Translations under genes and position numbers: made by a program
Source of the DNA: Astropecten irregularis
Lineage: Eukaryota; Echinodermata; Asteroidea; Paxillosida; Astropectinidae
Direction of reading: 5' to 3'
Assembly (NCBI GenBank): GCA_963971285.1
Contig: OZ020244.1
Span: forward strand, 3,100,001 to 3,164,000
DNA length: 64,000 nt
Part shown: piece by piece, positions 1 to 64,000 of the stretch
Numbering within the stretch: the first letter of the stretch is position 1
How the letters are laid out: each line of letters starts with the position of its first letter
The notes under the pieces: generated by a model
Told to the model about the DNA's origin: nothing
The model's database searches: none
Seen by the model: only the letters and a program-made list of their open reading frames with translations

Positions 1-187
1 TGTATTAGTAACAACAGGATTAACAACCAAATTTCCATGTGTTGTGTATCACTTGCAATTGTTCTTTGGCTGTTGTTCGCTGACCATGAATATCAAATGG
101 AATTTCCAATGGTAGTTGGTTTTATTGGGCAAGAAATTTTTGTACTAAGCAATTTTTTGTGCTAAGCAGCTCTACGAAATTGGCCCC
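1..187. mobile_element. MITE copy, truncated by window edge (GGGGCCAATTTCA family)
   Basis: The segment ends in a GCTAAGCAGCTC...GAAATTGGCCCC terminus. That is the reverse complement of the family start seen at 5,451. The interior (TTGGCTGTTG, CCATGAATATCAAATGGAA) matches the inner part of the 5,451-5,691 copy. The other terminus lies outside the window. It is a non-coding, non-autonomous DNA-transposon-like repeat, and no transposase is visible anywhere for this family. Confidence 0.7.
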
Positions 188-2821
188 TGAGGGATGTTTT
201 AAAAGGATCAATAAAACATATTCTTTCCAATGCAGACATTGAAACATAGAGAGTAAAAAGTCGACTTCAAAGCCTCATTTTGGAGGATCCGTCAGCAAGA
301 CCTGTAATGTGCTTTATTGTATATTTCAGTGCTGTGACTGAGTCAAGCAGTTGCCTGCAGCATTGCTCCTGAGATTCCCTCCTTTTATTATAAACCAGAG
401 ATGTTTTCTCGTTGTGCCTTGCCAAGCCCACTATGCTATGCTCTATTAACACCGTTGAACATACTAGGTTGAGTTTCTGGCCAATGTGAACCCAAATTTA
501 AGATTTGACTTTGAAATTACTGATTTGAAAAAAGAAGAAGTTACAGTTTAAAAAAAAGTTACAAATTCCAAGTTTGGTATTCCTTAAAGAATTCAGGAAT
601 TGTTGGCAAAAGTACAAAAGTAAAAACGTGACTCAAATTATTGTCAAGAAATTATAGGCCAAGGCTGGATGAGTTGTCAGTGTTGCCATAGTGATTTGAA
701 TAGTGACATCACACTTTGCTTATAGCAACTAGGGCTGATCTTTTATGCACTTAAGATCAGTCTTCGAACTTGGGGAAATCGGCCCTGGAATGTAATATGC
801 ATTATTCATGAAAAGTGTTTTAATTGTCAATCATACTTCATACTGTGTACCGTGATTCATAGATTATTTCATGTATACAGTATAATTTATGCATGACCAG
901 TAAAACATCACCCATTGAATATTGCATAATCTATCCAACGAACCTTACAAATCATCATAAATTACAGTGAATTCCCTTGTTCTTTGTGGTACGTATTGAT
1001 GGCAGGACTTGTGTTTTTTTGAAGTTTACCGTACGTTGACTTGGAGTTACGCCCGTAAGCATAGACAAGTATTAAATTGTAAAAACAAAAACATGTTTAT
1101 ATGAGATCCTGCTCAGTTGCTGGTCATAAGCAGATAAGATATCTGATTTATTTACTTATGTATGATATGTTAATATGTATGCTTGATTATGCATTTTTAT
1201 TTTGTAAGTCTGTACATCAGTTCAATATTTACTTTCATTCTTTAATACAGGATAGTACGTCCGTATTGTTTTGTATTCCAGAAGAAACAGGCATTTAATT
1301 GATAGGAGTGTACAAATGTGATGACTCTGACCCAGAGGTGTCAGAAGTGGGATCAAGCAAGTGGCTTTTATACCTGCATCTTTTGACAAAATCTTTTTGG
1401 CCAGGTTATTATTAATATGATGTGATATATCAATCATGCAAATTCCATTAAAATCCTCCCAGTTAAGTAAAGTACATGTATTTAGAAAAGGTATTCTACA
1501 AGAAATTGACACAAATCCCCAAGTAATAGTCGACTGGTCCTCAAAGACACCTGAGGTAGTTGGACGATTCTTATTGGTGGAGGGCTGGTCACGTGGCTGA
1601 TGTTCAGTCATCCCACATCTCACCATTAAAGTTACATTCATTAATTTCAAGTTCCTTTATGTTGCAGGTAACCATTCATTCTTGTACAGCTAAAAAGTGC
1701 TACAAAAAAGCATTGGATTCAAGTTCTTTTTTGGCACAGAATTTTTTTTTAATTTTTTTTTTTTTTTTTGATAATCTAATATGAATGGAGCAGAGTGAAT
1801 GCTTGTTACAACCGTGGAAAATTTTGCTTCAAATTGGTTGGTTGTTACAAAATATTGTGTCGTGATAAATAATGCCATATTTTCATTTCAGCCTATTGGA
1901 AACCTGTTGTGTCAAAACTGTGTCCTAAGATCTGGCTGTAAGCAGGACTATTGAGAGTGACCACACCCCCTCTGTCATGTAGTCACGCCCTCCTCTCTCT
2001 CAATCAAAAGATTGGTATATTTATTAATTCCTGTTCGTTCCCATGTGGTTTCATCTCTACTTTGTTCATATAAAGGTAATATTGTTTCTACAGCGCCATT
2101 TCATGAAGTTTGCACCAGAGTTCTGAAAATGCTGCACAATGCTGAGTTATGTTAATCTTCACCAAATATGCAAAAACCTAAATAAGCACGCTGAGATTTG
2201 AAAATTTTTGCTCAGCTGAAATATACTTGCTTTCTTATAAAGTTTTATTTTTGTGTACTTGTGTTTCAGAGGAAAAACACCTCCTATTTGAGTGTAAATC
2301 ATTTTTACTATTGATACAAAAAATATATGCCATTTGATTTGTTTTGATGTTAAATTGGCATGATTTCTTTTAATTATAAGAAGCTGTTTAAATGCTTTCA
2401 TTTGCTGTTATTTGTTGTGCATGTATATGTATGCCACTGTTTTGTTTGGTTGGTCGCAGTTTGCCGACATTATACATTGTCATGTTTTTTGTTGGTATGT
2501 CTAATTGAGACATCATTGGCATTTTACTATAGAATGTTCAGTTTCATTTTCTTATTGTTTTGTTTCATGTCATTTTCAAAATGCATTTCCTTTCTCCAAC
2601 TTGTGAAAATTTCATCAAAATTGGTTTGTTATTTTGACTGGTTACTGTGTGCACATTCCTGTTGTTTAATTTCACAAGCTTTCATACTGAAACTACCGGT
2701 AAATATGTTTGAGTCTGAATACCATCCTTTACCTTTTTTCAATTTTGTTAAAGTTTATCATCTCTAAGTTTTCATTTGACCACAAAATCATGGCCCGTAG
2801 AGGTCTTTTGTCTTTTTGGAC
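188..2821. other. AT-rich non-coding stretch, no recognised gene
   Basis: No frame here resembles a known family and none is framed by convincing splice signals. The longest frame (minus strand, 1,222-1,650, 142 codons) has no recognisable motif. A long T-run lies at about 1,741-1,770. A pyrimidine-rich stretch followed by GTTGCAG at about 1,668 looks like a splice acceptor, but no open exon follows it. Confidence 0.5.
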
Positions 2822-3045
2822 CTGGGTCAATTTCATAGAGCTGCTTAATGACCAAATTTTGCTTAAGCAGTCAAAACCTTGGTAACTAAAATCAGTATGC
2901 CAGCCAAAACTCCTTGTGAATGTTACGCTCAGCAAACAATGGCCGAATACAAGTCAAAAGCAGTAAACATCACATGACAATTTGGTTAGCAATCCTGTTT
3001 GATCAAATAAGTTTTGTGCTTAAGCAGCTCTATGAAATTGGCCCC
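2822..3045. mobile_element. MITE copy (GGGGCCAATTTCA family, diverged)
   Basis: It begins GGGTCAATTTCATAGAGCTG and ends CAGCTCTATGAAATTGGCCCC, so the ends are inverted repeats. TTAAGCAG-type subterminal motifs are mirrored on both sides. The interior shares AGCAAACAATGGCC with the partial copy at 61,953-62,090. It has no coding capacity. Confidence 0.75.
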
Positions 3046-3830
3046 TGATGTTTTTTGATGGGATGTGATGTCCATTTCGTGTTTATACTGAAGGGAACAA
3101 GTATTTTGTCAGTGATGTTAAGAAACAGTTGTCACACTTGTTTTGGAGATTTCTTGTTAAATAAAAGTTTGCTTTTAATTGTTCATCCTGTTGAATGTTA
3201 AACACAGCTTTGAAAAAGGAATATATTAAGTCCTAACACATTAGCCTCATTGAATACCAGTGTAATCATTGAGCATGACACGTTTGTATACTTTTCAATA
3301 TTCCTGAAAAAATTGGCAATAATTCTTTAGTTTTTTTAACTTCACACTTAGGTGTGTTATCCCACCGTGTATATTTGGAGGCATTTGGCAATAACACTCC
3401 AGCTCATTTAAGAACTGGAATGTTTTTTTTCTGGCATCCATTGAGGCAATAATAAATGGAGTTTAGCTTGTTATGCACTATTCTGCTACATTCTTAAATT
3501 GAGATAGGTTAATTACACTGTTTTTTGTTTGTTTTACATAGCAACCACAATTTAGCCATCCCACACCTACACCTTTGTTATGGTTTGTTGATTTATTGTT
3601 ATTCTGTATGGAGTGTTTTGTATTTGTTTTTACTTCTTTTCTTTTTTTCAAAACTTACAAAGTATATTAAGCATTGTGTAATATTAGCCATTAATCTTTG
3701 TTAATAAAGAAAAAGTTTACTTGTTACATTTTTCACAAAAATAAGGTGTGTTACTGTTTTTTTGATTTTTGGGTGATGTTATGTTATTTGATATTGAAAG
3801 GGGTTGTAATTTTCCTTTTATTCTTTTGGC
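3046..3830. other. AT-rich non-coding stretch
   Basis: Many homopolymer T runs and no frame with recognisable protein features. No tandem array or inverted repeat of note was seen. Confidence 0.5.
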
Positions 3831-4150
3831 AGTCAGAAGCCATGAAACCATGCACTTACCACTATAATTATCCCAAGGATAATTTTATTGATATGCGCAG
3901 CATAAATTAAACAATGCTGTAAGTTCATGCAGCCCTGAGAAATAGTACACGGGGGAGATTTGGAGAACAAAGATATCAAACAAAGATAATTGACTATTAG
4001 GGACACCACCAACATAGGACTGGGTAGCTCAGTTGGTAAGAGTGCCAGTATGGTGTTCCAGAGGTCGCTGGTTCGAAACCTGCTCCAGTCCATTTTTTTT
4101 GTTCACCTTTCAATAACTTAAAATTCAGTCAGTTTCCCTTGTGGTTATTT
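3831..4150 (+). repeat. tRNA-derived dispersed repeat, rearranged copy
   Basis: Positions 4,017-4,091 form a tRNA-like block. Acceptor halves GGACTGG and CCAGTCC pair perfectly, there is an A-box-like GTAGCTCAGTTGG and a B-box-like GGTTCGAAACC. The anticodon stem pairs poorly, so a working tRNA is unlikely. It is followed by TTTGTTCACCTTTCAAT and preceded by GACTATTAGGGACACCACC, the flanks also seen at 55,655-55,930 and 60,015-60,345. The part before the tRNA block (CCATGAAACCATGCAC) is inverted relative to those copies, so this copy is rearranged. Confidence 0.75.
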
Positions 4151-5450
4151 GATGATTATTTTTAAAATTTCGATGTTATTCTCCCAAATATTTTATTTTT
4201 TTTGCTTTTAAGGTATATTTTTTGAGATAAATTTGCTTTCTCTTATCTGTTTTTGGAAACATTGTTTCTATTTTTGGAAACATTACTATTTTGGGAAACA
4301 TTTTTGAAAAGTATACTTCACTTTTTCAAAATAGAACTACGGGCTTTTGTAATGGCCGACTTATCTTTAAACAAACAAACGAAAAACATTCATCAGCAGA
4401 GACTTTAGTACGCAATTTGGATAATTAGGATGAGAGTTGCAAATGAACGGTGATATCAGACAATTTGAAATTGTAATCTTTCCTCCCTTGTTTATTGGAT
4501 TAGATTTCCAATAACTTCACTGACAGTTTTTGCGCCCCCTAAAAAGTGGCACCCTCTAGTTACGCCACTGGGTGGCAATTAATTTGCTATTGTTTTGGGA
4601 AATATGACGTTTTTATAGGGATATTTGATGCCTCCTTAAAATCCCTTCTCCCAAATGGTGCAGATATAAATACGTCCAAATCAGTCAGCGGAGGTGAATA
4701 TTTTTGTATACTCATTTTTTTTAAGCATTTGGTGAGCCCTGCGTGACGTGGGAAGTTTTGTAGAAAAAATATTTTGAACTAGGTTGAACTAGGTCATAGT
4801 TTGGACCTTAAACTTTGAGCTGTTTGGATGAATATCAGGCCCTAAGGTCGCTCTAATTTTTCATGTTGTGGATGTGAATTCTATTTGTTTTTATTTTTAA
4901 GTTTGGCACCGGCGATAAATTTGGCCGTTTTAGGGATACTTTCCACGGACTTTTTAGCCAAAAGTCATCAGTAAACATACTTGAAAGAAAATACAAATTG
5001 AAGATTTCAGACTTATTTTGCTGTTTTGGTTGATTGTGAATATTTTGAACTTATCTAAATTTACCATTTTTATTTGGGAGCCCGTGGGAAATGCGCCGCT
5101 TCGCGCAATGCAAACCGCGCCCCTCTCTTCTCTTCCCATTAGAAAAAAACGCCCTCTGTAGTCCACATCTGAGACATGCGGCGCCATATTGAAACGTGAG
5201 TTTATAATTTTGTCTTGAGATCGAATCGTTCGTTTTACCTTTAAAAATGCCTTTTCTTCTTAGAAAACTCTGTAGAATGGACATCACAGCGTAAGGCATC
5301 AAATGTAGGGCCTAAAACGCCATTAGTTTGGGAAATATTGTTAACATTTGTTGGTGCCGTAGTGCCGTTTGTTTGCCTAACGTTACACATAGGGATTCGT
5401 GCACACACACATGGTACGTGCAGTCATGCGGTTGGGTTGGGGTGTGACCA
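4151..5450. other. Non-coding stretch with short repeats
   Basis: Three close variants of TTTTTGGAAACATT lie at about 4,250-4,310. About 5,125-5,215 (TCCACATCTGAGACATG, CATATTGAAACGTGAG) recurs in diverged form at 13,455-13,520 inside the left palindrome arm, so it is a dispersed repeat. A CpG-rich patch spans 5,090-5,180. No gene is supported. Confidence 0.45.
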
Positions 5451-5691
5451 GGGGCCAATTTCACGGCGCTGCTAAGCACAAAAATTTGCTTAGCACAAAA
5501 ATATCTTGCCCAATAAAATAAACCACAGTTGAAAATTTCATTTGATATTCATGGTCAGCCAACAACAGCCAAAGAATAATCACAAGTGATACAAAAAACA
5601 TGGAAATTTGGTTGCTAACCCTGTTTTTATTAAGACTGAAATGTCATGCTTAGCAAATTTTTGTGCTAAGCAGTGCCGTGAAATTGGCCCC
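5451..5691. mobile_element. MITE, complete copy (GGGGCCAATTTCA family)
   Basis: This is the best-preserved member: about 241 bp with TIRs of about 45 bp. The left end reads GGGGCCAATTTCACGGCGCT followed by GCTAAGCACAAAAATTTGCT. The right end is its reverse complement with only a couple of mismatches. It has no coding frame. Other members are at 1-187, 2,822-3,045 and 61,953-62,090. Class II non-autonomous element; superfamily not assigned. Confidence 0.85.
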
Positions 5692-5746
5692 AGGTGCCAA
5701 TGATGTCTTACATGTATAATCATACAGCTGCTTAACTTGAATACAG

Positions 5747-6016
5747 AAGTTGCTTACGTATGAAAAGTCTTCCTTGAAACAGTACCCAATGCATTCTAAA
5801 GAGACCGGTGCAGTTAGTACCACGTCTACCAGCTGTCTAGACAAATATATTAGACCAGCAAAAGTAATCGGGAAGAATCCACTGTCACTGACGGCCATCA
5901 CTTGTACACAAACTGGAAAGATTAAAAGATTTCCACTGACAGTCATTACGGAAACAGGGTTATTTACTCCAAGAGATAACTTATTGGATGCAAGTCATGA
6001 TGAACTTCAATCTCAG
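5747..6016 (+). CDS. Exon-like open frame, 90 codons, unknown protein
   Basis: The frame is open from an acceptor-like CTTGAATACAG to a donor-like TCTCAG|GTGTGT, exactly 270 nt with phase 0 at both ends. The product includes KLLTYEKSSLKQYP near the start and ends LLDASHDELQSQ. I recognise no domain. The last ~30 codons and the following intron-like 130 bp recur in diverged form at 53,093-53,350, where the peptide is still similar (PRVNLLDTNYDELQSQ) and the frame is still open. That could reflect constraint or simply a dispersed repeat. No neighbouring exon with compatible phase was found. It may be an isolated duplicated exon rather than a working gene part. Confidence 0.35.
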
Positions 6017-6570
6017 GTGTGTGCACTGGGGTAGCATATCTGAGATTTTCAGTGTTTTTTTTTTTTTACCTACAATGATACACTTCGAATACAGCGGTAG
6101 CCATTTTTCTCGTACATTTAAGTGCATGATGGCTGTCAGTGGAATTCTTTTCCAGTTGTCAGAAGTAGGCCCTAGGCCCTATTTGTTTTTCGATATAAAT
6201 CCAGACAATCATTTTCGGGCTTATATGGATCGTCCACCATCTTGGTTTTGCTCTCCGCCAATTAGAAACAAGCATGAAGTCACGTGTGTGTGGCAGAGAA
6301 CCACACAAGATGACTGACGATCCGAAGAAGTCAGAAACGATGTCTAGATTTCTATCGGAAAACATCGATTTTTATCACATGGAAAGGTCATGAGCACAAA
6401 CAAATAAGAGCTACCGTGCGGTACAATTATTTTTCCGTGTACAAACGTTTAAGTCTATGGGATTCTTTTGATTCGCTAGACCGACCGTCAACCCCATGTA
6501 TTTAAAGTAGGCCTAATTGTATACCTTCGCAAGTAACACTAACAGATTATTTTTATATTGTTCATTTCAG

Positions 6571-6756
6571 CAGTTGGTGCAGTGCACTTATCTCATCCAC
6601 TGACCATCCATTCTTCTTTAATAGAGACACATCTAAAAACACTCATTGATAGAAACGCAGCAAGCCAGCCTGTTCACCAGACCACTAAGCCGACCACCCA
6701 GACAGACGAGAATAACACGAAAATGAGGAATAGTTGCAGTGGCCATACCCTTTCTC
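6571..6756 (+). pseudogene. Exon-like segment with strong splice signals (left copy)
   Basis: It starts after TTGTTCATTTCAG and ends before GTAAGTCATTC, 186 nt, open in the phase-1 frame (peptide includes TKPTTQTDENN). The mirror copy in the right arm has identical splice borders but a TGA in that frame, so protein conservation is not supported. A diverged copy of the acceptor side lies at about 12,855-13,010 within the same arm. Best read as a duplicated exon or exon-like repeat of uncertain coding status. Confidence 0.35.
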
Positions 6757-6837
6757 GTAAGTCATTCTTCTGCAAAAGTGTAAACATTATTGAAATGATA
6801 AATACATGTAAAACAAATGTGAAGAATTAAGAATTTA

Positions 6838-6912
6838 TTGAAGCGGCATTCGAACCACCATCCCGGTACTCTATGCAGTGAGCTATCGAGCCCTATATTG
6901 GCGATGTCCCAA
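6838..6912 (-). repeat. tRNA-like remnant (left arm)
   Basis: On the minus strand there is a degenerate A-box region (CGATAGCTCACTGCATAG) and a B-box-like GTTCGAATGCC. The right arm carries the mirror at 51,056-51,130, where GGTTCGAATCC is intact and is followed by TTTTTAATTGTTCACCTTTC, the tail typical of the tRNA-derived repeats in this window. Confidence 0.55.
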
Positions 6913-7439
6913 ACAGTAACTTATTTTACTCGTTTGATGAGTGACACAGATTTAGTCCATTTTAGTCCAAAAGGTCAGGGGTCTAGCTTTTACGCGTTCA
7001 GGTTTTCCAATTTGATTTTTTTTGGTTTGGATACATCTGGTTGACTCACAAGTACATGTTAATTGATTTGTATTTATCCAGTTCCTGAGACTTTGTAGTT
7101 CAGAGACTATTCACCACATTGAACAATCAATCTGTAACTTGACTGTATTATGGAAAAGTTTGATGGATGTCCTCCACATGCATTCTTCTGTGTCGTTAGC
7201 ATTTATTAGCCTTCATTTTCAGACTCAGTGAGTAAAGCACTGGAATGGCAAACAAGATGTTTTAGGTTCGAGTTCGGGTCTTTATTTGATCTACTTTGAA
7301 CTCAATATGATATTGATTTAAATCAATGCTTTTCTGAAAGTGAAAACTGTAACCAAATCAGAGATGTTTCGATCGACATATGATGTGGTTTGTATCCATT
7401 TTGGTTGTTTTATTGCAGTGATCGGCCCGTACACCGCTA

Positions 7440-8020
7440 CCAGCTATAACTATCTACTCCCTGCTCAACCAGCCAAGAACTATCTACTCCCTGCTCAACC
7501 AGCTAAGAACTATCTACTCCCTGCTCAACCAGCCAAGAACTATCTACTCCCTCCTCAACCAGCCAAGAACTATCTACACCCTCCTCAACCAGCCAAGAAC
7601 TATCTACTCCCTCCTCAGCCAGCAAGAACTATCTACTCCCTTCTCAGCCAGCAAGAACTATCTACTCCCTCCTCAGCCAGCAAGAACTATCTACTCCCTC
7701 CTCAGCCAGCAAGAACTATCTACTCCCTCCTCAACCAGCAAGAACTATCTACTCCCTCCTCAGCCAGCAAGAACTATCTACTCCCTCCTCAGCCAGCAAG
7801 AACTATCTACTCCCTCCTCAGCCAGCAAGAACTATCTACTCCCTCCTCAACCAGCCAAGAACTATCTACTCCCTCCTCAACCAGCCAAGAACTATCTACT
7901 CCCTGCTCAACCAGCCAAGAACTATCTACTCCCTCCTCAACCAGCCAAGAAGTATCAACTCCCTCCTCAACCAGCCAAGAACTATCTACTCCCTCCTCAT
8001 CCAGCCAAGAAACCTTTCAA
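7440..8020 (+). repeat. 29/30-bp minisatellite, ~19 copies (left arm)
   Basis: The unit reads AACTATCTACTCCCTSCTCAACCAGCCAAG. The first six units are 30 bp, a middle block is 29 bp (AGCCAGCAAG instead of AGCCAAG variants), and the last units are again 30 bp. The 30-bp units keep a frame open, producing a proline-rich YLLPAQPAKN-type translation that shifts frame where the unit shortens. An acceptor-like TTTTATTGCAG lies just before the array (7,410-7,420) and a donor-like ACTTGTAAGTTT after it (about 8,166). The right arm has only ~12 copies. I treat the open frame as repeat-generated. Confidence 0.85.
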
Positions 8021-8639
8021 GCTTCCATACTGAGCATCCGTGTGACCAGACATGCAGCTTGCCAGCCTCTACCAGCCGGCTAGCATTGCCAGACAGCCAG
8101 TTAGCTCCCAATCCTGCTTGGTCTACCAGATTGGGTCTGCAACTCTGAATGTCTGGGGGACAGTTACTTGTAAGTTTATTTTCTACTGTTGTACTTGACA
8201 TTGTTCTAGTTTCTTTTGTGGTAGAGCTCTTTACCAAGGCACCCTCTCAAAATGTCTGTCGGTTAAGTCTGGGATAAAAACATTTGAAATACAATTATCG
8301 GATGGAAATGGTGTTGTTAAATGAATGGGCTATTGGAGGAATATTTTGGAGGGGTTTGTTAATTTTGTTAACAGGATTAAACAGTGGGCTGGCTAGGCAG
8401 ACCAGCTGAATTAAAATGTGGCCAGACCAGTACCAAGTACCTGATAGCAGGTGGTACTGATAAGCCATACTGGTTTGCCTTCCTCGAGCAATGTTGGCTG
8501 CACCGTGCAAAATAAAAATGATATTTGGCACATGATTTTTTCCCCCTGTGATACCCGATAAATTATCACAGAAATTCATTGACATATTATAAAAGGTGTA
8601 TCTAGACCCTATTTTATTCATGATTAGTGTGCATTGTTT

Positions 8640-9830
8640 TCTTTTTTATGTGTTTTGAGACGATGATTACCTTTTCGATTAGATGTCTTAATTTCCTACC
8701 TAAAAACTAGTGCTGTGCTTTTTATTCGGATATAGAGTAACCCACACGGATTGAACGTTTCCGTTAACCAATTTTCAAAAACGATTAGCCGAAACCAACA
8801 CCAAAAAAATATGGACTCACCGTAGCTCACGTTTGGTTCATGCTAAAAAAAAAAAACAGTCGTTTATTTTGTCCATTCCGCCAAGTAGAAACACACTGTT
8901 CATATATTTGATCTAAAAAAACATCGTAAAAAGCCTTCCGATCGCGATCGGGATCCCCTTAAAATATTCTGACCGTCCTTCTACCTCCATGTTGAAGATG
9001 TTCCAAAGTAACGTAAGGCTTACGGTCATGACGCGTCAGTTGCATTTTCCTGACCAAATAAATCTTACTTGAATTTCAGTTGGTTACTTTGTCCATATGT
9101 CCAGGTAGAAACACACTTTTACGAACTTAATCTGAAAACATATCGTGCAAAAACCATCCGAAAGCGACGATCACTTTGGAGAAGACGTAAACAGTCAGCA
9201 CGCTGTCTGGAAATTTCCATAACTAGTACCCAAGCCCAACGTAATAGCCACGATAATGAACGTGCACTTAGCGAAAGTATATCAGATCTTACTCCATGTA
9301 GTCTGGAATTATTGCACCCAATTCATGAGCCCAGTACGCTGCTAGCTTCAGTCATGTTGGCCGGAAGCGGTAAGCATAGTCATTGCACAATGTACATGTA
9401 ATTGTGTGCAACGCGGCATCGCATGCACGTGCTCACAGCACAGTGAAGTCAGCACGGCCAGCGCATGTGTAGGCTTCAGTCATGAAGACCGGAAGTGCAG
9501 CGTACGTACATGTACATGGAAATGACTTGTGCTGTCAAGTAGCGCTCTGATCATGGGCGGCGTGGATAACTGTCGGCTTCGGTGCAGATTTTGCGGTAAG
9601 AAATCTGCTTTTAACGTCGCAACCAGCTACAAAATTTGCAGTAATCTGTTTGTTTTGGTCGTCGCGAAAAGTGCAAAAAGTAGCTCGGTTAGCTCATGAG
9701 CTACTCTGATTTTTTGGTATGAAGTTGCGCCACCATAAAAATATCGCGATATTCCCGATATTTCAATTTTTTTTTCGGGGCCCGATATGATTTTTCATAT
9801 GAAAAAAATATCACGATATCGATAAATATC
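8640..9830. repeat. Left-arm-specific insert of dispersed repeat sequence
   Basis: The right arm runs directly between the sequences flanking this interval, leaving about 475 bp where the left has about 1.8 kb. Inside are related fragments at about 8,870-8,960 and 9,060-9,490 (shared GTAGAAACACAC, TTGATCTAAA/TTAATCTGAA, AGTGAAGTCAGCA-type motifs). A third relative lies at 12,480-12,720. The end (9,735-9,835) is rich in ATATCGCGATAT-like palindromes that recur near 12,340-12,420. Confidence 0.6.
9080..9369 (+). CDS. Exon-like open frame, ~96 codons, unknown product
   Basis: Open between a good acceptor (CTTGAATTTCAG) and a good donor (GGAAGCG|GTAAGCAT), 290 nt. The peptide is basic in the first half (KTIRKRRSLWRRRKQ) and serine/leucine-rich in the second. 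No family recognised. It lies in sequence absent from the right arm, and related fragments at about 8,870 and 12,520 are degenerate, so it could be one exon of a repeated element rather than of a host gene. Confidence 0.3.
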
Positions 9831-10238
9831 GTCATTATCAAACAAGCTTAATGTCCTTACCGTCTGTCAACACTGCTTTTATTCAGGCACTTTTCTTCTT
9901 CACTGAACACGCACGATCGCGGCCCGCTAGCGCTGTCATTTAAAAGGCGATGAAATCGTATAACACGGATCCGTATTTTTTTTTCATTCCGTAAACGAAT
10001 ATCAAATGACCCTATTTTGCACAGCACTACTAAAAACCTATTTCCTACCATAAATATCACCAAATGTTGGTATTCAGCAGCATTCTACAATTGTTGAGGG
10101 ATCTGCTGGTTTGAATTTCTGACTTTGTTCAGTGGATTCAATCCTGATGCAAATTTGATGTGTTATTGTGGCTACATTTTGGTCTTGGTAAATTTTTTTT
10201 AATGATATGGTGTTACTTTTATGTGTTTGTTCTTTCAG

Positions 10239-10839
10239 GATCTTCAGGTACACAAGGGGAAGCTTCATCACCTGCTTGTCAGTAACCTAGTCTTCCTGTG
10301 AAGGTTACCCAGTCAGCCAGCCAGCCTGCCTCATCACCTGCTTACCTGTATCCCTAGTCTCGACTTGAATGCTACTCAGTCAGCCAGTCGGCCTAATCTA
10401 CCGGTAACCAGTAACCTAGTCTCCCCGTGAAGACACCAATCAGCCAGCCTCATCACCTGCTTATCAGTAATAGTTGCCCTATGAAAGCTACTCTGTCTGC
10501 CAGCCAGCCTCATCACCTGCTTACCAGTAAAACCAACTATCCCTTTCAAGGCTACTCACTCAGCCAGTCTTATCACCAGTCCTGCTAACCAGTAACATAG
10601 TCTCCCTGTGAAGGCTTCTTTGCCAGCCAGCCAGCCTCATCACCTGCTAACCAGCAACCTAGTCTCGATGTGAAAGCTACTCATCCAGCCAGCCTGCCTC
10701 ATCACCTGCTTACCAGTAAGCTAGTCTCGATGTGACGGCTACTCATCCAGCCTCATCACCTGCTGAGCAGTAACCTAGTCTCCCTGTGAACTGTGGACAG
10801 CCAGCCAGTCAGCCAGCTATTAGAGCCAACATGATCCAG
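10239..10839 (+). repeat. Degenerate ~60-bp tandem repeat bounded by splice-like sites (left)
   Basis: About ten units of the type CAGCCAGCCTCATCACCTGC TTACCAGTAACCTAGTCTCC CTGTGAAGGCTACT. The block begins immediately after TTTGTTCTTTCAG and ends at GATCCAG|GTAAGTTC, so it looks like a spliced exon. All three frames close quickly, so it is non-coding if exonic. Single units with the same downstream donor recur at about 13,040-13,155, 13,530-13,647 and 14,225-14,363. Confidence 0.7.
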
Positions 10840-11160
10840 GTAAGTTCTTTTCAGATTCAATTTTCATATAAATTATAGCCCCCTTGGCATGATACTAGCC
10901 GAAGCGCTCGTTGACATTACAATACAGAAACGACTGCCTAAGTATTACCTAATGTAAGGGCTAATTAAAGAATGTAATAGACTAAAGCCTTGTTAAGGGT
11001 GCATTGGGTTCTCATTATTACGTTAACTGTGCCATTTACGTTCTCGCTATCTGCAGACTTGCAACTGGCATGCATGGCTATACTTTCATTCCATGGTAAT
11101 TTCTTGGGACTTCAACATGATTTGCAAGTGTGTGAATATTCTTGAACAGCCTGAAGCAGA

Positions 11161-11383
11161 GTGTTTGATTATAACATGGAGGAAGGTCCTTCCTCCATGA
11201 TTATAACACCAAAAATAGAAGCCTCACTTCACTCCAGAGGAGTTGGATGTCCTCGTAGACAACGTTGACGTGTTTGATTGTAACATGGAGGAAGGTCCTT
11301 CCTCCATGATTATAACACCAAAAATAGGAAGCCTCACTTCACTTCAGAGGAGTTGGATGTCCTCGTAGACAATGTTGACGAAA
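11161..11383. repeat. Tandem duplication of ~111 bp with internal hairpin
   Basis: Two nearly identical copies each contain CATGGAGGAAGG T CCTTCCTCCATG, a 12-bp perfect stem around one base, followed by GAAGCCTCACTTCACT and GGATGTCCTCGTAGACAA. The right arm (about 47,890-47,940) has a single copy of the flank without the hairpin, so the doubling is left-specific. Confidence 0.75.
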
Positions 11384-11809
11384 AGGAAAGAAAAGTTGTG
11401 TTGAGCAAGAGCAACTGTTGATCAATGTCTAACGTTATTATTAACAATAAAAAGTGTGCTAGGCAAAAAATATCTACAAAGTTTTTGTTTGAGCACATCA
11501 ATGTAGGTGAACAGGAGGAAGTGGATTTCTAACAACATAAAACAGAAGGCTAAAGTCATGTTTAGTAGTAATGAATTTCAAATGAAAACAGATTTTTTTG
11601 TGTGGAAAAACCAATATTGAGCGGTAGAAACTTTTGTTTGCTTTATTTAGCCTCTAATGATAGCGTAACAAGAACTCCGAACCAATCGTTAAGTTAGTGG
11701 TCTCGTAACTCATTTAAGGAGAGCTTTGGGAACAGCCCTCTTGTCATAACGAAGGCTAGCGACGGCATAAAAAACTTGTTAGGCTAAAGAGCGCTTTGGA
11801 AACATGGGC

Positions 11810-12240
11810 CCTGTTCTTTAGAAGAGGAGTGACCTGCGATTTGGCTTTCATTTTAAGGCAGTGTTCATGTCTAAAGTACATTGTTTGACAATACCTGGAT
11901 GAAACATGGTTTGCAGAATAGCAAACAAGGCTCTCATAAGATGCCCGGACAACTCTTTGTCTGAAAATCACCTTGCTTCCTGCAGTGAAATATGCACATG
12001 CCTTGTAACTGTTTGCTCGCAGACCACACATACAAAGAACGTACAGGTCCTTTACAAAGCACAGACAAAGCTTGATCCTTTGCCTAATTATTCATTGGTT
12101 TGTGTCTTATCTTTTGCTTTGTGTAGTGAATGTACTGCAACTCATGGGCTGGCGCTGAAGCTTGGAAGTTACTGAGCAGCTGACTGGAAGAATCCTTGTA
12201 AGTATTTCAACATCCATACAGTCTTTATTAGGGACCTTTA
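11810..12240 (+). repeat. Module A, copy 1 (left arm)
   Basis: The ~400-bp segment (CTGTTCTTTAGAAGAGGAGT ... GTCTTTATTA) recurs about 2.6 kb downstream at 14,430-14,800 in the same orientation. Both copies mirror in the right arm (47,310-47,720 and 46,245-46,535). Each copy abuts a CTTGAGGCTAAAGC sequence that forms the LINE boundary. Non-coding; function unknown. Confidence 0.75.
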
Positions 12241-12249
12241 CAAAGCCTG

Positions 12250-13689
12250 GCTTGAGGCTAAAGCCAGGACATATTTCGCTACCACAGATGTCTTTTCATT
12301 ACAGTCAGCATGGCCACCGCTATTATTCTTGGTTCTAGATAAGCTTGGGTGATATTATTTTACCAAACAATTACCAAAAAATGCATCACGATAATTGTGT
12401 TTTCGCGATATTTCCCATACATAATTGCATTTATTTATTTGTTCTCTGTGTAAAAGCATGAAAGCCGCCGTGAAAAGATCCCACGATTTCCTGATAAGCT
12501 AAATCTTATTTGAATTTCAGTTGGTTATTGTGTCCATTTGGGCAAATAGAAACACATGTTTCACATAATTGATCTAAATAAATATCCTGTAAAAGCCTTC
12601 TAATGGTGACGATCGAATTGAAAAAGACTTCAACGTCGAGCAGGCCACATGCACATTGCACAGTGAAGTAAGCATGGCCATCTCAAACTGGTATCCGCGC
12701 GTGTAAAATTAGCCACAATTTCAAAGCAAATATGCACTGGCAGCTTAACTTGGGTCTCAATCACCCAAGCTTTAGCTCAAAACATTGTTGCAGTACTTTG
12801 GTGTAGGTCAATAGTCATTCATGCATTTGAATAAAGTAATTGTAGACATCTTTTTGTCGTTTTGCAAGTAACATTATTTTTATAATGTTCATTTCAGCAG
12901 TTGATGCAGTGCACTTATCTCATCCACTGTCCGTCCATTCATCTGAGAGACACATCTAAAAACATGCTGATAGAAACTCAGCAATCCAGCCTGTTTACCA
13001 GACCAGCCGACCAGCCAGCCTAGACAAGACTATGAAATTTAAATGCGAGTCAGCCAGCAAGCCTCATCACCTGCTTACCAGTAATCTACTGGTAGTTTCC
13101 CTGTGAACTGTGACCAATCAGCCAGTCAGCCAGCTATGACCCAACATGTTCCTGGTAAGTTCTTTTCAGAATCAATGCTGTTCTTGCATGTTAAACGCAT
13201 AATAATTGTAGCCCCTTTACTAAGATACGACTACTAGCCTGTTCTTTAGAAGTGGAGTGAAAGCACAGCGCTACTGTGCTTTCACTGGTAATTTTGGAAC
13301 CGGATACCCGCTTTATACCCGGGTACTCGCAATACAGTAAAAAACATTGAAATTCAAAAATTTTAAAGAACTAAATAATTAATGGATTTTACACTATTAA
13401 GGTCGATGGGAGTTTAATCAATGTAGTTCACCCTTCCCGTGAAAAAAAAAGACCTTTCTAGTCCACGTCTGACACATGTAGCACCCTATTGAAATGTGAG
13501 TTTATTATTTTGCAACATGATAGTATCCTTGTGAAGGCTTCCAAGCCAGCCAGCCCCATCACCTGCTTACCAGTAACCTACCGGTAATCTCCCTGTGAAC
13601 TGTGACCAATCAGACTGTCAGCCAGCTATGACCCAACATGTTCCTGGTAAGTTCTTTATAGATTCAATGTTAAATAAAATAAAATGTAC
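12250..13689. repeat. Patchwork of dispersed repeat pieces (left arm)
   Basis: It starts with a LINE-boundary remnant (CTTGAGGCTAAAGCC, 12,251). Then come ATCACGATAATT-type sequence, a relative of the 9,060-9,490 repeat (12,480-12,720), a copy of the exon-like 6,520-6,720 segment (12,855-13,010), a CAGCCAGCC unit with donor (13,040-13,155), a short module A start (13,235-13,260), the 5,125-type repeat (13,455-13,520), and another CAGCCAGCC unit with donor (13,530-13,647). No intact gene. Confidence 0.6.
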
Positions 13690-14175
13690 TTTCCCATTGT
13701 CGCACGATGTGGTCAACGGTAGAGATTGTGGTGTTTCATTTGACGTGTTCCGTAACTGTCGAGCTGTTGGTGCGTGCAAGCCTTACATCCCTCTGGTGTT
13801 CCTTGATCCGCTTGTCAATGGGTCTCCCTGTCTCCCTGATGTAAACGCTGTTGCAGACGTCAGACTTGCACGCTGCCACGGCTCGGCAGTTGCTGAACAC
13901 CTTCTGGGAGAAGGGACACACCCCGAACTGGGACAGAATCACATGTGAGAACAGAGACCCCCACTGGTTTACAGGACGGGTCAAGGAGGCCATCCAGATC
14001 CGTCTCCACCCCAGCAACATCAACAGAGACAACGACATGAACATCCCTGAGGCGTGGACCTGTACTATAAGACAGCAAGCAGCACCTGCTATGGCATGGA
14101 CCAATCGGCCCGTATCATGCACCGCTGCACTGTCCACGGTACAAGGCCATGCACCTTGGATCCTCTGGAAACGGA
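13690..14175. mobile_element. Penelope-like element fragments joined head to head
   Basis: The minus strand at 13,870-13,739 encodes a GIY-YIG-endonuclease-like stretch (VYIRETGRPIDKRIKEHQ). The plus strand from 13,856 encodes DVRLARCHGSAVAEH and then, after a frame change, HTPNWDRITCENRDPHW and NINRDNDMNIPEAW, the C-terminal segment that follows the GIY-YIG core in Penelope-like retroelements. Both halves include the DVRLAR region, so at least two copies were joined in opposite orientations. The join sits on the 6-bp palindrome GACGTC (13,856-13,861). No reverse transcriptase is present and frames are broken, so it is inactive. Absent from the right arm. Confidence 0.7.
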
Positions 14176-14224
14176 TATAAGGAGCCCATATTGAAATGTG
14201 ACTTTTTATATTTTGTAACAGTCC

Positions 14225-14430
14225 CCCTTTGAAGGCTACTCAGCCAGCCAGCCAGCCAGCCAGCCTCATCAGCTGCTTACCAGTAACCTACCTAGCCCTG
14301 TAGTCTCCCTGTGAACTGTGACCAATCAGCCAGTCAGCCAGCTATGAGCCAACATGTTTCTGGTAAGTTCTTTACAGATTCAATTTTGTTCTTGCATTTT
14401 AAGAGCACAAACTAGCCCCCTTGTCAAGAT
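14225..14430 (+). repeat. CAGCCAGCC unit plus splice-donor-like module
   Basis: A run of CAGCCAGC repeats is followed by TCATCAGCTGCTTACCAGTA, then AGCCAACATGTTTCTG|GTAAGTTC. This is the same donor-centred context as at 10,840, 13,155 and 13,647. It leads directly into module A copy 2. Confidence 0.6.
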
Positions 14431-14800
14431 AGTAGCCTGTTCTTTAAAAGAGGAGTGACCCGAGAAGGAGGCTTGCATTTTGGCAATGCTCATGTCTGGA
14501 TACTTTGTTTGACAATCTGGACAACTCTCTGTCTGAAAAGCCCCTTGCTTCCTGCATTGGAATATGCACTTAATTTTGTGACTGTTTGCTCGTATACCAC
14601 ACATATGGAATATATTCTTTACAAAGTACAGACAAAGCTTGATCCCTTTGCATAATAATTTACTTGGTTTTTATCTTACCTTTTGCTTTGTGTAGTGAAT
14701 GTACTGCATCTCATTGGCTGGCGCTGAAGCTTGGAAGTTACCGAGCAGCTGACTGAAATCATCCTTGTAAAGTATTTCAACATCCATACAGTCTTTATTA
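14430..14800 (+). repeat. Module A, copy 2 (left arm)
   Basis: Diverged direct repeat of 11,810-12,240, sharing GACAAAGCTTGATCC, CTTTTGCTTTGTGTAGTGAA and GGCTGGCGCTGAAGCTTGGA. The LINE starts immediately after it. Mirror copy at 46,245-46,535. Confidence 0.75.
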
Positions 14801-14805
14801 ATCTA

Positions 14806-17800
14806 ACTTGAGGCTAAAGCTTGGGACTTATTTCGCTACTGCCATGTGAGGCCCACAAAACCAAAAGAAGGGACCTGACCAGATGACAAAGCCGGAGAAA
14901 GGATCCAGCTTTGCCACGTATCTCAAGCCCTTCATTTGGGCTTTGTGGACTGGGCCTTCAAGCATATATCCACCATGACATCTGCTGGACAGCGATCTTT
15001 TTGATTTTACCTGAGGTGGTCCTAGCAGGTGGCTGCGTGGAATGTTCTCTCTCTGGGAGATGATGATCATCGTCTTCTGCTATCATGAGAGCTCAGTCGG
15101 CTCCACATAGCAATTGCTGCTCTCTGAGAGGTACTCCGTCCAAAGAGCGGTGAAATCAGTATTGGTGGATACACTACTGGTCTGTCCGTCTCGATGGCTA
15201 CCACTTGGGGTGTATCAGTTGCGGTTTCGGACTGGTTGACTCAGATGGTAATGGAGGCTGTACCGATTAAGGAGCGTATGATGAGGCTCTGGATTAAACA
15301 CTCTTTGGCTGTTATCTCGGTGGTCTCAATGTATGCTCTGACTGAAGTGAGTTAGTCATCGGACAAGGATATCCTTGTCCGATGACTAACTCTCTTCAGT
15401 CGGAGCATACATACATTCTACACCTAGCTCGAGGCTGTTCTGGATCGGTGTCTTTGCAGAGACACACTCTTGATCATGGGAGACTTCAATGCCTCCACTG
15501 GTGCTGACAGGGTCGAGACAGGTATTGGTCCCCATGGGTCTGGTATCAGGGGTCAGAATGGCACTAGGCTTCTTAATCTTATAAAGTGTCGGGGACCTAG
15601 AGTTACTGGCTCCTGGTATCAGAGTCCGGAGTGGCATCGTTGGACTTGGTATTCCAATACCAGCGTTGTTGCGAAGGAGATCAATCATGTTCTCGAGGAC
15701 AGTCGTTGGAGGATTCTTCAGAACTGCCGGGTTTTTCACAGTGCACAGTTCTCCAACACTGATGACAGTTTGCTTGTTGCAACTCTTCGGGTGCGGCTCA
15801 AGTCCAGGAGGCTAGCTCCATCTAAGCAAAGACGAGCTGTGGCAGATGAGTTTGAGCGCAAGCTTTGTGATCGGCTTTAGGGGAATGCCCACTCTGGAGG
15901 GCCCGGAGGTGATATGGAGTTTCTTTAAGGCTACCACTGTGCAGATTGATGGTGAGAGGCTTGGATCTCTAAAGGTGGCCTGGAGGAGCTTTGTCTCTGA
16001 GGGTACGCTCAGACTGATAGACGAGAGTCGGGATGCTAGACTGAATTGCAAATTAGAGGCGAGGAAGTTGAGGCGCTTGGCCATGCCATCTCTCAGGGCT
16101 GACAAGGAGGCGCATGTTCGGTCTGTGTGTGAGCGGATCAAGAGTCGCCCATGGATGGGGGATTCTTTGGCCACTTACTGGGGGATTCATGCATTGCGTT
16201 CCTCTAAGTTTGTCTCGGGGGTAGGCTCGGTCAGGTCTGCAAGTGGTGAGTTGCTGACGGAGGAGTCTGAGGTGAGGGCTTGTTGGGCATCCTGCTTTGA
16301 GCAGTTGTACCGTGCTGATCCACCGGCTAGCTGCCTGCATATCTCGGAACCACAAGTTGCTGACCCACCAATCAACTGTGATCCACCTACGCTCTTGGAA
16401 ACAAGGGCTGCGGTGAACTGCAGTGAAAAGTGGGAAGGTGGCAGGGATCTGTGATATTCATGCATAATTCTTAAAAGCTAGTGGGGACAGTGCAGTTGAA
16501 GCATTGCATAACATACTAGGTTCGGTATGGACCATTGGCGAGATCCCATCTGGCTGGAAGAGGGGCATTCTAGTTCCTCTCTGTAAGGGCAAGGGAGATC
16601 GCCAGGATTGCAATGCCTATCAAGGTGTGACATTGTTCTTTGTGCCCATCAACGTTCTTGCTAAGATTCTTCTGGCCAGGATTCAACCTCACTTGCTTAA
16701 GCATCAGCGACCTGAGCAGTCTGGGTTCACTCCAAAGAGATCAACAATTGATCGTACTTTGGCCACGCGGGTCCTCTCATAGCGCATGCGTGAGTATCGT
16801 AGTAGGTTCTTTGCAGCCTATATCGATCTCCGCAAGGCGTTTGACTCGGTAGATCGAGGTGCCCTCTTGCGGCTTCTGTATTTCCATGGGGTAACGCAGA
16901 CTCTGATGACTTTACTGTTCAAACTATACTCAGGTACTGAGAGCGTTGTGTGGTGTGAGGGTTCAATCTCCGAGTTCTTCCCAGTTTCGACTGGTGTAGG
17001 ACAAGGAAGGGTTGAGGCTCCAACACTTTTCAACACTTGTATGGACATTGGGCAATAGGGAAGGACAGTGGAGGATTCAGGCTGTGGAGTATCGTTCGCC
17101 GATGTCAGTGTATTAACTGACCTCGACTTTGCCGATGATGCTCTTACCTTTGCGGATACTCTGGAGCTGCTGGTGTGTGCTTTTGAGACAATGTGCTCCG
17201 AGTTGGAACCCCTGGGGCTAAAGGTGTTTTGGGTAAAAACCAAGATACAGGTCTTCAGTGACTCTTTGGGTGGTGCACTTCAGTCAGTTCCCGTATGTGG
17301 TGAGAATGTGGAATTGGTCAATGGGTTCACTTATCTCGGCAGTGATATCTATTTCTTTGCAAGCTGTTATCATGAAGTCAACAAGCGGATTGGTAGGGCT
17401 TGTGGAGCGATGGACTCACTGGAACGGTCTGTATGGCGTTTGCGATATCTATGCAAGAGGACGTAGATTTGGGTCTTCAGGTCCCTGGTCTTGCCTGTCT
17501 TACTCTACGTTTGTAAGACGTGGACCTTGACTGGGGGCCTGGGAAGACGACTCAATGTCTTCTGTACCGGGTCTCTGAGGAGGATCCTTGGGTACCGCAG
17601 GTCGGACCATGTGTCCAACAAGAGGTTACTCAGGGAAAGTCAGATGAGACCCATTACCTGCATGACACGTGAGCGTCAGATGCAACTGTATGGTCATGTG
17701 GCTAGATTCCCTGCAAGCGATCCTGCGGAGGTGAATTCTCTCTATGAGAGAACCTCTTGGTAGGACTTGCCCGGTAGGGCATCTGCATGACACACATATG

Positions 17801-17960
17801 GTTGCGTCAGATAGATCGTTATTATGCTGAGATGGGGATGCGTTGTGTGGCTGCCTCGGGGATGGATCAATCAGAAGACCGAAGGAGTACCACTCGAAGG
17901 TTGATTGATTGGACACAAAATGATGGTAGCAAAATAAATCCCAAGCTTAGCCTCAAGCCT
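14806..17960 (+). mobile_element. Dead non-LTR retrotransposon (APE endonuclease + RT), left copy
   Basis: Coding remnants in order: N-terminal endonuclease pieces (about 15,120-15,350), the catalytic-type GDFNA motif (about 15,480), ILVPLCKGKGD (about 16,565), GFTPKRSTIDR (about 16,725), RT motif A AYIDLRKAFDSVD (about 16,815), a motif B region GVGQGRVEAPTLFN (about 17,000; the usual C after QG is R), motif C DLDFADDALTFAD (about 17,120), and a C-terminal RERQMQLYGHVARF (about 17,670). Several frameshifts and stops break it, including a stop after LCKRT (17,464) that the right copy shares, so it was dead before the arms separated. The ends are imperfect ~30-bp inverted repeats (CTTGAGGCTAAAGCTTGGGA at 14,808; its complement at 17,940), unusual for a LINE. 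Clade not assigned; the layout fits an RTE/Jockey-like group. Confidence 0.85.
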
Positions 17961-18268
17961 CACTTCGTATTAAAAGCCTCTAGTTGTGGATACATTTAGC
18001 AATTCGCCATACCATTGCCCGAAATTAATTCATATAACTCTTTTAGTTATAATCGTTATCTTGATTTATTTCAACTTTTATCTTTGTGTTCATTATTTGC
18101 ATGACCAAAATATGGCAATAATTAATTACTACCTTCTTGCTATTGTCCCCTGTGTCTAGGGATTTATTTGCTTGGTAGCTAGTTTTTACTGTACTGACTT
18201 TAGTCCACTTTATTTGCATAGAACTTGGATTGATTTTCTCTTTTTATTGATTGTATCTGTTTCCACAG
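17961..18268. other. Intron-like spacer, identical in both arms
   Basis: From the LINE end to the splice acceptor at 18,268, left and right arms (42,847-43,150) appear base-for-base identical by eye over about 300 bp. Elsewhere the arms differ by a few percent or more. A candidate recent gene-conversion patch. Confidence 0.6.
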
Positions 18269-18361
18269 GCCATCTTACCATTTGAGGACCTCATCATCAA
18301 TTGTTTCCATGACGATGATTCACCTTCAAGTGACAAGAAGAAGAGCCCCATCATAAAGTAA
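18269..18361 (+). CDS. Small exon-like frame, 30 codons plus stop (left)
   Basis: It follows a strong acceptor (CTGTTTCCACAG) and encodes a peptide beginning AILPFEDLIINC and ending SDKKKSPIIK, then TAA. An alternative reading is an internal exon ending at ATAAA|GTAAATG. The acidic DDD and basic KKK runs and clean opening suggest a real terminal exon. No upstream partner exon was identified and I do not recognise the protein. The right-arm copy is identical, but so is the surrounding intron, so identity alone does not prove constraint. Confidence 0.35.
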   Translation, partial: AILPFEDLIINCFHDDDSPSSDKKKSPIIK

Positions 18362-18774
18362 ATGCTACTTTTATTTGGTTTTTAAACTCATGTGATTGAA
18401 ATCTTAAACAAAACATTACTCACAACCAGCCCAACACTTTCACATTTCCAAAATTTTAATGTTGAAATTGGCATGAAAGCTGCACTGCCATTTTACACTT
18501 TTATCACATAGCAGATCTTTTTGTATGTCCCCAAAAGCAACAGAAAGTCGCATTTCATTTAGAATTCAACAAACCATTAAAATGTGACAAAAACCACAAT
18601 ACTCTGCCCAAAGTGAAGATATTTTGAAAAAATGTTTTGAAAATGGTGTTCAAGCACATGAGGTTAGAACTGTTAGTTTGTTTATTAAGACTAAAATACA
18701 ATAATAACCAATTAGATGTACTGCTTGGTGAATTAAGGAGACAAAATTAGTTCACTCCATTTCCTTCCCTTAGG
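18362..18774. other. Spacer between exon-like frame and satellite
   Basis: About 97% identical by eye to 42,368-42,753, with a short left-only segment near 18,690-18,710. No gene. Confidence 0.5.
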
Positions 18775-20300
18775 TGGGAATGTCAGAAACTTTGTGCATC
18801 TCTTCCCTAAGAGGGAATATCAGAAACTTTGTGCATCTCTTCCCTAAGAGGGAATGTCAGACACTTTGTGCATCTATTCCCTGAAGTGGGAATGTCAGAA
18901 ACTTTGTGCATCTCTTCCCTAAGAGGGAATGTCAGACACTTTGTGCATCTATTCCCTGAAGTGGGAATATCAAAAACTTTGTTCATCTCTTCCCTAAGAG
19001 GGAATGTCAGACACTTAGTGCATCTATTCCCTGAAGTGGGAATATCAAAAACTTTGTTCATCTCTTCCCTAAGAGGGAATGTCAGACACTTAGTGCATCT
19101 ATTCCCTGAAGTGGGAATATCAAAAACTTTGTTCATCTCTTCCCTAAGAGGGAATGTCAGACACTTAGTGCATCTATTCCCTGAAGTGGGAATATCAAAA
19201 ACTTTGTTCATCTCTTCCCTAAGAGGGAATGTCAGACACTTTGTGCATCTATTCCCTGAAGTGGGAATATCAAAAACTTTGTTCATCTCTTCCCTAAGAG
19301 GGAATGTCAGAAACTTTGTGCATCTCTTCCCTAAGAGGGAATATCAGAAACTTTGTGCATCTCTTCCCTAAGAGGGAATGTCAGACACTTTGTGCATCTA
19401 TTCCCTGAAGTGGGAATGTCAGAAACTTTGTGCATCTCTTCCCTAAGAGGGAATGTCAGACACTTTGTGCATCTATTCCCTGAAGTGGGAATATCAAAAA
19501 CTTTGTTCATCTCTCCCCTAAGAGGGAATGTCAGACACTTAGTGCATCTATTCCCTGAAGTGGGAATATCAGAAACTTTGTACATCTCTTCCCTGGAGTG
19601 GGAATGTCAGAAACTTTGTGCATCTCTTCCCTGGAGTGGGAATGTCAGAAACTTTGTGCATCTCTTCCCTGAAGATGAAATATCAGAAACTTTATGCATC
19701 TCTTCCCTAAGAGGGAATGTCAGAAACTTTGTGCATCTATTCCCTAAGAGGGAATGTCAGAAACTTTGTGCATCTCTCTCCTGAAGATGAAATATCAGAA
19801 ACTTTGTGCATCTATTCCCTAAGAGGGAATGTCAGAAACTTTGTGCATCTCTCTCCTGAAGATGAAATATCAGAAACTTTGTGCATCTATTCCCTAAGAG
19901 GGAATATCAGAAACTTTGTGCATCTCTTCCCTGAACATGAAATATCAGAAACTTTGTGCATCTCCTCCCTAGAGTGGGAATGTCAGAAACTTTGTGCATC
20001 TCTTCCCTAGAGTGGGAATGTCAGAAACTTTGTGCATCTCTTCCCTAGAGTGGGAATATCAGAAACTTTGTGCATCTCTTCCCTGGAGTGGGAATGTCAG
20101 AATCTTTGTGCATCTCTTCCCTTAGAGGGAATATCAGAAACTTTGTGCATCTATTCCCTAAGAGGGAATGTCAGAAACTTTGTGCATCTCTTCCCTGAAG
20201 AGGGAATATCAGAAACTTTGTGCATCTATTCCCTAAGAGGGAATGTCAGAAACTTTGTGCATCTATTCCCTGAAGTGGGAATATCAGAAATTTTGTTCAT
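18775..20300. repeat. 37/38-bp satellite, ~40 copies (left arm)
   Basis: The unit is TCAGAAACTTTGTGCATCTC followed by TTCCCTAAGAGGGAATG or a 38-bp variant ending ATTCCCTGAAGTGGGAATG. Each unit contains a near-palindrome (TTCCCTnnnAGGGAA). A higher-order alternation of two unit types (a 75-bp dimer) runs from about 18,835 to 19,310. The later half uses GAAGATGAAATATCAG variants. Long frames open on both strands are by-products of the repeat. Confidence 0.92.
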
Positions 20301-20477
20301 TTGTTTCTTTGAGTGGAAAGGACTCATTTGTCTCTGCAAATTCACCCATTCAGCTTTATTGTTAAATTTTTTTTTTTAGATAAATGTATGGTTCAGGATT
20401 CATTTTAATTTCTTTATTTCATGTTGTTGATGTTGGATAGCTAATTTATAATTTGAACGCACTTTAGAAATGGACCA

Positions 20478-20600
20478 GTGTTTTCCATGGGTTGAAAAAT
20501 ATTTGACCTCATCACTTTGTCCTTGCTAGTGTTTTCCATGGGCTGGAAAATGGGCAACCTCATCACTTAGTCCTTGTAGTGCTTTCCATGGGTTGGCAAA
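20478..20600 (-). repeat. 51-bp minisatellite, ~2-3 copies (left arm)
   Basis: The unit on the minus strand reads AGCAAGGACAAAGTGATGAG GTxxAATxTTTTCCAACCCA TGGAAAACACT. The right arm has expanded the same repeat to about seven units. Confidence 0.8.
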
Positions 20601-21934
20601 CACTCTCGGCACACATGGTTAACTTGGCTTTTTTTAATTGTTTGTCATAGTTTTGTTACCAGATTATGCATTTAATAAGGTCTACATTAATTAATCCTGA
20701 ACCATACCTTAAATTATATGTATATAGTTTTTAAGCAAAGAGCAGAGGATATTTTTATTAACCTGGCGTGCAAAGTAAAAACCACTGGACTCTTGCCAAA
20801 TTCTTCTAATTATCAACTCATCCCAAATTTGCTGGCAAAAGTCAATTGCGCTGCGCTATTCAACCACCACATAATGTCTGCACTGCGCGTATGACACTAC
20901 ACTACTTGATAGTTCCAAACCTGTACAGTATTCTTCATTCATTTACATTTTTATTTTATGATTCCAAATTCCATTAATGCGGCCTGACTGTTTGGATGTG
21001 CGATGATGAAAAGCTAGATTAATTGAAATATCCACTGCTGTTTGATATTATGTAATTTTTGTGTCTGTCCAAATCAGTCTGTAACTTGGCACAATAGGAC
21101 GCGTTTCTTCAAAGTAAAAATGCAGGACATTTAGAATATGCGCGCATCCACCAAAAACAAATGAGACGTTCTTTGCAAAATTCAAAACCTTGAAACTAAA
21201 ATCACATTAGAAAATCTACTTTTTTTGGGGGCATTTGTGTTCAGTACAAATTTAGGATTTTTGGAATACACCAAAACAAAATTAGTGTTTTATTAACAAA
21301 ATTCAATATTTTTAAGAAAATCACATTGGAAATTTTTTGCGCATTTTTGTACAATACAAATTAGGCATTTTTAGAATGTGCGTGTATAAACCAAAACAGA
21401 GCGAGGCGTTGTTTGCAAAAGAATTCTGCGCGTGAATCGCAAAAATGCAAAAAAAATTTCTTTCAGCCAGTTACATGTGTGACTGATTTGGACAGAAAAT
21501 GTAATATTCATTTATGTGTAGTCATTATGAGAATCACTCCATCAAACTAAGTCAAATACTGCATTCTAAAATAAGCAGCGCAGCACAGTACATCTGCACA
21601 GCCTACTCACAAAGATATGAAATAACAAAGGAAAATTGCGTGAAATTTTAAATTGATAAGGACAATTGTGCAGAATTCTCACATTAGATCTCAAAATTCA
21701 AGTTCTTACTCTAAAATTTGAAAATGCATCTTTCATAGACTTTCTTTTTTTCTTTTTTGAAATTCCGTTTCCAATCAATGACAAAGTTCAAACTATATGA
21801 AATTCCTTTTTAGTTTTTTTTTTGGACTCAGAATTAATTCACACTTGGTTTGGCAGAGTGGTTCTCATTTTGAAATGCACTTTACTGAAATGTTTTAATG
21901 TACATGTATCATGAAAAAACAAACAAAAACAAAT

Positions 21935-22210
21935 GCAAACGTGTGCTGCTGGTCGGCGCCCTCTACTGTCTGCAGCATGTAACAGCCAGAAATAACCCAA
22001 GTGTTATGGGTGGTAGGCCCTCTGTTGGATGAAATCTGCTCAGTGTACTACTGTTGTTCTGCATCATCGGTATCTTACCTCGCATGATTTGACAAGCTTA
22101 TTGGCCAAAACTTACGACAACCTCTAAAAGCGCGGTATAGGGAAGAAAGGATTCCTGTTGCTACCTAAAGTCTTTGGGGTCTGTATGGGGTGGGGATAGA
22201 GGGCCGATTC
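21935..22210 (+). repeat. Inverted repeat partner 1, left arm (GTGTGCTGCTGGTCGGCGCC)
   Basis: GCAAACGTGTGCTGCTGGTC GGCGCCCTCTACTGTCTGCA and about 230 bp beyond recur in inverted, diverged form (about 75% by eye) at 26,160-26,435. The pair brackets a 4.5-kb interval, a smaller palindrome nested in the big one. Mirror copies are at 39,100-39,385 and 35,478-35,750. Confidence 0.7.
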
Positions 22211-22819
22211 TTTATTTATCCTTTTGTTGGCACCCGTCATCTTATTAACTTGTTCCTGTGTAAGCAGGTCTCTTTTCAGGCCGGTCATGATGACCAACTA
22301 TTTTCTGCATGCGCAGGACGACTGCTTCTGATCTGAGGGGGTTCGTGACCTGATGGATGATGGTGACCTCTTTCCAGGTGTTGGTGTGAGGATTGGATAA
22401 ATAGCGTTCTTACATGGCTGATTCACTTTGACCTAAAAAGTACTAAGGAACAGGTATTCAGGTTTTACCTTGGTTTCACTTGTGTAGTATGAACTAAATA
22501 CATGCAGTACAGGAAATATCAAAGATGACGTTGGGTTTATGTAGGAAGGGAAGTGGGTCCTTATCTCAAACTCAATGCTTAAGCAAGCTGCTGACAGGTG
22601 GCCTATTCCTTGCTCTGGGTGAGCATTTCTTTACAGTCGGATCCTACATACAATCACTTGTTTAAGGCTGAAATGGCAGATCATTTAACCTCGTGTTGAA
22701 TACACTGCCTGTCTAACATGTTCCACCATGTTCCAACTGGCAGAAAAACAATTTAAATTTTAGCCAGCAATTTTTATGCAAGTTGCATATTTTGCAGAAT
22801 TGGTGTATAACTACTTCAT

Positions 22820-23730
22820 ATAGGAACACAAGGCAGTGTTGCATGTGTGCTATTGCATATTTTGCAGCATTTGGTATTAGGAAATAGGCAGTGTTGCATG
22901 TGTGCTATTGCATATTTTGCAGCATTTGGTATTAGGAACACAAGGCAGTGTTGCATGTGTGCTATTGCATATTTTGCAGCATTTGGTATGAGGAACACAA
23001 GGCAGTGTTGCAGGTGTGCTATTGCATATTTTGCAGCATTTGGTATTAGGAACACAAGGCAGTGTTGCATGTGTGCTATTGCATATTTTGCAGCATTTGG
23101 TATTAGGAACACAAGGCAGTGTTGCAGGTGTGCTATTGCATATTTTGCAGCATTTGGTATTAGGAACACAAGGCAGTGTTGCATGTGTGCTATTGCATAT
23201 TTTGCAGCATTTGGTATTAGGAACACAAGGCAGTGTTGCATGTGTGCTATTGCATATTTTGCAGCATTTGGTATAAAGAACACAAGGCAGTGTTGCATGT
23301 GTGCTATTGCATATTTTGCAGCATTTGGTATTAGGAACACAAGGCAGTGTTGCATGTGTGCTATTGCATATTTTGCAGCATTTGGTATAAGGAACACAAG
23401 GCAGTGTTGCATGTGTGCTATTGCATATTTTGCAGCATTTGGTATTAGGAACACAAAGCAGTGTTGCATGTGTGCTATTGCATACTTATGCAGCATTTGG
23501 TATTAGGAACACAAGGCAGTGTTGCATGTGTGCTATTGCATATTTTGCAGCATTTGGTATTAGGAACACAAGGCAGTGTTGCATGTGTGCTATTGCATAT
23601 TTTGCAGCATTTGGTATGAGGAACACAAGGCAGTGTTGCAGGTATGCTATTGCATATTTTGCAGCACTGGGAACAGAACACAAGGCAGTGTTGCATGTGC
23701 ACTATTCAAGCATATTTTGCAGCATTTCTC
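22820..23730. repeat. 57-bp minisatellite, 16 copies (left arm)
   Basis: The unit is GCAGTGTTGCATGTGTGCTA TTGCATATTTTGCAGCATTT GGTATTAGGAACACAAG. Copies differ by one to three bases (CAGGTGTG, GGTATGAGG, GGTATAAAG variants). Since 57 = 3 x 19, several frames stay open on both strands, giving 19-residue periodic translations. The right arm holds only five copies. Confidence 0.95.
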
Positions 23731-23929
23731 TAGTATTATTGCAATAATTTCTCTAGCGTTGTTGCTAGTTGGCCTTTTGTTGGCTTTTCCACATGGCCAA
23801 TTCAATTTCTTTGTCTATAGCAGATGCATGTGTTAGCACACATCACTGTTGTCATCAACATTCAACAAATTTATTTCTACGAATGCTATCTAGACATCTT
23901 CGGTTGCTGCTCCAGAAATTACTGCAATG

Positions 23930-24085
23930 ATGACTGTCAACTCCAGTTAGATTGGAAGTTGAATGGTCGAGACACCTGCATGTACAAGCACTGCAGGATG
24001 TTATTGGTTCAAATCCAGCTTGAGTGGTCTGTGTTATTTCCCTCTCACAGATACACCAAGCATTTGATACACACAGATTAATCAA
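23930..24085 (+). repeat. tRNA-like dispersed repeat (left arm)
   Basis: GAAGTTGAATGGTCGAGACA supplies an A-box-like region and GGTTCAAATCCAGC a B-box-like one, spaced for a long-variable-arm tRNA (Leu/Ser type). Acceptor pairing is poor. The mirror is at 37,806-37,960. A decayed tRNA-derived repeat, not a gene. Confidence 0.55.
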
Positions 24086-24319
24086 TGGAGCACAACCTAA
24101 ACTAAAATTTTTCAGATTATGGTAACTCAGACAGCAGCATGCTTATGTTCGTTTATTATCGTGGACTTAGTCCATGTGCTTCTATTTTCGCTACAAAATT
24201 GCCTAAGAGATCTTAAGTTAGATTTTCTATGTGCTCATATGATAAGCTTGGCAACAAAAAGGTTTATTAGTTGTGTCTGGTTCAAACTGGTCAGCAGTCA
24301 GTATGGTCCATCATATTGT

Positions 24320-24560
24320 CATCAAACACAAAGCTCTCATTTGATTCTCGGCAGAATCAAAGCAATGCAAACTCCCTGGTCATTGGGCCACCTTATCCCT
24401 CCTGAGACCATCTCAACTCCTTGTGGAGTACGTAGCTCTGGCTGCTATTCAAACACAAAAAACGGCTAATGATATACAAAGCCATTACTTGCCCTTACAA
24501 ATGATCTATTTATTCCTTGGTGAAGAATCAATAATGACAATGCAACTTGTTCAGAAAATC
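24320..24560 (-). repeat. tRNA-derived SINE-like body fragment (left arm)
   Basis: On the minus strand it shares ACTCCACAAGGAGTTGAGATG GTCTCAGGA-type sequence and CACCAAGGAATAAATAGATC with the fuller copy at 24,775-25,080. It lacks a clear tRNA head. Mirror at 37,340-37,580. Confidence 0.5.
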
Positions 24561-24774
24561 AAACCCCAGTGTTTTTCGCACTGGATGTAATTAGTCAGTC
24601 GACAATTCATGTGTGAATTTCCCTTGAAGTACCATTATGTCAATGATGACAATTCCTTGGTCAGGCATCTAGAAAAAGTTAATGGTTGAGGTCAAAGGTA
24701 TTAAGTCTCAGTGCAGCTCACTGTATTGAAACTTTCAAAAATAGGCATATCTTACTATTGAAATTAAAATGCAA

Positions 24775-25080
24775 TTCACATGATGGTCACTGGGCCAAGT
24801 TGTCAGTCCTGAGACCATCTCAACTCCCTGGGGAGTATGTAGTCCAAGGTGCTGTTGAAGCACACAGAGGCTAATTACATTTGTAATTGCACACAGGGTC
24901 ATTACTACCTTTGCAGGTAACTCATTTACTCCTTGTTGGAGAGAAACATTTAAATGCAAAGTGTCTCGTTTAAGGACACTAAGCTCTCCTTGACTGGGCC
25001 CTAAACCCAAATCAGCTTTGTGAGGTTATATTGCATCAGACCTCTTAGCCACAGCACCACAATGTACGAATATCAGTCAG
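24775..25080 (-). repeat. tRNA-derived SINE-like element (left arm)
   Basis: On the minus strand a degenerate tRNA head (GTGGTGCTGTGGCTAAGAGG) is followed by GTGTCCTTAAACGAGACACT, CTCTCCAACAAGGAGTAAAT GAGTTACCTGC, and CTCCCCAGGGAGTTGAGATG. That order resembles echinoderm/deuterostome SINE bodies as I remember them. Mirror at 36,830-37,115. Confidence 0.6.
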
Positions 25081-26159
25081 GCACTCTTACATGCTAAGCT
25101 TGTGCCTGAACTGTTTACACAAAGTCCTGTTAAAATTATGACAAAATCGGACACCAACTAGAAAAGAAACGATTCACCAAACCACACTGAATTTTAATGT
25201 TATCAAGTATTATTGAGCATTCATTCAGTTATGCAAATATTACAAAGAAAACCAGTCCACATTTAAAAAGAGGACCGAGTTCAAACGAGTAAGGACACAG
25301 ATTTGGTGTTCATCTCCAATTCATTTTGAATTACGGTACGTGTACTGCTATTAACAAGCGGAATTCATAGACTAAAACATGTTCCGTCAACTGTGCATCA
25401 ATAGTTTCATGTCTGAACTAATCTGTTTACGGTCGCTGCTTCTTTAGAGTCCAAGTTTGTCTTATGAGCCATATGCATACGGGTATTTTCCAACATCACA
25501 TTCAGGTTTTATAATGCTTACATTTCTCCTTCATAAGCTCAATGTCATCTACAATATATCCTGTTAGGATATTTTGTCCGTAACTGCATACAACACTCTG
25601 TTTTCAATCACCTTTATCATTCAGATTCATTAAAATAGGGTCCTAGATTAACAAATACCTTGCAGTAATCTCGGTGTGACCATTCTTTAGTACCAAACCC
25701 AAGAATACGTCAGTTATAGTTACTTTTTCATCACTGAATCAGTGATGAAAATCTCATTGAAAAACACAATTCAAATATTAAATGATTTTGATTCATTAAG
25801 TTCTTAAGACACCAGTGAAACCAATTAAAACCTGAGATCCAGCCTCACTCAAACTGCCTCATACATTTTGATTTTTCCTATTTCTTTTTTGCCGAGAGCA
25901 GGAACTATAAATTTATAATCTTTGCCAATCCAAAAACAGTGAAATCCAGCCATGTTTGAATGTTATTTCTCTCATCAGCACATCATCATCTGGGCTGAAG
26001 TTGTTGTCATTCTGAAGGTCAAGGACTCAATCAGTGAGGTTGTGGAAGTTGTAGTAAATACGGCCTTTATTTTTTTCGCTTTTTTATCCAAAAGTCATTC
26101 CCAAAACTGTTTTCCAAGAACATATAGCAACCTGATTGCCTGAACAGGGGGTGACATCC

Positions 26160-26435
26160 GTTAACCCCCCATACCGGTCCAGCAAAGTTTGAGCGAGCAA
26201 CAAAAAATCCTTTCTGACCTTTGTTATTATAATTATTGACCTTTTCAATGGCGCGAACCCAAACCACAATAGCTTGTCAATCATGTGTTGTAGGATACCG
26301 GTGCATGCAGGGCACCAGTTGTACATTGGCAGATTTTGGCCAACAGAGGGCCTACCACTCGTAACACTTGGGTTATTTTTGGTTGTTACATGTTGCAGAC
26401 AGTAGAGGGCGCCGACCAGCAGCACACGTTTGCAC
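26160..26435 (-). repeat. Inverted repeat partner 2, left arm
   Basis: Reverse complement of the 21,935 sequence with substitutions; shares CCAACAGAGGGCCTACCACT and AACACTTGGGTTATTT. Flanked distally by A/T homopolymers (26,440-26,480). Confidence 0.7.
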
Positions 26436-27429
26436 TTGTTAAAAAAATTTTTTTTTTTTTGAAAAAAAAAATTGAATAGGGGTCCCCCTGTAATAAATCT
26501 TTACGGAAAAAAGTAACCTACCCTCCCTCGTGTCCTTTTTTAAAACGTTGAATAGCCCCTCCCCTCCTCAGGAGGTGGAGAGGAGCTTTGTGGTTGACCA
26601 AGGAAACTTCATCCAAGAATGAAGTAAAAGGGGCTACATCCCTCATTAGAAACGCCCCCAAAATACAACCTATATGCTCATTAGCATTTAACCCCTACAC
26701 CTTAATTATGCAGAGGTCATATGATAATGACCAAAAGATAGTATTTGTGGGATACATTTCAACAAGCAAGGTAACCCCTTTAAAGACACTGTTTCCCAAC
26801 TTGCTCTTTGACCTTCCTGTGCCCCTAAACGCTGGACTACTATTGTGCATGAAATTGCCACTGGGTACTTGAAAATTTTGCCATGTGCATGTTTTGCAGC
26901 GCAATTAATTGAAGTGGGTTTTTTAGGTAAAAAAAAATGACTAAAACAAATGCTTATGACTATTAATAGCAGTGCAATTAAATCATTTGGTTTTTGTTTT
27001 ACTTTTCAGAATTTTCACAGCAGTTGAACCAAAATGCTTACGTACTGAACTTATAAACGTTAGTAGCGCTATGAACTCATTTGGTTTTTGTTTTACTTTT
27101 CAGAATGTTCACAAAAGTTGGACCAAAATATATGCATCATCACTTGCGCCAAATTTCTATGCATAATTAGAGTGTCAAAAGATGAAAGGTCACAAAACAA
27201 GGTAAGAAACAACACCTTATAAGCACACAGCCTGCTACTTTGTAACGAGTCGGACCAAGATGGTTTTGGCAAAGTTTTTATGCGCATAATAGTTTTATTT
27301 CAACAATGAAAGGCGAGCCTTTCCTTTAAATTACTGACATGAATAGCTTACAACCCATCTTCTCAAAAAGGTTGTCCAGATAAAAGAAAACTGATTTCAT
27401 TTCAGCCAATTCTGGCATTGTATGCAAAT

Positions 27430-27760
27430 TTGGAGCTGGTTTTGGACACAATGCTTGAAAATTGGAATCGTACTAAGCTGCTTTATCAAATGTGTAGTTT
27501 ACGAAACAATTAGGTTCTAGTTGCGTGATTTCGACAATTAGGAGTTGGTTTTAGACACAATGCTTGAAAATTGGAAGCGTACTTAGCTGCTTTATAAAAT
27601 GTGTAGTTTACAAAACAATTAGGTTCTAGTTGCATGATTTCGATTTTGCCATTGTACGCAAATTTGGAGTTCATTTTTGACGCAATGCTTGAAAATTTGA
27701 AACGTGCTTAGCTGCTTCATAAAATGCTTAGTTTGCTATACAGCATGTTCTTAATTACGC
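27430..27760. repeat. ~115-bp tandem repeat, 3 copies (left arm)
   Basis: Each unit carries GACACAATGCTTGAAAATTG G..CGTACTTAGCTGCTTTAT and GTGTAGTTTACAAAACAATT AGGTTCTAGTTGC. Mirror at 34,180-34,500, also three units with small deletions. Confidence 0.7.
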
Positions 27761-29599
27761 TAATTCGATATTTTGACATTGTTCGGCATTTGTAAATTAA
27801 AAAACTAAGAAATAATCAACGCACGCAATTTAGGATCCGACTCATTGTACAGTAACATGCTACATACTTTATCCTTGGTCAACCAATTGAAGGTTTTCAT
27901 TTGACACCTGATGTTCAACCATTACTCTGTGTTTTTTGGATTTTAATTGCGGCAATTTAAAAAAAACAAAAAACCAAACAAACTGCAATAAAGGTACAAT
28001 TTATAGCAACAGAATTGTACACAACTTATTGATATGCAATTATATGAAAATTAAAATTAAGTAGAAAAATGAACAAGAAGCCTTCGCAAGTGCAGAAGGA
28101 TTATGAATACACAAGTTTTTTTTAGAATATTATGCCAAAAGGAAACAAAACAGTGTAGCATATCTTCACAGAAGACTCGACGCGCAATTTATCTTGTGTA
28201 TTTTTTTTTGTCTAGTAAATGTTTAAACATCAAACGGCAAATTTCCTTCTTTTTGATAACCCATTCAGTCAGCTAATGAATCACAAAACAATGGAATGCC
28301 ACAGGCACTCAAAATGAGCAGTTTTACTTTTCATTAATTAATACAGTATATACTTAGTTTAAAGACCCAGTTTGTGTTGTGTTCCTTTTTCATGAAAGTG
28401 TGGCCAGAAAACTTAAATTTGACTACTTTGTCCAGAAGTTCAATGATGACAATATTATGTTTATCATAAAATTCTGTTTGGGAACACAGTGAAATGATTC
28501 TGTGCTGCATTTTGTTATAAACCTTACATCAGTGTATTTGAAATGGATACGTTTTCTTGGAACAAATTTTGTCATTGTTCTGAAATCCTAATTCAAGGAG
28601 ATCTTTTTAATACAATCATTTTGGACTGGTAACAATTTTGAACTCTTTAGGGATTTTCTGTGTCTGGGTCATTCTTTGAGGCTTAACAAATTCCATGTTT
28701 TCTTCTTTTTTTGTAACAGGTAGTTCATCTGTAGTTCATCTGGTTACACTCCTCGTCAACACGGTACACAAGCAGACCAGTACACAGCATCGTAGACTTC
28801 GTAGATGCAGCAGAACTTCTTCATTTTTCTCCTGAAAAATACAATTTGGAAATTTGGACAAATTAGTATTACCCTTAGCAATAAAATTGTCAGTTCAGTT
28901 TTAAGCTACAAGAATGTTCGACTGTGCTAATGATTCGTATTTCTGACACACAATCTCCTTGTATTCCAACAATATGGACCCTTATTTAAAACACCGCACA
29001 AATTTCATGCAACAGCCACTCAAGAAAGAAAACGGGTCAACTCGTACACAACTTAACTCATGTGCCGGTCAACTCGTACCCGAGACAAGGTGTCCTCTGT
29101 ACATGTTTTTCATGTAAATTTTTCTTGTTTCACATGTGTTGTGTTAATGATACGGTTCTAACAATTTGATAGGAATAAAAAGGGGCCTATTTGTTTGTAT
29201 GTTTGTTACTGATAATAATTTGTTTTTCACTTGTGTTTCATTATTCTGCCTTATAGATATAAATAGCAGAATAAATGAGGGTGCGAGTCATCTTGGGTAG
29301 GAGCTAACAGGTTTATGAGTTGAACCCGATTCTCAAGAAGTAGCTATAACTGTTAATTATAAAAGATGGAATTTCATGTGTTCAAATTGTTTATGTAAAT
29401 AATTTGGCAAATGCCTGACCAAGACTTTGAATGTTACACGGGAATTTGTTGGTACATCTGAACATTAAGCTTTTAAATTCACACTACATGTATTTTCTTG
29501 ATGGAATGAAATGTCTTTATAAATGTAATAAATTGAAAAATGACTTGGAAGTCCGAATGAAATGACAAGCCTACTCTTGTTTGAAAATGTTTTCTAGGG

Positions 29600-30060
29600 C
29601 TAGCTAGGACACCCAATCTCCAACTTCCCGGCCCGACGGAAAGACTATCGAGCAGACGTTTTAGAGAAGATTGCAGTCTAGTAGAAATGAATTTGAGGCC
29701 CAAAGCAAAACTGGAAGAAATACAAGGCGATTTGTTGTGCCTAAAATGGCCGCCATGGCCATGCTTGTTCAACACAGTGCAAAGTTTCCGTAGGAAATTG
29801 ACATTTTCCGCCTACAAAATTCCCCCAAACCCCAAGAAAATGTTCTCAAAACTTATTACTATACCTTTGAATGCCTCATATGTTGGGCAGTCTTGGATTC
29901 AGGAAACAGAAATTTTCGACAAGAAGATTTTTCCGATTTTGATGAGAGCTAAGATTTGCTGGCCTTCTCGTGTGATGTCGAACCTCATGAATGACTGAAT
30001 TTCCCGCCGCGCCCAAGATAGTACCCAGAATCCCTTGCAAGCCCATTCATAAACGCGCGT
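29600..30060. promoter_or_regulatory. CpG-richer promoter-like patch near palindrome centre (left)
   Basis: In an AT-rich neighbourhood this patch holds an E2F-like TTTCCCGCCGCGCCC (30,000), a YY1-like AAAATGGCCGCCATGG (29,743), GATTCTGGGTA on the minus strand, and several CpGs (AAACGCGCGTG). A 103-codon frame (29,687-29,998) translates identically in the mirror copy, but the antisense strand is also open and the peptide matches nothing I know. Motif matches only; no evidence of transcription. Confidence 0.3.
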
Positions 30061-30102
30061 GTAACAATGGCTAGTACATGAATATTAATTCCCGTCTAGA
30101 AA

Positions 30103-30765
30103 TAGGAGTGGCACCCCCTGTCGGAGCCAATGCTGATGTCTACCCGGGGGAACCACTCCTAGATGAAAGCCACTATATAAGACCATTGAATTTACGGTCA
30201 ATTAAGATTATTTGAAGAATAGGAGTGGCACCCCCACATTATGACCGTGAGCTCCATGATCTGGTCAACCCGGGGGAACCACTCCTAGATGAAAGCCAGT
30301 GTATAAGACCATTGAATTAACGGTGAATTAAGATTAATTGTTATAAGAATAGGAGTGGCTCCCCCAACTTGAGACCGTGAGATCCATGGGATAACCGGGG
30401 GAACCACTCCTAGATGAAAGCCAGTATATATAGACCATTGAATTTACGGTCAATTAAGATTAATTATAAGAATAGGAGTGGCTCCCCCCACTTGAGACCG
30501 TGAGATCCATAGGATAACCGGTGGAACCACTCCTAGATGAAAGCCAGTATATAAGACCATTGAATTTACGGTCAATTAAGATTAATTATAAGAATAGGAG
30601 TGGCTCCCCCGTCTTGGGACCGTGAGATCCATGGGCTAACCGGGGGAGCCACTCCTAGATTAAACATTAATCTTAATTGACCGTAAATTCAATGGTCTAT
30701 ATACTGGCTTTCATCTAGGAGTGGTTCCCCGGTAAGCCCATGGATTTCACGGTCTCAAAATGGGG
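30103..30765. repeat. Central array of hairpin-bounded ~120-bp units, left contig end
   Basis: Units start near 30,103, 30,220, 30,350, 30,473 and 30,593. Each unit is a ~65-bp segment bounded by TAGGAGTGGCWCCCCC and GGGGGAACCACTCCTA (about 16-bp inverted repeats), then a ~55-bp spacer (GATGAAAGCCAGTATATAAG ACCATTGAATTTACGGTCAA). At about 30,663 the orientation flips: CTCCTAGATTAAAC runs into ATTAATCTTAATTGACCGTA, the spacer in reverse. About 100 bp of inverted unit then leads to the gap. Confidence 0.9.
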
Positions 30766-30965
30766 NNNNNNNNNNNNNNNNNNNNNNNNNNNNNNNNNNN
30801 NNNNNNNNNNNNNNNNNNNNNNNNNNNNNNNNNNNNNNNNNNNNNNNNNNNNNNNNNNNNNNNNNNNNNNNNNNNNNNNNNNNNNNNNNNNNNNNNNNNN
30901 NNNNNNNNNNNNNNNNNNNNNNNNNNNNNNNNNNNNNNNNNNNNNNNNNNNNNNNNNNNNNNNNN
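30766..30965. other. Assembly gap (200 N)
   Basis: Exactly 200 N, a round number typical of an arbitrary scaffold join rather than a measured distance. It lies inside the central inverted array. Confidence 0.98.
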
Positions 30966-31810
30966 AAGACCATTGAATTAACGGTGAATTAAGATTAATT
31001 GTTTTAAGAATAGGAGTGGCTCCCCAACTTGAGACCGTGAGATCCATGGGATAACCGGGGAACCACTCCTAGATGAAAGCCAGTATATATAGACCATTGA
31101 ATTTACGGTCAATTAAGATTAATTATAAGAATAGGAGTGGCTCCCCCGTCTTGGGACCGTGAGATCCATGGGCTTACCGGGGAGCCACTCCTAGATTAAA
31201 CATTAATCTTAATTGACCGTAAATTCAATGGTCTATATACTGGCTTTCATCTAGGAGTGGTTCCCCGGTAAGCCCATGGATTTCACGGTCTCAAAATGGG
31301 GGAGCCACTCCTATTCTTCACAATTAATCTTAATTGACCGTAAATTCAATGATCTTATATACTGGCTTTCATCTAGGAGTGGTTCCCCGGTTAGCCCATG
31401 GATTTCACGGTCTCAAGACGGGGGAGCCACTCCTATTCTTCACAATTAATCTTAATTGACCGTAAATTTAACGGTCTTATATATACTTAACTTCATCTAG
31501 GAGTGGTTCCCCCGGTTAGCCCATGGATCTCACGGTCTCAAGTGGGGGGAGCCACTCCTATTCTTAAAACAATTAATCTTAATTCACCGTAAATGCAATG
31601 GTCTTATACACTGGCTTTCATCTAGGAGTGGGTCCCCCGGGTTGACCAGATCATGGAGCTCACGGTCAAAATGTGGGGGTGCCACTCCTATTCTTCAAAT
31701 AATCTTAATTGACCGTAAATTCAATGGTCTTATATAGTGGCTTTCATCTAGGAGTGGTTCCCCCGGGTAGACATCAGCATTGGCTCCGACAGGGGGTGCC
31801 ACTCCTATTT
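30966..31810. repeat. Central array, right contig start
   Basis: It begins with about 230 bp in the left-arm orientation, closely matching 30,305-30,660 minus one unit. It flips at about 31,197 with the same CTAGATTAAACATTAATC junction as at 30,663, then continues inverted to the array edge at about 31,810. The ~100 bp after the flip is identical to 30,663-30,765. Confidence 0.9.
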
Positions 31811-31849
31811 CTAGACGGGAATTAATATTCATGTACTACCCATTGTTAC

Positions 31850-32310
31850 ACGCGCGTTTATGAATGGGCTTGCAAGGGATTCTGGGTACTATCTTGGGCG
31901 CGGCGGGAAATTCAGTCATTCATGAGGTTCGACATCACACGAGAAGGCCAGCAAATCTTAGCTCTCATCAAAATCGGAAAAATCTTCTTGTCGAAAATTT
32001 CTGTTTCCTGAATCCAAGACTGCCCAACATATGAGGCATTCAAAGGTATAGTAATAAGTTTTGAGAACATTTTCTTGGGGTTTGGGGGAATTTTGTAGGC
32101 GGAAAATGTCAATTTCCTACGGAAACTTTGCACTGTGTTGAACAAGCATGGCCATGGCGGCCATTTAAGGCACAACAAATCGCCTTGTATTTCTTCCAGT
32201 TTTGCTTTGGGCCTCAAATTCATAACTACTAGACATCAATCTTCTCTAAAACGTCTGCTCGATAGTCTTTCCGTCGGGCCGGGAAGTTGGAGATTGGGTG
32301 TCCTAGCTAG
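31850..32310. promoter_or_regulatory. CpG-richer promoter-like patch near palindrome centre (right)
   Basis: Mirror of 29,600-30,060 with about four differences in the ~300 bp where they were counted. The two patches flank the central array symmetrically, so any transcription outward from them would be divergent. Confidence 0.3.
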
Positions 32311-32429
32311 CCCTAGAAAACATTTTCAAACAAGAGTAGGCTTGTCATTTCATTCGGACTTCCAAGTCATTTTTCAATTTATTACATTTATAAAGACATT
32401 TCATTCCATCAAGAAAATACATGTAGTGT

Positions 32430-35400
32430 GAATTTAAAAGCTTAATGTTCAGATGTACCAACAAATTCCCGTGTAACATTCAAAGTCTTGGTCAGGCATT
32501 TGCCAAATTATTTACATAAACAATTTGAACACCTGAAATTCCATCTTTTATAATTAACAGTTATAGCTACTTCTTGAGAATCGGGTTCAACTCATAAACC
32601 TGTTAGCTCCTACCCTCATTTATTCCGCTATTTATATCTATAAGGCAGAATAATGAAACACAAGTGAAAAACAAATTATTATCAGTAACAAACAATAACA
32701 TACAAACAAATAGGCCCCTTTTTATTCCTATCAAATTGTTAGAACCGTATAATTAACACAACACATGTGAAACAAGAAAAATTTACATGAAAAACATGTA
32801 CAGAGGACACCTTGTCTCGGGTACGAGTTGACCGGCACATGAGTTAAGTTGTGTACGAGTTGACCCGTTTTCTTTCTTGAGTGGCTGTTGCATGAAATTT
32901 GTGCGGTGTTTTAAATAAGGGTCCATATTGTTGGAATACAAGGAGATTGTGTGTCAGAAATACGAATCATTAGCACAGTCGAACATTCTTGTAGCTTTAA
33001 ACTGAACTGACAATTTTATTGCTAAGGGTAATACTAATTTTTCCAAATTTCCAAATTGTATTTTTCAGGAGAAAAATGAAGAAGTTCTGCTGCACCTACG
33101 AAGTCTACGATGCTGTGTACTGGTCTGCTTGTGTACCGTGTTGACGAGGAGTGTAACCAGATGAACTACAGATGAACTACCTGTTACAAAAAAAAAGAAG
33201 AAAACATGGAATTTGTTAAGCCTCAAAGAATGACCCAGACACAGAAAATCCCTAAAGAGTTCAAAATTGTTACCAGTCCAAAATGATTGTATTAAAAAGA
33301 TCTCCTTGAATTAGGATTTCAGAACAATGACAAAATTTGTTCCAAGAAAACGTATCCATTTCAAATACACTGATGTAAGGTTTATAACAAAATGCAGCAC
33401 AGAATCATTTCACTGTGTTCCCAAACAGAATTTTATGATAAACATAATATTGTCATCATTGAACTTCTGGACAAAGTAGTCAAATTTAAGTTTTCTGGCC
33501 ACACTTTCATGAAAAAGGAACACAACACAAACTGGGTCTTTAAACTAAGTATATACTGTATTAATTAATGAAAAGTAAAACTGCTCATTTTGAGTGCCTG
33601 TGGCATTCCATTGTTTTGTGATTCATTAGCTGACTGAATGGGTTATCAAAAAGAAGGAAAATTTGCCGTTTGATGTTTAAACATTTACTAGACAAAAAAA
33701 ATACACAAGATAAATTGCGCGTCGAGCCTTTGTGATGATATGCTACACTGTTTTGTTTCCTTTTGGCATAATATTCTTTAAAAAAAAAAATTGTGTATTC
33801 ATAATCCTTCTGCAATTGCAGAGGATTCTTGTTCATTTTTCTACTTCATTTCAATTTTCATCTACTGGTACATATAATTGCATATCAATAAGTTACAATT
33901 CTGTTGCTATAAATTGTACCTTTATTGCAGTTTTTTTTTTTTTTTTTAAATTGCCGCAATTAAAATTCAAAAATCACAGAGTAATGGTTGAACATCAGGT
34001 GGCAAATGAAAACCTTCAATAAATGGTTGACCAAGGATAAAGTATGTAGCATGTTACTGTACAATGAGTCGGATCCTAAATTGCGTGCGTTGATTATTTC
34101 TTAGTTTTTTAAATTACAAATGCCGCACAATATCAAAATATTGACTTAGCGTAATTAAGAACATGCTGTATAGCAAACTAAGCATTTAATGAAGCAGCTA
34201 AGCACGTTTCAAATTTTCAAGCATTGCATCAAAAATGAACTCCAAATTTGCGTACAATGGCAAAATCGAAATCATGCAACTAGAACCTAATTGTTTTGTA
34301 AACTACACATTTTATAAAGCAGCTTAGTACACTTCCAATTTTCAAGCATTGTGTCCAAAACCAACTCCAAATTGTCAAAATCAAAATCACGCAACTAGAA
34401 CCTATAAATGTTTTGTAAACTACATAAAGCAGCTTAGTACGCTTCAAATTTTCAAGCAATGTGTCACAAACCAGCTCCAAATTTGCGTACAATGCCAGAA
34501 TTGGCTGAATTGAAATCAATTTTCATTTATCTGGACAACCTTTTTGAGAAGATGGGTTGTAAGCTATTCATGTCAGTAATTAAAAGGAAAGGCTACGCGT
34601 TTCATTGTTGAAATAAAACTATAATGCGCATGAAAACTTTGCCAAAACCATCTTGGTCCGACTCGTTACAAAGTAGCAGGCTGTGTGCTTATAAGGTGTT
34701 GTTTCTTACCTTGTTTTGTGACCTTTCATCTTTTGACACTCTAATTATGCATAGAAATTTGGCGCAAGTGATGATGCATATATTTTGGTCCAACTTTTGT
34801 GAACATTCTGAAAAGTAAAACAAAAACCAAATGAGTTAATAGCGCTACTAACATTTATAAGTTCAGTACGTAAGCATTTTGGTTCAACTGATGTGAAAAT
34901 TCTGAAAAGTTAAACAAAAACCAAATGATTTAATTGCACTGCTATTAATAGTCATAAGCATTTGTTTCAGTCATTTTTTTTACCTAAAAAACCCACTTCA
35001 ATTAATTGCGCTGCAAAACAAGTACATGGCAAATTTTTCAAGTACCCAGTGGCAGTTTCATGCACAATAGTAGTCCAGCGTTTAGGGGCACAGGAAGGTC
35101 AAAGAGCAAGTTGGGAAACGGTGTCTTTAAAAGGAGTTACCTTGCTTGTTGAAATGTATCCCACAAATACTATCTTTTGATCATTATCATATGACCTCTG
35201 CATAATTAAGGTGTAGGGGTTAAATGCTAATGACCATATAGGTTGTATTTTGGGGGCGTTTCTAATGAGGGATGTAGCCCCTTTTACTTCATTGAATGAA
35301 GTTTCCTTGGTCAACCACAAAGCTCCTCTCCACCTCCTGAGGAGGGGAGGGGCTTTTCAACGTTTTAAAAAAGGACACGAGGGAGGGTAGGTTACTTTTT

Positions 35401-36829
35401 TTCGCAAAGATTTATTACAGGGGGACCCCTATTCAAATTTTTTTTCCAAAAAAAAATAATTTTTTTTTAAACAAGTGCAAACGTGTGCTGCTGGTCGGCG
35501 CCCTCTACTGTCTGCAACATGTAACAACCAAAAATAACCCAAGTGTTACGAGTGGTAGGCCCTCTGTTGGCCAAAATCTGCCAATGTACAACTGGTGCCC
35601 TGCATGCATCGGTATCCTACAACACATGATTGACAAGCTATTGTGGTTTGGGTTCGCGCCATTGAAAAGGTCAATAATTATAATAACAAAGGTCAGAAAG
35701 GATTCTTTGTTGCTCGCTCAAACTTTGCTGGACCGGTATGGGGGGTTAACGGATGTCACCCCCTGTTCAGGCAATCAGGTCGCTATATGTTCTTGGAAAA
35801 CGGTTTTGGGAATGACTTTTGGATAAAAAAAGCGAAAAAAATAAAGGCCGTATTTACTACAACTTCCACAACCTCACTGATTGAGTCCTTGACCTTCAGA
35901 ATGACAACAACTTCAGCCCAGATGATGATGTGCTGATTAGAGAAATAACATTCAAACATGGCTGGATTTCACTGTTTTTGGATTGGCAAAGATTATAAAT
36001 TTATAGTTCCTGCTCTCGGCAAAAAAGAAATAGGAAAAATCAAAACGTATGAGGCAGTTTGAGTGAGGCTGGATCTCAGGTTTTAATTGGTTTCACTGGT
36101 GTCTTAAGAACTTAATGAATCAAAATCATTTAATATTTGAATTGTGTTTTTCATTGAGATTTTCATCACTGATTCAGTGATGAAAAAGTAACTATTACTG
36201 ACGTTTTCTTGGGTTTGGTACAAAAGAATGGTCACACCGAGATTACTGCAAGTTATTTGTTACACTTTGCAATTTAGGACGCTATTTTAATGAATCTGAA
36301 TGATAAAGGTGATTGAAAACAGAGTGTTGTATGCAGTTACGGACAAAATATCCTAACAGGAAATATTGTAGATGACATTGAGCTTATGAAGGAGAAATGT
36401 AAGCATTATAAAACCTGAATGTGATGTTGGAAAATACCTGTATGCATATGGCTCATAAGACAAACTTGGACTCTAAAGAAGCAGCGACCGTAAAGAGATT
36501 AGTTCAGACATGAAACTATTGATGCACAGTTGATGGAACACGTTTTAGTCTATGAATTCCGCTTGTGAATAGCAGTACACGTACCGTAATTCAAAATGAA
36601 TTGGAGATGAACACCAAATCTGTGTCCTTACTCGTTTAAACTCCGTCCTCTTTTTAAATGTGGACTGGTTTTCTTTGTAATATTTGCATAACTGAATGAA
36701 TGCTCAATAATACTTGATAACATTAAAATTCAGTGTGGTTTGGTGAATCGTTTCTTTTCTTGTTGATGTCTGATTTTGTGTAAACAGTTCAGGCACAAGC
36801 TTAGCATGTAAGAGTGCCTGACTGATATT
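32430..36829. other. AT-rich spacer, no recognised gene (right arm)
   Basis: Mirror of 25,100-29,470 at roughly 95-98% by eye. Includes the three-unit repeat at 34,180-34,500 and the inverted-repeat copy at 35,478-35,750. No gene supported. Confidence 0.5.
35478..35750 (+). repeat. Inverted repeat partner, right arm (inner)
   Basis: Mirror of 26,160-26,435. Pairs with 39,100-39,385 as a nested palindrome. Confidence 0.7.
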
Positions 36830-37115
36830 CGTACATTGTGGTGCTGTGGCTAAGAGGTCTGATGCAATATAACCTCACAAAGCTGATTTGGGTTTAGGGC
36901 CCAGTCAAGGAGATCTTAGTGTCCTTAAGCGAGACACTTTGCATTTAAATGTTTCTCTCCAACAAGGAGTAAATGAGTTACCTGCAAAGGTAGTAATGAC
37001 CCTGTGTGCAATTAATTAGCCTCTGTGTGCTTCAACAGCACCTTCAACTGCATACTCCCCAGGGAGTTGAGATGGTCTCAGGACTGACAACTTGGCCCAG
37101 TGACCATCATGTGAA
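36830..37115 (+). repeat. tRNA-derived SINE-like element (right arm)
   Basis: Mirror of 24,775-25,080, with a slightly clearer head and body order. Flanked by the same neighbours, so the insertion predates arm duplication. Confidence 0.6.
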
Positions 37116-37339
37116 TTGCATTTTAATTTCAATAGTAAGATATGCCTATTTTTGAAAGTTTCATTACAGTGAGCTGCACTGAGACTTAATACCTTTGACC
37201 TCAACCTTTAACTTTTTCTAGATGCCTGACCAAGGAATTGTCATCATTGACATAATGATACTTCAAGGGAAATTCACACATGAATTGTCGACTGACTAAT
37301 TACATCCAGTGCGAAAAACACTGGGGTTTGATTTTCTGA

Positions 37340-37580
37340 ACAAGTTGCATTGTCATTATTGATTCTTCACCAAGGAGTAAATAGATCATTTGTAAGGGCA
37401 AGTAATGGCTTTGTATTTCATTAGCCGTTTTGTGTGTTTGAATAGCAGCCAGAGCTACGTACTCCACAAGGAGTTGAGATGGTCTCAGGAGGGATAAGGT
37501 GGCCCAATGACCAGGGAGTTTGCATTGCTTTGATTCTGCCGAGAATCAAATGAGAGCTTTGTTTCTGATGACAATATGAT
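37340..37580 (+). repeat. SINE-like body fragment (right arm)
   Basis: Mirror of 24,320-24,560 (CTCCACAAGGAGTTGAGATG). Confidence 0.5.
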
Positions 37581-37805
37581 GGACCATATATACTGACTGC
37601 TGACCAGTTTGAACCAGACACAACTAATAAACCTTTTTGTTGCCAAGCTTATCATATGAGCACATAGAAAATCTAACTAAAGATCTCTTAGGCAATTTTG
37701 TAGCGAAAATAGAAGCACATGGACTATCATGATAATAAACGAACATAAGCATGCTGCTGTCTGAGTTACCATAATCTGAAAAATGTAAGTTTAGGTTGTG
37801 CTCCA

Positions 37806-37960
37806 TTGATTAATCTGTGTGTATCAAATGCTTGGTGTATCTGTGAGAGGGAAATAACACGGACCACTCAAGCTGGATTTGAACCAACAACATCCTGCAG
37901 TGCTTGTACATGCAGGTGTCTCGACCATTCAACTTCCAATCTAACTGGAGTTGACAGTCA
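37806..37960 (-). repeat. tRNA-like dispersed repeat (right arm)
   Basis: Mirror of 23,930-24,085, with GCTGGATTTGAACCAAC as the complement of the B-box region. Confidence 0.55.
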
Positions 37961-38159
37961 TCATTGCAGTCATTTTTGGAGCAGCAACCGAAGATGTCTA
38001 GATAGCATTCGTAGAAATAAATTTGTTGAATGTTGATGACAACAGTGATGTGTGTAACACATGCATCTGCTATAGACAAAGAAATTGAATTGGCTATGTG
38101 GAAAAGCCGGCAAAAGGCCAACTAGCAACAACGCTAGAGAAATTATTGCAATAATACTA

Positions 38160-38480
38160 GAGAAATGCTGCAAAATATGCTTGAATAGCGCACATGCAAC
38201 ACTGCCTTGTGTTCCTAATACCAAATGCTGCAAAATATGCAATAGCACACATGCAACACTGCCTTGTGTTCCTTATACCAAATGCTGCAAAATATGCAAT
38301 AGCACACATGCAACACTGCCTTGTGTTCCTTATACCAAATGCTGCAAAATATGCAATAGCACACATGCAACACTGCCTTGTGTTCCTAATACCAAATGCT
38401 GCAAGGTATGCAATATCACACATGCAACACTGCTTTGTGTTCCTATATGAAGTATTTATACACCAATGCTGCAAAATATG
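38160..38480. repeat. 57-bp minisatellite, 5 copies (right arm)
   Basis: Reverse complement of the left array (TGTTCCTAATACCAAATGCT GCAAAATATGCAATAGCACA). Contraction or expansion relative to 16 copies accounts for about 600 bp of arm length difference. Confidence 0.95.
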
Positions 38481-39099
38481 CAACTTGCATAAAAATTGCT
38501 GGCTAAAATTCAGAGGCAAGGCAAACAAATACAATTTAAATTGTTTTTCTGCCAGTTGGAACATGGTGGAACATGTTAGACAGGTAGTGTATTCAACACG
38601 AGGTTAAATGATCTGCCATTTCAGCCTTAAACAAGTGATTGTATGTAGGATCAGACTGTAAAGAAATGCTCACCCAGAGCCACCTGTCATATATCAATGA
38701 CAAACAGACTTGACTCAGAACAGCAGCTTGCTTAAGCATTGAGTTTGAGATAAGGACCCACTTCCCTTCCTACAAAAACCCAACGTCATCTTTGATATTT
38801 CCTGCACTGCATGTATTTAGTTCATACTACACAAGTGAAACCAAAGTAAAACCTAGTACCTTTTCCTTAGTACTTTTTTGGTCAAAGTGAATCAGCCATG
38901 TAAGAACACTATTTATCCAACCCTCACACCAACACCTGGAAAGAGGTCACTGTCATCCATCAGGTCACGAACCCCCTCAGATCAGAAGCAGTCGTCCTGC
39001 GCATGCGGAAAATAGTTGGTCATCATGACCGGCCTGAAAAGAGACCTGGTTACACAGGAACAAGTTAATAAGATGACGGGAACCAACAAAAGGATAAAT

Positions 39100-39385
39100 A
39101 AGGAATCGGCCCTCAATCCCCACCCCATACAGACCCCAAAGACTTTAGGTAGCAACAGGAACCCTTTCTTCCCTATACCGCGCTTTTAGAGGATGATGTA
39201 AGTTTTGGTCAATAAGCTTGTCAAGTCATGCGAGGTAAGATACCGATGATGCAGAACAACAGTAGTACACTGGGCAGATTTCATCCAACAGAGGGCCTAC
39301 CACCCATAACACTTGGGTTATTTCTGGCTGTTACATGCTGCAGACAGTAGAGGGCGCCGACCAGCAGCACACGTTTGCATTTGTT
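39100..39385 (-). repeat. Inverted repeat partner, right arm (outer)
   Basis: Mirror of 21,935-22,210, very close in sequence (about 98% by eye over the first 170 bp). Confidence 0.7.
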
Positions 39386-40727
39386 TTTGTTTGTTTTTTC
39401 ATGATACATTAAAACATTGCAGTAAAGTGCATTTCAAAATGAGAACCACTCTGCCAAACCAAGTGTGAATTGAGTCCAAAAAAAAAAAAAATACAAAGGA
39501 ATTTCATTAAGTTTGAACTTTCTAATTGGAAATGGAATTTCAAAAAAGAAAAAACGAAAGTCTATGAAAGATGAATTTTAAAATTTCAGAGTAAGAACTT
39601 GAATTTTGCGATCTAATGTGAGAATTCTGCACAATTATCCTTATCAATTTAAAATTTCACGGAATTTTCCTTTGTTATTTCATATCGTCGTGAGTAGGCT
39701 GTGCAGATGTACTGTGCAGTGCTGCGCTGCTTGTTTTAGAATGCAGTATTTGACTTAGTTTGATGGAGTGATTCTCATAATGACTACACATAAATGAATA
39801 TTACATTTTCTGTCCAAATCAGTCACACATGTAACTGGCTGAAAAAAGTGTTTTGCATTTGTGATTCACGCGCAGAATTCTTTTTTTAATTGTGCAAAGA
39901 ACGCCTCACTGTTTTGGTTTATACAGGCACATTCTAAAAACGCCTAATTTCTATTGTACAAAAATGCGCAAAAAAAATTCGAAATGTGATCTTCTTTTAA
40001 CCTAAAGATTTTGAATATTATTAATAAAAAACTAATTTTGCTTTGGTGTATTCCAAAAATCCTAAATTTGTACTGAACAAGAATGCCGGAAAAAAAGGAG
40101 ATTTTCTAATGTGATTTGTGTTTCAAGGTTTTTGAATATGCATTTTGCAAAGAATGTCTTATTTGTTTTTGGTGGATGCGCGCAAATTCTAAATGTCCTG
40201 CATTTTTACTTTGAAGAAACGCGTCCTATTGTGCCAAGTTACAGGCTGATTTGGACAGACACAAAAGTTACATAATATCAAACAGCAGTGGATATTTCAA
40301 TTAATCTGGCTTTTCATCATCGCACATCCAAACAGTCAGGCTCCATTAATGGAATTTGGAATCATAAAATCAAAATGTAAATGAATGAAGAATACAGGTT
40401 TGGAACTATCAAGCAGTGTAGTGTCATACGCGCAGTGCAGACATTATGTGGTGGTTGTAAGTGCACAAGATTGAATAGCGCAGCGCAATTGACTTTTGCC
40501 AGCAAATTTGGGAAGAGTTGATAAATAGAAGAATTTGGCAAGAGTCCAGTGGTTTTTACTTTGCAGCCAGGTTAAGAAAAATATCCTCTGCTCTTTGCTT
40601 AAAAACTAAATACATATTATTTAAGGTATGGTTCAGGATTAGTTAATGTAGACCTTCTTAAATGCATAATCTGGTAACAAAAACAATTAAAAAAAGTTAA
40701 GTTAACCACGTGTGCCGAGAGTGTTTG

Positions 40728-41100
40728 GCAACCCATGGAAAGCACTACAAGACTAATTGATTAGGTTGCCCCTTTCCCAACCCAAGGAAAACACTAGCAA
40801 GGACAAAGTGATGAGGCAGAATCTTTTCCAACCCACGGAAAACACTAGCAAGGACAAAGTGATGAGGCAGAATCTTTTCCAACCCACGGAAAACACTAGC
40901 AAGGACAAAGTGATGAGGCAGAATATTTTCCAACCCATGGAAAACACTAGCAAGGACAAAGTGATGAGGTAGAATATTTTCCAACGCAAAGAAAACACTA
41001 GCAAGGACAAAGTGATGAGGTAGAATATTTTCCAGCCCATGGAAAACACTAGCAAGGACAAAGTGATGAGGTCAAATATTTTCCAACCCATGGAATACAG
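40728..41100 (+). repeat. 51-bp minisatellite, ~7 copies (right arm)
   Basis: Units of CTAGCAAGGACAAAGTGATG AGGxAGAATxTTTTCCAACC CAxGGAAAACA. The unit length is divisible by three, which explains the open frames on both strands. Copy number exceeds the left arm, opposite to the 57-bp and 37/38-bp arrays. Confidence 0.85.
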
Positions 41101-41269
41101 TCGTCCATCTCTAAAGTGCTTTGAAATAATAAATTAGCTATCCGACATCAACAACATGAAATAAAGAAATTAAAATAAATCCTGAACCATACATTTATCT
41201 AAAAAAAAATCAACAAATTTAACAATAAAACTGAATGGGTGAATCTGCAGAGACAAATGAGTCCTTTCC

Positions 41270-42367
41270 ACTCCAAGAAACAAATGAACAAATTTTCTAA
41301 TATTCCCACTCCAGGGAAGAGATGCACAAAGTTTCTGACATTCCCTCTTCAGGGAAGAGATGGATAAAGTTTCTGATATTCCCTCTTCAGGGAAGAGATG
41401 GATAAAGTTTCTGATATACCTACTCCGCAGAAGAGATGCACACATTTTCTGATATTTCATCTTCAGGGAAGAGATGCACAAAGTTTCTGATATTCCCTCT
41501 TAGGGAAGAGATGCACAAAGTTTCTGACATTCCCACTCCAGGGAAGAGATGCGCAAAGTTTCTGACATTCCCTCTTAGGGAAGAGATGCACAAAGTTTCT
41601 GACATTCCTCTTCAGGGAAGAGATGCACAAAGTTTCTGACATTCCCTCTTCAGGGAAGAGATGCACAAAGTTTCTGATATTCCCACTCCAGGGAAGAGAT
41701 GCACAAAGTTTCTGACATCCCCACTCCTGGGGTCGATTTCACCCAACTCATCGTAATTTACCATCAATCGTAGTATTATAGTGCATTCCTTCGTAACTTG
41801 AGTTACGATCGATCATAGCGCTTTGTGAAATTGACCCCAGGGAATAGATGCAAAAAGTTTCTGATATTCCCTCTTCAGGGGAGAGATGCACAAAGTTTCT
41901 GACATTCCCACTCTAGGGAAGAGATGCACACAGTTTCTGACATTCCCACTCCAGGGAGGAGATGCACAAAGTTTCTGATATTTCATCTTCAGGGAAGAGA
42001 TGCACAAAGTTTCTGATATTCCCTCTTAGGGAAGAGATGCACACATTTTATGATATTTCATCTTCAGGGAAGAGATGCACAAAGTTTTGGACATTCCCTG
42101 TTGGGGAATAGATGCACAAAGTTTTTGACATTCCCTCTTAGGGAATAGATGCACAAAGTTTTTGAAATTCCCTCATAGGGAATAGATGCACAAAGTGTCT
42201 GACATTCCCTCTTAGGGAAGAGATGCACAAAGTTTTAGACATTCCCTCTTAGGGAAGAGATGCACAAGGTTTCTGATATTTCATCTTCAGGAAAGAGATG
42301 CACACATTTTCTGATATTCCCACTCCTGGGAAGAGATGCACAAAGTTTCTGACATTCCCACCTAAGG
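41270..42367. repeat. 37/38-bp satellite, ~26 copies (right arm)
   Basis: Reverse complement of the left array but lacking its long dimer block. Interrupted by a MITE at 41,728-41,839. Unit order differs from the left, showing independent turnover in each arm. Confidence 0.92.
41728..41839. mobile_element. Small MITE (TGGGGTCGATTTCAC family) inside satellite
   Basis: It starts TGGGGTCGATTTCACCCAAC and ends TTTGTGAAATTGACCCCA, so the ends are inverted. The interior has TCGTAATTTACCATCAATCG and GAGTTACGATCGATCATAG. A relative with the same ends is at 58,964-59,116. It splits a satellite unit (CACTCC | AGGGAA context) and is missing from the left arm, so it inserted after the arms formed or diverged. 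Confidence 0.8.
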
Positions 42368-42753
42368 GAAGGAAATGGAGTGAACTCATTTTGTCTCCTT
42401 AATTCACCAAGCAGTACATCTAATGTAATTAACAAACTACCAGTTCTAACCTCATGTGCTTGAACACCATTTTCAAAACATTTTTTCCAGAATGTCTTCA
42501 CTTTGAGCAGAGTATTGTGGTTTTTGTCACATTTTAAAGGTTTGTTGAATTCTAAACGAAATGTGACTTTCTGTTGCTTTTGGAGACATACAAAAAGATC
42601 TGCTATGTGATAAAAGTGTAAAATGGCAGTGCAGCTTTCATGCCAATTTCAACATTAATATTTTGGAAATGTGAAAGTGTTGGGCTGGTTGTGAGTAATG
42701 TTTTGTTTAAGATTTCAATCACATGAGTTTTAAAAACCAAATAAAAGTAGCAT

Positions 42754-42846
42754 TTACTTTATGATGGGGCTCTTCTTCTTGTCACTTGAAGGTGAATCAT
42801 CGTCATGGAAACAATTGATGATGAGGTCCTCAAATGGTAAGATGGC
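42754..42846 (-). CDS. Small exon-like frame, 30 codons plus stop (right)
   Basis: Exact mirror of 18,269-18,361 including acceptor, frame and TAA. If expressed, the two arms would make the same C-terminal peptide from opposite strands. Confidence 0.35.
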   Translation of the reverse strand, partial: AILPFEDLIINCFHDDDSPSSDKKKSPIIK

Positions 42847-43149
42847 CTGTGGAAACAGATACAATCAATAAAAAGAGAAAATCAATCCAAGTTCTATGCA
42901 AATAAAGTGGACTAAAGTCAGTACAGTAAAAACTAGCTACCAAGCAAATAAATCCCTAGACACAGGGGACAATAGCAAGAAGGTAGTAATTAATTGCCAT
43001 ATTTTGGTCATGCAAATAATGAACACAAAGATAAAAGTTGAAATAAATCAAGATAACGATTATAACTAAAAGAGTTATATGAATTAATTTCGGGCAATGG
43101 TATGGCGAATTGCTAAATGTATCCACAACTAGAGGCTTTTAATACGAAG

Positions 43150-46100
43150 TGAGGCTTGAGGCTAAGCTTGGGATTTTTTTGCTACCATCATTTTGTGTCC
43201 AATCAATCAACCTTTGAGTGGTACTCCTTTGGTCTTCTGATTGATCCATCCCCGAGGCAACCACACAACGCATCCCCATCTCAGCATAATAACGATCTAT
43301 CTGACGCAACCATATGTGTGTCTTGCAGATGCCCTACCGGGCGAGTCCTACCAAGAGGTTCTCTCATAGAGAGAATTCACCTCCGCAGGATCGCTTGCAG
43401 GGAATCTAGCCACATGACCATACAGTTGCATCTGACGCTCACGTGTCATGCAGGTAATGGGTCTCATCTGACTTTCCCTGAGTAACCTCTTGTTGGACAC
43501 ATGGTCCGACCTGCAGTACCCAAGGATCCTCCTCAGAGACCCAGTACAGAAGACATTGAGTCGTCTTCCCAGGCCCCCAGTCAAGGTCCACGTCTTACAA
43601 ACGTAGAGTAAGACAGGCAAGACCAGGGACCTGAAGACCCAATTCTACGTCCTCTTGCATAGATATCGCAAACGCCATACAGACCGTTCCAGTGAGTCCA
43701 TCGCTCCACAAGCCCTACCAATACGCTTGTTGACTTCATGATAACAGCTTGCAAAGAAATAGATATCACTGCCGAGATAAGTGAACCCATTGACCAATTC
43801 CACATTCTCACCACATACGGGAACTGACTGAAGTGCACCACCCAAAGAGTCACTGAAGACCTGTATCTTGGTTTTTACCCAAAACACCTTTAGCCCCAGG
43901 GGTTCCAACTCGGAGCACATTGTCTCAAAAGCACACACTAGCAGCTCCAGAGTATCCGCAAAGGTAAGAGCATCATCGACAAAGTCAAGGTCAGTTACAC
44001 TGACATCGGCGAACGATACTCCACAGCCTGAATCCTCCACTGTCCTCCCCATTGCCCAATGTCTATACAAGTGTTGAAAAGTGTTGGAGCCTCAACCCTT
44101 CCTTGTCCCACACCAGTCGAAACTGGGAAGAACTCGGAGATTGAACCCCCATACCTCACAACGCTCTCGGTACCTGAGTATAGTTTGAACAGTAGAGTCA
44201 TCAAAGTCTGCGTTACCCCATGGAAATACAGAAGCTGCCAGAGGGCACCTCGATCCACCGAGTCAAACGCCTTGCGGAGATCGATATAGGCTGCAAAGAA
44301 CCTACTACGATACTCACGCATGCGCTATGAGAGGACCCCCGGGGCCAAATTACGATCAATTGTTGATCTCTTTGGAGTGAACCCAGACTGCGCAGGCCGC
44401 TGATGCTTAAGCAAGTGAGGTTGAATCCTGGCCAGAAGAATCTTAGGAAGAATCTTGCTGGGCACAGAGAGCAATGTCACTCCTGGATAGGCATTGTAAT
44501 CCTGGCGATCTCCCTTGCCCTTACAGAGAGGAACTAGAATGCCCCTCTTCCAGTCAGATGGGATCTCGCCAGTGGTCCATACCGAACCTAGTATGTTATG
44601 CAACGCCTCAACTGTACTGTCCCCACCAGCTTTTAAGAATTCTGCGTGAATATCACAGATCCCTGCCACCTTCCCACTTTTCAGGCTGTTCACCGCAGCC
44701 CTCGTTTCCAAGAGCGTAGGTGGATCACAGTCGATTGGTGGGTCAGCAACTTGTGGTTCCGAGATATTCAGGCAGCTAGCCGGTGGATCAGCACGGTACA
44801 ACTGCTCAAAGTAGGATGCCCAACAAGCCCTCACCTCCGACTCCTCCATCAGCAACTCACCGCTTGCAGACCTGACCGAGCCTACCCCGAGACAAACTTA
44901 GAGAACGCAATGCACGAATCCCCCAGTAAGCGGCCAAAGAATCCCCCATCCATGGGTGACTCTTGATCCGCTCACACACAGACCGAACATGTGCCTCCTT
45001 GTCAGTCCTGAGATTTTGCACAGCCAAGCGCCTCAACTTCCTCGCCTCTAGGTTGCCATTAAGTCTAGCCTCCCGACACTTGGCTATCAGTCTTAGCGTA
45101 CCCTCAGAGACAAAGCTCCTCCTGGCCGCTGTTAGAGATCCAAGCCTCTCACCATCAATCGGCACAGTGGTAGCCTTGAAGAAACTCCATATCACCTCCG
45201 GGCCCTCCCAAGTGGGCATTCCCCCAAAGCTGATCACAAAGATTGCGCTCAAACTCATCTGCCACAGCTCCATCCTGAAGACAACTCACATCAAGCCTTT
45301 GCTTAGATGGAGATAGCCTCCTGGACTTGAGCCGCACCCGGAGAGTTGCAACAAGCAATCTGTCATCAGTTTTGGAGAACTGTGCACTCTGAAAAACCTG
45401 GCAGTTCTGAAGAATCCTCCAACCCTCGAGAACATGATCGTTCTCCTTCGCAACAACGCCGGTATTGGAATACCAAGTCCAACGACGCCGCTCCGGATGC
45501 TGATACCAGGAGCCAGTAACTCTAGATCCCCGACCCTTTACAAGATCAAGAAGCCTAGTGCCATTCTGACCCCTGATACCAGACCCATGGGGACCAATAC
45601 ACGTCTCGACCCTGTCAGCACCGGTGGAGGCATTGAAGTCTCCCATGATCAAGAGTGTGTCTCCGCAAAGACACCCATCCAGAACAGACTCGAGCTAGGT
45701 GTAGAATGTATCCTTGTCTGATGGCTATAAACTCACCTCAGTCGGAGCATACATTGAGACCACCAAGATAACACCCAAAGAGTGTTTAATCCAGAGCCTC
45801 ATCATACGCTCCTTGATCGGTACAGCCTCCATTACCATCCGAGTCAGCCAGTCCGAAACCGCAACTGCTACCTCCCCAAGTGGTAGCCATCGAGACGGCC
45901 AGACCAGTACTGTATCTACCAATACTGATTTCACCGCTCTTTGGACAGAGTACCTCTCAGAGAGCAGCAATTGCTATGTGGAGCCGACTGAGCTCTCATG
46001 ATGGCAGAAGATAATGATCATCATCTCCCAGAGAGAGAACATTCCACGCAGCCACCTGCTAGGACCGCCTCAGGTAAAATTGAGAAGATCACTGTCCAGC

Positions 46101-46245
46101 AGATGTCATGGTGGATATATTCTTGAAGGCCCAGTCCACAAAGCCCAATTAGCGGCTTTGTCATCTGGTCAGGTCCCTTCTTCTGGTTTTGTGGGCCTCA
46201 CATGGCGGTAGCGAAATAAGTCCCAAGCTTTAGCCTCAAGTTAGA
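43150..46245 (-). mobile_element. Dead non-LTR retrotransposon (APE endonuclease + RT), right copy
   Basis: Mirror of 14,806-17,960, about 98-99% identical over the RT/C-terminal part by eye. Some frames are longer here: on the minus strand 44,855-44,325 is open through SGKVAGICDIHAEFLKAGGD, ILVPLCKGKGD and GFTPKRSTID, and 45,652-45,155 is open through GDFNA. It shares the stop after LCKRT (43,645). The same inverted end sequences bound it. Not capable of encoding an intact protein. Confidence 0.85.
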
Positions 46246-46535
46246 TTAATAAAGACTGTATGGATGTTGAAATACTTTACAAGCATTCTTTCAGTCAGCT
46301 GCTCAGTATCTTCCAAGCTTCAGCGCCAGCCCATGAGTTGCAGTACATTCACTACACAAAGCAAAAGGTAAGATAAAAACCAAATAAAATATTATGCAAA
46401 GGGATCAAGCTTTGTCTGTACTTTGTAAAGAATATATTCCGAATGTGTGGTCTGCGAGCAAACAGTCACAAGATGAAGTGCATTTTCCAATGCAGGAAGC
46501 AAGGGGCTTTTCAGACAGAAAGTTGTCCGGATTCG
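46245..46535 (-). repeat. Module A, copy 2 (right arm)
   Basis: Mirror of 14,430-14,800; GGGATCAAGCTTTGTCTGTA and TCCAAGCTTCAGCGCCAGCC are recognisable. Confidence 0.7.
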
Positions 46536-46584
46536 GTCTTCTGATGGCCATCCCCAAGGGAGCCACACTCTCAACGAAATAATG

Positions 46585-47293
46585 ATCTATCTGACACAAC
46601 CACGTGTCATGTGGACGGCCTAGCAGGCGAGTCCTACCAGTATGTTCTCTCAAAGAAAGAATCCGCCCGGCAGGATCACTCGTAGGGATTCTAGCCACGA
46701 CCATACAGTCGCATCTGGTGCTCACGTATCATGAAGGAAATACGTCTCATCCGACTCTACCCGAGTAACCCCTTTGTTAGACACACGGTCTTATCAATGG
46801 TACCGAAGTATCCTCCTCAGAGACCCAGTACCGAAGACATTGAGTCTTCTCCCTATTCTCCCAATTGAGGAACTATTTTTTCATGGTTTCCCCTGGCGTT
46901 AGACTCTGCCTCAGCATTGTCATCAGAGGTACTCCCATGACGAAAATTCTGTTATGGTAGCCGGAGTGCAAATCCAGCCACCAACCTCTTTATAATCACC
47001 TTTTACGACACGCAGGGGATGGAAAGGATCTATCCTTGAAAGTCCAATCCACACGTAAACATTTATTTTGGGCAATGGTATGGCCAAATGTTAAATGAAT
47101 CCTATACTACATGAATCAAATTACTAAAGGCTTTTTAATACAAAGTGTTGCTTTAGGCTTGGCTTGGGATTTACATGGTGAAGCTGGAGCCTTTCTTCTG
47201 CTTTTTCATCTGGTCCAGTCCATTTATTTGGTTTCTTTGGCCCCAAATGGCAGTAAGGAATTAAGTCCCAAGCTTTAGCCTCAAGCTAGATTT
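46585..47293 (-). mobile_element. Internally deleted LINE remnant (right arm)
   Basis: 46,590-46,865 is homologous to the LINE C-terminal coding region at 43,300-43,575 (GACGCAACCA-, GTTCTCTCA- and CCTCCTCAGAGACCCAGTAC-type matches). 46,975-47,040 has GTGCAAATCCAGCCACCAAC. 47,060-47,180 matches the LINE 3' flank (43,090-43,180), and 47,205-47,293 matches its 5' end (46,160-46,245), with most of the body missing. The left arm keeps only a ~40-bp trace at 12,251. Confidence 0.7.
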
Positions 47294-47309
47294 TGTAAAG
47301 GCCCCTAAT

Positions 47310-47720
47310 GAAGACTATATGTATGATGAAATACTTACAAGGATTCTTCCAGTAAGCTGCTCAGTAACCTCTAAGCTTCAGCACAGCCTGAAAGTCGCCG
47401 TACATTCACTAAACAAAGCAACAAATAAGATACAAACCATATAAATTACTAGGCAAACGGATTAAGCTTTGTCTGTGATTTGTAAAGGACCTGTTGTATA
47501 TGTGTGGTCTGCGAGCAAACTGTCACAGGGTCAAGGGCATATTCCAATGCAGGAAGCAAGGGGATTTTCAGAAAGAGAGTTGTCCAGGCATCTTATGATT
47601 GTTTGCTGTTCTTCAAACCATATTTTGTCAAACAAAGTATTTAAACTTGAGCACTGTTTTACAAAGCAACAGGTCACTCCTTTTCTAAAGAACAGGGCCC
47701 ATGTTAATGAAGTGCTCTTT
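47310..47720 (-). repeat. Module A, copy 1 (right arm)
   Basis: Mirror of 11,810-12,240; ends in CTTTTCTAAAGAACAGGGCC. Confirms that both A copies existed before the arms separated. Confidence 0.7.
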
Positions 47721-47954
47721 AGCCTAACAAGTTAATTAGGTCGTTGTTAGACTTTCGTTATGACATGAGGGCTGTTCCGTAAGTTTTCCTTGTGAGTTAC
47801 GAAACTGCTAAGTTAATGATTGGTCTGAAGTTCTTATTAGGCTATCATTAGATAAAGCAAACAAGTTTCTACTGCTTTGTCAATGCTGTATACGAGGACA
47901 TCCAACTCCTCTTTAGTGAAGTGAGGCTTCCTATTAATTTGAATCTGAAAAGAA

Positions 47955-48449
47955 CTTACCAGGAACATGTTGGTTCATTGCAGGCTGACTGGCTGATTGG
48001 TCACAGTTCAAAGGGAGACTAGGTTACTGGTTAGCAGGTGATGAGGCTTGGTGACTGACTGGGTACAGCCTTCACAGGGAGACTAGAGTACTGGTTAGCA
48101 GGTGATGAGGCTGGCTGGCTGACTCCCCAGCCTCCACAGAGAGACTAGGTTACAGATCGGCAGGTGATGAGGCTGGCTGGCTGACGGAGTAGCCTTCACA
48201 GGGGGACTAGGTTACTGGTTAGCAGGTGATGAGGCTGGCTGGCTGACGGAGTAGCCTTCACAGGGGGACTAGGTTACTGGTTAGCAGGTGATGAGGCTGG
48301 CTGACTGAGTAGCCTTCAAGTCGAGACTAGGGATACTGGTAAGAAGGTGATGAGGCAGGCTGGCTGGCTGACTGGGTAGCCTTCACAGGGAGACTAGGTT
48401 TATACTGACAAGCAGGTGATGAAGCTTGCCTTGTACACCTGAAGATCCT
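47955..48449 (-). repeat. Degenerate ~60-bp tandem repeat bounded by splice-like sites (right)
   Basis: Mirror of 10,239-10,839 with about eight units. The minus-strand donor (CATGTTCCTG|GTAAGTTC) at about 47,955 and acceptor (CTTTCAG) at about 48,450 are preserved. Confidence 0.7.
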
Positions 48450-48479
48450 GAAAGAACAAACATATAAAAATAACACCAT

Positions 48480-49360
48480 GTCATTCAAGTTTCATTCAAG
48501 TAGGAGCAAAATGTTGACACCATCCATAGATTTAAATAAAAAACTAGAGTGTGCGCTTCGTATTCATTGTGCGTGCTCTTGGCACTCCTGCAAGAACGCG
48601 CAGCCGCCATTTTAGTTGGGGTGAGTGAGCAGCAGAGTAGACTCCAAATACCCGGATGAAACTCAACTGCGCGCACTTTGGGGCCATCCATAAAGTACGT
48701 ACGCACAAAGGGGGGGAGGGGGGGTTGTAACCGATGCGTACGCCATGCGTACAGGGGGAGGGGGGTTCAGGACAATGCGTACCGTACGCAAACGAAAAAT
48801 GTGCATAGCATTATCGCGCGAAAAGAGATAAAAACGTGAAAAAAGCACCAGGATTGTTTTGTTTTTTCCTTTTTTTTCTTATTCAACATGATAAAAAATA
48901 GTAAAATCCATCTGTAAATGTATAAAAACCTGTTAAACTTTAGCCATTCGTTTCAAAATTTGAAAGTGACGTCCCAATAACGGTACCGGCTCGGATTACG
49001 GTGACATTTTAATGATGCTAAAGCAAGGGACCACGAGAAGTGAAAAACCTAATGTGGAATGCGTATGCGTACAGGGGAGGAGGGGGGGTTGGGACCACTG
49101 CGTACGCCATGCGTACAGAGGGGGAGGTAAAAAAAGTCGGCATTTCGTGCGTAATGTACTTTATGGACGGCCCCTTTGCATGACGCAACGGCAGACGCAA
49201 TGTGTGGAACCATCCCGCCTGGGTTAATTCACCGTTGGCTGCCTGCGCGTACGAACCAGGATACAAATGTACACACAATTTGAAATGGGATGCGCAAATT
49301 TTTCTTAGGAAATGGCGCCAGTCATAGTCGAATGTATCATGCGCAGAGTGCACACTCTAA
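48480..49360. repeat. Right-arm-specific insertion region
   Basis: The left arm has about 60 bp between the sequences flanking this interval (10,170-10,232). The insert carries the TIR element at 48,680-49,174 plus about 200 bp on each side (GCGTGCTCTTGGCACTC; TTCACCGTTGGCTGCCTGCG). Confidence 0.6.
48680..49174. mobile_element. TIR element with G-rich subterminal tracts
   Basis: The left end is GGGGCCATCCATAAAGTACG TACGCA and the right end is its complement (TGCGTAATGTACTTTATGGA CGGCCCC). Just inside each end lie GTACGC repeats and G tracts (AAGGGGGGGAGGGGGGGTTG at 48,708; GGGGAGGAGGGGGGGTTG at 49,074). The middle (48,790-49,010) is AT-rich with no frame. A candidate 3-4-bp target duplication is TTT(G). 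Ends of this kind (GGGGCCGTCCATAAA) recur in many invertebrates as non-autonomous DNA elements, from memory. Confidence 0.8.
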
Positions 49361-50229
49361 TTTTTTATTTAACTCTATGACACCATCATATATCAAATTT
49401 GCATCAGGACTGAGTCCACTGATCAAAGTCTCTAATTCAAACCAGCAAACCCCCAACAATAGTAGAATGCCGCTGAATACCAACATTTTGTGATATTTAT
49501 GGTAGGAAATTTAGACAGTTGATCAAACAATTTAGTGGATTGCACAAGAATGTGATAGAAATAAATGTCTTTTGGGATATATTATGGACCCACCTTATCA
49601 TGTTTATTACTAACTTCACTCAGTTCTTACAGGGGCAGGACTAGTTTTTCTTGGGCACCTTGCCCGATACGACTACGACCAGAAACGACGACTAGAAAAA
49701 TGTGTGGGCATCGGTTGAAAATGATTTTTGTATCGGCAAACTGGTTTGGCTTATCGGTACCACCTGCTATCAGATATTGCTGGTCTAGCCACATTGGAAT
49801 TTAGCAGATCTGCCTGGCCATTCAACTGTCTAATCCTGTTAACAGAATAAATCTACTCCAGCCCTACAGAACATTCCTCCAATAACCCATCTGATGCACA
49901 GCGTGAAAAGTTATCAGACCAATTCCGTCCGATAATTGCATATCGGATGTTTTTATCCAAGACTTAACCGACAGGAATTCTGAGAGGGTGCCTTGGTAAA
50001 GAGTTCTACTATGAGAGAAACTAGAACGATGTCAACTATAACAGTAGAAAATGGAACTTACAAGTAGCTCTCCTCCCAGACATTCATAGTTGCAGACCCA
50101 ATCAGGTAGGCAAGCAGGATTGGGAGCTGACTGGCTGTCTGGCAATGCTACATGTAGCTGGCTGGTAGAGGCTGGCAAGCAACTTTGCTGCATGACTGGT
50201 CACATGGATGCTTGGCTGAGAAGCTTGAA

Positions 50230-50580
50230 AGGTTTCTTGGCTGGTCGAGAAGAAAGTAAATAGTTCTTGGCTGGTTAAGCAGGGAGTAGATAGTTCTTGG
50301 CTGGTTGAGGAGGGAGTAGATAGTTCTTGGCTGGTTGAGGAGGGAGCAGATAGTTCTTGGCTGGTTGAGGGGGAGTAGATAGTTCTGGGCTGGTTGAGGA
50401 GGCAGTAGATAGTTCTTGGCTGGTTGAGGAGGGAGAAGATAGTTCTTGGCTGGTTGAGAAGAGAGTAGATAGTTCTTGGCTGGTTGAGGAGGGAGTAGAT
50501 AGTTCTTGGCTGGTTGAGGAGGGAGTTGATAGTTCTTGGCTGGTTGAGCAGGGAGTAGATAGTTACTGGTACATGCTGGT
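50230..50580 (-). repeat. 29/30-bp minisatellite, ~12 copies (right arm)
   Basis: Mirror of 7,440-8,020 on the minus strand. Units vary by one or two bases (one reads GTTCTGGGCTGG), and frame changes relative to the left copy argue against a conserved protein. Confidence 0.85.
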
Positions 50581-51055
50581 AGCAGTAGTGTACGGGTAGA
50601 TCACTGCAATAAAACGACCAAAAGGGATACAAATCACATCATTTGAAGATTGAAACAGCTCTGATTTGGTACTTACAGTCGTCTTCATCAAAAAGCATTG
50701 CTTTAAATCCAAATCAAATTGGGTTCAAAGAAGATGAAATAAAGAACCGACTTGAGTAGAACTTTAACCTAAAACATCTTGTTTGCCATACTAACTCAGA
50801 AGAATGATTATGACTTCAGAATGGCAGACATCAGAATTTTTCCATTATACAGTTGAAGGTGGACAGGAATGTTCAATGTGGTGAATAGTCTCTGAACTAC
50901 AAAGTCTCAGGAACTGGATGAATCCAAATCAATGAACAAGTGAGTCAACTTGTGAGAAAACTAGATCCTTGACAAACATGTAGTTATGGACAAAATTTGA
51001 CTAAATCTGTGTCATTCATCAAACGAGCCAAAAATATGTCACTGTTTGGGACACT

Positions 51056-51140
51056 GCCAATATAGAGAGCGATAGCTCCTTTCGTAGAGCACCGGGGGTT
51101 GCAGGTTCGAATCCTGCTCCAATACATTTTTAATTGTTCA
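51056..51140 (+). repeat. tRNA-like repeat remnant (right arm)
   Basis: AGCGATAGCTCC and GGTTCGAATCCTGCTCCA give recognisable A-box and B-box regions, followed by TTTTTAATTGTTCACC. Acceptor and D-arm pairing are poor, so this is a decayed tRNA-derived repeat. It mirrors 6,838-6,912. Confidence 0.6.
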
Positions 51141-51197
51141 CCTTTCAATCATTTATCATGTCAATAATGTTTACACTTTTGCAGAAGAATGACTTAC

Positions 51198-51377
51198 GAG
51201 AGAGGGTATGGCCACTGCAACTGTTCTTCATTTCCATGTTATTCTCGTCTGTCTGGCTGGTCGGCTCAGCGGTCTGGTAAACAGATTGGCTAGCTGAGTT
51301 TCTATCAACGTGTTTTCAGATGTATCTCTCAGATGAATGGACGGTCAGTGGATGAAATAAGTGCACTGCATCAACTG
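51198..51377 (-). pseudogene. Exon-like segment with strong splice signals (right copy)
   Basis: Mirror of 6,571-6,756, 180 nt. The acceptor (GTTCATTTCAG) and donor (CTC|GTAAGTCATTC) are preserved on the minus strand. The frame open in the left copy hits a TGA about 60 nt in. Confidence 0.35.
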
Positions 51378-51420
51378 CTGAAATGAACATTACCAAAAAA
51401 AATGTGTTACTTGGAAAAGG

Positions 51421-52094
51421 TGTTTACAATGTTAATACATGTAGATGAATGACTAAAAAAGAAAGGTTTTACACCTACACCAATGTGTAGAATTTTAACT
51501 GTTTGTAAAAAGGCAAGGTAGGCCCAAAATTGTTGACAAATTTTTTGTAATGACTTTTCTTAATGGATAGTTAATGACGTGTTTGCTACAGGGAAATTGG
51601 GGGGGGGGGAATAAATACTATAAGCTAGGGGGAGGGACACATCACAAGTCCCAACAAGACAAAAAAAACATGTCGTTTATTTTTAAATGCTTACGTTATT
51701 TACAGATGAAATTTTTTATTTACATCTTTTATGATACTCCATGTGAGATTTTTGGTAATTTTTTCTGCATAAAATGATCTTCCGCTGTTTTAGGTGGTTT
51801 CATAAGACTAAGGCTGCATCCGAATCTGTTGTCTAGAGCTAGGTCTAGGTCTTTGCTCCATTGGAAATACGCGGAGACATCAAGACAATAGACCAAGCCG
51901 TAGCTCTGGAAGCCCGTTTCGGACACGGCCTTATTATGAAGAAGTTCAATCAGCTCCATAGCCTCTGTGTAGTAAGATGCTTGGATTTTGGAAAGTGGAA
52001 AAATAAGGGCAAATCTGTGACACAAGTGACACAATGTTTTTGAGCCAGTTTTCTCGTAACCCTTAGGTCCCTGTCCTCATACATGTCAGACCAA
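51421..52094. other. Unique-looking flank beyond right arm
   Basis: A G-run (51,600-51,609) and an open minus-strand frame 51,729-52,034 (101 codons) with no recognised domain. CTCTGGAAGCCCGTTTCGGA-type sequence near 51,905 looks repeat-derived. No gene supported. Confidence 0.4.
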
Positions 52095-52375
52095 GGGTCG
52101 AGTCGCGATTCAGAATTGTTTTCCGAATATCTTTGTCAAGAAGCAGAAATCGTGTTCTGTGCGACTTTCATTGTCGAGTCATAGTTTTTCCTCAGACAAT
52201 AATCCATCTTTGAAGTACCGTAAACTAAGATTAAACAATTCTGACAGCTTTTTTGTCTTAAAAACAATACAAGCTTCTGCTTTGTTTTCATCGCTTCAAT
52301 CCAACAAAAGTCCAAGGTCGGCAAGTTGGATATAACAACACTCCGTGCTGAGTTATATTGGAGAAATTTCTTCAA
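52095..52375. repeat. Direct repeat copy 1 (~250 bp)
   Basis: GAATTGTTTTCCGAATATCT TTGTCAAGAAGCAGAAATCG and onward to CAAGGTCGGCAAGTTGG recurs at 52,735-52,985 in the same orientation, roughly 85-90% by eye. The minus-strand frame in copy 1 (79 codons) is interrupted in copy 2. Confidence 0.8.
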
Positions 52376-52734
52376 TCTAACAGTTAGGGTTTTAAGGACT
52401 CAGGAACATTTGCCGAAAGTCGAGAATATTGTTTGGGAGCAGTAGAAGATATAAAAAGTTGCTTTCCTTTCCTATAAACTTGATTTGATAGTTTTAGAAA
52501 CCACAAGTTTGTCATTTACTTTAGTTTTGGGAACCACTTGTCAACAATTACCAAAATTCCAGAAACTAGGAAATTGTATAAACAGAAAGATTTGTTGCTC
52601 AGTTGTAGAAAGCAATATCTGAATTGTCAAAAAAAACTACAGATCAGCGCGGACATCTGGGGTACTTTCATTCTCATAACTTGACAACCGATGAAAACTA
52701 ACGTGTAACAGTTAGATGGCGCAAGCTAAGGACA

Positions 52735-52985
52735 AATCACGCACAAACCGCCCGTCGTCGAGAATTGTTTTCCGAATATTTTTGTCAAGAAGCAGAAATC
52801 GTATTCTGTACGACTTTCATTGCCGAGTCATAGTTTTTCCTCAGACAATATCCTTCTTTGAAGCCCAGTGTATTAAGATTAAAAAATTCTGGCAGCTTTT
52901 TGTCTTAAAACCTGTACAAGTTAATGCTTTGTTTTCATCGGCTCCAAGGTCGGCGAGTTGGAATTACGTCACTCCGCGCTGATCT
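52735..52985. repeat. Direct repeat copy 2 (~250 bp)
   Basis: See 52,095-52,375. It ends in ACTCCGCGCTGATCTATTAA, immediately before the TIR element at 53,002. Confidence 0.8.
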
Positions 52986-53001
52986 ATTAACTAACTCGGC
53001 A

Positions 53002-53470
53002 TTAGTGTCTTTTACGCCACCCATGTTATTTTCAGTATTTATTTGGGTAAGAAACTGATTTTTTTTTCACTGAAATATTGCCGAAATATGTTAAGGAAAG
53101 AATTCCACTGATGACCATTACGGAAAAAGGATTATATCCTCCAAGAGTCAACTTATTGGATACAAATTATGATGAACTTCAATCACAGGTGTGGAAAACT
53201 TGGGTAGCATATCTGAAAAGTGAGTTTTACAGGGTTTTTTACCTACAAATTGTACACTTCCAATACAGCGGTGCCATTTTGCTCAAAACGCCCTCTACTG
53301 GTTCCATAGAGTTGTGCACAAATAATGGTCATCAGTGGAACTCTTTCCTATGTTAATTTTAGGGTTTACAGAACCCATGAATAAATATGCTTTAAGTAAC
53401 AAATCTCATTTTGGAACAGAAGAAGCTAAATAAATACTGAAAATAATATGGGTGGCGTAAAAGACACTAA
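53002..53470. mobile_element. TIR element carrying an exon-like insert
   Basis: 43-bp terminal inverted repeats: TTAGTGTCTTTTACGCCACC CATGTTATTTTCAGTATTTA TTT at 53,002-53,044, and its complement at 53,428-53,470 with one mismatch. The interior (53,093-53,350) is homologous in the same orientation to 5,925-6,150, including an open stretch ending DTNYDELQSQ before a GTGTGG donor-like site. No transposase. The near-perfect ends around an older, diverged interior suggest a non-autonomous element that captured or carries host sequence. Confidence 0.75.
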
Positions 53471-55200
53471 CCCTAAACTCTTTAGTTTAGGTGCAGCAGT
53501 ACGGATTAATGATGCGGGCCGGCCTAGTACTAATCCTACACGTTAATAATACGGCAAACAGCGCACGTGTACAATGTACAGCCTGGGTGTGTGTGGGTGT
53601 GCCATGTGTAATTTATTTGTGTACTGACCGTGCTGACCAAGCTAAACTTTAAGCTCACCTAGCGACCTATCTCTACAATTTCAAAGCTGCCGGACGGGCC
53701 TACTGGTTCTAGAAACGTTTACGTCTTTTCTCTAGCCTTTTAGTAAATGAAAAACTGATTATTATAACTGTTTAGACACTTACATTTTTCTCCGTCACGT
53801 CAATTTCCATTTCAACGTTAGCGCCATTTTGGTTTTGGGGCGTTTCTTTTCGTCTGCACATTGGTGGCGCTATTCACATTTACAGGGGTGCGCGGCGAAA
53901 ATCCTCAACTTGACAGATAAAAAAGGGCGAAAAAAACTCATTCACTGGTCTAGCACTTTTTGGTACAATACTGGAAATGTTAGTTTAAACCCTCATCTAC
54001 CTAATTCTTTTCAATATTTGGTGCGTTAACCGATGAGATTTTTTTGCCAATTGCCCCAAGAAAAAAAAAACACCCTCGAAAATGTCCAGAATTTTTTTCC
54101 CAAACCCACTTGCTGCAGATTTTCTCGAATTAGCAACCCTCGGCGTTCAAAGTGAAATAGGGCCCCAAACCCCATAATTTCTCACGTCTCCAAATAGTTT
54201 CAAGCACTGAACCCCCAGAGTTTGATAAATTGTCCGAACCATACAATATATTACTTGCAAGGCCCAAAAATGCATAATTAATACAAAATATTATAGCAAT
54301 ATAAATAAAGTAAGTCAGGTCAAGGCGCATTGATATTGGAGCTAATAGTGAAGTGCATTCAGGGTGTGGCACTCTAAATAAACTTCCATTGAACAAAGTT
54401 TCAACATTCATGTGCTTTTTCTAATTCTCAAACCGAATAACAAAAAATGTGTGTACTTTTAATAACCGTCAGTTTTCAAGAAGTATCCCTCTGCTTTCAG
54501 TGCCACATAGAGCCAATTAAAAATAATTTAATGCACAATACATTAATTGCACGACCCCACCCCAGAAAATCATACAAAAATACTGAAAAAAATGTGCCAA
54601 AACTTTCTTACCATAGGTTGACCCTCAAATAAATTTTAAGACTTAAACATGGGCTTTGATGTAAATAAATAAATATTTCTGCAAGAAGATTCACAAGACA
54701 GGGAATTTTTTCCATGTAAAATATACATTTTATTAAATGTATCATTAAAATGTTTGCAACATGCATAAATCTTTTTCATTACAAAGCATTATAGTTCATT
54801 CAATGAGCACATAATTATTTTAGGCAAATTAATTTCAAGATTTCAAATTATTTGTTCATGTTGAAATTACTAAGTGCCTCTCGTCATTGTAAACATAAAC
54901 ATACGATAATATGCACTATGTTAATTTTAAAGAGCGTGTCTTGTTTCAGAAAACATGGTTTGTGCTTATTATTTTGTTGTCCTTAATTTAAAATACATCA
55001 ATGCTGAAATATGGGCATAATGATTGAAAAATATACAATTAAGAAAGTGCATTAATTGTGTAAAAACCTAATACACAGTAAACTAAATGTTGTCAAAAAC
55101 TATTTAAGGTTATTCATATTTTGGAAGCATAAATTATACCAAAACAGAAACCTTCAAAGATTTACCTTAGCTTACAGGGTAATAAAGATGATGATGGTAG
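53471..55200. other. AT-rich non-coding stretch
   Basis: No protein family, tandem array or inverted repeat recognised. It includes T/A homopolymers (about 54,059-54,070) and scattered ATTAATTGT-like AT-rich motifs. Confidence 0.5.
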
Positions 55201-55204
55201 AAAT

Positions 55205-55300
55205 AAACCGTTAAAATCTGTCTGCCTGAAATGCTGTATTAACCAAAGTACAACCAAAGACCCAAACCAGTTTTGATCTTCGGTAGATCAAAACTCAAAA
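55205..55300 (-). repeat. Short dispersed repeat with hairpin (GTTTTGATCT)
   Basis: GTTTTGATCTTCGGTAGATC AAAAC is a hairpin. With its neighbour (GGTCTTTGGTTGTACTTTGG on the minus strand, then a CATTTCAGGCAG end) it recurs in opposite orientation at 61,170-61,262. Confidence 0.65.
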
Positions 55301-55615
55301 CTCCTGTGAATAGAATGAAAATGAGTGTTCTCCGCGGTTTTCTCAAAATGTTGGCACTGGTGAATAGAAATTTCACAGAGTGTAATCTTTCTTGGTATTT
55401 TTTGCCCATGAATCTTTCTTTCTTTAATAAAAACAAAAGTATGAAGGTGCCTTAATGATTCTTATTTCTGAATAATTATTTTCATGGGTCAATTTTTCAA
55501 TTGATTTCATAATTTGAACTTATTTCCCATTAAATCTTGATGAAAGGAACCTGCCAATTCACAAAAACCTTTGTTTTACAACCCAGTACAATTTACAATA
55601 TTAGATTTTTTTATA

Positions 55616-55632
55616 TTATATATATATATATT
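55616..55632. repeat. Short (TA)n microsatellite
   Basis: Alternating TA run inside a broader A/T tract (about 55,605-55,640). Confidence 0.8.
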
Positions 55633-55654
55633 TTATAATTAACAGCCGTATCCA

Positions 55655-55930
55655 TTTTGAACGATCCCCCATCTACCGTTCCCAGGTTGCAGCATTGCTG
55701 CGCATATCATTGAAACGATCCTTGGGGTATGGCGGTGTGTGCGTGGTTTCATGGTTTCTGACTGCCAAACGAACAAAGATATTGACTATTAGGGACACCA
55801 CCAACATAGGGCTGGATAGCTCAGTTGGTAGAGCACCTGTACAGTGTTCAGGAGGTCACCAGTTCGAATCCAGCTCCAGTCAATTTTTCTTTGTTCACTT
55901 TTCAAAAATTAGATTTAAGTCAGCCAATAA
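55655..55930 (+). repeat. tRNA-derived dispersed repeat
   Basis: Order: GATCCCCCATCTACCGTTCC, CATTGAAACGATCCTTGGGG, GTTTCATGGTTTCTGACTGC, GACTATTAGGGACACCACCA, then a tRNA-like block at 55,808-55,882 (A-box GATAGCTCAGTTGG, B-box GTTCGAATCC) and a TTTTTCTTTGTTCAC tail. The anticodon-stem equivalent CCTGT / TCAGG pairs only partly. Same family as 60,015-60,345 (opposite strand). Not a functional tRNA. Confidence 0.8.
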
Positions 55931-56184
55931 TCAGGTGTCTACAGGCGATATCCCACAAACATGAAGAAAAGTCACATAGTGTCGTTACATGTATGTCATT
56001 TTTATAATACAAGAATGGTTCGTAAAGAATAAACATTTTCAATGGAAATGATTCGGAGAGTAAACACATACAGTTTTTTCTATAGTGTGAAATCACAACG
56101 CATAATGACATTAGCAACACTACTTGTGATGTACATTTATATACAATAAGTGACTGGAGTCATGATGCTACATGTGGCATAAAA

Positions 56185-56475
56185 ATATCACAAATGTGGC
56201 TATCACAAATGTGGCTATCACAAATACTGCTATCACAAATATGGCTATCACAAATGTGGCTATCACAAATACGGCTATCACAGACATGGCTATCACAAAT
56301 ATGGCTATCACAAATACAGCTATCACAGACATGGCTATCACAAATACGGCTATCACAAATGTGGCTATCACAGACATGGCTATCACAAATGTGGCTATCA
56401 CAAATACGGCTATCACAGACATGGCTATCACAAATATGGCTATCACAAAATGTGGTTATCACAAATGTGGCAAAG
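56185..56475. repeat. 15-bp minisatellite, ~19 copies
   Basis: The unit is TATCACAAATRTGGC, with variants AAATACGGC, AGACATGGC and AAATACAGC interspersed in a partly regular order. Five-codon periodicity keeps both strands open (ITNMA- and ICDSH-type translations). It breaks at the last unit, which has an extra A. Confidence 0.95.
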
Positions 56476-56783
56476 TAGTTTATCTACATGAAATCGGCTG
56501 CTAATCACATAACACACATATTCAACTGATGGATAACCATGAGGCAGTTATGAACAATTTCTGAAATATTTACATTTCAAAATGAATCGGGAAATAGTTT
56601 TCAATTACTCCTGGAAAAGGATTAATGACTTGTTTGGATAGAATCATACAATGAATTGTAAATTCATTTATTTTCCGAGTGTGTTGGTCACCCTACAATC
56701 TGACAAAGGCACAGATGATTAAATACTTTAATTATTTAACTACCCAAATCATTTATGACACAATTCATGATGAGTGGCTATAA

Positions 56784-57616
56784 TAGGCCCGTTCACACAC
56801 ACAGAAAAAGTGCGATTTGAATCGTGATTCGTATGGCAATAATTTCCTCACATGTCAACATGGGCGGAAAAGTCGCAAACCAAATCGAACCAGTTTGATT
56901 TCTTAAACAAATTGCACCTGCGCAATTCCCAAAGATAAATGAACATACGAACTGATTACCCGCACTGACCCGCACGCTAGTACGTACATGTACGTAAAGA
57001 CCTCTCTGAAACATAGTTTTGGGAATCCTGTAAAGGCCGTGAGTTGGGTGCGCACCTCGTTATGTAGCGCGCTACGCCATCTCCATGACACATTGTTAAA
57101 TATGAATGATTACCCGCACTGGCCTGCATGCACGGACATGTACGTATATATTAATAGGCTGTGCCTGATTCAAAAGTAACGCATGTGCAATGAGATTTTA
57201 CAGGTTTCCCAAGACTATGTTTCAGAGAGGCATTCATGTACATGTACGTACATACGTGCGTGTGGGTCAGTGCGGGTAATCAACTTGTACGTACGAGTAA
57301 TAACATAGTCGTGAACCAAGACTAGAACTACACAAGAGAAGAACTGATGTACAGTACATGCTGAGACAGGAAGTTTGTATAGCCTGCGCCTTGCATTATG
57401 GGATATAAAACTGTTTGTCATTTTCGCGCACCACTCACACATACTTCAGACAGCAAATAATCAGACAAATAGCTGCACTTTAGAGTAGCGCAAATCACGA
57501 TTAGAATCGGTTAAATAATTGCGACAATTCTGTCCTCTAATGTAAAATCGAATAAAAAATGGTTCAATTGATTTTAATAAATCATGATTATTGGTGTGTG
57601 TGTGTGAACAGCCCTA
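56784..57616. mobile_element. TIR element, ~830 bp, ends TAGGSCNGTTCACACACACA
   Basis: The left end is TAGGCCCGTTCACACACACA and the right end TGTGTGTGTGAACAGCCCTA. Subterminal AATCGTGATTCG / AAATCACGATTAGAATCG motifs are also inverted. Inside, 56,945-57,025 and 57,215-57,297 form a second inverted pair (TTTCAGAGAGG..ACGTACATGTACGTA..CAGTGCGGGTAATC). No coding frame. A lone copy of the inner sequence occurs at 59,682-59,785. Confidence 0.7.
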
Positions 57617-58345
57617 CTGAATCATGGGTGACCTTGTATAATAATTCCTTAACATATTTACATTATTAAAACCAGGTCTTGCCTAAAAAACAAAATCTTT
57701 CACCCCAAAAAGAAAGAAAACAACCAAATTACAACATTACAGTCAAAGTTTAACAATGACCCATTACATTGGCCATCGGATATGGTTACCCACAAATGCA
57801 ACTTTTGGGTCACATTTGGTCAAACAAGTTAGTTAACCTCAGGACAGCACTTTTACAAACTGCATGCAATGATGTAGTGCTGGCATTTTTATCCGGTTAC
57901 AGGTTAACAATACACACACACAATACAATCAGTAAGCATAGTATACATGTACAGTAAATGGCGACAAAGAGTATTAAACACTTTCATGCAGTCCATTACA
58001 AACGCATGCAAATATAAACAAATCAACTGGATATTTTGCTATTTTGTTTGTTTTTTGAAAATGTGTAAAAGGAATAGAAAATACATTGAAAATCGAAAAT
58101 ACATCTTGTACATCGACTACATGCAAAATTGCCCCTCTCAAAAACCAAGATTGCCGGGAAAGATTGGTCAATGCGCTTGTGAATTCAAATGAATTACATG
58201 TATACTTATCAGTAAAACAACAAATTTAACAAATGACTTCTGAATGATCAAGAACAATGGACCCTGCTGGCCTATCAATCAAACTGTGCGCATTGACCAA
58301 TTGGAGGACGCCTTTTAATCAGGTGACCACGAAAACCTCAGTCTA
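57617..58345. other. Non-coding stretch
   Basis: No gene or repeat recognised apart from short CA-rich tracts (57,912-57,922). Confidence 0.45.
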
Positions 58346-58349
58346 ACTT

Positions 58350-58430
58350 GGTCACATACGGTATTCAGGTCGCCGGTTCGAATCCCGCTCTAGTCAATTT
58401 TTCTTTGTTCACCTTTCTATAAAATATCAC
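58350..58430 (+). repeat. 3' half of tRNA-derived repeat
   Basis: ACGGTATTCAGGTCGCCGGT TCGAATCCCGCTCTAGTCAA TTTTTCTTTGTTCACC matches the T-arm/acceptor side and tail of the 55,655 and 60,015 copies; the 5' half is missing. Confidence 0.75.
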
Positions 58431-58866
58431 GCGACATACAATCATCCAATCAAATGATTTGGAAAGACCTACAAAATGATAACAGCTTCATGAAATTGCA
58501 ACCCCTCCCTTTGATTATAGACCTTCATTTTGTTCAAAAACATTGACTGGTGGTTGGCAATACTTGGCATGGGCGGCCAAATCTTGCAAATCATATCGTC
58601 TTCTTGACAGACGGCGTGACCAAATTTAACATTTGGGAAACTTTCCATAGCTGTACAAAATACATACCATCATTGCTTGTGTTGTTTCCATTACATTCAG
58701 CAATATCTTTCAATGTTTATGAAACGTTGTGTACAAATTGGGTACTAATTGTAGTTTATTGTTTATGCCTGGCTTTGACGCCTCGCCGTAGTTTCCGCCA
58801 TCATTGTTGGTAAAAACTCGGGCCGTGACATTGCAAAAGAAAGGTCTATTCTATTTAGACCCCTAG

Positions 58867-59190
58867 AAGTAATAAACTGCTGCAAACTGCTCATCAGCCA
58901 AAATGACCTGAAATATATGAAATGCTTATGAGTTAGGAGGGCCTGACATGTTTTTATAGTAGCTGGCGTCGATTTCACAAAGCCTTGCGATCGATCGTAA
59001 CTCGAGTTATGAAGGATGACCCATCGTAGGGGGATTATCCCACGTATTGGGCTTCAATGCATCAAAATTCCTACGATTGATAGTAAGTTACGATGAGTTT
59101 GGTGAAATCGACCCCAGGATCTTTATCAAAGGCAAATATCGATAAAGATCCTGCAAGGACCGAAACGCGCCAGGCCCTCCAAACTCTAAG
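58867..59190. repeat. Hairpin repeat (GGAGGGCCTGAC...CAGGCCCTCC), split by a MITE
   Basis: 58,867-58,948 (AAGTAATAAACTGCTGCAAA ... GGAGGGCCTGAC) matches 60,992-61,072. 59,117-59,190 (GATCCTGCAAGGACCGAAAC, CAGGCCCTCC) matches the other limb at 61,103-61,148. A TGGGGTCGATTTCAC MITE at 58,964-59,116 sits between the limbs. Confidence 0.75.
58964..59116. mobile_element. MITE (TGGGGTCGATTTCAC family) nested in hairpin repeat
   Basis: Starts TGGCGTCGATTTCACAAAGC and ends GTTTGGTGAAATCGACCCCA. Inner GCGATCGATCGTAACTCGAG and TACGATTGATAGTAAGTTAC match the 41,728 copy in inverted order. About 153 bp, no coding. Confidence 0.8.
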
Positions 59191-59204
59191 CAATTTAGAC
59201 CCAT

Positions 59205-59407
59205 TCACTTTACGATGTACCATTTTTCTTGCATGTCCACCAGTATGTCCATTCTTTTCAGGTCTTCTTTCAGAATGGTTATGAGTGCTTCCAGCGTGGC
59301 GTTAGCATTCTGGGCCCAGTTAAACAGGAGTGACCGACAGGGATCGAAGACGCTGCTCTTCTGTACCTCAAAGACCTTCACCTCGTAGACTTTATACCCA
59401 AGAGAAC
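59205..59407 (-). CDS. Terminal exon of a death-domain-like protein
   Basis: The minus-strand exon begins after TTTTCTTTGCCTTTAG and runs to a TGA at 59,205. It continues the codon split by the upstream donor (A|GT, Ser). The peptide (SLGYKVYEVKVFEV, then DPCRSLLFNWAQNANATLEA, ending DMQEKWYIVK) reads as the second half of a death domain: an LG after helix 2, a DP...LL..W core around helix 4-5, then T..AL...L and a late RMDILVDM helix. Death domains mediate homotypic signalling assembly in the cytosol; which pathway applies here cannot be told. The 3' end runs straight into the hairpin repeat at 59,117-59,190. Confidence 0.6.
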
Positions 59408-59681
59408 CTAAAGGCAAAGAAAACATCATGCAAGTTCAATACAAAAAAAACAATACCTGGGGAGAGAAACTTGAGTACGGTACTGGTCATGCCCAGCCAT
59501 ACATGTAGGTCGTTTACAAAACGGAGGCTCGGGCTCTGTCTCATGCTCCGGCTCCATTTCGTGAATCCATTCTGAAATAATGGGTATCAAAATAGAGGCT
59601 TTGGCCTGCGGTTCGGAAGTAGATTCTCTGGTTGGAAAAGGAAAACGGAGTTTCAGCTTCAATGAAAAACCCCAACCTATA

Positions 59682-59785
59682 TTTCAGAGAGGCCTTTACG
59701 TACATGTACGTATGTGCGTGAGGTCAGTGCGGGTAATCGGTTTGTACGTTCGAGTAATAACATAGTCGTGAACCAAGACTAGCCA
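59682..59785 (+). repeat. Solo copy of inner repeat of the 56,784 element
   Basis: TATTTCAGAGAGGCCTTTAC GTACATGTACGTA ... CAGTGCGGGTAATC ... GTCGTGAACCAAGACTAG matches 57,222-57,326, extending through the GTGAACCAAGACTAGA end. Confidence 0.7.
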
Positions 59786-60014
59786 AGCTTCTGAAAAGCC
59801 TGGCCAGGCCTGGGCCTTTGGACCTGAAATCCTCCTTCAGTCAGCCCTAAACTTCACAATAGTGCCATCACACATTTTTGTGGCCGCCATGACATATGAC
59901 TTTATGGGTGAATCACAACCACTATTACTGCACCCGTTATTGCGCATGTCTTGGCAGTTGACCGCTGTTATAATAACCTTTTGTTTACATTTCACTTGAG
60001 TTCTTTGTACCGTA

Positions 60015-60345
60015 ACTAAACAAACAAAGATTATGAAATAACCTCAAGGGAAACTGACAAAATTTTAAGTCATTGAAAAGTGAACAAAGAAAAATTGACT
60101 GGAGCGGGATTCGAACCGGCGACCTCCTGCATACCGTACAGGCGCTCTACCAACTGAGCCATCCAGCCCTATGTTGGTGGTGACCCCAATAGTCAACTAT
60201 CTTTGTTCGTTTGGCAGTCAAAGGCCATGAAACCATGCACACACCACCACACCCCAGGGATCGTTTCAATGATACACGCAACAATGCTGCAACCTGGGAA
60301 CGGCACATGGGGGATCACTCAAAGAGGATACGGCTTTTTAATTAA
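60015..60345 (-). repeat. tRNA-derived dispersed repeat (best-preserved copy)
   Basis: On the minus strand: GATCCCCCATGTGCCGTTCC, GCAGCATTGTTGCGTGTATC, CCATGAAACCATGC complement, GTTGACTATTGGGGTCACCA. Then a tRNA-like block (60,095-60,168) with GGATGGCTCAGTTGG, stem CCTGT / GCAGG around loop ACGGTAT, and GGTTCGAATCCCGCTCCAGT, then a TTTTTCTTTGTTCAC tail. The base before the anticodon position is C, not the near-universal T33, and acceptor pairing is incomplete, so a derived element. It lies within an intron of the death-domain gene. Confidence 0.8.
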
Positions 60346-60349
60346 TATA

Positions 60350-60420
60350 TTCGTGAAATAACCACAAGGGAAACTGACTGAGTTTCAGTCAGTCAGTTTC
60401 CCTTGTGGTTATTTCACGAA
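60350..60420. repeat. Perfect 32-bp-stem hairpin
   Basis: TTCGTGAAATAACCACAAGG GAAACTGACTGA is followed by GTTTCAG and then its exact complement. The stem sequence is the tail seen downstream of the tRNA-derived repeats (CAGTTTCCCTTGTGGTTATT at 4,130). The hairpin therefore appears to be two such tails head to head. Confidence 0.9.
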
Positions 60421-60680
60421 AATTTTAAGTCATTGAAAAGTCATTCATGATTAAAAAGCGTTTTCCGGTTTTCAAAAGCTCCGAAAATGCACAGCACTAT
60501 CGAAAACAACATTTTGTCATTTCCGGAAAATGATTTTTAATTATGCCATTTCCGGAAATCCGGAAATTTCCGGAACTCTTACATCCCTGGGTATAGCCGA
60601 ATGTTCGGTATAGTGGTGTTCATTATATTGGCATTCCACTGTAGCAGGCTGAGTGAATGCTACAATGGTGGACTACTTAC

Positions 60681-60819
60681 TTGCAATGCCCTGCCAATCC
60701 CTTCCAATTGATGGTACGTTGAGCTGCATACACAGCCAGTTGAACAGCTGTGTGGGTAGGTACTTGATGTGGGTACGCATGCTCACTTGCGGCCGTCCGT
60801 GGTGTGGTCCCGACGACAC
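60681..60819 (-). CDS. Penultimate exon, first half of death-domain-like region
   Basis: Acceptor TTTAATTACAATTGCAG, phase 0 start; donor ATTGCAA|GTAAGTAG, phase 1 end; 139 nt. The peptide includes SMRTHIKYLPTQLFNWLCMQ and then LNVPSIGRDWQGIA. The GRDWQGIA turn followed by SSLGY from the next exon is the death-domain helix 2 signature pattern (dW..LA..LG). Joining to exon 59,205-59,407 is supported by phase and by the continuous domain. The intron between holds a tRNA-derived repeat and a perfect hairpin. Confidence 0.6.
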
Positions 60820-60991
60820 CTGCAATTGTAATTAAAGGTATAATACATGATTGGTAAAGGTCACAGAACAGCACTCACACTTTGTCTGATCCAACATGTA
60901 CATAAAATAATAAACTTTACCAAGTTTGAGCACAATTGGACATACGTCACGATAAAATAGCGAAATCCGCTCAATTTTTTTCTTTCAATAC

Positions 60992-61150
60992 AAGTAATAA
61001 ACTGCTGCAAACTGTTTATCAGCCAAAATGACCTGAAATTTATGTAATGCTCAATGTTGGGAGGGCCTGACGCATTTCAATCCTAACAGGATCTTTCTTT
61101 TGCCTTTGAGAAAGATCCTGTTAGGATCGAAATGCATTGGGCCCTCTCAA
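60992..61150. repeat. Hairpin repeat (GGGAGGGCCTGACGC...), uninterrupted copy
   Basis: AATCCTAACAGGATCTTTC and GAAAGATCCTGTTAGGATCG pair, flanked by GGAGGGCCTGACGCATTTC and GAAATGCATTGGGCCCTCTC. The stem is about 38 bp with few mismatches. The full unit including the AAGTAATAAACTGCTGCAAA lead matches 58,867-59,190 without the nested MITE. Confidence 0.8.
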
Positions 61151-61169
61151 TTTTTCTTTATTATAAAAT

Positions 61170-61262
61170 AAAGAATGGTTTTGATCTTACCCCAAGATCA
61201 AAACTGTTTTCGGTCTTTGTTGTACTAATTTCTGGATAAATACACCATTTCAGGCGGAAATA
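61170..61262 (+). repeat. Short dispersed repeat with hairpin (GTTTTGATCT), second copy
   Basis: GTTTTGATCTTACCCCAAGA TCAAAAC then GGTCTTTGTTGTACTAAT and CATTTCAGGCGG; inverted relative to 55,205-55,300. Confidence 0.65.
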
Positions 61263-61654
61263 TTTTAACAGTATGTTTCTACCAGCACCATCTTCACACC
61301 CTGAAAGTTATAAGTCAATCTGTGAACATTTCTGTGTGTGGTTTGATGCAATACATATTCTTCATGTGAACTTCCTGTCCTCATGGCAAAAAACTTCATA
61401 AATCAAGTAGACAGCATTATCTACATGTACATGGCACATGCGTTGGACCCAAGTTGGCCTGCCAAGCCCCATGAACTAATGAACCCCATTTTACAGTGAT
61501 TTCATTGAAATTATCGCTGGTGCTTATTTTTTCATTTCCTTTGTTAAGCAAACTTCCTGTAATCTTTCTAAGGCCTGTTTCAGACGTCGTGCTGATGTCG
61601 TGTCGATTAAATTTTTGATTTAAAGTTGGAATACTGGTCATATCTTGTTCTCTT
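61263..61654. other. Intronic non-coding stretch
   Basis: Nothing recognised; lies between exons of the minus-strand gene. Confidence 0.4.
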
Positions 61655-61955
61655 GTAATTTAGCCTTTGAGAAAGATCCTGCTAGGATCAAAACATCAGG
61701 CCCTCCTAACTCTGACCATTTAGCCTTTGAGAAAGATCCTGCTAGGATTGAAACATCAGGCTCTCCTAACTCTGACCATTTAGCCTTTGAGAAAGATCCT
61801 GCTAGGATTGAAACATCAGGCTCTCCTAACTCTGACCGTTTAGCCTTTAAGAAAGCTCCTGCTAGGATTGAAACATCAGGCCCTCCTAACTCTGACCATT
61901 TAGCCTTTTAGAAAGATCCTGCTAGGATCGAAACGTCAAGCCCTCCTAACTCAGC
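61655..61955 (+). repeat. 60-bp tandem repeat, 5 copies
   Basis: The unit is CATTTAGCCTTTGAGAAAGA TCCTGCTAGGATYGAAACAT CAGGCYCTCCTAACTCTGAC. It corresponds to one limb of the hairpin repeats at 58,867 and 60,992 amplified head to tail. Length divisible by three gives an 88-codon frame by default. Confidence 0.92.
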
Positions 61956-62090
61956 AAACAATGGCCAAATAAATGTCAAAAGCAGTAAACAAAACATGAA
62001 AATTTGGTTGGCAATTCTGTTAATATTCCAGGAAGAATTGTCATGCTTAAGCAAGTTTTGAGCTTAAGCAGCTCTATGAAATTGGCTCCT
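61956..62090. mobile_element. MITE fragment (GGGGCCAATTTCA family)
   Basis: AGCAAACAATGGCCAAATAA ... AGCTTAAGCAGCTCTATGAA ATTGGCTCC. The left terminus is missing: the 60-bp array joins directly to the element interior. Confidence 0.7.
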
Positions 62091-62459
62091 GTTCCATTTG
62101 GTTTGATTATTTTTTTATTTAATGTGGTCAGGTAATGTGTTTATTAACAGAATGGGTCATACTTATAGAGCTATATTAAAATTACTAGAGCGCTAGCCCC
62201 GTATCCAGAGTGATGCCTGCTGGGCGCATCCACGTTTGTGCACAAACTTATGAAAAGCACAACATTTTGTACATCTTTTGTACGTCTATTTGCATATCTG
62301 CATTTGTGTTCTATACAGGTACATTATTGAAGCCCAATACGCCCAAAGTCCGGTGCACCTTCAAGACGCACTTCCGGTAACGTTCACGCATACGGTGTAC
62401 TTGCACGTTGCATTTTGAGTACATTCTGTAAAAAACATTCCAGGCCTTGAATTTGGACA

Positions 62460-62610
62460 TTTTTAGGGCAAGGCCACTTTGGCCTTGGATGGAGCAAAAT
62501 TACAGAGGGCAACAAGGCCAGTAGGTAGGGCACCAAGGCCAAATAATATCTGCAGAAAGGGCACAGAGGCCAAATGTGAATATAATATTTCAGATGTTGG
62601 AGTAGGCCCT
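62460..62610. repeat. Irregular GGCA/AAGGCCA motif cluster
   Basis: GGGCAAGGCCACTTTGGCC, GGGCAACAAGGCCAG, GGGCACCAAGGCCAAAT and GGGCACAGAGGCCAAAT are spaced every 25-35 bp, and a relative (GGGCATGACGGCCAAAG) lies at 62,927. A degenerate, loosely tandem motif; function unknown. Confidence 0.5.
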
Positions 62611-62773
62611 AATGAATTTGTTGTGCTCCCACCACATACAATGTGTGTAATTGTGTATACTTGTGTACTGTACACCCCATGTGTACGACCATCGAAATGT
62701 GCAGTGCACAGTGCATTAAGTGTGAATTCGGCCTCGTGTTTAAAAACACTACCAGAATGGTAGTAGCAGGATG

Positions 62774-63121
62774 TTGTGTCTGCGGCAGAGGTTGGGCTGC
62801 AAGTACTTGTGTTATCAGTTCCCAAGAAACTTTACAACAACCGGTCCATAAATTTGAGATGTCATTGAAGTACACAGTTAGTGAGAGCATGGATGCTTAC
62901 TACTCCTTATGGATTTTTTTGCAAAAGGGCATGACGGCCAAAGTAAATATAGGGCATGGCATAACTGGCAGTGAACAAGGGGATGCTTTGTGGGGCACCT
63001 CGGCCAGTTAGAAGAGCCAAGGAGGCACTGGCTGTCGTGGCCATCGTTTAATTCAAGCCCTGACATTCCAGTCAAAGTTTCTTCTTTCACAGACACTCAC
63101 TCAAATTCAACATGACTGCCC
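62774..63121. repeat. Tandem duplication, copy 1
   Basis: TGTCTGCGGCAGAGGTTGGG to TCAACATGACTGCCCCCAG. The second copy follows almost immediately at 63,124-63,414. Copy 1 has ~90 bp (62,869-62,950) that copy 2 replaces with about 25 bp. Confidence 0.85.
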
Positions 63122-63123
63122 CC

Positions 63124-63414
63124 AGAGGTTGCGGCAGAGGTTGGGCTGCAAGTGCTTGTGTTATCCGTTCCCAAGAAACTTTACAACAACCGGTCCATAA
63201 ATTTGAGATGTCATTGAGGGGCATTGATGTCATTGAATATAGGGCATGGCATAACTGGCAGTGAACAAGGGGATGCTTTGTGGGGCACCTCGGCCAGTTA
63301 GAAGAGCCAAGGAGGCACTGGCTGTCGTGGCCATCGTTTAATTCAAGCCCTGACATTCCGGTCAAAGTTTCTTCTTCCACAGACACTCACTCAAATTCAA
63401 CATGACTGCCCCCA
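63124..63414. repeat. Tandem duplication, copy 2 (internally deleted)
   Basis: About 98% identical by eye to copy 1 outside the deletion (differences such as GTGCTTG for GTACTTG and CCGGTC for CCAGTC), so the duplication is recent. It lies just downstream of the 63,514 exon's donor, within the intron on the minus strand. Confidence 0.85.
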
Positions 63415-63513
63415 GGCCGACTTCAAAGCGTCTACGCACGGAAAATGCAGAGCGAGCACTCTAGTGATTTTAACATAGCTCTATGATCATATTACAGTGT
63501 CAGTGACACCTAC

Positions 63514-63790
63514 CTGTATGATATCAGCTGCTTTGATGAGCCAGCGTTTGACAGCAGGATGTTGGTCAATCTGCCTGTCACCACACCAAATTGGCACCGG
63601 TGCCCTGCCCCGGGCAATGTCAATGACGTGAGTCTTCCCTGGTTCACTTGCCCGGACGCTGCATAGATAATGCGGTAGAGGGCAGGACGGCCCGACGGTG
63701 ATCCGAAGGTCGGACTTGAAGGCTTTAAGGTTGTCCACGATGCGGGTGACCAAGATGAGAAGGTCTTGGATTTGGTAGGTCACACGGCAT
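63514..63790 (-). CDS. Upstream exon of the same gene
   Basis: The minus-strand frame is open over about 92 codons (from CRVTYQIQDLLILVTRIVDN to KRWLIKAADIIQ), ending at a strong donor ATACAG|GTAGGTGTC in phase 0, which matches the phase-0 acceptor at 60,819. The 5' limit at 63,790 (acceptor ..CCAACCGTGAAG) is less certain. GC content and codon choice are clearly higher than in surrounding DNA. The peptide has a Cys/Pro-rich middle (VGPSCPLPHYLCSVR) and VIDIARGRAPVPIWCGDRQI; I cannot name the domain. Further 5' exons lie beyond the window. Candidates for overall type are the death-domain signalling proteins (UNC5, ankyrin/PIDD or DAPK-like groups); none is established. Confidence 0.55.
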
Positions 63791-63904
63791 CTTCACGGTT
63801 GGAAAACAAAGCACAGGAGAGTATTATGGACAACTATACACCAAAGTTCAAAGTTTAATCAAAAAACAATTCACAAAAGGCAACATAGTGTACATGTTCT
63901 GGGA

Positions 63905-64000
63905 TGCTGTGGCCTAGTGGTCTGGCATGTGGAACTCAAGGTCTTGTGGTCAATCCACAGATTGTGGGTTCGAATCCAGCCATGGGCTGGTGGTGCTTGC
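63905..64000 (+). repeat. tRNA-like sequence (Leu/Ser-type), cut by window end
   Basis: A-box TGGCCTAGTGG, B-box GGTTCGAATCC and a 20-odd-nt variable region (CACAGATTGTG pairing) resemble a long-variable-arm tRNA or the head of a tRNA-derived SINE. The downstream portion is outside the window, so a gene cannot be separated from a SINE. Confidence 0.5.

Follow-up and report, generated by a model that had tools for sequence, protein, structure and literature searches.

Results

Structure of the palindrome

The window is a stretch of 64,000 nucleotides from the sea star Astropecten irregularis (assembly GCA_963971285.1, contig OZ020244.1, forward-strand positions 3,100,001 to 3,164,000). BLASTN comparison of the window with its own reverse strand yielded a mirror chain, including a piece at 20477-23098, that extends from 6540/51409 at the edge to 30765/31144 at the centre. 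Coordinate sums along the chain move from 57,949 to 61,909. An earlier note made from the letters alone had described an imperfect palindrome of ~45 kb, with arms that measure about 24 and 20 kb and coordinate sums that drift smoothly, and these features were recovered. The left arm is alignable on the forward strand from about 6540 to 30664, or to 30765 at its widest, in opposite-strand BLASTN, global alignment and comparison with relatives in the same assembly. The right arm mirrors it on the reverse strand from about 31201, or from 30966 at its widest, to 51409 (BLASTN and global alignment). Overall arm identity, taken from global alignment, was 94.4% for 18,459 aligned sites. BLASTN identity along the chain was 95.7% at the centre (7388 columns), 93.5% in the middle (3917 columns) and about 83-86% in most edge pieces. 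Twenty shuffles of the right contig in 10-mer blocks produced no aligned bases. The limits of 6515 and 51420 given in the note proved not to be the true ends. At related loci at 0.88, 1.00 and 1.16 Mb, homology passes the matching point and reaches the edge of the retrieved sequence, at least about 0.9 kb further out. Because these loci align beyond them, positions 6540 and 51409 are alignment stops in the window arms and not the ends of an element.

The arms contain tandem arrays at mirrored positions. A 30-bp array of 19.1 copies on the forward strand at 7448-8011 is matched by 11.1 copies at 50234-50564, a 38/75-bp forward-strand array at 18764-20300 by one at 41284-42371, and a 57-bp forward-strand array of 15.9 copies at 22821-23727 by 4.9 copies at 38163-38445. 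A broken LINE-like reverse transcriptase lies at 15428-17463 on the forward strand, where Pfam RVT_1 matched below the cut-off only. Its mirror copy at 43648-45694 on the reverse strand, also broken, was identified by BLASTN, Pfam and protein relatives with E values down to 1.5e-91, some of which carry PF00078. The protein search returned 254 proteins, and nearly all of the 120 listed were unnamed and located on short contigs. An exon-like candidate block at 18269-18357 on the forward strand, read from the sequence as a 29-codon open frame between AG and GT and lacking a database match, sits within a block that is conserved in the palindrome at 1.00 Mb. A scan for spliced coding blocks returned mostly LINE, tandem-array and repeat pieces. 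The Pfam scan, which covered 112 of the 299 open reading frames of 55 residues or more, matched Death (1.4e-7), DUF3645 (7.2e-6) and Cryptochrome_C (0.0072) in one frame each, with no transposase among the matches. The Death match is at 59208-59435, outside the arms.

Contig overlap and fold-back junction at the centre

An N-run scan showed that the sole run in the window consists of exactly 200 N at 30766-30965, a scaffold gap between two contigs at the palindrome centre. Thus, the arms sit on different contigs. Both this gap and the multi-locus family described below had been missed in the earlier note. The last 334 bases of the left contig (30432-30765, forward strand) overlap, on the same strand and at 96.2% identity, with the beginning of the right contig (30967-31301, forward strand); in the right-contig copy, 235 bases in orientation A precede the junction. 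Contig ends in the 1.99-Mb palindrome overlap in the same manner for 653 bases at 99.85%. No clean overlap was found at 2.21 and 1.16 Mb, and two of five gapped pairs have overlapping ends. The left contig end scored 535 bits against the right contig of the window, whereas its best scores against the starts of seven other right-arm contigs were 384 bits on the same strand and 462 on the opposite one.

Tandem-repeat and junction analysis placed a 122-bp array in orientation A at the end of the left arm (30144-30664, forward strand) and the same array in orientation B at the beginning of the right arm (31179-31770, reverse strand). The orientation flips at a fold-back junction that was aligned on the forward strand at 30610-30705 in the left contig and at 31147-31241 in the right contig. 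Each contig thus runs through the fold-back centre, and the junction has one and the same orientation in the two. The left-contig junction folds into an outer stem of 32 bp and an inner stem of 17 bp, and the fold at the centre has an energy of -57.8 kcal/mol compared with a mean of -16.5 for shuffled sequences. Junction alignment and folding both revealed that the centre holds an inverted repeat that is short and interrupted by a spacer. A single asymmetric junction could be aligned at eight of the nine loci on scaffold C1, in two types that differ by 7 bp.

A palindrome family on two scaffolds

Two scaffolds of the assembly, C1 and C18, together carry the arm segment at least 19 times, and 12 of these copies are arranged as six inverted pairs. 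Among the copies found, those of near-full length are confined to these two scaffolds. The region C1:983300-1025300 (1.00 Mb) is a homologous palindrome of 42,001 bases with no N, and its arms of at least 21 kb are 96.5% identical over 18,530 aligned sites. Adjacent inverted arms of >10 kb with a short spacer therefore occur both in the window (24 and 20 kb across the gap) and without a gap at 1.00 Mb. An outer 102-bp anchor also is present at eight of the nine C1 loci. Related copies on C18, near the chromosome end, have a different centre, and neither the 122-bp unit nor the junction was found at the four C18 loci in which they were sought. In a tree of the arms, exact sister arms were recovered in three of six pairs (2.21 Mb, 1.99 Mb and C18 18.26 Mb), the window arms formed one clade with a lone arm at 2.37 Mb, and the 1.00 and 1.16 Mb arms paired across palindromes. 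Most likely, the mirror-image stretch is genuine and belongs to a set of several long palindromes that lie close to chromosome ends, on two chromosomes.

Divergence within and between palindromes

Inner arms differ by 0.81-2.78% within five palindromes compared with 3.7-15.7% between palindromes, the sole exception being the 2.37-Mb arm versus the window. A comparison of the window with the 1.00-Mb palindrome at distances of 0-16 kb from the centre gave 1019 sites at which the two arms of each palindrome agree and the palindromes differ, and arm-specific patterns at 12 and 7 sites; the count was limited to this interval as more distant bins (694, 4 and 9 sites) were badly aligned and were dropped. 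The arms are more alike than the age of the palindromes predicts, that is, they show concerted evolution, with the exceptions of the 2.37-Mb arm and the 0.88/1.00/1.16-Mb group. Arm identity of the primate level, >99% throughout, was not reached either in the window or at 1.00 Mb.

Arm divergence increases with distance from the centre, with rho of 0.74 in the window and 0.79 at 1.00 Mb, values that were attained by none of 29 and none of 33 circular shifts, respectively. Divergence between the window and the 1.00-Mb palindrome did not rise outward (rho -0.52). AT-to-GC and GC-to-AT changes numbered 69:58 when in both arms and 57:66 when in one arm, a difference that was not significant (Fisher p 0.25).

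Discussion

The best descriptions of long palindromes maintained by gene conversion come from sex chromosomes, notably those of mammals. A literature search of limited scope found no report of long palindromes in echinoderms. The assembly of A. irregularis contains a long palindrome and a gap-free relative, which have a common junction, arms that are most alike within palindromes, and divergence that is graded from centre to edge. The palindrome is probably a real chromosomal structure that began as an old inverted duplication, made by fold-back at a short inverted repeat, was copied to several loci, and has undergone conversion that is strongest near the centre. In the proposed first step, the facing ends of neighbouring 122-bp units would form an inverted repeat of ~17 bp and a break would occur beside it, after which the folded strand would serve as the primer for its own synthesis and generate an inverted duplication. 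Copies of the whole palindrome then would have reached several positions within about 2.6 Mb of C1. Finally, gene conversion between the arms of each palindrome would be most frequent near the centre, which would leave the inner arms about 97-99% alike while the outer arms drift apart. The two halves of the palindrome appear to go on exchanging sequence with each other. One explanation left open in the earlier note, that of a chromosomal palindrome upheld by conversion, gains support from the gap-free relative at 1.00 Mb, the contig-end overlaps in the window and at 1.99 Mb, the common junction and the likeness of the arms.

The window might instead join the left and right arms of two different family members that were mis-paired by the scaffolder at the gap, although this is unlikely. 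The centre indeed is a gap, and in the tree the right arm clusters, at support 87/88, with the 2.37-Mb arm. In the outer 14-20 kb the left arm of the window has a nearer counterpart in the 2.37-Mb arm than in the right arm, from which mis-pairing could follow: at 16-20 kb from the centre the 2.37-Mb arm is 3.5-3.7% from the left arm, and the window arms are 13-19% apart. In the inner 6 kb the lone arm differs by 2.10% and 1.85% from the window arms, which differ by 2.01% from each other. However, the contig ends of the window overlap best with each other, and the 2.37-Mb arm is closer at 10-12 kb to the right arm (2.6%) than to the left arm (8.6%). The junction at 2.37 Mb is oriented oppositely to that in the window; read in reverse, the locus has the window order of a left-type arm, the junction and a missing arm. 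An inverted copy of the same palindrome at 2.37 Mb accounts for both the flipped junction and the likeness to the left arm.

Repeated recent formation at one fold-back hotspot, with arms that are alike through youth and not through conversion, is less probable still. The central short inverted repeat could be reused and there are two junction types, 7 bp different. Nevertheless, loci that share a junction type differ by 3.7-14% or by about 6%, whereas their arms differ by only 0.8-2.4%, and recent formation predicts evenly alike arms instead of divergence that rises with distance.

The other explanation in the earlier note was that the scaffolder had linked two diverged haplotypes of a single locus by their tails. 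A 200-N gap at the palindrome centre, in a Hi-C-scaffolded assembly from which curation removed 87 haplotypic duplications (PMC11480709), is compatible with such a join, and false palindromes can arise by scaffolding (PMC7953838). Nonetheless, this explanation is very improbable: it fails on the gap-free family member at 1.00 Mb, on the junction that runs the same way in both contigs across the centre, on outer arms that are up to 13-19% apart, and on a divergence gradient that is centred on the junction. A false haplotypic duplication should lack assembled sequence that runs through the centre, yet the 1.00-Mb sequence is without N and contigs overlap in the window and at 1.99 Mb. That the structure is a giant transposon whose terminal inverted repeats are very long is scarcely credible, the recurrent 102-bp anchor notwithstanding, as there are no fixed outer ends (homology passes the anchor at 0.88, 1.00 and 1.16 Mb), near-full-length copies were found on two scaffolds only, and no mobile-element protein other than the LINE-like remnant was recognised in the arms among the frames scanned.

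The preferred reading of an old fold-back palindrome kept alike by conversion has partial counterparts elsewhere. Primate X and Y palindromes likewise have long inverted arms kept alike by arm-to-arm gene conversion (PMC8981503; PMC3723533), with a median arm of 37 kb in the X set (PMC8981503). Their arm identity of ~99.95% contrasts with 97-99% in inner and 81-96% in outer sea star arms, and they lie on sex chromosomes, whereas the published sea star assembly names none (PMC8981503; PMC3723533; PMC11480709). In inverted gene pairs of Caenorhabditis, the inverted structure also predates the copies, likeness is greater within than between pairs and is concentrated near the centre, and pairs were duplicated as a unit; however, in the examples considered here genes are accompanied by intergenic arms of 124-160 bp, in contrast to sea star arms of at least 20 kb, and the comparison was between species and not among loci of one genome (PMC1803023). 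The reports on Folsomia candida and Adineta vaga describe inverted collinear blocks on a single scaffold without named sex chromosomes, as here, but in parthenogens; the authors of the Folsomia study saw no sign of concerted evolution, unlike in the sea star palindromes (PMC5490193; PMC7953838), and some such palindromes may be scaffolding errors (PMC7953838). In yeast, strands are documented to prime synthesis by folding back at short inverted repeats, with a central short inverted repeat and spacer as in the sea star. The repeat and spacer are 11 bp/6 bp and 5 bp/35 bp in yeast versus ~17 bp/~31 nt here, and the yeast events were new ones in cells after an induced break, whereas the sea star event is old and is deduced from its junction (PMC10622511).

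More speculatively, the family in the end regions of C1 and C18 might multiply as whole units and be held symmetric by conversion from the centre outward on chromosomes that are not named sex chromosomes or, more boldly, might mark an unrecognised sex-linked or recombination-poor region in which palindromes play the role that they have on mammalian sex chromosomes; both suggestions are long shots. In this HiFi/Hi-C assembly, 200-N gaps sit on palindrome centres, and overlapping contig ends are usable by curators. As several loci share one common junction, the old fold-back event and repeated conversion can be separated within one genome, and the graded divergence of the arms reads out the fall-off of conversion with distance from the palindrome centre.

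Arms of the palindrome and their surroundings

Mirror-image arms were recovered at 6540-30765 and 51409-30966 of the window by opposite-strand BLASTN and by global alignment, which bears out the imperfect palindrome of ~45 kb claimed in the earlier note. The BLASTN matches comprised a central arm piece of 95.7% identity (7388 columns), a middle piece of 93.5% (3917 columns) and edge pieces of mostly about 83-86%; global alignment of the left arm (w_L) with the right arm (w_R) gave 94.4% identity over 18,459 aligned sites. Nothing aligned in twenty block shuffles that served as a control for the arm match. Both arms contain a broken LINE-like reverse transcriptase whose Pfam match is below the cut-off and whose relatives are clear, and tandem arrays are paired between the arms in unequal copy numbers. 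The sequence of an exon-like open block flanked by AG and GT at 18269-18357 (+), within a block conserved with the palindrome at 1.00 Mb, suggests a gene inside the arms.

In the right flank, beyond the arms, an ORF at 59208-59435 (-) matched the Pfam Death domain (1.4e-7, above the cut-off), and 15-bp and 60-bp tandem arrays at 56186-56471 and 61658-61952 had no mirror partner in the window. Related tRNA-derived repeats at 3979-4156, 55636-55905 and 60030-60344, two of which read as tRNA-Thr, are probably SINEs. Elsewhere on scaffold C1, a ~370-bp repeat (C1:983419-983792) recurred on many scaffolds in a search that scored the best 40 of 11,744 first-look candidates.

Contig join and fold-back junction

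Exactly 200 N occupy 30766-30965, a run missed by the earlier note, and w_L and w_R therefore lie on two contigs. Both contig ends are contained in a 122-bp tandem array, and each contig crosses the orientation switch of the array. Between the terminal 334 bases of the left contig and the beginning of the right contig there is a same-strand match of 96.2% identity, the final ~120 bases showing zero differences, and the asymmetric junction at which the array folds back had identical orientation in the two contigs. The left contig end scored 535 bits against the right contig of the window; for the starts of seven other right-arm contigs, its scores were ≤384 bits on the same strand and ≤462 bits on the opposite one. 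Tail-to-tail joining of two haplotypes, which the earlier note had weighed against a real palindrome, would not be expected to give same-strand overlap, a one-way junction and best-scoring contig ends, and was rejected.

The junction was alignable at eight of nine C1 loci (11 rows), being absent from the 0.88 Mb alignment because the contig there begins too late. Two junction types, distinguished by 7 bp, correspond to the pair of clades into which the tree divides the C1 copies. At the palindrome centre, 32-bp outer arms enclose an inverted repeat of ~17 bp whose loop measures ~31 nt; the repeat is built from the facing ends of adjacent 122-bp units, and the predicted fold of the centre was -57.8 kcal/mol compared to a shuffle mean of -16.5. 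The C1 centre is of the same kind as the short-inverted-repeat centres that, according to a yeast study, fold-back priming near a break leaves (PMC10622511). Neither the 122-bp unit nor the junction was found at the four loci inspected on scaffold C18, and the C18 copies thus have a different centre.

A palindrome family on two scaffolds

Copies were sought in the window's own assembly (475.7 Mb, 168 contigs), in which the window occupies C1:3100001-3164000. Arm segment 24000-25500 had at least 19 near-full-length copies, a lower bound from the best 40 of 881 candidates scored, with 14 on C1 (0.89-3.48 Mb) and five on C18 (17.9-19.6 Mb). Twelve of the 19 form six inverted pairs with 11-15 kb between partners, including the window's pair. 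A 200-N gap was present at or near the centre in four of the other five pairs, and none at 1.00 Mb, where 42,001 bases held 0 N, and arms of at least 21 kb were 96.5% identical over 18,530 aligned sites. The two contigs at 1.99 Mb overlapped, end to start, by 653 bases (99.85%); no clean contig-end overlap emerged at 2.21 and 1.16 Mb, and the contig-end picture for the C18 pair was complex. All nine distinct N runs were within ~1 kb of a palindrome centre (47 loci, 275,028 bases, partly overlapping).

The four C1 half-copies (0.88, 1.76, 2.37 and 3.47 Mb) each lacked the left arm and started with a 200-N gap; purging, collapse or true loss may account for the missing arms. On C18, two half-copies had no gap and carried a left-arm portion of 0.6-1 kb. 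Directly left of the 3.47-Mb gap on C1 lies a separate, small inverted repeat (C1:3467504-3468976, 682 columns, 87.7%). The published Astropecten irregularis assembly eaAstIrre1.1 was produced from HiFi reads with hifiasm, purge_dups and YaHS and has 786 gaps; no sex chromosome is named in it (PMC11480709). The last 300 bases of C18 were TTAGGG-rich, and the first 300 of C1 were not. On a mitochondrial contig, TGA, AGA, AAA and ATA follow mitochondrial code 9 at conserved COX1 positions. A bacterial-type COX1 without TGA (C131:32162-33484) possibly marks C131 as a contig of bacterial origin, and another COX1, which has seven TGA (C25:9951047-9952018), is possibly a nuclear mitochondrial copy.

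Concerted evolution of the arms

Within ~6 kb beside the centre, the arms of one palindrome differed by 2.01% (window), 0.81% (2.21 Mb), 1.35% (1.99 Mb), 2.35% (1.00 Mb) and 2.78% (C18, 18.26 Mb). Arms from different palindromes were 3.7-15.7% apart beside the centre, except for the lone 2.37-Mb arm, which differed from the window's two arms by 2.10% and 1.85%. Up to 16 kb from the centre, 1019 sites united the arms of one palindrome against the other when the window was compared with 1.00 Mb; 12 and 7 sites had arm-specific patterns. Arm divergence grew with distance from the centre in both of these palindromes, with rho 0.74 for the window (0.60 inside 16 kb) and 0.79 for 1.00 Mb, values reached by 0/29, 0/25 and 0/33 circular shifts, respectively. 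As divergence between the two palindromes fell with distance (rho -0.52), mutation rate or constraint does not account for the arm gradient. The best account is arm-to-arm conversion, which would be strongest close to the centre. A test for GC bias was not significant.

The tree recovered exact sister arms in three of six pairs. The window's arms formed one clade with the 2.37-Mb arm, and in the 0.88/1.00/1.16-Mb group the nearest arms come from different palindromes. These misfits could reflect recent whole-palindrome copying, exchange between palindromes or leftover haplotypic duplicates. The 2.37-Mb arm is a mosaic. At 16-20 kb, where w_L and w_R themselves differ by 13-19%, its divergence is 3.5-3.7% to w_L and 10-15% to w_R; at 10-12 kb the values are 8.6% and 2.6%, respectively. 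As its junction is reversed relative to that of the window, the locus is interpreted as the window's palindrome copied in inverted orientation, one arm of the copy being missing from the assembly; it is also conceivable that the window's arms are wrongly paired.

Relation to known palindromes

Primate X palindromes have arms of similar length to those of the sea star, but differ in arm identity, which is 99.95% there (PMC8981503). Inverted gene pairs of Caenorhabditis likewise keep their structure, are alike close to the centre and are duplicated as whole units, on a smaller scale (PMC1803023). Folsomia and Adineta palindromes are more distant parallels, alike in layout (PMC5490193, PMC7953838). 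The sea star palindromes are placed among palindromes of this kind.
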